The notes beneath the pieces were generated by a model. That model worked only from the letters and a program-made list of their open reading frames with translations. It had not been told where the DNA came from and searched no databases. Below are positions 1 through 64,000 of a stretch of DNA of 64,000 bases, piece after piece (the first letter of the stretch is position 1; every line of letters begins with the position of its first letter). The stretch is from Struthio camelus (taxonomy: Eukaryota; Chordata; Aves; Struthioniformes; Struthionidae), in the NCBI RefSeq assembly GCF_040807025.1, contig NC_090952.1, positions 2,914,001 through 2,978,000 of the forward strand, written 5' to 3'. Both the position numbers and the translations under genes were made by a program.

Positions 1-82
1 GCCCCGGCAGCAGGGGAGGGGAAGCCTGGGGTCTGCGCAGATCCAGGGGGGTTGATCTCTGCTCTGGTCCTTGCTCTTTCAG

Positions 83-288
83 CCCTTGAAACCTTGCAGA
101 AGAGAGCCAGGCCCTCCACTTGTTCGCTGGTGGCCCAAACCATCCTGATCCTGAGAGCTTCAAGGACAAAGTCTCCAGCCAGAGCCAGCCAAGGAACCCT
201 CTCCTCCTGGATCAGGAACAAGTGGCAGAGGTGGCAGCGGCCTCTAAGACACAGCAGCCTTTGCTGCTGCACCTCTGCTCACTTCTGA
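83..288 (+). CDS. Last coding exon (exon 22) of an upstream MROH-like gene copy, partial
   Basis: This is the terminal exon of a gene copy whose other exons lie left of the window. The acceptor is the pyrimidine-rich stretch ending in AG at 81-82, and the exon runs to a TGA at 286-288. It is 206 nt long, like the exon 22 of the three complete copies, and it is entered in the same phase (two bases completing a split codon). It encodes a basic tail with ALETLQKRARP near its start, a tryptophan/arginine cluster (RNKWQRWQRP) and the ending CCCTSAHF. In this family the preceding residues form the last HEAT-like helices, and this tail follows them. It has LSSW where gene copy 1 has LFSW. Its presence shows that the tandem array extends upstream of the window. 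Confidence 0.85.
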
Positions 289-2640
289 GCCTGGCCTGCT
301 CGGCCCATGGCCGCCACCTGAGCGCGCAAGGAACTTTGGGGGCTTCCTGGCCTCTCTGCCGCTGCCAGGCCACCCTGTGCTTGTTAGAGAAGGACATGGT
401 AACTCAGATGGTAACTAGCTTAGCACAAGTCTAACCCTTGCTTAGCACTAGCATCTCAAGTAAACAAAGCCTGCAAGCCTCCAGGCCAAACTGTCAAACT
501 CGAGAATCATTGCTGACCACATAACTCAGCTGAACTGGGAGAACTGAAGAAGAGAGGTCTCCCAGGGGGGCTGAGTCCCTGAGGTGGTTCCTCAAGTAAC
601 TGGGAGTTCCTTGGGAAGAAGTTAAGGGACTCCAAGTTGCCTGAAGAGCCCCCAGAGACTTGAAGAGCCTTAAAGCCTCTCAACCTTGCCTTTAAGGGCA
701 GCAGGGGCAGGCCTCAGCCCAGACCCCCACACTCCCCAGCCTCAGGGCTTTGGTGGGGGGCACCAAAAAGCCCTGCCCAACGGCTGCCCCCACACAAAGC
801 CCTGAGGCCAAGGAGCGCTCGCTGCTCCCTCGTCGCCCCGGCCTTCCCCGCTGCCTCCCGGGCTGGAGCTGGGCTGCCAGGGCCCCTGCTCAAAGAAAGG
901 GCCAACCTGGGGGCGAGGAGAAACAGCCCCTTGGGACAGGAGCTCTCACCTACTGCAGCGAGATGGCCCTGGCTGCCAGTTGCCCCCTCTCCGCTCCAGC
1001 GCTGCAGCCAGGAGCTCTTCCCCGAGCAGGGAGAACGCAGCCTTCGGCAAGCTGCGAGCAGGCGTGAACAGAGACCGCGCACAGAACACAGCACATGGCA
1101 CCTCGCCTCAGCTGGGGCTCGCGCCAAGTTTTATTGCCCAGAGCCCAAACACCTTCGCGCGGTGCCACCGTGCCCGAGTCCCACTTGGCGCTTCCTGGGG
1201 AGCAGGACGAGCTGGCAGGCGCAGGCCGCCTTCCTGCTGCGGCAGCTCCTGGAGGGGTGTGTGAAGGCCAAAGCCGGATTCTTGCTCCTTCGGGTGGCGG
1301 GGGGGGGGGGGGGGTCCTCTGGGAAAGCAGGTCACTTCCTCAGTGCAGCTGGAGTCTGAAGCTGGGGCCCCAAAGAGCTGCGGGAGGGGTGGGCAAGAGA
1401 TGAAAAAGCAGGTCTAGCCAGCAACTAGCACCTAGGAAAACAAAACAGAGCTCTTCAGAAAGAGCAGGACCAGGCACTTTCCCTCTCTCAACACTCGGGC
1501 CCGACCCTGCGTCCCCCTCGGGGAGCAGGCGCTGGGGCTCTGCGCACTGCGGCTCTGCCTTCTGGCCTTCAGCGCATCCACAGAGCACGGCTCCTGCTGA
1601 AAACAGAGCAGAAACGCACACAACTAGTGGCCCCAAATATTAAAAAACAATAATAATAATGAAATAAATAAACCAGAGCCATAGCTTGTCTGGCACCTAC
1701 CAGGCCTCAAAGGTCTCGGAAGGAGCCCAAGCGCCGCTGCTCTCTGCGCGCTGCCAGTGATGGGCAAAACGCCTCTTCCTCCCATACGCAGCTCAGGCCC
1801 ATTTCTCCTCCTCCTTCGTGTGCAAGGCGACAGCGCTGAACACCAAGAGGCCTGCCTTCAGGGAGAAGGCGCCGGCACAGTACAGAAATGCCGAGGGGAC
1901 GCAACGTTCCTACTGCGTGGGCTGCAGGGGACGCCCAGACACCTAGAAAAGGAGAGACCCTCTCTCGAGTCTGGCACTGCACCACAGCACAGCAACAGCA
2001 TCTCTTGCGCACAACTCACACTCCCTCTCCTCTTTAGTGCCCCCTGCTTCCCTAAAAAGGCAAGGGAGCTCCAACAACTCCAAAAAGCAAAGCCAAAGAG
2101 AAGCAAGTCCAAAGTCCTCCAGTCCCTCCTACGCTCCAGTACATTGCAGCCCAGCCAGAGCTGTCCCAGAGAGCCCCTTCCCCTGGCACAAGACATTCCC
2201 ACCGGCCTTACCTGCGGAGAGGAGCCCCGGGGAGCAAAACCCAGTCGGTCATGACCTACTGGGAACTGAAACTCCCCCAGCCCTCTGGCAGCGGGAGCTG
2301 CACGCCCCAGTTGCCCCCTCAGGCAGACAAAGCGGCCACGTTGAACTGACCCAGACAACAGAACCGACAAACACAACCGCAGAAACACAACCGAGCTCTC
2401 AGTGAGCACGTCGGCTCCCAGCGGCCACAAAGGAAGCAGACAGAGATCTTGCAGAGACAGGACACAGCTCCCACTATGCTTCTCAGCTCCCCAGGCAGCT
2501 GAAACCCCAAAACGGCCTCGCCAGTAAAACAGGCTGAAAGCTCTGTACTGACAGACAGACAGACAAGGAAGGACCCCGCACCAGCGCCACAACACGCCGC
2601 GCCACCACCAGGCTCCAGCTGCTCCCACAAGGCTGGGAAC
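289..2640. other. 3' flank between gene copies, unit 1, with convergent poly(A) signals
   Basis: No convincing coding exon. Two overlapping AATAAA hexamers on the plus strand at 1663-1672 could end the transcript of the upstream MROH-like copy, giving a 3' UTR of about 1.4 kb. A run of 15 or more G at about 1300-1313 varies in length between units. Short GACA repeats occur at 2549-2563. Plus-strand open frames here differ in length between units and have no family resemblance. Confidence 0.5.
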
Positions 2641-3280
2641 CAGCCTGCCAACACCCGCACCCGAAGAAAGCCCGAGGAAGGGCGGCAGCCGCGCTGGAAA
2701 CCTGCCGCCCCCGGCAGCGGACGAGCCCCCGGCGGGGCGGGAAGCGCCACCCGGCCGCCTCGGGGCCGCCAGGGAAGCCCCTGCCCGAGCGCTGCCCCCT
2801 CCCCGGCGCTCCGGACAGCCCGGCTGCCGGCTGCCAACGCTCCCTCCTCCGGCGCCGCCCGCAGCCCGCCGGGCACTCGCTGCACGGGCCGGCAAACAGC
2901 GCCCGCAGACACCCAGCGCTCCGCTGCCGGCGCTCGCTCCTCCGCGGCGCCCGCCGGTGCTGCCAGCAGCTCGCGGCCGGCACCATCGCGCACGTCCCGC
3001 TCGGTCCCGCCGCGCTGCCAACGGCGCTGCCACAACCGTTGCGCGTTGCCCAGGCGAGAGCGACCGGCCGCCCCGACCGCCTCCCCGCGCCCGGCCCGGC
3101 CCCCCCGCCGCCCCCGAGCCCCGCCGCGCCACGACCCGCCGCGCGTCCCGCAGCCTGCCGCTCTCCAGCAGCGCCGCGCCACCGCACCACACAGGACGCG
3201 ACGCCACGCGACGCCACGCGACGGGACCCGGCCGCCGCCGCCAGGCGCCACCACACAGCCAGCCACCCCGCCGCCATCTT
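1120..3280 (-). other. Possible minus-strand transcription unit, unit 1 (coding status unknown)
   Basis: Read on the minus strand, an ATG in AAGATGGCGGC context sits at 3277 inside the CpG island. Plausible splice signals follow: a donor GCAG/GTAAGG near 2216, acceptors TTTTTAG near 2053 and TTTTCTAG near 1953, a donor CCTG/GTAGGT near 1700, an acceptor GTTTTCAG near 1597, and a poly(A) signal AATAAA (TTTATT on the plus strand) at 1130-1135. This would make a multi-exon RNA divergent from the CpG island promoter. No exon encodes a protein I recognise, and the very long open frames through the GC-rich part are a composition effect. A noncoding RNA is as likely as a gene. Confidence 0.3.
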
Positions 3281-3785
3281 CGCCGCCGGCCGCTCGCTCC
3301 CCCCCACCCCCGGCCAGAGGCGGGAGCGGGGCGCCAATCAGCGGCGGGCGGCGCGCAGGCGCCCTCCAATGGCCGAGAGGCAGCTGGCCCGGCCGGCCAA
3401 TCCCCGCGGCGGCCCGGGCGGAGGGCGGGAGGGAGCGGAGAGAGGCCGGAGATGGCGTCCGGCGGCCGTGGGCGCCGCCGAGCGGGCGGGCGAGCGGGCG
3501 GGCGGCGGGGCCGGGGCTGCCGGCGCCAGGGACGCGGTCCCCGCTGTCCCCCCTCAGTGTTCCCCTCGCTGTCCCCCCGTCCTCCCGCCCGTCGCCGCCC
3601 GGTCGGCTGTGGCCGGCGGCAGAGGGCAGCGGGGAGGGCAGGCGCCGTGCGCGGGCAGGGCAGGGGCTGCGGGCAGGGCAGGCAGGAAGCGGCGCTGCCT
3701 CGTGTGACCCACGTCGAGGCCCCGCCGAGCTCCTCCCGGCCCGGGTCGCCCCCGACGGGCTCGCCCGGTCCCAGGCCGCTCTCCC
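2650..3785. promoter_or_regulatory. CpG island, likely bidirectional promoter, unit 1
   Basis: A block extremely rich in G+C and in CpG dinucleotides. It has three CCAAT boxes at 3334-3338, 3366-3370 and 3397-3401, a YY1-like CCGCCATCTT at 3271-3280 and, on the other side of the CCAAT cluster, GGAGATGGCG at 3449-3458. This arrangement (CCAAT boxes between divergent start-type motifs, no TATA box) is typical of bidirectional CpG island promoters. On the plus strand it could drive a transcript that continues 5.6 kb to the first MROH-like coding exon at 9080. A 10-bp GCCACGCGAC step near 3205 is repeated once more than in units 2 and 3. Confidence 0.65.
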
Positions 3786-3787
3786 CC

Positions 3788-3940
3788 AGCTCATACAGTC
3801 CTGCCCAGGCTCGTGCGGGCTTGCGCGGCGCTTGCACAGCCCCTCGTCCAGCCCGAGGGGCTCCTACGGCCCCGCACGGGTCTCCACGGGCTTGTGTAGT
3901 CCCGCGCTGAGCTCGGGGGGGCCCGCGCCCGGCTCCACAG
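3788..3940. repeat. Left part of the 30-bp minisatellite, unit 1, cut off by a CR1
   Basis: Degenerate repeats of the same kind as at 5068-5914 (GCTCATACAG, GGCTCGTGCGG, GGGCTCCTACGG). The CR1 at 3941-5067 separates the two parts. Equivalent stretches lie at 24591-24743 and 45328-45480. Confidence 0.7.
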
Positions 3941-5067
3941 AGTCACAGCATGGTTGAGGTTGGCAGGGACCTCTGGAGATCATCTAGTCCAACCCCCCTG
4001 CTCCAGCAGGCTCCTCTAGAGCGTGTTGCCCAGGATCGCATCCAGACGGGTTTTGAATGTCTCCAGCGAAGGAGACGCCACCACCTCTCTGGGCAACCTG
4101 TGCCAGTGCTCACTCACCCTCACAGTCAAGAAGTTTTTCCTCAGGTTCAGGTGGACCTGCCTGTGCTTCAGTTTGTGCCCGTTGCCTCTTGTCCTGTCAC
4201 TGGGCACCACGGAGAAGAGACCCGCCTCATCCTCTTGACACTCCCCCTTCAGATACTTGCACACGTTGATGAGATCGCCTCTCAGTCTTCTCTTCTCCAG
4301 GCTCAACAGGCCCAGCTCTCGCAGCCTTTCTGCAGAGGAGAGATGCTCCAGTCCCCTCATCCTCTTTGTAGCCCTCCGCTGGACTCTCTCCAGTAGTGCC
4401 ATGTCTCTCTTGTCCTGGGGAGCCCACAACTGCACCCAGGACTCCAGGGGAGGCCTCCCCAGGGCTGAGGAGAGGGGCAGGATCACCTCCCTCCACCTGC
4501 TGGCAACACTCTTCCTCAGGCACCCCAGGATCCCATTGGCCTCCTTGGCCACAAGGGCACACTGCTGCCTCATGCTTCACTTGTTGCCCACCAGCACTCC
4601 CAGGTCCTTCTCTGCAGAGCTGCTTGCCAGCAGGTCAACCCCCAGCCTGTCCTGCTGCCTGGGCTTCTTCCTCCCCAGGTGCAGCACCTTGCGCTTGCCT
4701 ATGTTGAACTTCAGGAGGGTCCTCTCCGCCCAGCTCTCCAGCCTGCCCAGGTCCCTCTCAATGGCAGCACAGTCTTCTGGCGCGTCAGCCACTCCCCCCC
4801 AGTTTAGTATCATCAGCAAACTTGCTGAGGGTGCACTCTGTGTCTTCCTCCAGGTCATTGATGAATACATTGAACAAGAGTGGACCCAGGACTGAGCCCT
4901 GGGGGACACCGCTAGCTACAGGCCTCCAACTAGACTCTGCGCCACTGACCACAACCTTCGGAGCTCGGCCATCCAGCCAGTTCTCAGTCCACCTCACTGG
5001 CCACTCATCTAACCCCCACTTCCTGAGTTTACCTGGGAGGATATGATGGGAGACAGTGTCAAAAGCC
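3941..5067 (-). mobile_element. CR1 LINE, 5'-truncated, minus strand, unit 1
   Basis: On the minus strand this reads as the 3' part of a chicken-repeat-1 ORF2. It contains AFDTVSHHI at the truncated 5' side (about 5042-5067), [20 protein letters not shown], the reverse transcriptase box FADDTKL (FADD at about 4809-4820), then the C-terminal region with [17 protein letters not shown] and [11 protein letters not shown]. The 3' end has the bird CR1 signature TTGGACTAGATGATCTCCAG (plus-strand complement at about 3976-3995) and a short CTGTGA-type tail. The coding region is broken into at least three frames, so it is a dead copy. It sits within the minisatellite. Confidence 0.95.
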
Positions 5068-5914
5068 TACGAGTTTCTATGGGCCTGAACAGGGCTCTAC
5101 GGGCCTGTGCTGAGGTCATACGGGCTCACGCCATGCCCTGCAGGCTCATTTGCGTCCATGCCAGGCTCTGCAGGGTCCTACGGGCCCCCACAGGGCTCCA
5201 CGGGCTCGTATGGACCCACGTGGGGCTCTATGGGCTCATCCAGGCCCCCGCTGAGCTGGTGCGGGTCCCTGCCGGGCCCTAGGGGCTCGTGCGGACTTGT
5301 GCTGGGCCCTCCAGGCTCATACAGGCTCGTGCCAAGCTCATACAGGCCTGTGCCGGGCTCTACAGGCTTCTAAGAGCCTGAACGGGGCTCTAGGGGCTTG
5401 TACAGCCCCATGCCGAGCTCACATGGGCTTGTGCCAGGCCCTGCAGGCTTGTATGAGCCCTTGCTGGGCTCTGCGGGCTCATACGGACCCCCACAGGGCT
5501 CCACGGGCTCGTAGGGGCCCATGCCAAGCTCATAGGAGCCCGTGCCAGGCTCTATGGACTTCTATGGGCCTGCACAGGGCTCTGTGGACTCATACAGAGC
5601 TGTTTGGGGCTGTATGGGCTCGTACGCCCCCATGCTGAGCACATATGGGCCCGTGCCGAGCTCTGTGGGCTGGTACGGTCCTGCACAGCGCTCTACGGGC
5701 TCATATGAGCCCACGCCAGGCTCTGCGTGCTTGTGCCAGGCTCTGTGGGCTCGTACTGGCTCACCCTGAGCTTGTACAGGTCCATGCCAGGCCCTGTGGG
5801 CTGGTACGGGCCTGCACTGGGCCCTAGGGACTCCAACGGACTCGTGCTGGGCCCTACGGGCTCATATGGGACCGTTCCGAGTTCGTACGGGCCCGTGCCG
5901 GGCTCTCTGAGCTA
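5068..5914. repeat. 30-bp GC-rich minisatellite, unit 1
   Basis: About 28 degenerate units of 30 bp. Each consists of three 10-bp steps of the type GGCTCTACGG, GCTCATACGG and GCCCGTGCCG. Occasional phase slips of 10 bp show that the 10-mer was the older unit. Frames through it are open for 60-113 codons only because the period is a multiple of three; they are not genes. Confidence 0.85.
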
Positions 5915-7390
5915 GTATCAGTTTGCCGTTATCTTTGCTGCCTTACATCTCCCTTAGGCCTCCTCGTTGCAGTCTTTCTCCTTTCCCTTCCTCCCCTTAG
6001 ACACGTCCTGTGTGGTTTCCAAGACATGTTAACCCCATCTTCTGTGCCCATAACTGAGGCTCTAAAGGAAGGCAGGCAGACAGCAGGAAAAGGCGGCAAA
6101 AGGAAAAGAGCGGCTTTTTGATAGGAAGCCGACAGTCTTAAAACCCATTAGGCTAGTAACTGGGGTGGAGTTATCTCATCGAACTTTAGGAAGCCAAACT
6201 TAAGGTCTGAACTGCTTCTCCGGGCTCCCTCCCTAGGCTGTGGAGAAAAACGGGCCCTTCCAGAGAGCCCTTCACCCAATCGATCCCAGAGAGCGGTGGG
6301 ACTGCAGAAGGACTGCACGTCTCTAGCCGTTATGTCTGCCACCGGAGGAAAATGATAATCCTGTCTGAATGTAGTCTCAGGTGTGCTAGGAGTGTATCAA
6401 AGCATCTGGAAAGGACTCTCGCCACGTGGTGAGCCGAAATCCCGAATTCCAATTGTGACTCTGTGAAATACTGGGGTGCCAGAGGATTTCCTGGAACTGA
6501 GAAAGAGGTAGAAAAGCATGAGCAGACTAGTCAAAGAGATGCCACTTTCCGTTAAAGGAACGGGAGCCTGGAGGAGGGCTCTTCAGGAAGGAAAAGAGAC
6601 AGCTGAGAGAGGTAGGAGAGAGCTGCCTGGAACGAAGTGCTGTGGGAAAGGGGAACAAGGCAAGTCTCGGTGTCCTTCAACAGCAGCTGGAGCTAGGAGG
6701 TGCCATACTGGAAGAGAGAAGAAAAGGAGGTATTCTTTCAGCCCCAAAGGGTTGGAGAATGGAAGCAAATTAAAGGGCATGCTTGATTTGTGGCCACGTG
6801 GAGACAGGAGAGCGAAGTAGAATTGCTGCTCTAACTTGTGCTGTTGTTGTTGGTGGTGCTAGAAACAGATCCCCTCCGGTGAGGCACGGCGACACGAAGA
6901 AGTCATTGCCTAGTGAGGAGAACAACAGCTTCTTTGACTACTCCCTCAAGAAAAACATAAAATAAACACACTCCTTGTCTTGGTGTGTTTGCTTCGAGCC
7001 TAATTAGGAATAGTAGAAAAAAAATGACATCACATTCCCCAAGAAAAAACACTGGTATTTACTGCATTTGTTCCTTTAATGATTGGAGATGGGGGGGGGG
7101 GTCTTATTTAGGCTGTGTATTGGCTTTGGTACATCAGGAAAACGGGAGACCAAGCTGACCAAACAGTGTGTGTCCACTTGGCACGTTGTGAATAGCTCTC
7201 GAGATAACACTGACCTTAATGACTATGTCCCTAGTGAATAGAAAAGGGCACCTGCTCACATGCGGTTTTACACACGCACCCCCGCACCCCCCCCCCCAAA
7301 TTAAGATGTAACTCTTAAATCCTATCCTAGGGGATCATCTTAATTATCTGCATGGCAGACAGCTACAGTTATTTTGGATGCCTTAGTGCA
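5915..7390. other. AT-richer island of unknown origin, unit 1
   Basis: Composition changes sharply from the GC-rich minisatellite to ordinary or AT-rich DNA with poly-A stretches. It holds a plus-strand poly(A) signal AATAAA at 6961-6966, a G run at about 7089-7099 and a C run at about 7291-7299. The longest open frames (about 100 codons, 6518-6820) are the same in all three units but show no domain I know. It could be the tail of an old element or of a lost gene; nothing decides this. Confidence 0.45.
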
Positions 7391-8340
7391 TCATAGTGAG
7401 TGGGGTACCCCAGGGGTCGATACTGGCTTCGATCCTGTTCAAGTTGTTCCTCAGAAACTTGGCTGAAGGGACAGCGTGCGCCCTCAGCGAGTTTGCGGCT
7501 GTTCTGAACTGGGCGGTATGGTTGCAACCCTGGAGGGTTGTAGCGCCGTTCGGTGGGAGCTCGACAGGCTGGAGAGATGGGCAGAGGGGAAGCTCATGAA
7601 GTTCAAGCCAAGGAAAGGCAGAGTCCTGCCCTGCAGGAGAAACACCCTGGTGCAGCAGTACAGGCTGGGGAGTGAGGTGCTGGGAGGGCAGGTGGCCAGC
7701 AAGTTGCGCACGAGGCAGCAACGTGCCCTTGTGGCCAAGGCGGCCAACGATCTCCCGGGCTGCAGTAGGCAAAGCACTGGCAGCAGGTGGAGGGCGGTCA
7801 TCCTCTCCCTCTCCTCAGCCCTGGTGAGGCCTCGCCTGGAGTCCCGGGTGCAGGGGTGGGCTCCCCAATACAAGAGAGACATGGAGCTAGTGCAGTGAGT
7901 GCAGCTGAGGGTTCCTCAGATGCTGAAGGGATGGGGGCATAGGAGGAAAGGCTGCGAGAGCTGGGCCTGTTCAGCGTGGAGAAGAGAAGACTGGGGAGGG
8001 GGGGAGGATCTGACCAATGGGTAGAAATATCTGAAGGGAGGGTGTCAAGAGGATGGGGCCAGAGCCTTGTCAGAGGGGCCCACTGACAGGAGGAGAGGCA
8101 GTGAGCACAAACTGAAGCATAGGCAGGTCCGGCCGAACACGAGGACAAACGTCTTTGCTGTGGGAGTGACGGAGCGCTGGAACAGGCTGCCCAGCGAGGT
8201 CGTGCAGTCCCCATCCATGGGCATAGTCAAAAGGCATCTGGCTAGGGTGCTGGGCAACCCGCTCTAGGTGACCCCTCTGGATTGGACTAGATGACCTCCA
8301 GAGGTCCCTTCCAACCTCCACCGCTCTGTGAGTCTGTGAC
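7391..8340 (+). mobile_element. CR1 LINE remnant, plus strand, unit 1
   Basis: Starts in the reverse transcriptase region with SGVPQGSILASILF (about 7399-7440), soon followed by LSEFAAVLNWAV where an active CR1 has the FADDTKL box, so the catalytic motif has decayed. It continues with the C-terminal part (RQQRALVAKAANDLPGCSRQ, ERWNRLPSEVV) to the CR1 3' end at 8281-8340, with GGATTGGACTAGATGACCTC and a short TCTGTGA tail. Broken into several frames. It belongs to a different, more diverged insertion than the minus-strand CR1. Confidence 0.92.
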
Positions 8341-9079
8341 CAGAGCCCCATGGAGGCGCAGCGGCAGACAGAGGTGGCCGAGGGGCAGGCAGCCGTGCGG
8401 GCCTGAAGGGATGTGCCCTGCCCCTCCCTAGGGCGGCGGGTCACAGCAGGGTCCTTTGTGACCCCATGACACCCCATGGTGTTGTTGGGCACCACTATGG
8501 CATGAGCAAGGCAGTGTCCGGGAGGATGGCAACAGGAAAGGAAGGAGCACGCAGGGCTGCTGAAGGAGCCCTTGAGCGCGCGATGTCTTTCCCTGTCACC
8601 CCGGGCAGCCCCGCAGTGCGAGGCGTTTCCCCAAGGCACCCCCAGCTCAGACCTGGGTAAGAGGGCTGGGGCTGGGGCTGAGCAGCTCCCCAGGGCCTCA
8701 AGGGGGCCCTTGGCCATGGCCATGGCCAGGAGAGGAAGGAGCAGGCAGGGTGATGGGGTGGGGCTGGAGCTAAGGTGCAGGAGAGCTGGCACCAGGGCCC
8801 AGCACACCTGCAGCGGGCAGGGGGACGCCAATGTCCCGCAGGGAACCACCCTCTGCTGGTGGGGTTAGCGAAAGGTTTTCCTTCCAAGAACATCTTGGCA
8901 AAGCCTGCGGGCATTTTCCAAATGACACCTTTTGCATGGAAAAGCCACAGCCGTGGGCTCGGCCTTCTCCAGCCAGGCTGTCTGCTAAGCCCAGGGGGAC
9001 AGTGCAACTGTTTCCAGGTGCCAGGCCCGGCCTTAGGCTGCTCCATTCCCAACCTCCCCCTTTTCTTCCTCCCTGCAGG
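8341..9079 (+). promoter_or_regulatory. 5' flank of gene copy 1, possible noncoding 5' exon
   Basis: Sequence between the CR1 3' end and the first coding exon. A good donor (ACCTGG/GTAAGA) at 8656/8657 and the acceptor CTTCCTCCCTGCAG ending at 9078 frame a 422-bp intron, so a noncoding leader exon may end at 8656. Joining at this site does not put the ATG at 8572 in frame with the main protein; the first usable in-frame ATG is 9080. No TATA box was found. Confidence 0.45.
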
Positions 9080-9830
9080 ATGGAGAGGAGACCTCCCAGG
9101 CACCCCCGGGTGGCCTGGGAGAAGAAGGATGGCTCCGTCAGCCGCCCTAGGGTGGCTTTGAAGGAGAAGAAGGATGGCTCCATCAGCTGCCCTAGAGCAG
9201 CTTTGAAGGAGAAGGAGGAGGATGGACCCCCCAGGCACCCCAGGGTGGCCTGGGAGAAGAAGGATGGCTCCGTCAGCCGCCCTAGGGCAGCTTTGAAGGA
9301 GAAGGAGGAGGATGGACCCCCCAGGCACCCCAGGGTGGCCTGGGAGAAGAAGGATGGCTCCGTCAGCTGCCCTAGGGCAGCTTTGAAGGAGAAGGATGGA
9401 CCCCCCAGGCACCCCAGGGTGGCCTGGGAGAAGGAAAAGGAGGATGGCTCCGTCAGCTGCCCTGAGGTGGCTTTGAAGGAGGAAGATAGATCCCCCAGGC
9501 TCCCAAGGGTGGCCTGGGAGGAGGATGAGAAGGATGGCTCCGTCAGCTGCCCTAGGGTGTCTTTGAAGGAGGAGGAGGAGGATGGACCTCCCAGGCACCC
9601 AAAGGAAGCCTTGGAGGAGGAGGAGGAGGAGGATGGAGGCCCTTCAGAGAGCCACCCCATGAGGGCCTCGGAAGAGGAGGAGGAGGAGGAGGAGGAGGAG
9701 GAGGACGAAGACGAGGAGGAGGAGGAGGAGGAGGAGGGTGGACACTCCACCTCCACCAGGGTTGCCTGGGAGGAGGAGGAGGAGGAGGATGGAGGCCCTT
9801 CAGGGAGCAGCTCGCAGCCGGAGCAGTGCT
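9080..9830 (+). repeat. Coding repeat in exon 1 of copy 1 (45/90-bp units, then poly-Glu)
   Basis: The exon is a tandem array whose 90-bp unit codes for two related half-units, DGPPRHPRVAWEKK and DGSVSCPRAALKEKEE. Both halves share the frame D-G-x(4-5)-P-R-x-A-x-x-x-E/K, so the basic unit is about 15 residues (45 bp). Downstream units drift to Glu-rich forms and end in an uninterrupted run of GAG codons with a few GAC/GAA (about 9671-9735). The peptide is highly charged and should be disordered. Confidence 0.85.
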
Positions 9831-12800
9831 CGCCCCAGCCATCGCAGCCAGGTGAGTGAGTGGGCACCCCTGGGCTGGGCAGGACCGGGGGCTGCGAGCG
9901 CACCCGGCAGGCTGGCATGCGGGGTCCCCAGGAGCCTGGTGGCCCGGCGGTGCCTGAATGCCGGGGCCTGCTCTGAGCTTGGGAGCCAGCCCCCAGGAGC
10001 GCATCCCCCCCAGGGGGCCGGGGGGCGGTGGAGAGGAGCAAAGGGGACACAGCTCCTGCTCCACGGCCCAGGCAGGGGCAGGCAGCTCGGCTGGCGGGAG
10101 ACAGAGCTTTGCAGCCTGCGCGCGAGCAGGTTTCTCAAGGGGACGCGCTTGGGGCTTTCCCCCGTGGGCTGGGCTCCAGCCTCGCCGCCTGCCTGCTGGG
10201 CACCTCCTGGACAGGCCTCAACTGGTTCCTGTCTGCTGCCAGCCCCGACAGCTCTGCCCACTCTCTTTCTTGGTCACATCTAGGGCAGCTTCTGCCAGGA
10301 GAGGAGGAAGCCCTGGGAAGCATGCGCACCTTTCTGCGAAGCGGAGGCAAGGTAACGGCAGGCACTTGTGCCTGGGCTGTGCCTGCATCTCCCGGTGGGC
10401 GGCCCCTGCACGTGCAACGCTCAGGCGGCCCCGCAAGGGCTGCTGGCTGTGCAGAGCTGCTCCCGTACGGGCACGCCACGCACCGCTGCGTGGCCGCAAA
10501 CGCTCCGGTGCTGCTGCCCATGCCTCTGGCGCACTTACGCTCTCCGTCTCTCTCCTGCCGCTGCCAGGGAGAGGCCGAGAAGCTGCAGTTTCTGGCCGAC
10601 GTCTGCATCCTCTGCAGAGGCGCCAGCACGGATGTCTTGCTGCGGGTCCTGCTTTTCCTGTGCAGGGTGGATCTGGCAAAGGCAATCGAGGTGAGGGCGC
10701 AGGCCGGGGCCTGGGGGAGTGGGCAAGCCTAGCCGGGCACTGGCACACCAGGGAGGCCAGGACTGGGGTGCGTGAGCGTGGGAAGGTGGGGAGCCCTTGC
10801 TCGTGAGCGCAGCGCTGCCCACTGCAGGGCTCCAGAAGCCACCGAGAGCGGGGCAACGAGGGGGCTGCCCTGGGTGCCAGCGCTGGGGTGCGACGGGGGC
10901 ACCTGGGCTCTGCCAGCCTGGCAGGCTCCTCGCTGGCTGCTGACAGCTCCCACGCCGCGTCCTCGCTGCGCTCTCCAGGTGCTGTTGCGAGAGGAGCCCG
11001 TGGAGCAGCTGAGCACTGCGGTGCGGCAGCAAGCCTTCCTCGCCATCGCTGCAATGAGGTAGCTGCCCCAGCCCCTGCCTTGCTCAAGGCCTCCACAGCC
11101 TACGGACCTGACGGCACCAGCTGCAGCTGGGCGGCATCTCCCGTTCGGGGGCAGTCTGAGCGAGGCGTCTGCGGGGCCTCTGCTCTCCCCTGCACGGGCC
11201 TTGACAGTGCTGGAGACGGGAGGGCAGAGAGGGCCCCGGAGCCCTGTCCAGTGTCTCCGGACTTTGCTCACGAAGGCTGAGGCAGGAGCTGCAGAGGGTA
11301 TCGGGCACATGCTGCCGGACCGTCCTCTGTCCCTGGGCCAGCATCACAGGAGGAAGAGGCGCCTCCCCACCTCGCTCCCCTAGCAGCATAGGCTCTGCCG
11401 CCCACCAGCTCTGGAGGTGCCACCGTCAGCCCCCGGCTCTGAGCAGCGCCTCTCCCTCCTTGCAGCAAAGCGAAGCTGGTGCTAGATCGCAACCAGCAGA
11501 CAAGCCTCCTCCAGTCCTGCTTCTGCGCGGTCTTCTTCCTTCCTCCGACAGAGCACATGCAGAGCCTGCAGGCTGCCCTCTACTCCAAGGTACGCCCTGG
11601 CCGAAGGCTGCAGAGCCCGACAGTCCCCCTGGGCTGGTCCCCGGCTGCTCTGTGCCGAGAGATGAACGCAAGCTCCAAGCCAGAGCAGCACTGCAGCATG
11701 GCTTTCCCACCCTCGTGCCTTTTCCCCCTTGCCCTGGCGATGGCCCCGCGTAGTGTCGCCGAGCTGGTCCTCGTGCGGCAGCTCCTCTGCCCTAAGCCTC
11801 TCCCTGGGCACCGCAGGGCCCTGGGTGTCCCCCTCAGGCTGCAGGGATTCAAGCCCCTCTCCTGCAGGCAGGGGGCTCCAGGGAAGAAGTGCCACAAGCC
11901 TCTGTCTTCCTTGCAGACGCTGGCTGCCCTGGACAGCATGCTGCAGGCGCTGGTGCTCACATGTCTCTCGCCTGCTCTCCTGGAGCTGCAGAACATCCTG
12001 CAGGTGTGGCATTTAGGCAAAGAGTGGCCTTCACAGGGACTGTTTCTCACCCCAAAACAAAGGGACTCTCTGGAGGGGACCTCCCTCTGCTCGGCCCCGC
12101 AGCGCTAGGGGCAGAGAGCATGCCGCAGGGAGAGGAGCGTCTCCCTCGGGGGAGCGAGGCTTCCCCACCGTGCTCTTCTGCAAGCCCAGGGTCTCCTGGC
12201 TGCAGTCAAGAGTCCTTTCTTGCCCACCCGACTCCTGCAGTGGAAGGCAAAGCCCTAACCCCTGGCCCTCCGCGACAGGAGGGCCCAGCGGGCCCTTTCT
12301 GGCAAGCAGCAGAGGCTGCAGGAGCCACGGGAGCCTGCTGCCTGCCTGGCTCCAGCCGCTCAGCCGAGGGGACTTGTCCCTAGTTTGGGGGGACTCGCAA
12401 GGCAAGAACCCACTTACGGGCTTTGCTCCTGCTCCCAGGAGCTGAAGGGCAAAGCCGAGCAGGCATCAGCAGAGCTGCCTCGCTTGCAGCAGCTGGCAGG
12501 TCACCGCGCAGACCAGCAGCTTTTCTCCTCCCAGGTCCTGCTGCCCTTCCTCCGGTCCAAGCAAGCAGCCACGCGCCAGAGGGCTGTGGGGCGCATTGCC
12601 GAGCTCACGCAGCTCCTGGTCACCCCTCCCTTGCTCAAGGTAAGCCGCCTCAGGACCAGGCAACCTCCAGGCGCCCCATCACCCCTCCATGGTGCTCCGG
12701 AGCCTTCTGCAGCTCCGCGCTGCCTCCAAGGGAAGCCTGGCTACAAGGTAGGGCACCCAGCAAGGCCCTGCCCCGAAGCTATGCTCTTGGCCATGCCTCG

Positions 12801-15800
12801 GTGGGCTTCCTCCTGCAGGCCCTGCTCTCTCAGACGCCACCTCTGCTCGCAGCCCTGGGCAGGGCAGCACTGCCCTGGGCACACGCTGTGGGCCCAACAG
12901 CTCTGGCAGCCCTCCCTGCCCAGCCCCTTTGGTAGGCCCTCCACAGCTCCCGCTCACCTGCGGTCCAGTCACGGCTTAAACGTGGCCTCGGGGCTTTGGT
13001 GGCAAGCAGCACCCTTCAGCCCTGCCTCCCTCCCCCAGGTCCGCTCGCCCTTGGAAGGAAGCAGTGACGGCCCTGACGACTGCAGGAGGAAGCAGTTCTC
13101 CATCCTGGGTGGGCTGGTGGGACACGTCATCCTGTGCTGTGCCTGCCAGGACCAAGGCACCAGTCACGGAGCTGCAGAAGCTCTTCACCACCTGTACACG
13201 TTCATCCTACAGGAAGAAAGTAAGAGAAGCGGCCGCAGGCTGAGTCCTCCCACACACGCACAGAGCCAGGCAAGGGCAGGCAAGACACCGTGCTGCCTCA
13301 GCCACTCTCCGCAGCAGCAGCAAAGAGCCAGAAACTCCTGCCTTGTAGGCGCAGGGCAAGCACTGCGTAAAGGCCAGGGCCCACAGAGGCCAGGCTCAGC
13401 GTAGCGGGCCCGTAAGCAGGAGGCCACGGGGGATGTGATCTGCAGCCAGCTCTCTGGGGAGAGAGGGGGCATGCACACACTACTTAATAAGCAGCAGCCA
13501 CCTCCTAGACTTCACGCAGGGCCGTCAGCTGCCTTGCTGGAATCCCTCGCCTGCTTACCAACGGGCTGGAAAACCTTCAGCAGCCCCTGCTCCTCTTAGG
13601 GCTTCTGTCTCGCTTCCTACTAGAACGGCTGCTCAAACGCCTCTGCCTTGTGGTAGTCTTAAAAGCCGTTTCCCCTCCCACCTGCCTTGCGATAGGCCCA
13701 GGACTTCCCTGGAAAGCCTGCTCCCCATCCATTTCTGGCACGCCTGCTTTCTCTGCCAGCAACGTTTCTCGCTGAGGCCTGCAGGGTACCACCTCTGAGT
13801 CACCATCCTCCCTCCTAATTGCCCTGTGTCTCCCCTCCTGTCCAGGCATGGGGCTGTCCCAGGATAGCCCAAAGCACCTGCAGATCCAAAAGGACAGGGA
13901 AGAGGCAAAAAGCCGCCTTTCGCCGCCCAACAACGTTAGGGAAATCACCGCGGTAAGGAGCGCCTCCGTTGCTGGGACTGCCGGCCGTGGGGTCAGCATG
14001 ATGCTCAGATGAACAGAGGGACCCTTTGACAGGGGGACTAACGGGTGCTTGCCGTCATCGGGCAGGGGGCTCACCTTGTTCTTGAGCATGGACTAGCCAC
14101 AAGTTTGTGGCCTGGCCCCCTCCCCCCCCCCCCACCAGAGCTCTGCTTTCCCACAGGAGCAGCAGAGGGGCACCCTGAGCCCAACCGCCCACTTCCTGCC
14201 TGGGGCCATCACCCAGCCCAGCTCAACCCCTGCTCCTGGCTCTCCTGGCAGCACAGAGGCAGCACTGCCACACGTTTCTCTCCAGAGCCGCGCTCACTGC
14301 TCAGCTGGGCAGCAGCCAGCAGCACGAGGGCACTGCGTGTGATGCATCTCTCTTCCCTGCCTCCTTTGTCCTCTAGATGTTTGCAAAATACCTCCAGGCC
14401 TCGGAGAGAGCAGATCTCATTGTCGTAGCCATCAGGGCCATGAGCTGCTCCAGTGCCTTTGTCACACAGGCAGCCGCTCACATGCTGGATGTGCTGGTGA
14501 CAGAGGACGCCTCTCAGCTGAAGCACGTAAGTCGCCTGCGGCTGGCATGGCCGGGGCTCGAGCCCTGCAGGGCATTGTTTTCCCTCTGAACGCAGGTCTC
14601 CCCCCCAGGCACCTAAGAGCCTTTGAGGCCAGCACGGAGCAGTGGGAAGGGAAGCAGTTGTCGGTGGGAGCTGGAGAAATGCCTCCCTCCATGCCATGTC
14701 CCCTGCAGGTGGCCAACATCATGAGGTGCATCTGCAGCTGCCTGATGGCCATCAAAGAGGCGTCTGCCCGGCACAGCGTGAACAGGGCTCTTCTGGAGCT
14801 GACCTGCGCATACCCTCACGAGGCAGTCGTGAGCCTCTTGCACTGTTCGCCGACATGCAACAGGTACGGGGCTCAGCTGCCTGCAGGGCTCAGGGCCCAG
14901 CAGCCTTGGGAGCTCATGCCATGGGGGCTACCAGAGAGGTGGAGATCTCCAGGACCCCCGCTGAGGGACTGGCCCCAGTGCTGGTGCATGAGGCAGGGCT
15001 GCAGCAGGCAGAGGTGATCAGGCCTGCCTGGAGCGCTGCTCGAGTGAGCCGCAGAGCCTGGCTGCCTTGGTGCCTGCCTGCGCCATAAGGAACTGCAGCT
15101 CGGCCACGTGCTGCTGGTGGGGCAGGGCGCAGTGGCTGTTGCTAGCAAAGGGCAGTGGGCAGAGGCAGGGCTGGTGGCCAGCCTGGGCCCTCCAGGGTAG
15201 CCAGGCCACGGCGCGCCCAAGGCAGCCTGCTGACAGAGCGCTCGGGGCCTACAGCGCTGCCAAGGCCATGTGGCGGGTGATGGTCTCGGAGCCCGGCGCT
15301 GCAGAGAAGGTGCTGCCCGAACTACTGAGGCTGCTGGAGGACTCTGGGACCCAGGCTGCTGGACCACTGGGCAAGACATCCGCCTTCATCGGGAACAACG
15401 CGGGCATCCTTTCGTGGGCTGTGAGTTTCCAGGCGAGGCCTCCATCACCTTCAGGGCTGTGCTTGCCTCCCCAGGCAAGAGGCAGCGCTCCCTTTCGCCC
15501 TCCCCATCTGCCCCCCAAGATGTCACCTCCCACAGGGCACACACACCTCAGGGCCATGGCCAGCAGGGCTCTGCCCAGCGTCTAGCCTCTGCTGGGCCAG
15601 TGCACTGGGCTGCCGAGCACCGCCTGGAGCCCTGCGCGCACAAGCTCGGGGCCTGCCTGGGCAGCTCTCTGGCCTCCTGGGTCTCTGCATCTCCTGGCCT
15701 TCCTCAGCAGGCTGGAAGCTTGTGCTAGGGGCAGGCTTAGCGGTTGGGACAGGGTTCAGGGCCAGGCAGGGCCCACGCACAGCCCAAGCAGGCTGCAAGG

Positions 15801-18800
15801 GCTGACACAGGAGATAACGCGAGAGCCGCCCCCCTCCCCCCCGCCCAGGTTGATGTCCATGCCCACGCAGGAAGGCTCGATGGGCCCATGCCACAAACAG
15901 GAGCTGAGCCTCAAGAGCTTCCATGACTTAGCCCTGCCCAGACAGCCAGGCCGCGCGCACACCGCGCTGCATCTGCTGGGGCACAGGGCAGCGCCTGAGC
16001 CTCACGCCCCAAGCTCGGCCAGGGCAACACCATCTCACCACTGACAACCGTCTCTTGGGTGTTTGTTGCAGGCAACCAGGGCGCTGCACGAGATTCTCCA
16101 TCAGCCCCTCTGCCCCCAGGAGGTGAAGCTCTTTTTCCCCCAACTCCTCCTGGCACTGCTCTTCCGCATTTCCCTCGCTCTCGAGATGATGCCAGAGGAG
16201 GTTGCTGTCTTCTGGGGGCAATGCCAACAGCATCAGGCTGCTGCCTCCAGCCCCACCAGGTACTGCCTCCCACTTCCCCCACCTCTGCCCTGCACCTGGA
16301 GCCAAGGCCAGGGCTCCCAGGGTGACCTGGCCTTTTCTCTGCGGGCAGGTGCGCAGCAGAGGCCATGAAAGCACTGCTCTGCTGGGCCAACTACAAGAGC
16401 CAAGTGCTTGCCCTGGAGAGCAAGGGCGCCTGGGACATGCTCCTCACTGCCGCCACCCACCACTGCGGAGTGGCTTTGCTGGCCATGTGAGAGCCCCCTT
16501 CTCCCCGCTCTCCCCTAGCCCTTCTCCCCACTGATGGGACGCCCTACACAACCCCCTTCCTCGTGGCTGACAGGCCGGCCCCAGCTCTCCACAAAGGAGC
16601 TGCACTCTCAGCCCTTGTCACTGAGGGATGGCACAGGGGAACGGCAAAGGGCTGGGTGTGGATTCGGGGGGTGGTCTCGCTCTGTCGCTGCCCAGCTCTG
16701 AGAGCTCCCCTCCTGGAGGAGAGCTGGTGTTACCAGGCACAAAAGAGGGTGATGCACAGCAGCAGTCGCCTCCCCCACCCCCACCAAGGGCAGCCCAGCA
16801 GGGAAGGGGCAGGAGGCACAGGGGAACACTGCAAGAGCCCGGGGGGTGGGGGCACGGGGCAGGACTCCACAGTGCGCAGGACATGGGCTGTGCTGCAAGG
16901 CAGACTTCAGGGCAGGAAGGGAGCTTCTCCAGCCTCCTCCACCAAAACGAGCCTCCTCCTGTTGGACACTGCCTTTCTAATGGCAAGCTGGGGTGGCAAG
17001 ACACCACACCTCCAGGAGCAAATGCTGCTGCCTGCTGGAGCTGAGCACAAACATGGCCTCACCCTGCCTGGCCTGTGGGAGAACACCTAGACTGGGCAGT
17101 GCCATGCCACAAGAGGTTTGCCTGCCCTGCTCAAGGCCAACACTACCTTCTTCCCCCTGCCAGAGAGATGAGGAAGGCCCCCAGGCCCCAGCGTGCCTAC
17201 ATCTTCCACCACCTGCTAGAGCTGCTCAGCAGGGAGAAGCCCTCCCATGAGATCCCTGCTATGGCTTTCCTCGTCGAGGTGAGCTCAGCAGCCAGCGCTG
17301 CATCTCGGGGGTGCCTCAAACCACTCTGCTCTCTTGTGCCCACCACTGCACCGTGGGTGGCAATGAATGGAGCGGGGTGGTGGGTGCACTCCGAGCAGTA
17401 CCTCGGTCCATTTCTGGTGGGGGAACGCTTGCCACTACCTGTCTTTCCTATCTATCTGCTTTGTGCCTGCTCTCCCTACTCAACTGCTCCTCAGAGGCAT
17501 GACAGTAAGAGGCTGCAGCTGGTGGCCAGGCCTGGAGGAACAAGCGAGCTAGCTGCACAGCGTGCCCTGAGGCACAGGACAGGGCCACAGGGGCTCTCCC
17601 AACCACTGCTGCCTTGCCCGGGTCTGGTGGCCTTGCCCTCAGCTGGTGGTTGGATCCAGCACTGCAGGATATGGGGAGTCCTGCAGCTTTGTCAGTCTGC
17701 CACTGCTGTGTGTGTTTCAGCTGCTGGGCTGTGCTGACCTCAGGGGAGAGGACCATCACATCCTGAACCTCTTCCTGAGATACCTGCAAAGCCAGAGCTC
17801 AGTGATGCGCAGGCTGGTGTTCAGGGGCCTCCTCAGGCTGTGGGAGAGACCTGAGATGGTGAGCGAGCGGGGACAGCCAGCTGAAGCCATGCCAGAGGCC
17901 TGGGGCTGGGTAGGAGGGGCTGGGTAACTCCGTAGCTTACAACTCAGGAGCTGTCCTCTTCCTCTGCCCACTTTGGGAGTCCTTTGGGACAGGGCCCTGG
18001 CTCTGCTGCACAAGGAGAAAGGCACCGGTGCCGGCAGCAGACCCAGACCCTGGCCCTGCACCAAGCAAGCCACCTCCAAACCACCTCAGTCACGAGAATG
18101 CTGTGCTGAAGGAAGTTGCCGCCTTTCCCACAGGCAAGGAAAATGCAGGCCCTCTTGCCAGCCCTCATGGAGAGCCTGCAGGACGCAGACAGGGACATCC
18201 GCGAGAAGGCCCTAGCTCTGCTCAGCAGCATGATCCATCTCCTGGACGGGCAGAGGGCCAGCCTCATCGTTCCGCAGCTGGCTGAGAAACTCTTGCCACT
18301 CTTCAATGATGTAAGGCTCGGGAGAGAGTCAGGGGCCCGCTGGGTCCCCCAGGATCTGATGCGGATGGCCAGCCCAGGCTGCTCCAGCCACATTGAGCCC
18401 CTTGCCCATCGTGGTTTTGGAGCAGCCAGGGCTGAGCTCCTCTCCTCTTCCTTCCCACCAGGAGTCCGGCTGCGTCAGAAACCTCTCCATCAACCTCCTG
18501 AAAGATATGATGACAATGGTAGCGGGCACCACAAGAAAACTGATGAGGAAGCAAGTGCAGAGGAGCCTGCTCCTCCTCTTCTTCCACTTGCACGACCAGG
18601 TCCAGAGCGTGGCCCAGGTGTGGATTTCTGACCTGACCAGTCATTGCGGGAGGGCAATGCTGACCCCCTCCCCACCTTGGCTGGGCCTCAGCATCAAGAG
18701 CAAAGGCTGCCAGCAGTCGCTCCCTTTGAATGGGTGTTACCTTGAGGCCCAACCTCCGGAGGCCCTGAGGAGGGCACAGAGCCTCCTCCCTGTCTCTACC

Positions 18801-21025
18801 AAGCCACCCACTGCACTGCCTTCATCCTCCTGCCATGCCTCTTCCTGCACAGATGGACAGAGAGCTGAGGTCCCCTCACAGCCCCACTCCCTCCCTACAG
18901 CCCTCCACCAGTGCGGGCCATAGCAAGAGCCCCGGCAGGCCCAGGGCTAGCAGGGGCTGAGCAGCTGGCCATTTCCCAGAGCTCCTCCACCTGCTCCAAC
19001 AAGGCTCGGCAGCCATCCATGGCCAAAACAGCCTAAGCACTCGAGGCCCCACAGGTTTCCCAGCTGTCCCTGCAGGAGTCAAAGGCCAGGGTTATGCTCT
19101 CCCCATCACGGCCCTCCTCCCCTCCTGCCCCACCACACTCTGCCCAGGGGACACCCAGGTAGAGGGGCGCAGCATGTCTAAGGCATGACCACCACAGCAA
19201 CAGAGTTCACCCTACCCATGGCCAGGGCACTTGGCCCCTGCAGAGGGGCGCAGCACCCTCAAGGGGTTGCGAGAGCCAGCACGTTGCCCAGCCTCCCCCA
19301 GCCTGGGGAGGGCAGAGACACACAGACTTGCAATCAGGGCAGAGGACCAGCCCTGCATCTGGAGCCTGGCCACAAGGCAACAGCAACTGAGCAGGACAGG
19401 GAGCCCAGCACCCTGCTGGGAAGCCCCAGGGGAGGCTCTTCTGCCCGAGTCCTGCACTGCCGTCTCTGGGACTGCAGCACTTCAGCCTCCTCCTGGCTTG
19501 GCTACAGCTCAGCACCTCTTGGCCATCTCTGTCCTGCTGCCCTGGCAGCATGTGGCGCCTGAGATGGTGGTTGCCTCACATCTCTGCCTGGGACACTGAA
19601 CCCAGTGGCAGACTTGGTGCCCAGCTGCAGCATCTTCCCACCACGGGCTAAGAAAGGCTCTGAGCCTCACCACAAGGACGGGGGCACAGGATCTCCTCCC
19701 CTGGGCCACGGTGGCATCTCCCACTCTCTGCTGCTGTGCAGGCCTCGCAGGAAGCCCTCCTGGGCGCTGCCAAGTTCCTGAAATGGCAGCAGCTCACCTA
19801 CCTCACCGAGACAGGACAGACAAGGCGCATCAGCGAGTACCTGGTAAGCACAGCCCCAAAGCACCCAGCCTGCATAAGGCCTGGCCCCCTCCAGGCCCGA
19901 GCTGTGCCCCTCGCTCACCTCTGGCATGCTCAAGCAACTCCAGCCCACCTGGCACCTCATCATCCCTGGGCAGCACCGGGGCCTCTGCTCCCTCCAAACC
20001 CGAGCGCTACGCGCCTCCTGGCCGGGCACCGTGAACGCCCTGGCAGGCGATGGAAGGGGAGACTGCTCCTAGGTGGAGGTGCTGGCCAGCTGAGGGGGGA
20101 GGCTCGGCACCAACCACCAACCCTTGTGCTCTCCCCAGCTGGCAAAGGAGAACAACAGAGCAGAATACCTGCGCCAGAGCCTGCGCTACCTGCAGAGCCC
20201 GCAGGAGCCCTTGCAAGAGGAAGCCGTGAGGTTCCTTGGTGAGCCACAACCCCTCCGGGGGTCCCTCTCTGTCCCAGGGCAGCTTGGCCCCAGCCCTGGC
20301 TTTTGGGCTGGCAGCCACAACCAGCCCCGGGGCTCTGCCAGAGCCCCGGGGCTGGCCACGCCAGCAGGGCTGGGAAGGAGCTCTGCTGCTGGCAGTGCGC
20401 TGGGGAGCGGGATTTGTGACAGGCTGTGTGTGCCTAGGGCTCATTGGACGGCAGATGAGGGAGCAGGATGAGGAGGAGCTGCAGCACATTTGCAAGGGTG
20501 AGTGAGGGCAGTGGCAGGTCAGCCAGGGCTGACGGGGAGGAAGACACACCCTGGGCAGTGAGCACCAATCCCCACTCCCTGGCAAGCAGGGCTCTGCTCC
20601 CCCCTCACGCAGCAGGGGCCTTGTGGGGAGAGGAGAGAGAGTTCAGGGGCCCTTGGGACATTCCTGGCCAGACACTTGCTGCTGAGCCATTTGTCCCCCC
20701 GCTTCCTCCTGGCCACGGGAAGAGCTAGGTGGGACTAGCCCCGGCAGCAGGGGAGGGGAAGCCTGGGGTCTGCGCAGATCCAGGGGGGTTGATCTCTGCT
20801 CTGGTCCTTGCTCTTTCAGCCCTTGAAACCTTGCAGAAGAGAGCCAGGCCCTCCACTTGTTCGCTGGTGGCCCAAACCATCCTGATCCTGAGAGCTTCAA
20901 GGACAAAGTCTCCAGCCAGAGCCAGCCAAGGAACCCTCTTCTCCTGGATCAGGAACAAGTGGCAGAGGTGGCAGCGGCCTCTAAGACACAGCAGCCTTTG
21001 CTGCTGCACCTCTGCTCACTTCTGA
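9080..21025 (+). CDS. Maestro/HEAT-repeat (MROH-like) protein, copy 1, 22 coding exons
   Basis: Coding exons by splice site and phase: 9080-9851, 10284-10351, 10568-10690, 10979-11058, 11466-11589, 11917-12003, 12439-12639, 13039-13219, 13846-13952, 14377-14526, 14709-14863, 15255-15420, 16072-16259, 16349-16486, 17164-17278, 17721-17858, 18134-18310, 18462-18617, 19742-19843, 20139-20238, 20438-20497, 20820-21025. All introns are GT-AG and the phases join into 3594 nt, or 1197 residues. Residues 1-257 are an acidic repeat tail. From about 280 on, the protein is a run of amphipathic helices. The clearest maestro block is at about 886-1129, with LRYLQSQSSVMRRLVFRGLL, DADRDIREKALALLSS and ESGCVRNLSINLLKDMM. 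HEAT repeats are protein-binding scaffolds; the molecular role of this family is little known, with testis links for MRO and MROH2B in mammals. The ATG lies one base after an acceptor, so a 5' noncoding exon is expected. Distinctive residues here: LLVT in exon 7, LPELL in exon 12, LSSM and LFND in exon 17, LFSW in exon 22. Family is confident; orthology to a numbered MROH member is not. Confidence 0.88.
20321..20355. repeat. 35-bp inverted repeat in intron 20 of gene copy 1
   Basis: CCAGCCCCGGGGCTCTG and its reverse complement face each other with a single unmatched base between them. It could fold into a strong GC hairpin. Genes 2 and 3 have a much shorter sequence at this place (about 41101-41120 and 61866-61885). 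Confidence 0.85.
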
Positions 21026-23440
21026 GCCTGGCCTGCTCGGCCCATGGCGGCCACCTGAGCGCGCAAGGAACTTTGGGGGCTTCCTGGCCTCTCTGCCGCT
21101 GCCAGGCCACCCTGTGCTTGTTAGAGAAGGACATGGTAACTCAGATGGTAACTAGCTTAGCACAAGTCTAACCCTTGCTTAGCACTAGCATCTCAAGTAA
21201 ACAAAGCCTGCAAGCCTCCAGGCCGAACTGTCAAACTCGAGAATCAGTGCTGACCACATAACTCAGCTGAACTGGGAGAACTGAAGAAGAGAGGTCTCCC
21301 AGGGGGGCTGAGTCCCTGAGGTGGTTCCTCAAGTAACTGGGAGTTCCTTGGGAAGAAGTTAAGGGACTCCAAGTTGCCTGAAGAGCCCCCAGAGACTTGA
21401 AGAGCCTTAAAGCCTCTCAACCTTGCCTTTAAGGGCAGCAGGGGCAGGCCTCAGCCCAGACCCCCACACTCCCCAGCCTCAGGGCTTTGGTGGGGGGCAC
21501 AAAAACGCCCTGCCCAACGGCTGCCCCCACACAAAGCCCTGAGGCCAAGGAGCGCTCGCTGCTCCCTCGTCGCCCCGGCCTTCCCCGCTGCCTCCCGGGC
21601 TGGAGCTGGGCTGCCAGGGCCCCTGCTCAAAGAAAGGGCCAACCTGGGGGCGAGGAGAAACAGCCCCTTGGGACAGGAGCTCTCACCTACTGCAGCGAGA
21701 TGGCCCCGGCTGCCCCCTCTCCGCTCCAGCGCTGCAGCCAGGAGCTCTTCCCCGAGCAGGGAGAACGCAGCCTTCGGCAAGCTGCGAGCAGGCGTGAACA
21801 GAGACCGCGCACAGAACACAGCACATGGCACCTCGCCTCAGCTGGGGCTCGCGCCAAGTTTTATTGCCCAGAGCCCAAACACCTTCACGCGGTGCCACCG
21901 TGCCCGAGTCCCACTTGGCGCTTCCTGGGGAGCAGGACGAGCTGGCAGGCGCAGGCCGCCTTCCTGCTGCAGCAGCTCCTGGAGGGGTGCGTGAAGGCCA
22001 AAGCCGGATTCTTGCTCCTTCGGGTGGCGGGGGGGGGGGGGGGGGTCTCTGGGAAAGCAGGTCACTTCCTCAGTGCAGCTGGAGTCTGAAGCTGGGGCCC
22101 CAAAGAGCTGCGGGAGGGGTGGGCAAGAGATGAAAAAGCAGGTCTAGCCAGCAACTAGCACCTAGGAAAACAAAACAGAGCTCTTCAGAAAGAGCAGGAC
22201 CAGGCACTTTCCCTCTCTCAACACTCGGGCCCGACCCTGCGTCCCCCTCGGGGAGCAGGCGCTGGGGCTCTGCGCACTGCGGCTCTGCCTTCTGGCCTTC
22301 AGCGCATCCACAGAGCACGGCTCCTGCTGAAAACAGAGCAGAAACGCACACAACTAGTGGCCCCAAATATGAAAAAACAATAATAATAATGAAATAAATA
22401 AACCAGAGCCATAGCTTGTCTGGCACCTACCAGGCCTCAAAGGTCTCGGAAGGAGCCCGAGCGCCGCTGCTCTCTGCGCGCTGCCAGTGATGGGCAAAAA
22501 GCCTCTTCCTCCCATACGCAGCTCAGGCCCATTTCTCCTCCTCCTTCGTGTGCAAGGCGACAGCGCTGAACACCAAGAGGCCTACCTTCAGGGAGAAGGC
22601 GCCGGCACAGTACAGAAATGCCGAGGGGACGCAACGTTCCTACTGCGTGGGCTGCAGGGGACGCCCAGACACCTAGAAAAGGAGAGACCCTCTCTCGAGT
22701 CTGGCACTGCACCACAACACAGCAACAGCATCTCTTGCGCACAACTCACACTCCCTCTCCTCTTTAGTGCCCCCTGCTTCCCTAAAAAGGCAAGGGAGCT
22801 CCAACAACTCCAAAAAGCAAAGCCAAAGAGAAGCAAGTCCAAAGTCCTCCAGTCCCTCCTACGCTCCAGTACATTGCAGCCCAGCCAGAGCTGTCCCAGA
22901 GAGCCCCTTCCCCTGGCACGAGACATTCCCACCGGCCTTACCTGCCGAGAGGAGCCCCGGGGAGCAAAACCCAGTCGGTCATGACCTACTGGGAACTGAA
23001 ACTCCCCCAGCCCTCTGGCAGCGGGAGCTGCACGCCCCAGTTGCCCCCTCAGGCAGACAAAGCGGCCACGTTGAACTGAGCCAGGCAACAGAAAACACAA
23101 CCGACAAACACAACCGCAGAAACACAACCGAGCTCTCAGTGAGCACGTCAGCTCCCAGCGGCCACAAAGGAAGCAGACAGAGATCTTGCAGAGACAGGAC
23201 ACAGCTCCCACTACGCTTCTCAGCTCCCCAGGCAGCTGAAACCCCAAAACAGCCTCGCCAGTAAAACACCTTCTGGTTATGAACTTCAAAGATGGTTTTT
23301 CCCCCTGGCCAAATGATACGCTCTGATTCCACTTTCTACAGCAAAGGCTGAAAGCTCTGTACTGACAGACAGACAAGGAAGGACCCCGCACCAGCGCCAC
23401 AACACGCCGCGCCACCACCAGGCTCCAGCTGCTCCCACAA
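21026..23440. other. 3' flank between gene copies, unit 2
   Basis: Equivalent of the unit 1 flank. Plus-strand AATAAA hexamers lie at 22393-22402 and could end the mRNA of gene copy 1. It includes a 77-bp block (23268-23344) absent from unit 1, which ends in an acceptor-like CCACTTTCTACAG. The G tract lies near 22029-22046. Confidence 0.5.
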
Positions 23441-24085
23441 GGCTGGGAACCAGCCTGCCAACACCCGCACCCGAAGAAAGCCCGAGGAAGGGCGGCAGCC
23501 GCGCTGGAAACCTGCCGCCCCCGGCAGCGGACGAGCCCCCGGCGGGGCGGGAAGCGCCACCCGGCCGCCTCGGGGCCGCCAGGGAAGCCCCTGCCCGAGC
23601 GCTGCCCCCTCCCCGGCGCTCCGGACAGCCCGGCTGCCGGCTGCCAACGCTCCCTCCTCCGGCGCCGCCCGCAGCCCGCCGGGCACTCGCTGCACGGGCC
23701 GGCAAACAGCGCCCGCAGACACCCAGCGCTCCGCTGCCGGCGCTCGCTCCTCCGCGGCGCCCGCCGGTGCTGCCAGCAGCTCGCGGCCGGCACCATCGCG
23801 CACGTCCCGCTTGGTCCCGCCGCGCTGCCAACGGCGCTGCCACAACCGTTGCGCGTTGCCCAGGCGAGAGCGACCGGCCGCCCCGACCGCCTCCCCGCGC
23901 CCGGCCCGGCCCCCCCGCCGCCCCCGAGCCCCGCCGCGCCACGACCCGCCGCGCGTCCCGCAGCCTGCCGCTCTCCAGCAGCGCCGCGCCACCGCACCAC
24001 ACAGGACGCGACGCCACGCGACGGGACCCGGCCGCCGCCGCCAGGCGCCCCCACACAGCCAGCCACCCCGCCGCCATCTTCGCCG
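21850..24085 (-). other. Possible minus-strand transcription unit, unit 2
   Basis: The same signals recur: AATAAA on the minus strand at 21860-21865 and the GCGGCCATCTT-type start context at about 24070-24080. In this unit the minus-strand text reads CTGAAG/GTAGG near 22583, an extra donor-like site not present in unit 1, and the 77-bp block would fall inside the transcript. Confidence 0.28.
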
Positions 24086-24590
24086 CCGGCCGCTCGCTCC
24101 CCTCCCCCCCGGCCAGAGGCGGGAGCGGGGCGCCAATCAGCGGCGGGCGGCGCGCAGGCGCCCTCCAATGGCCGAGAGGCAGCTGGCCCGGCCGGCCAAT
24201 CCCCGCGGCGGCCCGGGCGGAGGGCGGGAGGGAGCGGAGAGAGGCCGGAGATGGCGTCCGGCGGCCGTGGGCGCCGCCGAGCGGGCGGGCGAGCGGGCGG
24301 GCGGGCGGCGGGGTCGGGGCTGCCGGCGCCAGGGACGCGGTCCCCGCTGTCCCCCCTCAGTGTCCCCCTCGCTGTCCCCCCGTCCTCCCGCCCGTCGCCG
24401 CCCGGTCGGCTGTCGCCGGCGGCAGAGGGCAGCGGGGAGGGCAGGCGCCGTGCGCGGGCAGGGCAGGGGCTGCGGGCAGGGCAGGCAGGAAGCGGCGCTG
24501 CCTCGTGTGACCCACGTCGAGGCCCCGCCGAGCTCCTCCCGGCCCGGGTCGCCCCCGACGGGCTCGCCCGGTCCCAGGCCGCTCTCCCCC
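23450..24590. promoter_or_regulatory. CpG island, likely bidirectional promoter, unit 2
   Basis: Same CCAAT cluster (about 24133-24203) and YY1-like motif (about 24070-24080). It lacks one 10-bp GCCACGCGAC repeat found in unit 1 and has a slightly longer GGGC-rich repeat near 24290-24310. Confidence 0.65.
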
Positions 24591-24743
24591 AGCTCATACA
24601 GTCCTGCCCAGGCTCGTGCGGGCTTGCGCGGCGCTTGCACAGCCCCTCGTCCAGCCCGAGGGGCTCCTACGGCCCCGCACGGGTCTCCACGGGCTTGTGT
24701 AGTCCCGCGCTGAGCTCGGGGGGGCCCGCGCCCGGCTCCACAG

Positions 24744-25870
24744 AGTCACAGCATGGTTGAGGTTGGCAGGGACCTCTGGAGATCATCTAGTCCAACCCCC
24801 CTGCTCCAGCAGGCTCCTCTAGAGCGTGTTGCCCAGGATCGCATCCAGACGGGTTTTGAATGTCTCCAGCGAAGGAGACTCCACCACCTCTCTGGGCAAC
24901 CTGTGCCAGTGCTCACTCACCCTCACAGTCAAGAAGTTTTTCCTCAGGTTCAGGTGGACCTGCCTGTGCTTCAGTTTGTGCCCGTTGCCTCTTGTCCTGT
25001 CGCTGGGCACCACGGAGAAGAGACCCGCCTCATCCTCTTGACACTCCCCCTTCAGATACTTGCACACGTTGATGAGATCGCCTCTCAGTCTTCTCTTCTC
25101 CAGGCTCAACAGGCCCAGCTCTCGCAGCCTTTCTGCAGAGGAGAGATGCTCCAGTCCCCTCATCCTCTTTGTCGCCCTCCGCTGGACTCTCTCCAGTAGT
25201 GCCATGTCTCTCTTGTCCTGGGGAGCCCACAACTGCACCCAGGACTCCAGGGGAGGCCTCACCAGGGCTGAGGAGAGGGGCAGGATCACCTCCCTCCACC
25301 TGCTGGCAACACTCTTCCTCAGGCACCCCAGGATCCCATTGGCCTCCTTGGCCACAAGGGCACACTGCTGCCTCATGCTTCACTTGTTGCCCACCAGCAC
25401 TCCCAGGTCCTTCTCTGCAGAGCTGCTTGCCAGCAGGTCAACCCCCAGCCTGTCCTGCTGCCTGGGCTTCTTCCTCCCCAGGTGCAGCACCTTGCGCTTG
25501 CCTATGTTGAACTTCAGGAGGGTCCTCTCTGCCCAGCTCTCCAGCCTGCCCAGGTCCCTCTCAATGGCAGCACAGTCTTCTGGCGCGTCAGCCACTCCCC
25601 CCCAGTTTAGTATCATCAGCAAACTTGCTGAGGGTGCACTCTGTGCCTTCCTCCAGGTCATTGATGAATACATTGAACAAGAGTGGACCCAGGACTGACC
25701 CCTGGGGGACACCGCTAGCTACAGGCCTCCAACTAGACTCTGCGCCATTCACCACAACCCTCGGAGCTCGGCCATCCAGCCAGTTCTCAGTCCACCTCAC
25801 TGGCCACTCATCTAACCCCCACTTCCTGAGTTTACCTGGGAGGATATGATGGGAGACAGTGTCAAAAGCC
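24744..25870 (-). mobile_element. CR1 LINE, 5'-truncated, minus strand, unit 2
   Basis: The duplicated copy of the element at 3941-5067, at the same place in its unit and with the same truncation point. Some changes are unit specific, for example NGAESS instead of SGAESS in the RT part. Shared ends prove that insertion came before duplication. Confidence 0.95.
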
Positions 25871-26696
25871 TACGAGTTTCTATGGGCCTGAACAGGGCTC
25901 TACGGGCCTGTGCTGAGGTCATACGGGTTCACGCCAGGCCCTGCAGGCTCATTTGCGTCCATGCCAGGCTCTGCAGGGTCCTACGGGCCCCCACAGGGCT
26001 CCACGGGCTCGTACGGACCCATGTGGGGCTCTATGGGCTCATCCAGGCCCCCGCTGAGCTGGTGCGGGTCCCTGCCGGGCCCTAGGGGCTCGTGCGGACT
26101 TGTGCTGGGCCCTCCAGGCTCATACAGGCCTGTGCCAGGCTCTACAGGCTTCTAAGAGCCTGAACGGGGCTCTAGGGGCTTGTACAGCCCCATGCCGAGC
26201 TCACATGGGCTTGTGCCAGGCCCTGCAGGCTTGTATGAGCCCTTGCTGGGCTCTGCGGGCTCATACGGACCCCCACAGGGCTCCACGGGCTCGTAGGGGC
26301 CCATGCCAAGCTCATAGGAGCCCGTGCCAGGCTCTATGGACTTCTATGGGCCTGCACAGGGCTCTGTGGACTCATACAGAGCTGTTTGGGGCTGTATGGG
26401 CTTGTACGCCCCCATGCTGAGCACATATGGGCCCGTGCCGAGCTCTGTGGGCTGGTACGGTCCTGCACAGCGCTCTACGGGCTCATACGAGCCCACGCCA
26501 GGCTCTGCGTGCTTGTGCCAGGCTCTGTGGGCTCGTACTGGCTCACCCTGAGCTTGTACAGGTCCATGCCAGGCCCTGTGGGCTGGTACGGGCCTGCACT
26601 GGGCCCTAGGGACTCCAACGGACTCGTGCTGGGCCCTACGGGCTCATATGGGACCGTTCCGAGTTCGTACAGGCCCGTGCCGGGCTCTCTGAGCTA
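25871..26696. repeat. 30-bp GC-rich minisatellite, unit 2
   Basis: Collinear with unit 1 but 21 bp shorter, with one step lost near 26120. The left part lies at 24591-24743 on the other side of the CR1. Confidence 0.85.
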
Positions 26697-28168
26697 GTAT
26701 CAGTTTGCCTTTATCTTTGCTGCCTTACATCTCCCTTAGGCCTCCTCGTTGCAGTCTTTCTCCTTTCCCTTCCTCCCCTTAGACACATTCTGTGTGGTTT
26801 CCAAGACATGTTAACCCCATCTTCTGTGCCCATAACTGAGGCTCTAAAGGAAGGCAGGCAGACAGCAGGAAAAGAAGGCAAAAGGAAAAGAGCGGCTTTT
26901 TGATAGGAAGCCGACAGTCTTAAAACCCATTAGGCTAGTAACTGGGGTGGAGTTATCTCATCGAACTTTAGGAAGCCAAACTTAAGGTCTGAACTGCTTC
27001 TCCGGGCTCCCTCCCTAGGCTGTGGAGAAAAACGGGCCCTTCCAGAGAGCCCTTCACCCAATCGATCCCAGAGAGCGGTGGGACTGCAGAAGGACTGCAC
27101 GTCTCTAGCCGTTATGTCTGCCACCGGAGGAAAATGATAATCCTGTCTGAATGTAGTCTCAGGTGTGCTAGGAGTGTATCAAAGCATCTGGAAAGGACTC
27201 TCGCCACGTGGTGAGCCGAAATCCCGAATTCCAATTGTGACTCTGTGAAATACTGGGGTGCCAGAGGATTTCCTGGAACTGAGAAAGAGGTAGAAAAGCA
27301 TGAGCAGACTAGTCAAAGAGATGCCACTTTCCGTTAAAGGAACGGGAGCCTGGAGGAGGGCTCTTCAGGAAGGAAAAGAGACAGCTGAGAGAGGTAGGAG
27401 AGAGCTGCCTGGAACGAAGTGCTGTGGGAAAGGGGAACAAGGCAAGTCTCGGTGTCCTTCAACAGCAGCTGGAGCTAGGAGGTGCCATACTGGAAGAGAG
27501 AAGAAAAGGAGGTATTCTTTCAGCCCCAAAGGGTTGGAGAATGGAAGCAAATTAAAGGGCATGCTTGATTTGTGGCCACGTGGAGACAGGAGAGCGAAGT
27601 AGAATTGCTGCTCTAACTTGTGCTGTTGTTGTTGGTGGTGCTAGAAACAGATCCCCTCCGGTGAGGGGAAGAAGTCATTGCCTAGTGAGGAGAACAACCG
27701 CTTCTTTGACTACTCCCTCAAGAAAAACATAAAATAAACACACTCCTTGTCTTGGTGTTTTTGCTTCGAGCCTAATTAGGAATAGTAGAAAAAAAAAATG
27801 ACATCACATTCCCCAAGAAAAAACACTGGTATTTACTGCATTTGTTCCTTTAATGATTGGAGATGGGGGGGGGTGGGGGTCTTATTTAGGCTGTGTATTG
27901 GCTTTGGTACATCAGGAAAACGGGAGACCAAGCTGACCAAACAGTGTGTGTCCACTTGGCACGTTGTGAATAGCTCTCGAGATAACACTGACCTTAATGA
28001 CTATGTCCCTAGTGAATAGAAAAGGGCACCTGCTCACATGCGGTTTTACACACGCACCCCCGCACCCTCCCCCCCAAATTAAGATGTAACTCTTAAATCC
28101 TATCCTAGGGGATCATCTTAATTATCTGCATGGCAGACAGCTACAGTTATTTTGGATGCCTTAGTGCA
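26697..28168. other. AT-richer island of unknown origin, unit 2
   Basis: Collinear with 5915-7390. A short segment containing GCACGGCGACAC, present in units 1 and 3, is missing near 27665. The G run near 27867 is interrupted by a T. Confidence 0.45.
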
Positions 28169-29120
28169 TCATAGCGAGTGGGGTACCCCAGGGGTCGATA
28201 CTGGCTTCGATCGTGTTCAAGTTGTTCCTCAGAAACTTGGCTGAAGGGACAGCGTGCGCCCTCAGCGAGTTTGCGGCTGTTCTGAACTGGGCGGTATGGT
28301 TGCAACCCTGGAGGGTTGTAGCGCCGTTCAGTGGGAGCTCGACAGGCTGGAGAGATGGGCAGAGGGGAAGCTCATGAAGTTCAAGCCAAGGAAGGGCAGA
28401 GTCCTGCCCTGCAGGAGAAACACCCTGGTGCAGCAGTACAGGCTGGGGAGTGAGGTGCTGGGAGGGCAGGTGGCCAGCAAGTTGCGCACGAGGCAGCAAC
28501 GTGCCCTTGTGGCCAAGGCGGCCAACGATCTCCCGGGCTGCAGTAGGCAAAGCACTGGCAGCAGGTGGAGGGCGGTCATCCTCTCCCTCTCCTCAGCCCT
28601 GGTGAGGCCTCGCCTGGAGTCCCGGGTGCAGGGGTGGGCTCCCCAATACAAGAGAGACATGGAGCTAGTGCAGTGAGTGCAGCTGAGGGTTCCTCAGATG
28701 CTGAAGGGATGGGGGCATAGGAGGAAAGGCTGCGAGAGCTGGGCCTGTTCAGCGTGGAGAAGAGAAGACTGGGGGGGCGGGGGGAGGATCTGACCAATGG
28801 GTAGAAATATCTGAAGGGAGGGTGTCAAGAGGATGGGGCCAGAGCCTTGTCAGAGGGGCCCACTGACAGGAGGAGAGGCAGTGAGCACAAACTGAAGCAC
28901 AGGCAGGTCCGTCGGACCATGAGGACAAACGTCTTTGCTGTGGGAGTGACGGAGCGCTGGAACAGGCTGCCCAGCGAGGTCGTGCAGTCCCCATCCGTGG
29001 CCATAGTCAAAAGGCATCTGGCTAGGGTGCTGGGCAACCCGCTCTAGGTGACCCCTCTGGATTGGACTAGATGACCTCCAGAGGTCCCTTCCAACCTCCA
29101 CCGCTCTGTGAGTCTGTGAC
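28169..29120 (+). mobile_element. CR1 LINE remnant, plus strand, unit 2
   Basis: Duplicated copy of the element at 7391-8340. It differs in the 3' part near 28910-28920 (RRTMRTNVF rather than RPNTRTNVF) and has a longer G-rich stretch near 28770. Confidence 0.92.
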
Positions 29121-29859
29121 CAGAGCCCCATGGAGGCGCAGCGGCAGACAGAGGTGGCCGAGGGGCAGGCAGCCGTGTGGGCCTGAAGGGATGTGCCCTG
29201 CCCCTCCCTAGGGCGGCGGGTCACAGCAGGGTCCTTTGTGACCCCGTGGTGCCCCATGGTGTTGTTGGGCACCACTATGGCATGAGCAAGGCAGTGTCCG
29301 GGAGGATGGCAACAGGAAAGGAAGGAGCACGCAGGGCTGCTGAAGGAGCCCTTGAGCGCGCGATGTCTTTCCCTGTCGCCCCGGGCAGCCCCGCAGTGCG
29401 AGGCGTTTCCCCAAGGCACCCCCAGCTCAGACCTGGGTAAGAGGGCTGGGGCTGGGGCTGAGCAGCTCCCCAGGGCCTCAAGGGGGCCCTTGGCCATGGC
29501 CATGGCCAGGAGAGGAAGGAGCAGGCAGGGTGATGGGGTGGGGCTGGAGCTAAGGTGCAGGAGAGCTGGCGCCAGGGCCCAGCACACCTGCAGCGGGCAG
29601 GGGGACGCCAATGTCCCGCAGGGAACCACCCTCTGCTGGTGGGGTTAGCGAAAGGTTTTCCTTCCAAGAACATCTTGGCAAAGCCTGCGGGCATTTTCCA
29701 AATGACACCTTTTGCATGGAAAAGCCACAGCCGTGGGCTCGGCCTTCTCCAGCCAGGCTGTCTGCTAAGCCCAGGGGGACAGTGCAACTGTTTCCAGGTG
29801 CCAGGCCCGGCCTTAGGCTCCTCCATTCCCAACCTCCCCCTTTTCTTCCTCCCTGCAGG
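29121..29859 (+). promoter_or_regulatory. 5' flank of gene copy 2, possible noncoding 5' exon
   Basis: Same donor (at 29436/29437) and acceptor (ending 29858) as in copy 1. A few substitutions, including the change of a short CATGACACC word to CGTGGTGCC near 29245. Confidence 0.45.
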
Positions 29860-30610
29860 ATGGAGAGGAGACCTCCCAGGCACCCCCGGGTGGCCTGGGA
29901 GAAGAAGGATGGCTCCGTCAGCCGCCCTAGGGTGGCTTTGAAGGAGAAGAAGGATGGCTCCATCAGCTGCCCTAGAGCAGCTTTGAAGGAGAAGGAGGAG
30001 GATGGACCCCCCAGGCACCCCAGGGTGGCCTGGGAGAAGAAGGATGGCTCCGTCAGCCGCCCTAGGGCGGCTTTGAAGGAGAAGGAGGAGGATGGACCCC
30101 CCAGGCACCCCAGGGTGGCCTGGGAGAAGAAGGATGGCTCCGTCAGCTGCCCTAGGGCAGCTTTGAAGGAGGAGGATGGACCCCCCAGGCACCCCAGGGT
30201 GGCCTGGGAGAAGGAAAAGGAGGATGGCTCCGTCAGCTGCCCTGAGGTGGCTTTGAAGGAGGAAGATAGATCCCCCAGGCTCCCAAGGGTGGCCTGGGAG
30301 GAGGATGAGAAGGATGGCTCCCTCAGCTGCCCTAGGGTGTCTTTGAAGGAGGAGGAGGAGGATGGACCTCCCAGGCACCCAAAGGAAGCCTTGGAGGAGG
30401 AGGAGGAGGAGGACGGAGGCCCTTCAGAGAGCCACCCCAGGAGGGCCTCGGAAGAGGAGGAGGAGGAGGAGGAGGAGGAGGACGAAGACGAGGAGGAGGA
30501 GGAGGAGGAGGAGGAGGGTGGACCCTCCACCTACACCAGGGTTGCCTGGGAGGAGGAGGAGGAGGAGGATGGAGGCCCTTCAGGGAGCAGCTCGCAGCCG
30601 GAGCAGTGCT
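29860..30610 (+). repeat. Coding repeat in exon 1 of copy 2
   Basis: Same unit order and overall length as copy 1, but the lengths of individual GAG runs differ (one shorter, one longer), so the equal total is the sum of opposite small changes. One half-unit reads ALKEEDGPP in place of ALKEKDGPP. The first intron remains open in the same frame for about 120 bp because GAGCGAG replaces the GAGTGAG of copy 1. Confidence 0.85.
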
Positions 30611-33600
30611 CGCCCCAGCCATCGCAGCCAGGTGAGCGAGTGGGCACCCCTGGGCTGGGCAGGATCGGGGGCTGCGAGCGCACCCGGCAGGCTGGCATGT
30701 GGGGTCCCCAGGAGCCTGGTGGCCCGGCGGTGCCTGAATGCCGGGGCCTGCTCTGAGCTTGGGAGCCAGCCCCCAGGAGCGCATCCCCCCCAGGGGGCCG
30801 GGGGGCGGTGGAGAGGAGCAAAGGGGACACAGCTCCTGCTCCACGGCCCAGGCAGGGGCAGGCAGCTCGGCTGGCGGGAGACAGAGCTTTGCAGCCTGCG
30901 CGCGAGCAGGTTTCTCAAGGGGACGCGCTTGGGGCTTTCCCCCGTGGGCTGGGCTCCAGCCTCGCCGCCTGCCTGCTGGGCACCTCCTGGACAGGCCTCA
31001 ACTGGTTCCTGTCTGCTGCCAGCCCCGACAGCTCTGCCCACTCTCTTTCTTGGTCACATCTAGGGCAGCTTCTGCCAGGAGAGGAGGAAGCCCTGGGAAG
31101 CATGCGCACCTTTCTGCGAAGCGGAGGCAAGGTAACGGCAGGCACTTGTGCCTGGGCTGTGCCTGCATCTCCCGGTGGGCGGCCCCTGCACGTGCAACGC
31201 TCAGGCGGCCCCGCAAGGGCTGCTGGCTGTGCAGAGCTGCTCCCGTACGGGCACGCCACGCACCGCTGCGTGGCCGCAAACGCTCCGGTGCTGCTGCCCA
31301 TGCCTCTGGCGCACTTACGCTCTCCGTCTCTCTCCTGCTGCTGCCAGGGAGAGGCTGAGAAGCTGCAGTTTCTGGCCGACGTGTGCATCCTCTGCAGAGG
31401 CACCAGCACGGATGTCTTGCTGCGGGTCCTGCTTTTCCTGTGCAGGGTGGATCTGGCAAAGGCAATCGAGGTGAGGGCGCAGGCCGGGGCCTGGGGGAGT
31501 GGGCAAGCCTAGCCGGGCACTGGCACACCAGGGAGGCCAGGACTGGGGTGCGTGAGCGTGGGAAGGTGGGGAGCCCTTGCTCGTGAGCGCAGCGCTGCCC
31601 ACTGCAGGGCTCCAGAAGCCACCGAGAGCGGGGCAACGAGGGGGCTGCCCTGGGTGCCAGCGCTGGGGTGCGACGGGGGCACCTGGGCTCTGCCAGCCTG
31701 GCAGGCTCCTCGCTGGCTGCTGACAGCTCCCACGCCGCGTCCTCGCTGCGCTCTCCAGGTGCTGTTGCGAGAGGAGCCCGTGGAGCAGCTGAGCACTGCG
31801 GTGCGGCAGCAAGCCTTCCTCGCCATCGCTGCAATGAGGTAGCTGCCCCAGCCCCTGCCTTGCTCAAGGCCTCCACAGCCTACGGACCTGACGGCACCAG
31901 CTGCAGCTGGGCGGCATCTCCCGTTCGGGGGCAGTCTGAGCGAGGCGTCTGCGGGGCCTCTGCTCTCCCCTGCACGGGCCTTGACAGTGCTGGAGACGGG
32001 AGGGCAGAGAGGGCCCCGGAGCCCTGTCCAGTGTCTCCGGACTTTGCTCACGAAGGCTGAGGCAGGAGCTGCAGAGGGTATCGGGCACATGCTGCCGGAC
32101 CGTCCTCTGTCCCTGGGCCAGCATCACAGGAGGAAGAGGCGCCTCCCCAGGGGCCTCCCCACCTCGCTCCCCTAGCAGCATAGGCTCTGCCGCCCACCAG
32201 CTCTGGAGGTGCCACCGTCAGCCCCCGGCTCTGAGCAGCGCCTCTCCCTCCTTGCAGCAAAGCGAAGCTGGTGCTAGATCGCAACCAGCAGACAAGCCTC
32301 CTCCAGTCCTGCTTCTGCGCGGTCTTCTTCCTTCCTCCGACAGAGCACATGCAGAGCCTGCAGGCTGCCCTCTACTCCAAGGTACGCCCTGGCCGAGGGC
32401 TGCAGAGCCCGACAGTCCCCCTGGGCTGGTCCCCGGCTGCTCTGTGCCGAGAGATGAACGCAAGCTCCAAGCCAGAGCAGCACTGCAGCGTGGCTTTCCC
32501 ACCCTCGTGCCTTTTCCCCCTTGCCCTGGCGATGGCCCCGCGTAGTGTCGCCGAGCTGGTCCTCGTGCGGCAGCTCCTCTGCCCTAAGCCTCTCCCCGGG
32601 CACCGCAGGGCCCTGGGTGTCCCCCTCAGGCTGCAGGGATTCAAGCCCCTCTCCTGCAGGCAGGGGGCTCCAGGGAAGAAGTGCCACAAGCCTCTGTCTT
32701 CCTTGCAGACGCTGGCTGCCCTGGACAGCATGCTGCAGGCGCTGGTGCTCACATGTCTCTCGCCTGCTCTCCTGGAGCTGCAGAACATCCTGCAGGTGTG
32801 GCATTTAGGCAAAGAGTGGCCTTCACAGGGACTGTTTCTCACCCCAAAACAAAGGGACTCTCTGGAGGGGACCTCCCTCTGCTCGGCCCCGCAGCGCTAG
32901 GGGCAGAGAGCATGCCGCAGGGAGAGGAGCGTCTCCCTCGGGGGAGCGAGGCTTCCCCACCGTGCTCTTCTGCAAGCCCAGGGTCTCCTGGCTGCAGTCA
33001 AGAGTCCTTTCTTGCCCACCCGACTCCTGCAGTGGAAGGCAAAGCCCTAACCCCTGGCCCTCCGCGACAGGAGGGCCCAGCGGGCCCTTTCTGGCAAGCA
33101 GCAGAGGCTGCAGGAGCCACGGGAGCCTGCTGCCTGCCCGGCTCCAGCCGCTCAGCCGAGGGGACTTGTCCCTAGTTTGGGGGGACTCGCAAGGCAAGAA
33201 CCCACTTACGGGCTTTGCTCCTGCTCCCAGGAGCTGAAGGGCAAAGCCGAGCAGGCATCAGCAGAGCTGCCTCGCTTGCAGCAGCTGGCAGGTCACCGCG
33301 CAGACCAGCAGCTTTTCTCCTCCCAGGTCCTGCTGCCCTTCCTCCGGTCCAAGCAAGCAGCCACGCGCCAGAGGGCTGTGGGGCGCATTGCCGAGCTCAC
33401 GCAGCTCCTGGTCATCCCTCCCTTGCTCAAGGTAAGCCGCCTCAGGACCAGGCAACCTCCAGGCGCCCCATCACCCCTCCATGGTGCTCCGGAGCCTTCT
33501 GCAGCTCCGCGCTGCCTCCAAGGGAAGCCTGGCTACAAGGTAGGGCACCCAGCAAGGCCCTGCCCCGAAGCTATGCTCTTGGCCATGCCTCGGTGGGCTT

Positions 33601-36600
33601 CCTCCTGCAGGCCCTGCTCTCTCAGACGCCACCTCTGCTCGCAGCCCTGGGCAGGGCAGCACTGCCCTGGGCACACGCTGTGGGCCCAACAGCTCTGGCA
33701 GCCCTCCCTGCCCAGCCCCTTTGGTAGGCCCTCCACAGCTCCCGCTCACCTGCGGTCCAGTCACGGCTTAAACGTGGCCTCGGGGCTTTGGTGGCAAGCA
33801 GCACCCTTCAGCCCTGCCTCCCTCCCCCAGGTCCGCTCGCCCTTGGAAGGAAGCAGTGACGGCCCTGACGACTGCAGGAGGAAGCAGTTCTCCATCCTGG
33901 GTGGGCTGGTGGGACACGTCATCCTGTGCTGTGCCTGCCAGGACCAAGGCACCAGTCACGGAGCTGCAGAAGCTCTTCACCACCTGTACACGTTCATCCT
34001 ACAGGAAGAAAGTAAGAGAAGCGGCCGCAGGCTGAGTCCTCCCACACACGCACAGAGCCAGGCAAGGGCAGGCAAGACACCGTGCTGCCTCAGCCACTCT
34101 CCGCAGCAGCAGCAAAGAGCCAGAAACTCCTGCCTTGTAGGCGCAGGGCAAGCACTGCGTAAAGGCCAGGGCCCACAGAGGCCAGGCTCAGCGTAGCGGG
34201 CCCGTAAGCAGGAGGCCACGGGGGATGTGATCTGCAGCCAGCTCTCTGGGGAGAGAGGGGGCATGCACACACTACTTAATAAGCAGCAGCCACCTCCTAG
34301 ACTTCACGCAGGGCCGTCAGCTGCCTTGCTGGAATCCCTCGCCTGCTTACCAACGGGCTGGAAAACCTTCAGCAGCCCCTGCTCCTCTTAGGGCTTCTGT
34401 CTCGCTTCCTACTAGAACGGCTGCTCAAACGCCTCTGCCTCGTGGTATTGTTAAAAGCCGTTTCCCCTCCCACCTGCCTTGCGATAGGCCCAGGACTTCC
34501 CTGGAAAGCCTGCTCCCCATCCATTTCTGGCACGCCTGCTTTCTCTGCCAGCAACGTTTCTCGCTGAGGCCTGCAGGGTACCACCTCTGAGCCACCATCC
34601 TCCCTCCTAATTGCCCTGTGTCTCCCCTCCTGTCCAGGCATGGGGCTGTCCCAGGATAGCCCAAAGCACCTGCAGATCCAAAAGGACAGGGAAGAGGCAA
34701 AAAGCCGCCTTTCGCCGCCCAACGACGTTAGGGAAATCACCGCGGTAAGGAGCGCCTCCGTTGCTGGGACTGCCGGCCGTGGGGTCAGCATGATGCTCAG
34801 ATGAACAGAGGGACCCTTTGACAGGGGGACTAACGGGTGCTTGCCGTCATCGGGCAGGGGGCTCACCTTGTTCTTGAGCATGGACTAGCCACAAGTTTGT
34901 GGCCTGGCCCCCTCCCCCGCCCCCCACCAGAGCTCTGCTTCCCCACAGGAGCAGCAGAGGGGCACCCTGAGCCCAACCGCCCACTTCCTGCCTGGGGCCA
35001 TCACCCAGCCCAGCTCAACCCCTGCTCCTGGCTCTCCTGGCAGCACAGAGGCAGCACTGCCACACGTTTCTCTCCAGAGCCGTGCTCACTGCTCAGCTGG
35101 GCAGCAGCCAGCAGCACGAGGGCACTGCGTGTGATGCATCTCTCTTCCCTGCCTCCTTTGTCCTCTAGATGTTTGCAAAATACCTCCAGGCCTCGGAGAG
35201 AGCAGATCTCATTGTCGTAGCCATCAGGGCCATGAGCTGCTCCAGTGCCTTTGTCACGCAGGCAGCCGCTCACGTGCTGGATGTGCTGGTGACAGAGGAC
35301 GCCTCTCAGCTGAAGCACGTAAGTCGCCTGCGGCTGGCATGGCTGGGGCTCGAGCCCTGCAGGGCATTGTTTTCCCTCTGAACGCAGGTCTCCCCCCTAG
35401 GCACCTAAGAGCCTTTGAGGCCAGCACGGAGCAGTGGGAAGGGAAGCAGTTGTCGGTGGGAGCTGGAGAAATGCCTCCCTCCATGCCATGTCCCCTGCAG
35501 GTGGCCAACATCATGAGGTGCATCTGCAGCTGCCTGATGGCCATCAAAGAGGCGTCTGCCCGGCACAGCGTGAACAGGGCTCTTCTGGAGCTGACCTGCG
35601 CATACCCTCACGAGGCAGTCGTGAGCCTCTTGCACTGTTCGCCGACATGCAACAGGTACGGGGCTCAGCTGCCTGCAGGGCTCAGGGCCCAGCAGCCTTG
35701 GGAGCTCATGCCATGGGGGCTACCAGAGAGGTGGAGATCTCCAGGACCCCCGCTGAGGGACTGGCCCCAGTGCTGGTGCATGAGGCAGGGCTGCAGCAGG
35801 CAGAGGTGATCAGGCCTGCCTGGAGCGCTGCTCGAGTGAGCCGCAGAGCCTGGCTGCCTTGGTGCCTGCCTGCGCCATAAGGAACTGCAGCTCGGCCACG
35901 TGCTGCTGGTGGGGCAGGGCGCGCTGGCTGTTGCTAGCAAAGGGCAGTGGGCAGAGGCAGGGCTGGTGGCCAGCCTGGGCCCTCCAGGGTAGCCAGGCCA
36001 CGGCGCGCCCAAGGCAGCCTGCTGACAGAGCGCTCGGGGCCTACAGCGCTGCCAAGGCCATGTGGCGGGTGATGGTCTCGGAGCCCGGCGCTGCAGAGAA
36101 GGTGCTGCCCCAACTACTGAGGCTGCTGGAGGACTCTGGGACCCAGGCTGCTGGACCACTGGGCAAGACATCCGCCTTCATCGGGAACAACGCGGGCATC
36201 CTTTCGTGGGCTGTGAGTTTCCAGGCGAGGCCTCCATCACCTTCAGGGCTGTGCTTGCCTCCCCAGGCAAGAGGCAGCGCTCCCTTTCGCCCTCCCCATC
36301 TGCCCCCCAAGATGTCACCTCCCACAGGGCACACACACCTCAGGGCCATGGCCAGCAGGGCTCTGCCCAGCGTCTAGCCTCTGCTGGGCCAGTGCACTGG
36401 GCTGCCGAGCACCGCCTGGAGCCCTGCGCGCACAAGCTCGGGGCCTGCCTGGGCAGCTCTCTGGCCTCCTGGGTCTCTGCATCTCCTGGCCTTCCTCAGC
36501 AGGCTGGAAGCTTGTGTGAGGGGCAGGCTTAGCGGTTGGGACAGGGTTCAGGGCCAGGCAGGGCCCACGCACAGCCCAAGCAGGCTGCAAGGGCTGACAC

Positions 36601-39600
36601 AGGAGATAACGCGAGAGCCGCCCCCCTCCCCCCCCCAGGTTGATGTCCATGCCCACGCAGGAAGGCTCGATGGGCCCATGCCACAAACAGGAGCTGAGCC
36701 TCAAGAGCTTCCATGACTTAGCCCTGCCCAGACAGCCAGGCCGCGTGCACACCGCGCTGCATCTGCTGGGGCACAGGGCAGCGCCTGAGCCTCACGCCCC
36801 AAGCTCGGCCAGGGCAACACCGTCTCACCACTGACAACCGTCTCTTGGGTGTTTGTTGCAGGCAACCAGGGCGCTGCACGAGATTCTCCATCAGCCCCTC
36901 TGCCCCCAGGAGGTGAAGCTCTTTTTCCCCCAACTCCTCCTGGCACTGCTCTTCCGCATTTCCCTCGCTCTCGAGATGATGCCAGAGGAGGTTGCTGTCT
37001 TCTGGGGGCAATGCCAACAGCATCAGGCTGCTGCCTCCAGCCCCACCAGGTACTGCCTCCCACTTCCCCCACCTCTGCCCTGCACCTGGAGCCAAGGCCA
37101 GGGCTCCCAGGGTGACCTGGCCTTTTCTCTGCGGGCAGGTGCGCAGCAGAGGCCATGAAAGCACTGCTCTGCTGGGCCAACTACAAGAGCCAAGTGCTTG
37201 CCCTGGAGAGCAAGGGCGCCTGGGACATGCTCCTCACTGCCGCCACCCACCACTGCGGAGTGGCTTTGCTGGCCATGTGAGAGCCCCCTTCTCCCCGCTC
37301 TCCCCTAGCCCTTCTCCCCACTGATGGGACGCCCTACACAACCCCCTTCCTCGTGGCTGACAGGCCGGCCCCAGCTCTCCACAAAGGAGCTGCACTCTCA
37401 GCCCTTGTCACTGAGGGATGGCACAGGGGAACGGCAAAGGGCTGGGTGTGGATTCGGGGGGTGGTCTCGCTCTGTCGCTGCCCAGCTCTGAGAGCTCCTC
37501 TCCTGGAGGAGAGCTGGTGTTACCAGGCACAAAAGAGGGTGATGCACAGCAGCAGTCGCCTCCCCCACCCCCACCAAGGGCAGCCCAGCAGGGAAGGGGC
37601 AGGAGGCACAGGGGAACACTGCAAGAGCCCGGGGGGTGGGGGCACGGGGCAGGACTCCACAGTGCGCAGGACATGGGCTGTGCTGCAAGGCAGACTTCAG
37701 GGCAGGAAGGGAGCTTCTCCAGCCTCCTCCACCAAAACGAGCCTCCTCCTGTTGGACACTGCCTTTCTAATGGCAAGCTGGGGTGGCAAGACACCACACC
37801 TCCAGGAGCAAATGCTGCTGCCTGCTGGAGCTGAGCACAAACATGGCCTCACCATGCCTGGCCTGTGGGAGAACACCTAGACTGGGCAGTGCCATGCCAC
37901 AAGAGGTTGGCCTGCCCTGCTCAAGGCCAACACTACCTTCTTCCCCCTGCCAGAGAGATGAGGAAGGCCCCCAGGCCCCAGCGTGCCTACATCTTCCACC
38001 ACCTGCTAGAGCTGCTCAGCAGGGAGAAGCCCTCCCATGAGATCCCTGCTATGGCTTTCCTCGTCGAGGTGAGCTCAGCAGCCAGCGCTGCATCTCTGGG
38101 GTGCCTCAAACCACTCTGCTCTCTTGTGCCCACCACTGCACCGTGGGTGGCAATGAATGGAGCGGGGTGGTGGGTGCACTCCGAGCAGTACCTCGGTCCA
38201 TTTCTGGTGGGGGAACGCTTGCCACTACCTGTCTTTCCTATCTATCTGCTTTGTGCCTGCTCTCCCTACTCAACTGCTCCTCAGAGGCATGACAGTAAGA
38301 GGCTGCAGCTGGTGGCCAGGCCTGGAGGAACAAGCGAGCTAGCTGCACAGCGTGCCCTGAGGCACAGGACAGGGCCACAGGGGCTCTCCCAACCACTGCT
38401 GCCTTGCCCGGGTCTGGTGGCCTTGCCCTCAGCTGGTGGTTGGATCCAGCACTGCAGGATATGGGGAGTCCTGCAGCTTTGTCAGTCTGCCACTGCTGTG
38501 TGTGTTTCAGCTGCTGGGCTGTGCTGACCTCAGGGGAGAGGACCATCACATCCTGAACCTCTTCCTGAGATACCTGCAAAGCCAGAGCTCAGTGATGCGC
38601 AGGCTGGTGTTCAGGGGCCTCCTCAGGCTGTGGGAGAGACCTGAGATGGTGAGCGAGCGGGGACAGCCAGCTGAAGCCATGCCAGAGGCCTGGGGCTGGG
38701 TAGGAGGGGCTGGGTAACTCCGTAGCTTACAACTCAGGAGCTGTCCTCTTCCTCTGCCCACTTTGGGAGTCCTTTGGGACAGGGCCCTGGCTCTGCTGCA
38801 CAAGGAGAAAGGCACCGGTGCCGGCAGCAGACCCAGACCCTGGCCCTGCACCAAGCAAGCCACCTCCAAACCACCTCAGTCACGAGAATGCTGTGCTGAA
38901 GGAAGTTGCCGCCTTTCCCACAGGCAAGGAAAATGCAGGCCCTCTTGCCAGCCCTCATGGAGAGCCTGCAGGACGCAGACAGGGACATCCGCGAGAAGGC
39001 CCTAGCTCTGCTCAGCCGCATGATCCATCTCCTGGACGGGCAGAGGGCCAGCCTCATCGTTCCGCAGCTGGCTGAGAAACTCTTGCCACTCTTCGATGAT
39101 GTAAGGCTCGGGGGAGAGTCGGGCGCCCGCTGGACGCTGGGTCCCCCAGGATCTGATGCGGATGGCCAGCCCAGGCTGCTCCAGCCACATTGAGCCCCTT
39201 GCCCATCGTGGTTTTGGAGCAGCCAGGGCTGAGCTCCTCTCCTCTTCCTTCCCACCAGGAGTCCGGCTGCGTCAGAAACCTCTCCATCAACCTCCTGAAA
39301 GATATGATGACAATGGTAGCGGGCACCACAAGAAAACTGATGAGGAAGCAAGTGCAGAGGAGCCTGCTCCTCCTCTTCTTCCACTTGCACGACCAGGTCC
39401 AGAGCGTGGCCCAGGTGTGGATTTCTGACCTGACCAGTCATTGCGGGAGGGCAATGCTGACCCCCTCCCCACCTTGGCTGGGCCTCAGCATCAAGAGCAA
39501 AGGCTGCCAGCAGTCGCTCCCTTTGAATGGGTGTTACCTTGAGGCCCAACCTCCGGAGGCCCTGAGGAGGGCACAGAGCCTCCTCCCTGTCTCTACCAAG

Positions 39601-41783
39601 CCACCCACTGCACTGCCTTCATCCTCCTGCCATGCCTCTTCCTGCACAGATGGACAGAGAGCTGAGGTCCCCTCACAGCCCCACTCCCTCCCTACAGCCC
39701 TCCACCAGTGCGGGCCATAGCAAGAGCCCCGGCAGGCCCAGGGCTAGCAGGGGCTGAGCAGCTGGCCATTTCCCAGAGCTCCTCCACCTGCTCCAACAAG
39801 GCTCGGCAGCCATCCATGGCCAAAACAGCCTAAGCACTCGAGGCCCCACAGGTTTCCCAGCTGTCCCTGCAGGAGTCAAAAAAACAGGGTTATGCTCTCC
39901 CCATCACGGCCCTCCTCCCCTCCTGCCCCACCAACTCTGCCCAGGGGACACCCAGGTAGAGGGGCACAGCATGTCTAAGGCATGACCACCACAGCAACAG
40001 AGTTCACCCTACCCATGGCCAGGGCACTTGGCCCCTGCAGAGGGGCGCAGCACCCTCAAGGGGTTGCGAGAGCCAGCACGTTGCCCAGCCTCCCCCAGCC
40101 TGGGGAGGGCAGAGACACACAGACTTGCAATCAGGGCAGAGGACCAGCCCTGCATCTGGAGCCTGGCCACAAGGCAACAGCAACTGAGCAGGACAGGGAG
40201 CCCAGCACCCTGCTGGGAAGCCCCAGGGGAGGCTCTTCTGCCCGAGTCCTGCACTGCCGTCTCTGGGACTGCAGCACTTCAGCCTCCTCCTGGCTTGGCT
40301 ACAGCTCAGCACCTCTTGGCCATCTCTGTCCTGCTGCCCTGGCAGCATGTGGCGCCTGAGATGGTGGTTGCCTCACATCTCTGCCTGGGACACTGAACCC
40401 AGTGGCAGACTTGGTGCCCAGCTGCAGCATCTTCCCACCACGGGCTAAGAAAGGCTCTGAGCCTCACCACAAGGACGGGGGCACAGGATCTCCTCCCCTG
40501 GGCCACGGTGGCATCTCCCACTCTCTGCTGCTGTGCAGGCCTCGCAGGAAGCCCTCCTGGGCGCTGCCAAGTTCCTGAAATGGCAGCAGCTCACCTACCT
40601 CACCGAGACAGGACAGACAAGGCGCATCAGCGAGTACCTGGTAAGCACAGCCCCAAAGCACCCAGCCTGCATAAGGCCTGGGCCCCTCCAGGCCCGAGCT
40701 GTGCCCCTCGCTCACCTCTGGCATGCTCAAGCAACTCCAGCCCACCTGGCACCTCATCATCCCTGGGCAGCACCGGGGCCTCTGCTCCCTCCAAACCCGA
40801 GTGCTACGCGCCTCCTGGCCGGGCACCGTGAACGCCCTGGCAGGCGATGGAAGGGGAGACTGCTCCTAGGTGGAGGTGCTGGCCAGCTGAGTGGGGAGGC
40901 TCTGCACCAACCCTTGTGCTCTCCCCAGCTGGCAAAGGAGAACAACAGAGCAGAATACCTGCGCCAGAGCCTGCGCTACCTGCAGAGCCCGCAGGAGCCC
41001 TTGCAAGAGGAAGCCGTGAGGTTCCTTGGTGAGCCACAACCCCTCCTGGGGTCCCTCTCTGTCCCAGGGCAGCTTGGCCCCAGCCCTGGCTTTTGGGCTG
41101 GCAGCCACAAAAGCCAGGCCAGCAGGGCTGGGAAGGAGCTCTGCTGCTGGCAGTGCGCTGGGGAGCAGGATTTGTGACAGGCTGTGTGTGCCTAGGGCTC
41201 ATTGGACGGCAGATGAGGGAGCAGGATGAGGAGGAGCTGCAGCACATTTGCAAGGGTGAGTGAGGGCAGTGGCAGGTCAGCCAGGGCTGACGGGGAGGAA
41301 GACACACCCTGGGCAGTGAGCACCAATCCCCACTCCCTGGCAAGCAGGGCTCTGCTCCCCCCTCACGCAGCAGGGGCCTTGTGGGGAGAGGAGAGAGAGT
41401 TCAGGGGCCCTTGGGACATTCCTGGCCAGACACTTGCTGCTGAGCCATTTGTCCCCCTGCTTCCTCCTGGCCACGGGAAGAGCTAGGTGGGACTAGCCCC
41501 GGCAGCAGGGGAGGGGAAGCCTGGGGTCTGTGCAGATCCAGGGGGGTTGATCTCTGCTCTGGTCCTTGCTCTTTCAGCCCTTGAAACCTTGCAGAAGAGA
41601 GCCAGGCCCTCCACTTGTTCGCTGGTGGCCCAAACCATCCTGATCCTGAGAGCTTCAAGGACAAAGTCTCCAGCCAGAGCCAGCCAAGGAACCCTCTCCT
41701 CCTGGATCAGGAACAAGTGGCAGAGGTGGCAGCGGCCTCTAAGACACAGCAGCCTTTGCTGCTGCACCTCTGCTCACTTCTGA
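29860..41783 (+). CDS. Maestro/HEAT-repeat (MROH-like) protein, copy 2, 22 coding exons
   Basis: Coding exons: 29860-30631, 31064-31131, 31348-31470, 31759-31838, 32258-32381, 32709-32795, 33231-33431, 33831-34011, 34638-34744, 35169-35318, 35501-35655, 36047-36212, 36862-37049, 37139-37276, 37954-38068, 38511-38648, 38924-39100, 39259-39414, 40539-40640, 40929-41028, 41196-41255, 41578-41783. Every exon has the same length as in copy 1, so the prediction is again 1197 residues with no internal stop. Indels against copy 1 fall only in introns (for example +12 bp in intron 4, +7 bp in intron 17, -7 bp in intron 19). Residues particular to this copy are RGTS in exon 3, NDVRE in exon 9 and AAAHV in exon 10. 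It shares LLVI (exon 7), LPQLL (exon 12) and LSRM/LFDD (exon 17) with copy 3. The intact frame, splice sites and conservative changes suggest a working gene, or one duplicated too recently to have decayed. Confidence 0.88.
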
Positions 41784-44180
41784 GCCTGGCCTGCTCGGCC
41801 CATGGCGGCCACCTGAGCGCGCAAGGAACTTTGGGGGCTTCCTGGCCTCTCTGCCGCTGCCAGGCCACCCTGTGCTTGTTAGAGAAGGACATGGTAACTC
41901 AGATGGTAACTAGCTTAGCACAAGTCTAACCCTTGCTTAGCACTAGCATCTCAAGTAAACAAAGCCTGCAAGCCTCCAGGCCAAACTGTCAAACTCGAGA
42001 ATCAGTGCTGACCACATAACTCAGCTGAACTGGGAGAACTGAAGAAGAGAGGTCTCCCAGGGGGGCTGAGTCCCTGAGGTGGTTCCTCAAGTAACTGGGA
42101 GTTCCTTGGGAAGAAGTTAAGGGACTCCAAGTTGCCTGAAGAGCCCCCAGAGACTTGAAGAGCCTTAAAGCCTCTCAACCTTGCCTTTAAGGGCAGCAGG
42201 GGCAGGCCTCAGCCCAGACCCCCACACTCCCCAGCCTCAGGGCTTTGGTGGGGGGCACCAAAAAGCCCTGCCCAACGGCTGCCCCCACACAAAGCCCTGA
42301 GGCCAAGGAGCGCTCGCTGCTCCCTCGTCGCCCCGGCCTTCCCCGCTGCCTCCCGGGCTGGAGCTGGGCTGCCAGGGCCCCTGCTCAAAGAAAGGGCCAA
42401 CCCGGGGGCGAGGAGAAACAGCCCCTTGGGACAGGAGCTCTCACCTACTGCAGCGAGATGGCCCCGGCTGCCAGCTGCCCCCTCTCCGCTCCAGCGCTGC
42501 AGCCAGGAGCTCTTCCCCGAGCAGGGAGAACGCAGCCTTCGGCAAGCTGCGAGCAGGCGTGAACAGAGACCGCGCACAGAACACAGCACATGGCACCTCG
42601 CCTCAGCTGGGGCTCGCGCCAAGTTTTATTGCCCAGAGCCCAAACACCTTCGCGTGGTGCCACCGTGCCCAAGTCCCACTTGGCGCTTCCTGGGGAGCAG
42701 GACGAGCTGGCAGGCGCAGGCCGCCTTCCTGCTGCGGCAGCTCCTGGAGGGGTGCGTGAAGGCCAAAGCCGGATTCTTGCTCTTTCGGGTGGCGGGGGGG
42801 GGTCTCTGGGAAAGCAGGTCACTTCCTCAGTGCAGCTGGAGTCTGAAGCTGGGGCCCCAAAGAGCTGCGGGAGGGGTGGGCAAGAGATGAAAGAGCAGCT
42901 CTTGCCAGCAACCAGCACCTAGGAAAACAAAACAGAGCTCTTCAGAAAGAGCAGGACCAGGCACTTTCCCTCTCTCAACACTCGGGCCCGACCCTGCGTC
43001 CCCCTCGGGGAGCAGGCGCTGGGGCTCTGCGCACTGCGGCTCTGCCTTCTGGCCTTCAGCGCATCCACAGAGCACGGCTCCTGCTGAAAACAGAGCAGAA
43101 ACGCACACAACTAGTGGCCCCAAATATGAAAAAACAATAATAATAATGAAATAAATAAACCAGAGCCATAGCTTGTCTGGCACCTACCAGGCCTCAAAGG
43201 TCTCGGAAGGAGCCCGAGCGCCGCTGCTCTCTGCGCGCTGCCAGTGATGGGCAAAAAGCCTCTTCCTCCCATACGCAGCTCAGGCCCATTTCTCCTCCTC
43301 CTTCGTGTGCAAGGCGACAGCGCTGAACACCAAGAGGCCTACCTTCAGGGAGAAGGCGCCGGCACAGTACAGAAATGCCGAGGGGACGCAACATTCCTAC
43401 TGCGTGGGCTGCAGGGGACGCCCAGACACCTAGAAAAGGAGAGACCCTCTCTCGAGTCTGGCACTGCACCACAACACAGCAACAGCATCTCTTGCGCACA
43501 ACTCACACTCCCTCTCCTCTTTAGTGCCCCCTGCTTCCCTAAAAAGGCAAGGGAGCTCCAACAACTCCAAAAAGCAAAGCCAAAGAAAAGCAAGTCCAAA
43601 GTCCTCCAGTCCCTCCTACGCTCCAGTACATTGCAGCCCAGCCAGAGCTGTCCCAGAGAGCCCCTTCCCCTGGCACGAGACATTCCCACCGGCCTTACCT
43701 GCCGAGAGGAGCCCCGGGGAGCAAAACCCAGTCGGTCATGACCTACTGGGAACTGAAACACCCCACAGCCCTCTGGCAGCGGGAGCTGCACGCCCCAGTT
43801 GCCCCCTCAGACAGACAAAGCGGCCACGTTGAACTGACCCAGGCAACAGAAAACACAACCGAGCTCTCAGTGAGCACATCAGCTCCCAGCGGCCACAAAG
43901 GAAGCAGACAGAGATCTTGCAGAGACAGGACACAGCTCCCACTACGCTTCTCAGCTCCCCAGGCAGCTGAAACCCCAAAACAGCCTCGCCAGTAAAACAC
44001 ACCTTCTGGTTATGAACTTCAAAGATGGTTTTTCCCCCTGGCCAAATGATACGCTCTGATTCCACTTTCTACAGCAAAGGCTGAAAGCTCTGTACTGACA
44101 GACAGACAGACAAGGAAGGACCCCGCACCAGCGCCACAACACGCCGCGCCACCACCAGGCTCCAGCTGCTCCCACAAGGC
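41784..44180. other. 3' flank between gene copies, unit 3
   Basis: Equivalent of the other flanks, with plus-strand AATAAA at 43150-43159 as a possible end for gene copy 2. It carries a 79-bp version of the extra block (43999-44077). The G tract is much shorter here (about 42794-42802). Confidence 0.5.
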
Positions 44181-44822
44181 TGGGAACCAGCCTGCCAACA
44201 CCCGCACCCGAAGAAAGCCCGAGGAAGGGCGGCAGCCGCGCTGGAAACCTGCCGCCCCCGGCAGCGGACGAGCCCCCGGCGGGGCGGGAAGCGCCACCCG
44301 GCCGCCTCGGGGCCGCCAGGGAAGCCCCTGCCCGAGCGCTGCCCCCTCCCCGGCGCTCCGGACAGCCCGGCTGCCGGCTGCCAACGCTCCCTCCTCCGGC
44401 GCCGCCCGCAGCCCGCCGGGCACTCGCTGCACGGGCCGGCAAACAGCGCCCGCAGACACCCAGCGCTCCGCTGCCGGCGCTCGCTCCTCCGCGGCGCCCG
44501 CCGGTGCTGCCAGCAGCTCGCGGCCGGCACCATCGCGCACGTCCCGCTTGGTCCCGCCGCGCTGCCAACGGCGCTGCCACAACCGTTGCGCGTTGCCCAG
44601 GCGAGAGCGACCGGCCGCCCCGACCGCCTCCCCGCGCCCGGCCCGGCCCCCCCGCCGCCCCCGAGCCCCGCCGCGCCACGACCCGCCGCGCGTCCCGCAG
44701 CCTGCCGCTCTCCAGCAGCGCCGCGCCACCGCACCACACAGGACGCGACGCCACGCGACGGGACCCGGCCGCCGCCGCCAGGCGCCACCACACAGCCAGC
44801 CACCCCGCCGCCATCTTCGCCG
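42615..44822 (-). other. Possible minus-strand transcription unit, unit 3
   Basis: Minus-strand AATAAA at 42625-42630 and the same initiation context near 44810-44817. Otherwise as in unit 2. Conservation of the signals in three units reflects recent duplication and is not independent support. Confidence 0.28.
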
Positions 44823-45327
44823 CCGGCCGCTCGCTCCCCTCCCCCCCGGCCAGAGGCGGGAGCGGGGCGCCAATCAGCGGCGGGCGGCGCGCAGGCGCCC
44901 TCCAATGGCCGAGAGGCAGCTGGCCCGGCCGGCCAATCCCCGCGGCGGCCCGGGCGGAGGGCGGGAGGGAGCGGAGAGAGGCCGGAGATGGCGTCCGGCG
45001 GCCGTGGGCGCCGCCGAGCGGGCGAGCGGGCGGGCGGGCGGGCGGCGGGGCCGGGGCTGCCGGCGCCAGGGACGCGGTCCCCGCTGTCCCCCCTCAGTGT
45101 CCCCCTCGCTGTCCCCCCGTCCTCCCGCCCGTCGCCGCCCGGTCGGCTGTGGCCGGCGGCAGAGGGCAGCGGGGAGGGCAGGCGCCGTGCGCGGGCAGGG
45201 CAGGGGCTGCGGGCAGGGCAGGCAGGAAGCGGCGCTGCCTCGTGTGACCCACGTCGAGGCCCCGCCGAGCTCCTCCCGGCCCGGGTCGCCCCCGACGGGC
45301 TCGCCCGGTCCCAGGCCGCTCTCCCCC
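44190..45327. promoter_or_regulatory. CpG island, likely bidirectional promoter, unit 3
   Basis: Same CCAAT cluster (about 44870-44940) and YY1-like motif (about 44808-44817). The GCGGGCGGGC repeat near 45018-45045 differs in order from the other units, a change that fits slippage. Confidence 0.65.
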
Positions 45328-45480
45328 AGCTCATACAGTCCTGCCCAGGCTCGTGCGGGCTTGCGCGGCGCTTGCACAGCCCCTCGTCCAGCCCGAGGGG
45401 CTCCTACGGCCCCGCACGGGTCTCCACGGGCTTGTGTAGTCCCGCGCTGAGCTCGGGGGGGCCCGCGCCCGGCTCCACAG

Positions 45481-46614
45481 AGTCACAGCATGGTTGAGGT
45501 TGGCAGGGACCTCTGGAGATCATCTAGTCCAACCCCCCTGCTCCAGCAGGCTCCTCTAGAGCGTGTTGCCCAGGATCGCATCCAGACGGGTTTTGAATGT
45601 CTCCAGCGAAGGAGACTCCACCACCTCTCTGGGCAACCTGTGCCAGTGCTCACTCACCCTCACAGTCAAGAAGTTTTTCCTCAGGTTCAGGTGGACCTGC
45701 CTGTGCTTCAGTTTGTGCCCGTTGCCTCTTGTCCTGTCACTGGGCACCACGGAGAAGAGACCCGCCTCATCCTCTCGACACTCCCCAACCACCCTTCAGA
45801 TACTTGCACACGTTGATGAGATCGCCTCTCAGTCTTCTCTTCTCCAGGCTCAACAGGCCCAGCTCTCGCAGCCTTTCTGCAGAGGAGAGATGCTCCAGTC
45901 CCCTCATCCTCTTTGTTGCCCTCCGCTGGACTCTCTCCAGTAGTGCCATGTCTCTCTTGTCCTGGGGAGCCCACAACTGCACCCAGTACTCCAGGGGAGG
46001 CCTCCCCAGGGCTGAGGAGAGGGGCAGGATCACCTCCCTCCGCCTGCTGGCAACACTCTTCCTCAGGCACCCCAGGATCCCATTGGCCTCCTTGGCCACA
46101 AGGGCACACTGCTGCCTCATGCTTCACTTGTTGCCCACCAGCACTCCCAGGTCCTTCTCTGCAGAGCTGCTTGCCAGCAGGTCAACCCCCAGCCTGTCCT
46201 GCTGCCTGGGCTTCTTCCTCCCGAGGTGCAGCACCTTGCGCTTGCCTATGGTGAACTTCAGGAGGGTCCTCTCTGCCCAGCTCTCCAGCCTGCCCAGGTC
46301 CCTCTCAATGGCAGCACAGTCTTCTGGCGCGTCAGCCACTCCCCCCCAGTTTAGTATCATCAGCAAACTTGCTGAGGGTGCACTCTGTGTCTTCCTCCAG
46401 GTCATTGATGAATACATTGAACAAGAGTGGACCCAGGACTGAGCCCTGGGGGACACCACTAGCTACAGGCCTCCAACTAGACTCTGCGCCACTGACCACA
46501 ACCCTCGGAGCTCGGCCATCCAGCCAGTTCTCAGTCCACCTCACTGGCCACTCATCTAACCCCCACTTCCTGAGTTTACCTGGGAGGATATGATGGGAGA
46601 CAGTGTCAAAAGCC
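45481..46614 (-). mobile_element. CR1 LINE, 5'-truncated, minus strand, unit 3
   Basis: Duplicated copy, seven bases longer, mainly through a small insertion near 45787 that changes the frame locally. The RT box FADDTKL is kept at about 46356-46376. Confidence 0.95.
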
Positions 46615-47461
46615 TACGAGTTTCTATGGGCCTGAACAGGGCTCTACGGGCCTGTGCTGAGGTCATACGGGTTCACGCCATGCCCTGCAGGCTCATTTGC
46701 GTCCATGCCGGGCTCTGCAGGGTCCTACGGGCCCCCACAGGGCTCCACGGGCTCGTACGGACCCACGTGGGGCTCTATGGGCTCATCCAGGCCCCCGCTG
46801 AGCTGGTGCGGGTCCCTGCCAGGCCCTAGGGGCTCGTGCGGACTTGTGCTGGGCCCTCCAGGCTCATACAGGCTCGTGCCAAGCTCATACAGGCCTGTGC
46901 CAGGCTCTACAGGCTTCTAAGAGCCTGAACGGGGCTCTAGGGGCTTGTACAGCCCCATGCCGAGCTCACATGGGCTTGTGCCAGGCCCTGCAGGCTTGTA
47001 TGAGCCCTTGCTGGGCTCTGCGGGCTCATACGGACCCCCACAGGGCTCCACGGGCTCGTAGGGGCCCATGCCAAGCTCATAGGAGCCCGTGCCAGGCTCT
47101 ATGGACTTCTATGGGCCTGCACAGGGCTCTGTGGACTCATACAGAGCTGTTTGGGGCTGTATGGGCTCGTACGCCCCCATGCTGAGCACATATGGGCCCA
47201 TGCCGAGCTCTGTGGGCTGGTACGGTCCTGCACAGCGCTCTACGGGCTCATACGAGCCCACGCCAGGCTCTGCGTGCTTGTGCCAGGCTCTGTGGGCTCG
47301 TACTGGCTCACCCTGAGCTTGTACAGGTCCATGCCAGGCCCTGTGGGCTGGTACGGGCCTGCACTGGGCCCTAGGGACTCCAACGGACTCGTGCTGGGCC
47401 CTACGGGCTCATATGGGACCGTTCCGAGTTCGTACAGGCCCGTGCCGGGCTCTCTGAGCTA
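46615..47461. repeat. 30-bp GC-rich minisatellite, unit 3
   Basis: Same length as in unit 1 and without the 21-bp loss of unit 2. The left part lies at 45328-45480. Confidence 0.85.
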
Positions 47462-48935
47462 GTATCAGTTTGCCGTTATCTTTGCTGCCTTACATCTCCC
47501 TTAGGCCTCCTCGTTGCAGTCTTTCTCCTTTCCCTTCCTCCCCTTAGACACGTCCTGTGTGGTTTCCAAGACATGTTAACCCCATCTTCTGTGCCCATAA
47601 CTGAGGCTCTAAAGGAAGGCAGGCAGACAGCAGGAAAAGGCGGCAAAAGGAAAAGAGCGGCTTTTTGATAGGAAGCCGACAGTCTTAAAACCCATTAGGC
47701 TAGTAACTGGGGTGGAGTTATCTCATCGAACTTTAGGAAGCCAAACTTAAGGTCTGAACTGCTTCTCCGGGCTCCCTCCCTAGGCTGTGGAGAAAAACGG
47801 GCCCTTCCAGAGAGCCCTTCACCCAATCGATCCCAGAGAGCGGTGGGACTGCAGAAGGACTGCACGTCTCTAGCCGTTATGTCTGCCACCGGAGGAAAAT
47901 GATAATCCTGTCTGAATGTAGTCTCAGGTGTGCAAGGAGTGTATCAAAGCATCTGGAAAGGACTCTCGCCACGTGGTGAGCCGAAATCCCGAATTCCAAT
48001 TGTGACTCTGTGAAATACTGGGGTGCCAGAGGATTTCCTGGAACTGAGAAAGAGGTAGAAAAGCATGAGCAGACTAGTCAAAGAGATGCCACTTTCCGTT
48101 AAAGGAACGGGAGCCTGGAGGAGGGCTCTTCAGGAAGGAAAAGAGACAGCTGAGAGAGGTAGGAGAGAGCTGCCTGGAACGAAGTGCTGTGGGAAAGGGG
48201 AACAAGGCAAGTCTCGGTGTCCTTCAACAGCAGCTGGAGCTAGGAGGTGCCATACTGGAAGAGAGAAGAAAAGGAGGTATTCTTTCAGCCCCAAAGGGTT
48301 GGAGAATGGAAGCAAATTAAAGGGCATGCTTGATTTGTGGCCACGTGGAGACAGGAGAGCGAAGTAGAATTGCTGCTCTAACTTGTGCTGTTGTTGTTGG
48401 TGGTGCTAGAAACAGATCCCCTCCGGTGAGGCACGGCGACACGAAGAAGTCATTGCCTAGTGAGGAGAACAACAGCTTCTTTGACTACTCCCTCAAGAAA
48501 AACATAAAATAAACACACTCCTTGTCTTGGTGTGTTTGCTTCGAGCCTAATTAGGAATAGTAGGAAAAAAATGACATCACATTCCCCAAGAAAAAACACT
48601 GGTATTTACTGCATTTGTTCCTTTAATGATTGGAGATGGGGGGGGGGGTCTTATTTAGGCTGTGTATTGGCTTTGGTACATCAGGAAAACGGGAGACCAA
48701 GCTGACCAAACAGTGTGTGTCCACTTGGCACGTTGTGAATAGCTCTCGAGATAACACTGACCTTAATGACTATGTCCCTAGTGAATAGAAAAGGGCACCT
48801 GCTCACATGCGGTTTTACACACGCACCCCCGCACCCCCCCCCAAATTAAGATGTAACTCTTAAATCCTATCCTAGGGGATCATCTTAATTATCTGCATGG
48901 CAGACAGCTACAGTTATTTTGGATGCCTTAGTGCA
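47462..48935. other. AT-richer island of unknown origin, unit 3
   Basis: Collinear with the other two; closer to unit 1 at the GCACGGCGACAC segment (about 48430) and in the G run (about 48639-48648). Confidence 0.45.
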
Positions 48936-49886
48936 TCATAGCGAGTGGGGTACCCCAGGGGTCGATACTGGCTTCGATCGTGTTCAAGTTGTTCCTCAGA
49001 AACTTGGCTGAAGGGACAGCGTGCGCCCTCAGCGAGTTTGCAGCTGTTCTGAACTGGGCGGTATGGTTGCAACCCTGGAGGGTTGTAGCGCCGTTCAGTG
49101 GGAGCTCGACAGGCTGGAGAGATGGGCAGAGGGGAAGCTCATGAAGTTCAAGCCAAGGAAGGGCAGAGTCCTGCCCTGCAGGAGAAACACCCTGGTGCAG
49201 CAGTACAGGCTAGGGAGTGAGGTGCTGGGAGTGCAGGTGGCCAGCAAGTTGAGCACGAGGCAGCAACGTGCCCTTGTGGCCAAGGCGGCCAACGATCTCC
49301 CGGGCTGCAGTAGGCAAAGCACTGGCAGCAGGTGGAGGGCGGTCATCCTCTCCCTCTCCTCAGCCCTGGTGAGGCCTCGCCTGGAGTCCCGGGTGCAGGG
49401 GTGGGCTCCCCAATACAAGAGAGACATGGAGCTAGTGCAGTGAGTGCAGCTGAGGGTTCCTCAGATGCTGAAGGGATGGGGGCATAGGAGGAAAGGCTGC
49501 GAGAGCTGGGCCTGTTCAGCGTGGAGAAGAGAAGACTGGGGGGGGGGGGGAGGATCTGACCAATGGGTATAAATATCTGAAGGGAGGGTGTCAAGAGGAT
49601 GGGGCCAGAGCCTTGTCAGAGGGGCCCACTGACAGGAGGAGAGGCAGTGAGCACAAACTGAAGCACAGGCAGGTCCGTCCGAACACGAGGACAAACGTCT
49701 TTGCTGTGGGAGTGACGGAGCGCTGGAACAGGCTGCCCAGCGAGGTCGTGCAGTCCCCATCCATGGGCATAGTCAAAAGGCATCTGGCTAGGGTGCTGGG
49801 CAACCCGCTCTAGGTGACCCCTCTGGATTGGACTAGATGACCTCCAGAGGTCCCTTCCAACCTCCACCGCTCTGTGAGTCTGTGAC
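48936..49886 (+). mobile_element. CR1 LINE remnant, plus strand, unit 3
   Basis: Duplicated copy. It keeps the RPNTRTNVF version of unit 1 and has its own G run of about 12 near 49538-49549. Confidence 0.92.
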
Positions 49887-50625
49887 CAGAGCCCCATGGA
49901 GGCGCAGCGGCAGACAGAGGTGGCCGAGGGGCAGGCAGCCGTGCGGGCCTGAAGGGATGTGCCCTGCCCCTCCCTAGGGCGGCGGGTCACAGCAGGGTCC
50001 TTTGTGACCCCGTGGTGCCCCATGGTGTTGTTGGGCACCACTATGGCATGAGCAAGGCAGTGTCCGGGAGGATGGCAACAGGAAAGGAAGGAGCACGCAG
50101 GGCTGCTGAAGGAGCCCTTGAGCGCGCGATGTCTTTCCCTGTCGCCCCGGGCAGCCCCGCAGTGCGAGGCGTTTCCCCAAGGCACCCCCAGCTCAGACCT
50201 GGGTAAGAGGGCTGGGGCTGGGGCTGAGCAGCTCCCCAGGGCCTCAAGGGGGCCCTTGGCCATGGCCATGGCCAGGAGAGGAAGGAGCAGGCAGGGTGAT
50301 GGGGTGGGGCTGGAGCTAAGGTGCAGGAGAGCTGGCGCCAGGGCCCAGCACACCTGCAGCGGGCAGGGGGACGCCAATGTCCCGCAGGGAACCACCCTCT
50401 GCTGGTGGGGTTAGCGAAAGGTTTTCCTTCCAAGAACATCTTGGCAAAGCCTGCGGGCATTTTCCAAATGACACCTTTTGCATGGAAAAGCCACAGCCGT
50501 GGGCTCGGCCTTCTCCAGCCAGGCTGTCTGCTAAGCCCAGGGGGACAGTGCAACTGTTTCCAGGTGCCAGGCCCGGCCTTAGGCTCCTCCATTCCCAACC
50601 TCCCCCTTTTCTTCCTCCCTGCAGG
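49887..50625 (+). promoter_or_regulatory. 5' flank of gene copy 3, possible noncoding 5' exon
   Basis: Same donor (about 50202/50203) and acceptor (ending 50624) as in the other copies, with the CGTGGTGCC version shared with copy 2. Confidence 0.45.
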
Positions 50626-51370
50626 ATGGAGAGGAGACCTCCCAGGCACCCCCGGGTGGCCTGGGAGAAGGATGGCTCCGTCAGCCGCCCTAGGGTGGCT
50701 TTGAAGGAGAAGAAGGATGGCTCCATCAGCTGCCCTAGAGCAGCTTTGAAGGAGAAGGAGGAGGATGGACCCCCCAGGCACCCCAGGGTGGCCTGGGAGA
50801 AGAAGGATGGCTCCGTCAGCCACCCTAGGGCGGCTTTGAAGGAGAAGGAGGAGGATGGACCCCCCAGGCACCCCAGGGTGGCCTGGGAGAAGAAGGATGG
50901 CTCCGTCAGCTGCCCTAGGGCAGCTTTGAAGGAGAAGGATGGACCCCCCAGGCACCCCAGGGTGGCCTGGGAGAAGGAAAAGGAGGATGGCTCCGTCAGC
51001 TGCCCTGAGGTGGCTTTGAAGGAGGAAGATAGATCCCCCAGGCTCCCAAGGGTGGCCTGGGAGGAGGATGAGAAGGATGGCTCCCTCAGCTGCCCTAGGG
51101 TGTCTTTGAAGGAGGAGGAGGAGGATGGACCTCCCAGGCACCCAAAGGAAGCCTTGGAGGAGGAGGAGGAGGAGGACGGAGGCCCTTCAGAGAGCCACCC
51201 CATGAGGGCCTCGGAAGAGGAGGAAGAGGAAGAGGAGGAGGAGGACGAAGACGAGGAGGAGGAGGAGGAGGAGGAGGGTGGACCCTCCACCTCCACCAGG
51301 GTTGCCTGGGAGGAGGAGGAGGAGGAGGATGGAGGCCCTTCAGGGAGCAGCTCGCAGCCGGAGCAGTGCT
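50626..51370 (+). repeat. Coding repeat in exon 1 of copy 3
   Basis: Two codons shorter than in the other copies. A Lys codon is missing in the first half-unit (AWEKDGSVS), another difference lies in the GAG tract (about 51210-51280), which is also interrupted by GAA codons. One SRPRAA unit reads SHPRAA. Confidence 0.85.
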
Positions 51371-54300
51371 TGCCCCAGCCATTGCAGCCAGGTGAGCGAG
51401 TGGGCACCCCTGGGCTGGGCAGGACCGGGGGCTGCGAGCGCACCCGGCAGGCTGGCATGCGGGGTCCCCAGGAGCCTGGTGGCCCGGCGGTGCCTGAATG
51501 CCGGGGCCTGCTCTGAGCTTGGGAGCCAGCCCCCAGGAGCGCATCCCCCCCAGGGGGCCGGGGGGCGGTGGAGAGGAGCAAAGGGGACACAGCTCCTGCT
51601 CCACGGCCCAGGCAGGGGCAGGCAGCTCGGCTGGCGGGAGACAGAGCTTTGCAGCCTGCGCGCGAGCAGGTTTCTCAAGGGGACGCGCTTGGGGCTTTCC
51701 CCCGTGGGCTGGGCTCCAGCCTCGCCGCCTGCCTGCTGGGCACCTCCTGGACAGGCCTCAACTGGTTCCTGTCTGCTGCCAGCCCCGACAGCTCTGCCCA
51801 CTCTCTTTCTTGGTCACATCTAGGGCAGCTTCTGCCAGGAGAGGAGGAAGCCCTGGGAAGCATGCGCACCTTTCTGCGAAGCGGAGGCAAGGTAACGGCA
51901 GGCACTTGTGCCTGGGCTGTGCCTGCATCTCCCGGTGGGCGGCCCCTGCACGTGCAACGCTCAGGCGGCCCCGCAAGGGCTGCTGGCTGTGCAGAGCTGC
52001 TCCCGTACGGGCACGCCACGCACCGCTGCGTGGCCGCAAACGCTCCGGTGCTGCTGCCCATGCCTCTGGCGCACTTACGCTCTCCGTCTCTCTCCTGCTG
52101 CTGCCAGGGAGAGGCCGAGAAGCTGCAGTTTCTGGCCGACGTCTGCATCCTCTGCAGAGGCGCCAGCACGGATGTCTTGCTGCGGGTCCTGCTTTTCCTG
52201 TGCAGGGTGGATCTGGCAAAGGCAATCGAGGTGAGGGCGCAGGCCGGGGCCTGGGGGAGTGGGCAAGCCTAGCCGGGCACTGGCACACCAGGGAGGCCAG
52301 GACTGGGGTGCGTGAGCGTGGGAAGGTGGGGAGCCCTTGCTCGTGAGCGCAGCGCTGCCCACTGCAGGGCTCCAGAAGCCACCGAGAGCGGGGCAACGAG
52401 GGGGCTGCCCTGGGTGCCAGCGCTGGGGTGCGACGGGGGCACCTGGGCTCTGCCAGCCTGGCAGGCTCCTCGCTGGCTGCTGACAGCTCCCACGCCGCGT
52501 CCTCGCTGCGCTCTCCAGGTGCTGTTGCGAGAGGAGCCCGTGGAGCAGCTGAGCACTGCGGTGCGGCAGCAAGCCTTCCTCGCCATCGCTGCAATGAGGT
52601 AGCTGCCCCAGCCCCTGCCTTGCTCAAGGCCTCCACAGCCTACGGACCTGACGGCACCAGCTGCAGCTGGGCGGCATCTCCCGTTCGGGGGGAGTCTGAG
52701 CGAGGCGTCTGCGGGGCCTCTGCTCTCCCCTGCACGGGCCTTGACAGTGCTGGAGACGGGAGGGCAGAGAGGGCCCCGGAGCCCTGTCCAGTGTCTCCGG
52801 ACTTTGCTCACGAAGGCTGAGGCAGGAGCTGCAGAGGGTATCGGGCACATGCTGCCGGACCGTCCTCTGTCCCTGGGCCAGCATCACAGGAGGAAGAGGC
52901 GCCTCCCCAGGGGCCTCCCCACCTCGCTCCCCTAGCAGCATAGGCTCTGCCGCCCACCAGCTCTGGAGGTGCCACCGTCAGCCCCCGGCTCTGAGCAGCG
53001 CCTCTCCCTCCTTGCAGCAAAGCGAAGCTGGTGCTAGATCGCAACCAGCAGACAAGCCTCCTCCAGTCCTGCTTCTGCGCGGTCTTCTTCCTTCCTCCGA
53101 CAGAGCACATGCAGAGCCTGCAGGCTGCCCTCTACTCCAAGGTACGCCCTGGCCGAGGGCTGCAGAGCCCGACAGTCCCCCTGGGCTGGTCCCCGGCTGC
53201 TCTGTGCCGAGAGATGAACGCAAGCTCCAAGCCAGAGCAGCACTGCAGCGTGGCTTTCCCACCCTCGTGCCTTTTCCCCCTTGCCCTGGCGATGGCCCCG
53301 CGTAGTGTCGCCGAGCTGGTCCTCGTGCGGCAGCTCCTCTGCCCTAAGCCTCTCCCTGGGCACCGCAGGGCCCTGGGTGTCCCCCTCAGGCTGCAGGGAT
53401 TCAAGCCCCTCTCCTGCAGGCAGGGGGCTCCAGGGAAGAAGTGCCACAAGCCTCTGTCTTCCTTGCAGACGCTGGCTGCCCTGGACAGCATGCTGCAGGC
53501 GCTGGTGCTCACATGTCTCTCGCCTGCTCTCCTGGAGCTGCAGAACATCCTGCAGGTGTGGCATTTAGGCAAAGAGTGGCCTTCACAGGGACTGTTTCTC
53601 ACCCCAAAACAAAGGGACTCTCTGGAGGGGACCTCCCTCTGCTCGGCCCCGCAGCGCTAGGGGCAGAGAGCATGCCGCAGGGAGAGGAGCGTCTCCCTCG
53701 GGGGAGCGAGGCTTCCCCACCGTGCTCTTCTGCAAGCCCAGGGTCTCCTGGCTGCAGTCAAGAGTCCTTTCTTGCCCACCCGACTCCTGCAGTGGAAGGC
53801 AAAGCCCTAACCCCTGGCCCTCCGCGACAGGAGGGCCCAGCGGGCCCTTTCTGGCAAGCAGCAGAGGCTGCAGGAGCCACGGGAGCCTGCTGCCTGCCCG
53901 GCTCCAGCCGCTCAGCCGAGGGGACTTGTCCCTAGTTTGGGGGGACTCGCAAGGCAAGAACCCACTTACGGGCTTTGCTCCTGCTCCCAGGAGCTGAAGG
54001 GCAAAGCCGAGCAGGCATCAGCAGAGCTGCCTCGCTTGCAGCAGCTGGCAGGTCACCGCGCAGACCAGCAGCTTTTCTCCTCCCAGGTCCTGCTGCCCTT
54101 CCTCCGGTCCAAGCAAGCAGCCACGCGCCAGAGGGCTGTGGGGCGCATTGCCGAGCTCACGCAGCTCCTGGTCATCCCTCCCTTGCTCAAGGTAAGCCGC
54201 CTCAGGACCAGGCAACCTCCAGGCGCCCCATCACCCCTCCATGGTGCTCCGGAGCCTTCTGCAGCTCCGCGCTGCCTCCAAGGGAAGCCTGGCTACAAGG

Positions 54301-57300
54301 TAGGGCACCCAGCAAGGCCCTGCCCCGAAGCTATGCTCTTGGCCATGCCTCGGTGGGCTTCCTCCTGCAGGCCCTGCTCTCTCAGACGCCACCTCTGCTC
54401 GCAGCCCTGGGCAGGGCAGCACTGCCCTGGGCACACGCTGTGGGCCCAACAGCTCTGGCAGCCCTCCCTGCCCAGCCCCTTTGGTAGGCCCTCCACAGCT
54501 CCCGCTCACCTGCGGTCCAGTCACGGCTTAAACGTGGCCTCGGGGCTTTGGTGGCAAGCAGCACCCTTCAGCCCTGCCTCCCTCCCCCAGGTCCGCTCGC
54601 CCTTGGAAGGAAGCAGTGACGGCCCTGACGACTGCAGGAGGAAGCAGTTCTCCATCCTGGGTGGGCTGGTGGGACACGTCATCCTGTGCTGTGCCTGCCA
54701 GGACCAAGGCACCAGTCACGGAGCTGCAGAAGCTCTTCACCACCTGTACACGTTCATCCTACAGGAAGAAAGTAAGAGAAGCGGCCGCAGGCTGAGTCCT
54801 CCCACACACGCACAGAGCCAGGCAAGGGCAGGCAAGACACCGTGCTGCCTCAGCCGCTCTCCGCAGCAGCAGCAAAGAGCCAGAAACTCCTGCCTTGTAG
54901 GCGCAGGGCAAGCACTGCGTAAAGGCCAGGGCCCACAGAGGCCAGGCTCAGCGTAGCGGGCCCGTAAGCAGGAGGCCACGGGGGATGTGATCTGCAGCCA
55001 GCTCTCTGGGGAGAGAGGGGGCATGCACACACTACTTAATAAGCAGCAGCCACCTCCTAGACTTCACGCAGGGCCGTCAGCTGCCTTGCTGGAATCCCTC
55101 GCCCGCTTACCAACGGGCTGGAAAACCTTCAGCAGCCCCTGCTCCTCTTAGGGCTTCTGTCTCGCTTCCTACTAGAACGGCTGCTCAAACGCCTCTGCCT
55201 CGTGGTAGTCTTAAAAGCCGTTTCCCCTCCCACCTGCCTTGCGATAGGCCCAGGACTTCCCTGGAAAGCCTGCTCCCCATCCATTTCTGGCACGCCTGCT
55301 TTCTCTGCCAGCAACGTTTCTCGCTGAGGCCTGCAGGGTACCACCTCTGAGTCACCATCCTCCCTCCTAATTGCCCTGTGTCTCCCCTCCTGTCCAGGCA
55401 TGGGGCTGTCCCAGGATAGCCCAAAGCACCTGCAGATCCAAAAGGACAGGGAAGAGGCAAAAAGCCGCCTTTCGCCGCCCAACAACGTTAGGGAAATCAC
55501 CGCGGTAAGGAGCGCCTCCGTTGCTGGGACTGCCGGCCGTGGGGTCAGCACGATGCTCAGATGAACAGAGGGACCCTTTGACAGGGGGACTAACGGGTGC
55601 TTGCCGTCATCGGGCAGGGGGCTCACCTTGTTCTTGAGCATGGACTAGCCACAAGTTTGTGGCCTGGCCCCCTCCCCCCCCCCCACCAGAGCTCTGCTTC
55701 CCCACAGGAGCAGCAGAGGGGCACCCTGAGCCCAACCGCCCACTTCCGGCCTGGGGCCATCACCCAGCCCAGCTCAACCCCTGCTCCTGGCTCTCCTGGC
55801 AGCACAGAGGCAGCACTGCCACACGTTTCTCTCCAGAGCCGCGCTCACTGCTCAGCTGGGCAGCAGCCAGCAGCACGAGGGCACTGCGTGTGATGCATCT
55901 CTCTTCCCTGCCTCCTTTGTCCTCTAGATGTTTGCAAAATACCTCCAGGCCTCGGAGAGAGCAGATCTCATTGTCGTAGCCATCAGGGCCATGAGCTGCT
56001 CCAGTGCCTTTGTCACACAGGCAGCCGCTCACATGCTGGATGTGCTGGTGACAGAGGACGCCTCTCAGCTGAAGCACGTAAGTCGCCTGCGGCTGGCATG
56101 GCTGGGGCTCGAGCCCTGCAGGGCATTGTTTTCCCTCTGAACGCAGGTCTCCCCCCTAGGCACCTAAGAGCCTTTGAGGCCAGCACGGAGCAGTGGGAAG
56201 GGAAGCAGTTGTCGGTGGGAGCTGGAGAAATGCCTCCCTCCATGCCATGTCCCCTGCAGGTGGCCAACATCATGAGGTGCATCTGCAGCTGCCTGATGGC
56301 CATCAAAGAGGTGTCTGCCCGGCACAGCGTGAACAGGGCTCTTCTGGAGCTGACCTGCGCATACCCTCACGAGGCAGTCGTGAGCCTCTTGCACTGTTCG
56401 CCGACATGCAACAGGTACGGGGCTCAGCTGCCTGCAGGGCTCAGGGCCCAGCAGCCTTGGGAGCTCATGCCATGGGGGCTACCAGAGAGGTGGAGATCTC
56501 CAGGACCCCCGCTGAGGGACTGGCCCCAGTGCTGGTGCATGAGGCAGGGCTGCAGCAGGCAGAGGTGATCAGGCCTGCCTGGAGCGCTGCTCGAGTGAGC
56601 CGCAGAGCCTGGCTGCCTTGGTGCCTGCCTGCGCCATAAGGAACTGCAGCTCGGCCACGTGCTGCTGGTGGGGCAGGGCGCGCTGGCTGTTGCTAGCAAA
56701 GGGCAGTGGGCAGAGGCAGGGCTGGTGGCCAGCCTGGGCCCTCCAGGGTAGCCAGGCCACGGCGCGCCCAAGGCAGCCTGCTGACAGAGCGCTCGGGGCC
56801 TACAGCGCTGCCAAGGCCATGTGGCGGGTGATGGTCTCGGAGCCCGGCGCTGCAGAGAAGGTGCTGCCCCAACTACTGAGGCTGCTGGAGGACTCTGGGA
56901 CCCAGGCTGCTGGACCACTGGGCAAGACATCCGCCTTCATCGGGAACAACGCGGGCATCCTTTCGTGGGCTGTGAGTTTCCAGGCGAGGCCTCCATCACC
57001 TTCAGGGCTGCGCTTGCCTCCCCAGGCAAGAGGCAGCGCTCCCTTTCGCCCTCCCCATCTGCCCCCCAAGATGTCACCTCCCACAGGGCACACACACCTC
57101 AGGGCCATGGCCAGCAGGGCTCTGCCCAGCGTCTAGCCTCTGCTGGGCCAGTGCACTGGGCTGCCGAGCACCGCCTGGAGCCCTGCGCGCACAAGCTCGG
57201 GGCCTGCCTGGGCAGCTCTCTGGCCTCCTGGGTCTCTGCATCTCCTGGCCTTCCTCAGCAGGCTGGAAGCTTGTGCTAGGGGCAGGCTTAGCGGTTGGGA

Positions 57301-60300
57301 CAGGGTTCAGGGCCAGGCAGGGCCCACGCACAGCCCAAGCAGGCTGCAAGGGCTGACACAGGAGATAACGCGAGAGCCGCCCCCCTCCCCCCCCCGGCCC
57401 AGGTTGATGTCCATGCCCACGCAGGAAGGCTCGATGGGCCCATGCCACAAACAGGAGCTGAGCCTCAAGAGCTTCCATGACTTAGCCCTGCCCAGACAGC
57501 CAGGCCGCGCGCACACCGCGCTGCATCTGCTGGGGCACAGGGCAGCGCCTGAGCCTCACGCCCCAAGCTCGGCCAGGGCAACACCGTCTCACCACTGACA
57601 ACCGTCTCTTGGGTGTTTGTTGCAGGCAACCAGGGCGCTGCACGAGATTCTCCATCAGCCCCTCTGCCCCCAGGAGGTGAAGCTCTTTTTCCCCCAACTC
57701 CTCCTGGCACTGCTCTTCCGCATTTCCCTCGCTCTCGAGATGATGCCAGAGGAGGTTGCTGTCTTCTGGGGGCAATGCCAACAGCATCAGGCTGCTGCCT
57801 CCAGCCCCACCAGGTACTGCCTCCCACTTCCCCCACCTCTGCCCTGCACCTGGAGCCAAGGCCAGGGCTCCCAGGGTGACCTGGCCTTTTCTCTGCGGGC
57901 AGGTGCGCAGCAGAGGCCATGAAAGCACTGCTCTGCTGGGCCAACTACAAGAGCCAAGTGCTTGCCCTGGAGAGCAAGGGCGCCTGGGACATGCTCCTCA
58001 CTGCCGCCACCCACCACTGCGGAGTGGCTTTGCTGGCCATGTGAGAGCCCCCTTCTCCCCGCTCTCCCCTAGCCCTTCTCCCCACTGATGGGACGCCCTA
58101 CACAACCCCCTTCCTCGTGGCTGACAGGCCGGCCCCAGCTCTCCACAAAGGAGCTGCACTCTCAGCCCTTGTCACTGAGGGATGGCACAGGGGAACGGCA
58201 AAGGGCTGGGTGTGGATTCGGGGGGTGGTCTCGCTCTGTCGCTGCCCAGCTCTGAGAGCTCCTCTCCTGGAGGAGAGCTGGTGTTACCAGGCACAAAAGA
58301 GGGTGATGCACAGCAGCAGTCGCCTCCCCCACCCCCACCAAGGGCAGCCCAGCAGGGAAGGGGCAGGAGGCACAGGGGAACACTGCAAGAGCCCGGGGGG
58401 TGGGGGCACGGGGCAGGACTCCACAGTGCGCAGGACATGGGCTGTGCTGCAAGGCAGACTTCAGGGCAGGAAGGGAGCTTCTCCAGCCTCCTCCACCAAA
58501 ACGAGCCTCCTCCTGTTGGACACTGCCTTTCTAATGGCAAGCTGGGGTGGCAAGACACCACACCTCCAGGAGCAAATGCTGCTGCCTGCTGGAGCTGAGC
58601 ACAAACATGGCCTCACCCTGCCTGGCCTGTGGGAGAACACCTAGACTGGGCAGTGCCATGCCACAAGAGGTTGGCCTGCCCTGCTCAAGGCCAACACTAC
58701 CTTCTTCCCCCTGCCAGAGAGATGAGGAAGGCCCCCAGGCCCCAGCGTGCCTACATCTTCCACCACCTGCTAGAGCTGCTCAGCAGGGAGAAGCCCTCCC
58801 ATGAGATCCCTGCTATGGCTTTCCTCGTCGAGGTGAGCTCAGCAGCCAGCGCTGCATCTCTGGGGTGCCTCAAACCACTCTGCTCTCTTGTGCCCACCAC
58901 TGCACCGTGGGTGGCAATGAATGGAGCGGGGTGGTGGGTGCACTCCGAGCAGTACCTCGGTCCATTTCTGGTGGGGGAACGCTTGCCACTACCTGTCTTT
59001 CCTATCTATCTGCTTTGTGCCTGCTCTCCCTACTCAACTGCTCCTCAGAGGCATGACAGTAAGAGGCTGCAGCTGGTGGCCAGGCCTGGAGGAACAAGCG
59101 AGCTAGCTGCACAGCGTGCCCTGAGGCACAGGACAGGGCCACAGGGGCTCTCCCAACCACTGCTGCCTTGCCCGGGTCTGGTGGCCTTGCCCTCAGCTGG
59201 TGGTTGGATCCAGCACTGCAGGATATGGGGAGTCCTGCAGCTTTGTCAGTCTGCCACTGCTGTGTGTGTTTCAGCTGCTGGGCTGTGCTGACCTCAGGGG
59301 AGAGGACCATCACATCCTGAACCTCTTCCTGAGATACCTGCAAAGCCAGAGCTCAGTGATGCGCAGGCTGGTGTTCAGGGGCCTCCTCAGGCTGTGGGAG
59401 AGACCTGAGATGGTGAGCGAGCGGGGACAGCCAGCTGAAGCCATGCCAGAGGCCTGGGGCTGGGTAGGAGGGGCTGGGTAACTCCGTAGCTTACAACTCA
59501 GGAGCTGTCCTCTTCCTCTGCCCACTTTGGGAGTCCTTTGGGACAGGGCCCTGGCTCTGCTGCACAAGGAGAAAGGCACCGGTGCCGGCAGCAGACCCAG
59601 ACCCTGGCCCTGCACCAAGCAAGCCACCTCCAAACCACCTCAGTCACGAGAATGCTGTGCTGAAGGAAGTTGCCGCCTTTCCCACAGGCAAGGAAAATGC
59701 AGGCCCTCTTGCCAGCCCTCATGGAGAGCCTGCAGGACGCAGACAGGGACATCCGCGAGAAGGCCCTAGCTCTGCTCAGCCGCATGATCCATCTCCTGGA
59801 CGGGCAGAGGGCCAGCCTCATCGTTCCGCAGCTGGCTGAGAAACTCTTGCCACTCTTCGATGATGTAAGGCTCGGGGGAGAGTCGGGCGCCCGCTGGACG
59901 CTGGGTCCCCCAGGATCTGATGCGGATGGCCAGCCCAGGCTGCTCCAGCCACATTGAGCCCCTTGCCCATCGTGGTTTTGGAGCAGCCAGGGCTGAGCTC
60001 CTCTCCTCTTCCTTCCCACCAGGAGTCCGGCTGCGTCAGAAACCTCTCCATCAACCTCCTGAAAGATATGATGACAATGGTAGCGGGCACCACAAGAAAA
60101 CTGATGAGGAAGCAAGTGCAGAGGAGCCTGCTCCTCCTCTTCTTCCACTTGCACGACCAGGTCCAGAGCGTGGCCCAGGTGTGGATTTCTGACCTGACCA
60201 GTCATTGCGGGAGGGCAATGCTGACCCCCTCCCCACCTTGGCTGGGCCTCAGCATCAAGAGCAAAGGCTGCCAGCAGTCGCTCCCTTTGAATGGGTGTTA

Positions 60301-62548
60301 CCTTGAGGCCCAACCTCCGGAGGCCCTGAGGAGGGCACAGAGCCTCCTCCCTGTCTCTACCAAGCCACCCACTGCACTGCCTTCATCCTCCTGCCATGCC
60401 TCTTCCTGCACAGATGCACAGAGAGCTGAGGTCCCCTCACAGCCCCACTCCCTCCCTACAGCCCTCCACCAGTGCGGGCCATAGCAAGAGCCCCGGCAGG
60501 CCCAGAGCTAGCAGGGGCTGAGCAGCTGGCCATTTCCCAGAGCTCCTCCACCTGCTCCAACAAGGCTCGGCAGCCATCCATGGCCAAAACAGCCTAAGCA
60601 CTCGAGGCCCCACAGGTTTCCCAGCTGTCCCTGCAGGAGTCAAAAAAACAGGGTTATGCTCTCCCCATCACGGCCCTCCTCCCCTCCTGCCCCACCACAC
60701 TCTGCCCAGGGGACACCCAGGTAGAGGGGCGCAGCATGTCTAAGGCATGACCACCACAGCAACAGAGTTCACCCTACCCATGGCCAGGGCACTTGGCCCC
60801 TGCAGAGGGGCGCAGCACCCTCAAGGGGTTGCGAGAGCCAGCACGTTGCCCAGCCTCCCCCAGCCTGGGGAGGGCAGAGACACACAGACTTGCAATCAGG
60901 GCAGAGGACCAGCCCTGCATCTGGAGCCTGGCCACAAGGCAACAGCAACCGAGCAGGACAGGGAGCCCAGCACCCTGCTGGGAAGCCCCAGGGGAGGCTC
61001 TTCTGCCCGAGTCCTGCACTGCCGTCTCTGGGACTGCAGCACTTCAGCCTCCTCCTGGCTTGGCTACAGCTCAGCACCTCTTGGCCATCTCTGTCCTGCT
61101 GCCCTGGCAGCATGTGGCGCCCGAGATGGTGGTTGCCTCACATCTCTGCCTGGGGCACTGAACCCAGTGGCAGACTTGGTGCCCAGCTGCAGCATCTTCC
61201 CACCACGGGCTAAGAAAGGCTCTGAGCCTCACCACAAGGACGGGGGCACAGGATCTCCTCCCCTGGGCCACGGTGGCATCTCCCACTCTCTGCTGCTGTG
61301 CAGGCCTCGCAGGAAGCCCTCCTGGGCGCTGCCAAGTTCCTGAAATGGCAGCAGCTCACCTACCTCACCGAGACAGGACAGACAAGGCGCATCAGCGAGT
61401 ACCTGGTAAGCACAGCCCCAAAGCACCCAGCCTGCATAAGGCCTGGGCCCCTCCAGGCCCGAGCTGTGCCCCTCACTCACCTCTGGCATGCTCAAGCAAC
61501 TCCAGCCCACCTGGCACCTCATCATCCCTGGGCAGCACCGGGGCCTCTGCTCCCTCCAAACCCGAGCGCTACGCGCCTCCTGGCCGGGCACCGTGAACGC
61601 CCTGGCAGGCGATGGAAGGGGAGACTGCTCCTAGGTGGAGGTGCTGGCCAGCTGAGGGGGGAGGCTCTGCACCAACCCTTGTGCTCTCCCCAGCTGGCAA
61701 AGGAGAACAACAGAGCAGAATACCTGCGCCAGAGCCTGCGCTACCTGCAGAGCCCGCAGGAGCCCTTGCAAGAGGAAGCCGTGAGGTTCCTTGGTGAGCC
61801 ACAACCCCTCCGGGGGTCCCTCTCTGTCCCAGGGCAGCTTGGCCCCAGCCCTGGCTTTTGGGCTGGCAGCCACAAAAGCCAGGCCAGCAGGGCTGGGAAG
61901 GAGCTCTGCTGCTGGCAGTGCGCTGGGGAGCAGGATTTGTGACAGGCTGTGTGTGCCTAGGGCTCATTGGACGGCAGATGAGGGAGCAGGATGAGGAGGA
62001 ACTGCAGCACATTTGCAAGGGTGAGTGAGGGCAGTGGCAGGTCAGCCAGGGCTGACGGGGAGGAAGACACACCCTGGGCAGTGAGCACCAATCCCCACTC
62101 CCTGGCAAGCAGGGCTCTGCTCCCCCCTCACGCAGCAGGGGCCTTGTGGGGAGAGGAGAGAGACTTCAGGGGCCCTTGGGACATTCCTGGCCAGACACTT
62201 GCTGCTGAGCCATTTGTCCCCCCGCTTCCTCCTGGCCATGGGAAGAGCTAGGTGGGACTAGCCCCGGCAGCAGGGGAGGGGAAGCCTGGGGTCTGCGCAG
62301 ATCCAGGGGGGTTGATCTCTGCTCTGGTCCTTGCTCTTTCAGCCCTTGAAACCTTGCAGAAGAGAGCCAGGCCCTCCACTTGTTCGCTGGTGGCCCAAAC
62401 CATCCTGATCCTGAGAGCTTCAAGGACAAAGTCTCCAGCCAGAGCCAGCCAAGGAACCCTCTCCTCCTGGATCAGGAACAAGTGGCAGAGGTGGCAGCGG
62501 CCTCTAAGACACAGCAGCCTTTGCTGCTGCACCTCTGCTCACTTCTGA
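50626..62548 (+). CDS. Maestro/HEAT-repeat (MROH-like) protein, copy 3, 22 coding exons
   Basis: Coding exons: 50626-51391, 51824-51891, 52108-52230, 52519-52598, 53018-53141, 53469-53555, 53991-54191, 54591-54771, 55398-55504, 55928-56077, 56260-56414, 56806-56971, 57626-57813, 57903-58040, 58718-58832, 59275-59412, 59688-59864, 60023-60178, 61304-61405, 61694-61793, 61961-62020, 62343-62548. Only exon 1 differs in length (766 nt rather than 772), giving 1195 residues and keeping phase. Distinctive residues are KEVSARHS in exon 11 and a shortened VAWEKDGSVS repeat in exon 1. It shares RGAS, NNVRE and AAAHM with copy 1 but LPQLL and LSRM/LFDD with copy 2. It is the last gene of the array: the duplicated sequence ends 237 bp after its stop, so its 3' flank differs from that of the other copies. 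Confidence 0.88.
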
Positions 62549-62785
62549 GCCTGGCCTGCTCGGCCCATGGCCGCCACCTGAGCGCGCAAGGAACTTTGGG
62601 GGCTTCCTGGCCTCTCTGCCGCTGCCAGGCCACCCTGTGCTTGTTAGAGAAGGACATGGTAACTCAGATGGTAACTAGCTTAGCACAAGTCTAACCCTTG
62701 CTTAGCACTAGCATCTCAAGTAAACAAAGCCTGCAAGCCTCCAGGCCAAACTGTCAAACTCGAGAATCAGTGCTGACCACATAAC
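62261..62785 (+). repeat. Partial unit 4, right end of the tandem array
   Basis: Matches the start of each unit (the last intron, exon 22 and 237 bp of 3' flank) up to the word ending ACCACATAAC. After this the sequence no longer resembles the other units. This is the right breakpoint of the duplicated array in this window. Confidence 0.93.
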
Positions 62786-63180
62786 CACAAGGTCAGTTCA
62801 AATCAGACACACAACTAGCTAATGAAGACATACAACAGGGTGCATGCAGGAGACAAGACCGGATGCACCTGGGTGGTGGTTCACCTCTGAGAGGACAAGG
62901 GACCATGGAAGACAAGGACATGGCAACCAGCCCGGGATGTAGGCCAAGACCAATCAGAAAGAGAGAGACCACCAACTCAGTACAAACTGAACGAGACCTT
63001 CCCTGGCAGGCAGGGAAATAAGACTGTAAAGAATCTCTTTGTTCGGGGTCCCTCCTTAGAGGCATCCACCTCAAGCTCTCGCTTTGCTGCGCCACCAACA
63101 AATAATCAATTCATTTTGCTGCTAGACCTGTGCGAGACTCTGCTCCTTGGAAACCTAGGCTCAAACTGTTTCCATAGCAC
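62786..63180 (+). mobile_element. Possible old LTR-like fragment at the right edge of the array
   Basis: Not present in the other units. It contains, in order, a CCAAT box (about 62950), a poly(A)-signal-like AATAAG (63017-63022) followed by GACTGTAAAGAATCTC, and a T/C-rich stretch with CTCTCGCTTTGCTGCGCC and ACAAATAAT (about 63075-63110). This order resembles U3-R-U5 of avian endogenous retroviral LTRs. No coding parts are seen, so if real it would be a lone or partial LTR. I could not define both ends or a target duplication. Confidence 0.25.
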
Positions 63181-64000
63181 TGCTACACTTTCCCCAAAGC
63201 AGCAGCCCTGCCTCTTCACCACATGTCGGGATCTTTTCTTGGTGGAAACTAAACAGCAGAAAACTCAGGCCCTGAAGGAATCAGGATCATCCCGAGAGAG
63301 CTAGGACACGCACTCTTCCCGCCCGAACACACTCACACACACACAGTGTCTTTGCCACAAAGCGCCAGCTACTCTGCTGGGGTGCAAAACCAAGAGGCAA
63401 GGAGAAGAAAAGCTTTCGCGTCCCCTGCTCTCTCCAGAGACGTGGTGGAGCAAGAGCAGGCCTCGCGCTCTGCAGGGCTTACGAGTCCCGTCAAAGGGTC
63501 TCTGGGGTCTGAGATGCAGCTCCAGACCTTTTCTAGCACTATGGCCTACAGCACACAGGCCCTGGCATTGCCCATTTGTTGCCTCAAGTGCTCCATGCTG
63601 AGATGGAGGGCAACCAGGGCAGATCCCAGCGGACACGTCCTCCCGCGGGGTCAGTCCCTGTTCTAAGGGGGTCCCCCTCACCTTAGGACATGCAAGAGCA
63701 TCTTTCTCCAGCTGGCCTCTGCCTCAACACTGGAGAGGAGAAGCTGGCAACAAATTGTAGGAGAAGGACTTTTTCCAAAAAGGGGCCGCAGGAGCAAGTG
63801 AACTGGTCATGCTGACCTTGTTGAACCATAGCTGATGTACTACTAGCCTCTTACCTTCACTGTTACCTGGAAAGCTGAGGACAAGACAATACAGCTCTTC
63901 AAAAGCCACCTCCTTGCTGATGTGTAGACTATCTTCGACAACAAACACAAGCTAATCAAGGTTGGTTTCCAACACTAGGGAAGAGAACCTTAGGCTCAAC
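63181..64000. other. Single-copy flank with no recognised feature
   Basis: Lower in GC than the array. It has a short CA repeat (about 63330-63345) and a palindromic AGGGGGTCCCCCT near 63666-63678. Open frames up to about 126 codons occur on both strands but none has a start context, splice pattern or domain that supports a gene. Confidence 0.5.

Follow-up and report, generated by a model that had tools for sequence, protein, structure and literature searches.

Megabase satellite is normally gene-poor. Among the described systems closest to the locus reported here, the macrosatellites D4Z4 and RS447 are built of long tandem units with a coding frame in each, and the chicken Z amplicon is an ampliconic gene family with gene conversion. 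The locus lies in a 64-kb stretch of ostrich DNA, analysed as a whole and referred to below as the window (C11:2,914,001-2,978,000; host assembly 1.45 Gb). Like human D4Z4 and RS447, macrosatellites with an open reading frame per unit (PMC3018141), it consists of long tandem coding units with little divergence; it differs from them in that the unit is a whole spliced 20.7-kb gene with only four in tandem, and in that the copies on contig C5 mostly lie tens to hundreds of kilobases apart, with satellite between them where sampled. Ampliconic families such as avian HINTW (PMC3167187) likewise comprise many near-identical copies kept alike by exchange, whereas the copies studied here, set against HINTW and the chicken Z amplicon, are on C5 and C11, which are probably autosomes, and are mixed with satellite. 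Chicken acrocentric centromeres carry arrays of the 41-bp CNM repeat over 0.2-0.8 Mb (PMC9974502), and for this reason a centromeric location of the satellite domain on C11 is plausible from its sequence. The two are likened by period and size: both have diverged ~40-bp monomers and higher-order patterns, and the CNM arrays are near the 0.6-0.9 Mb of the C11 domain in size (PMC9974502), but the ostrich satellite has a 20/40-bp period, holds gene islands and extends over ~9 Mb on C5.

The gene itself resembles the MROH2B-like group of the MROH family in being a multi-exon HEAT-repeat gene with PF21047 and PF23210, and departs from that group in its ~75 copies in satellite islands, its upstream acidic repeat exon and a PF23227 score below cut-off. 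MROH1 is among the genes with copies on the germline-restricted chromosome of the blue tit (PMC10172847), and MROH2B is grouped with spermatogenesis genes in penguins (PMC11371425). By word search, MROH was absent from the main texts of the papers on the complete chicken genome and on the Silkie/Mallard and duck genomes (PMC9974502, PMC11745021, PMC7787181). Among the titles listed by open-access literature searches, which for several of them were the top papers only, none concerned bird MROH arrays, most subscription papers being outside their scope.

The tandem array and its MROH-like gene

Self-BLAST of the window, with rows below 400 bp dropped, revealed self-similarity far above chance level. 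Identities were 98.9% over 21.7 kb between window positions 20,355-42,020 and 41,113-62,785, 99.1% between 2,531-20,320 and 44,078-61,875, 98.9% between 2,531-20,320 and 23,345-41,110, 97.7% between 1-2,531 and 41,496-43,999, and 99.8% between 1-525 and 62,261-62,785, so that the near-identical tandem 20.7-kb units proposed in the initial annotation are borne out at 97.7-99.8% between units. The self-comparison of the window and its left neighbour, which that annotation had put forward as a check, returned four head-to-tail blocks. With 110 kb of neighbouring sequence included (alignments below 300 bp dropped), the full array was placed at C11:2,893,817-2,976,785 and comprises four blocks of 20.71-20.77 kb each (Table 1), the phase being set to begin near window position 526 and the block number being that of the assembly. 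The four units are 97.7-99.1% alike, the left part of block 1 being 96% alike, and as head-to-tail units longer than 1 kb at near identity they give the C11 array the structure of a macrosatellite. Three complete units and two partial ends had been annotated; the three whole units and the left partial one (525 bp) stood, but on the right the array stops cleanly at a block boundary. The array does continue left of the window as annotated, but by one block only (20.2 kb, to C11:2,893,817), and an array running far left was rejected on that ground. Unit position 907/908 is the site of both outer array ends and of all three block-block joins, with at most 2 bp of common sequence at the join. Open frames of the block also contain what we take to be CR1-like reverse-transcriptase remnants.

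Table 1. Positions of array blocks, gene features and flank within the 64-kb window.
Feature	Window positions	Strand	Evidence or remark
Block 1, final 525 bp	1..525	+	remainder left of window, C11:2,893,817-2,914,000
Block 2, whole 20.7-kb unit	526..21260	+	self-BLAST and neighbour comparison
Block 3, whole 20.76-kb unit, used as reference	21261..42018	+	self-BLAST and neighbour comparison
CpG-rich stretch, block 3, candidate promoter region	23261..25260	.	GC and CpG o/e
Candidate first coding exon with in-frame minisatellite (acidic, Pro/Glu-rich)	29859..30631	+	open in 4/4 blocks
Other exons, MROH-like gene of block 3	31205..41255	+	PF21047, PF23210
Block 4, whole; closes the array on the right	42019..62785	+	neighbour comparison
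Right flank, first part (flank ~15.4 kb, from array to 20/40-bp satellite at C11:2,992,164)	62786..64000	.	

Exon pieces and Pfam profiles identified one MROH-like gene per 20.7-kb block. On exons joined at approximate junctions, HEAT_Maestro (PF21047) scored 112.7 bits (cut-off 27.4, E=3.1e-32) and HEAT_Maestro_2 (PF23210) 44.6 bits (cut-off 27, E=8.7e-12), and single exons too passed the curated Pfam cut-off, which places the gene in the MROH family and agrees with its earlier designation as MROH-like, both profiles being above cut-off. The MROH2B-like C-terminal model PF23227 reached 17.1 bits with a cut-off of 27, and the exon model may miss some 3′ exons. The 15 firm exon blocks of block 3, 1,950 bp in total, span window positions 32,709-41,254; AG and GT candidates lie beside each of 14 of these pieces, the 15th having been placed separately, and splice signals make four additional upstream exons plausible. 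The annotated count of 22 exons was not reproduced by these 15 firm and four plausible exons. A provisional 17-exon chain that includes the four upstream exons, one of which holds the minisatellite, yields a 1,172-aa product; the chain breaks at three exon pieces, all absent from this product, and two of these belong to the firm 15. The annotated minisatellite is present in an open frame, and at window 29.9-30.4 kb it stays in frame as an acidic repeat in all four blocks. Within the CpG-rich stretch, which was assessed in block 3 only and precedes the first coding exon there by ~5 kb, the first kilobase has a GC content of 0.76 and a CpG o/e of 0.98, and the second 0.69 and 0.69. A 692-aa antisense open frame at window 22,588-24,666 overlaps this stretch and is probably a composition effect, and a 111-bp tandem repeat occupies window 26,248-26,489 inside a long open frame that precedes the gene. 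Comparison over the full coding sequence was limited to five copies (the four blocks and one copy on C198), and 650 codons were free of any stop or gap in all five.

Copies across the genome and their satellite setting

A 60-bp exon pattern, searched with up to three mismatches, occurred at 74 places and was confined to four contigs (C5, 64; C11, 7; C198, 2; C56, 1); 70 of these matches were identical to the pattern and four carried one change. When a 59-aa exon was searched as protein, 75 of the 150 matches scored among 834 candidates were 92-100% identical (C5, 64; C11, 7; C198, 3; C56, 1), and every one of these 75 was full length and without a stop. In the 60-bp search the third C198 copy was probably truncated by the start of the contig. 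Gene probes indicated that copies are 97-100% alike. That the C5 matches of a first 1-kb probe reflect a transposon only was rejected, since gene-derived probes match the same regions. The C5 copies lie between 5.91 and 14.85 Mb (~9 Mb) at a median spacing of 122 kb and fall into five same-strand runs of 2, 15, 25, 16 and 6. C11 carries four gene-bearing islands, of which the window array, with four tandem copies, is one. The unplaced contig C198 (91.6 kb) holds three gene copies 34.07 kb apart, and no satellite was found in the 15 kb read from it.

On C11 the array is flanked by a satellite with a 20-bp monomer and a 40-bp dimer, at C11:2,874,140-2,887,722 and 2,992,164-3,034,587, the left extent being a minimum because 2,874,140 is the left limit of the stretch read. 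The left flank, from satellite to block, measures 6.09 kb both at the window array and at the island at 3.04 Mb, and both flanks hold a 31-bp satellite of equal length (2,137 bp). The ~15.4-kb right flank, which separates the block end from the 20/40-bp satellite, is common to the 2.45- and 3.04-Mb islands (98.8% and 99.1% in 2.5-kb samples over the block end), and the left flank is common to the 2.78- and 3.04-Mb islands (96.7% over 1.5 kb and 95% over 8.2 kb, matches that each include ~0.2 kb of block); the check covered the right flank only at the 2.45-Mb island and the left flank only at the 2.78-Mb island. The 3.04-Mb island consists of left flank, block and right flank with one exon match, and the window island of four blocks within the same flanks. 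Six of ten further samples were satellite (C5 at 8.40, 11.38 and 13.03 Mb; C11 at 2.50, 2.60 and 2.70 Mb) and the other four were not (C5 at 7.19 and 7.20 Mb; C11 at 2.30 and 3.20 Mb). In the C5 region one 10-kb, two 4-kb and five 2-kb stretches were read, and two of the five 2-kb samples were not satellite.

One satellite 40-mer had 856 exact matches, and its reversed control had 0. Among the 100 matches listed, all were on C5 at 5.88-6.46 Mb, and because match lists run in contig order, C1-C4 are probably without this 40-mer; a 60-mer of the satellite consensus had two exact matches only, both on C5. Between the 40-mer matches listed for C5 5.88-6.46 Mb, four satellite gaps of 42.5-47.0 kb hold one gene copy each and one 131-kb gap holds two, and the gene strand equals that of the neighbouring satellite in all six cases; satellite samples on C5 and C11 also agree in strand with the nearest gene copies. 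From these gaps and samples we infer that the C5 copies may form islands of ~42-47 kb in satellite. CpG o/e was 0.80-0.85 in three satellite stretches vs 0.14-0.52 in 19 of 21 1-kb windows of block 3. At C5:6.20-6.40 Mb, the satellite 40-mer repeats every ~2 kb, pointing to a higher-order repeat.

Other MROH groups were also encountered. PF21047 gave 2,134 first-look candidates, and the 150 scored fell on C41 (98), C4 (13), C10 (11), C1 (9), C11 (6), C3 (5), C2 (3), C171 (2) and C32, C19 and C25 (one each). Those on C41, C10 and C3 are regularly spaced at 13.6, 48.8 and 22.9 kb, which points, at the level of profile matches, to further MROH arrays; with the matches so spread and further arrays indicated, MROH growth looks like a genome-wide habit of which the window is one example. 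Fetched stretches of C1, C2, C3, C4 and C10 gave no clear alignment to the window's gene, and these places are therefore counted only as PF21047 matches. The 98 scored matches on C41 belong to an array of another MROH-like gene at 5.1-7.54 Mb with a 13.6-kb unit. The exons of the window's gene are colinear with the gene of this array at roughly 34-55% protein identity, in an alignment that also yields many chance and low-complexity matches and in which some C41 exons are gapped or carry a stop. Of the five DM-domain matches found, C41 has three in close proximity, one of them partial, and C8 has two; since this fits the bird DMRT layout, in which we take the DMRT1-3-2 group to be Z-linked and DMRTA2 and DMRTB1 to be on chromosome 8, C41 is probably the Z and contig numbering probably mirrors that of the chromosomes. 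The other 75 of the 150 matches scored for the 59-aa exon are relatives, 74 at 58% and one, on C6, at 54%. The 58% matches, on C19, C20, C23, C24, C28, C29, C49, C100, C132, C165, C175, C232 and C240, form a third MROH group on 13 contigs, with near-identical scores and many units ~30-34 kb apart; on C23 and C24 it lies within 0.3 Mb of the contig start.

Signs of exchange between copies and of constraint on the coding sequence

Across the six block pairs, divergence is 0.36-0.65% in non-exon sequence within the gene and 0.21-0.41% in exons, and the non-exon values uphold the recent tandem growth of a whole MROH-like gene that had been annotated. In two intervals of the block (0-1 and 4-6 kb), block 1 is 2.7-3.6% divergent from blocks 2-4 but 0.2-0.5% from the 3.04-Mb island; in the remaining intervals its distance to blocks 2-4 is 0-1.6%. 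Between 8 and 10 kb a single site in 2,000 separates blocks 1 and 2, and both are ~1% from blocks 3 and 4. In the first kilobase, the 2.45-Mb copy differs from blocks 2 and 3 at 6/990 and 5/985 sites and from block 1 at 30/991. Block 1 is a mosaic, with segments in common with an island 150 kb away, and that the array is a single clade of copies was rejected, since block 1 in part clusters with the 3.04-Mb island instead. Such a pattern is expected where blocks and islands have exchanged sequence by unequal crossing-over and gene conversion. Near-identical open copies, together with the sign of gene conversion in block 1, are features of an ampliconic family. Exchange is or was active, because non-exon divergence between blocks within the gene is as low as 0.36-0.65% and block 1 combines stretches resembling its neighbours with others resembling a distant island. 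Copy number change as an active process at this locus, as first annotated, holds to that extent, but the array has only four blocks and is one of four C11 islands, and most of the family (64 copies) is on C5. Copy-number variation between individuals is plausible.

Constraint was assessed by comparing the blocks with a copy on C198. In the four comparisons, divergence was 1.3-1.4% in exons and 2.7-2.9% in non-exon sequence, with pS of 0.024-0.030 and pN of 0.009-0.011. For block 3 the values were 1.44% in exons vs 2.83% outside them (Fisher p=3.6e-4) and pN of 0.0108 vs pS of 0.026 (p=0.024), with 0 gap columns in 1,950 bp of exon and 319 in non-exon sequence. Within the array the counts are too low for constraint to be shown: pN exceeded pS in two of six block pairs, and no significant exon deficit relative to non-exon sequence was seen between blocks 3 and 4 (p=0.37).

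Origin of the array and its meaning

The window is, with good probability, an island of an amplified MROH-like gene family living among satellite DNA, which grew by unequal crossing-over and gene conversion. The first tandem duplication would have arisen by joining two points separated by one block length, which have no more than 2 bp in common, and later growth and homogenisation would have proceeded via unequal crossing-over and gene conversion, both between blocks and between islands. Satellite and gene may have been amplified jointly on C5, with exchange between satellite arrays then carrying them to C11, or in the opposite direction. Selection would keep the protein, so that the likely effect would be more dosage of the predicted MROH HEAT-repeat protein, perhaps in the germ line.

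The most substantial competitor to this reading is that the copies are functionless passengers of satellite amplification, their frames open only because copying was recent. Their place among satellite, their 97-100% likeness in probes and the non-significant constraint inside the array fit this view, and open frames do partly reflect recent copying because the 75 copies are not independent. It is nevertheless rather improbable given the C11-C198 comparison, with fewer exon than intron changes and zero exon gaps, the 59-aa exon open in 75 of 75 close matches, the 60-bp exon unchanged in 70 of 74 copies, and the CpG-rich stretch kept upstream of the gene in block 3. Assembly error, in which the four blocks would be false duplications of one block (unpurged haplotypes or a misjoined repeat graph), appears unlikely. 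Blocks that are only ~0.4-1% apart along much of the unit might be alleles, satellite-rich DNA is difficult to assemble, and false duplications are reported for bird assemblies (PMC9516828); however, the three joins are identical and head-to-tail, duplicated haplotigs would repeat the flanks too, left parts of block 1 are ~3% from the other blocks, blocks carry private differences, the gene is present ~70 more times elsewhere with differences of its own, and the flanks are in common at single-copy islands.

A mobile origin, in which the 20.7-kb block would be a mobile element or be carried by one rather than a segmental duplication, could draw on the one left boundary common to the C11 copies and on the CR1-like remnants inside the block, terminal repeats having been inspected over 60-80 bp at each block boundary. 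We consider it very improbable: the sampled C11 islands have sequence in common outside the block as well, which makes the copied unit longer than the block itself, and no insertion into unrelated sites was seen among them; the introns are kept, which argues against retroposition, and the exon pattern occurs only on C5, C11, C56 and C198. Beyond the preferred reading of an island grown by crossing-over and conversion, there is a slim chance that the MROH copies are a functional, selected part of a (peri)centromeric satellite domain on chromosomes 5 and 11, with about one island per 0.1 Mb in co-orientation; their product or transcription would then influence the domain, for example in meiosis, and gene and satellite would have spread together, either selfishly or as co-adapted partners.

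In this genome ~75 copies of a large spliced gene, with open frames at every place examined, lie among satellite, mostly on two chromosomes. The system is a natural test of gene survival in satellite, of how blocks stay alike within and between chromosomes, and of whether dosage or conflict drives MROH growth.
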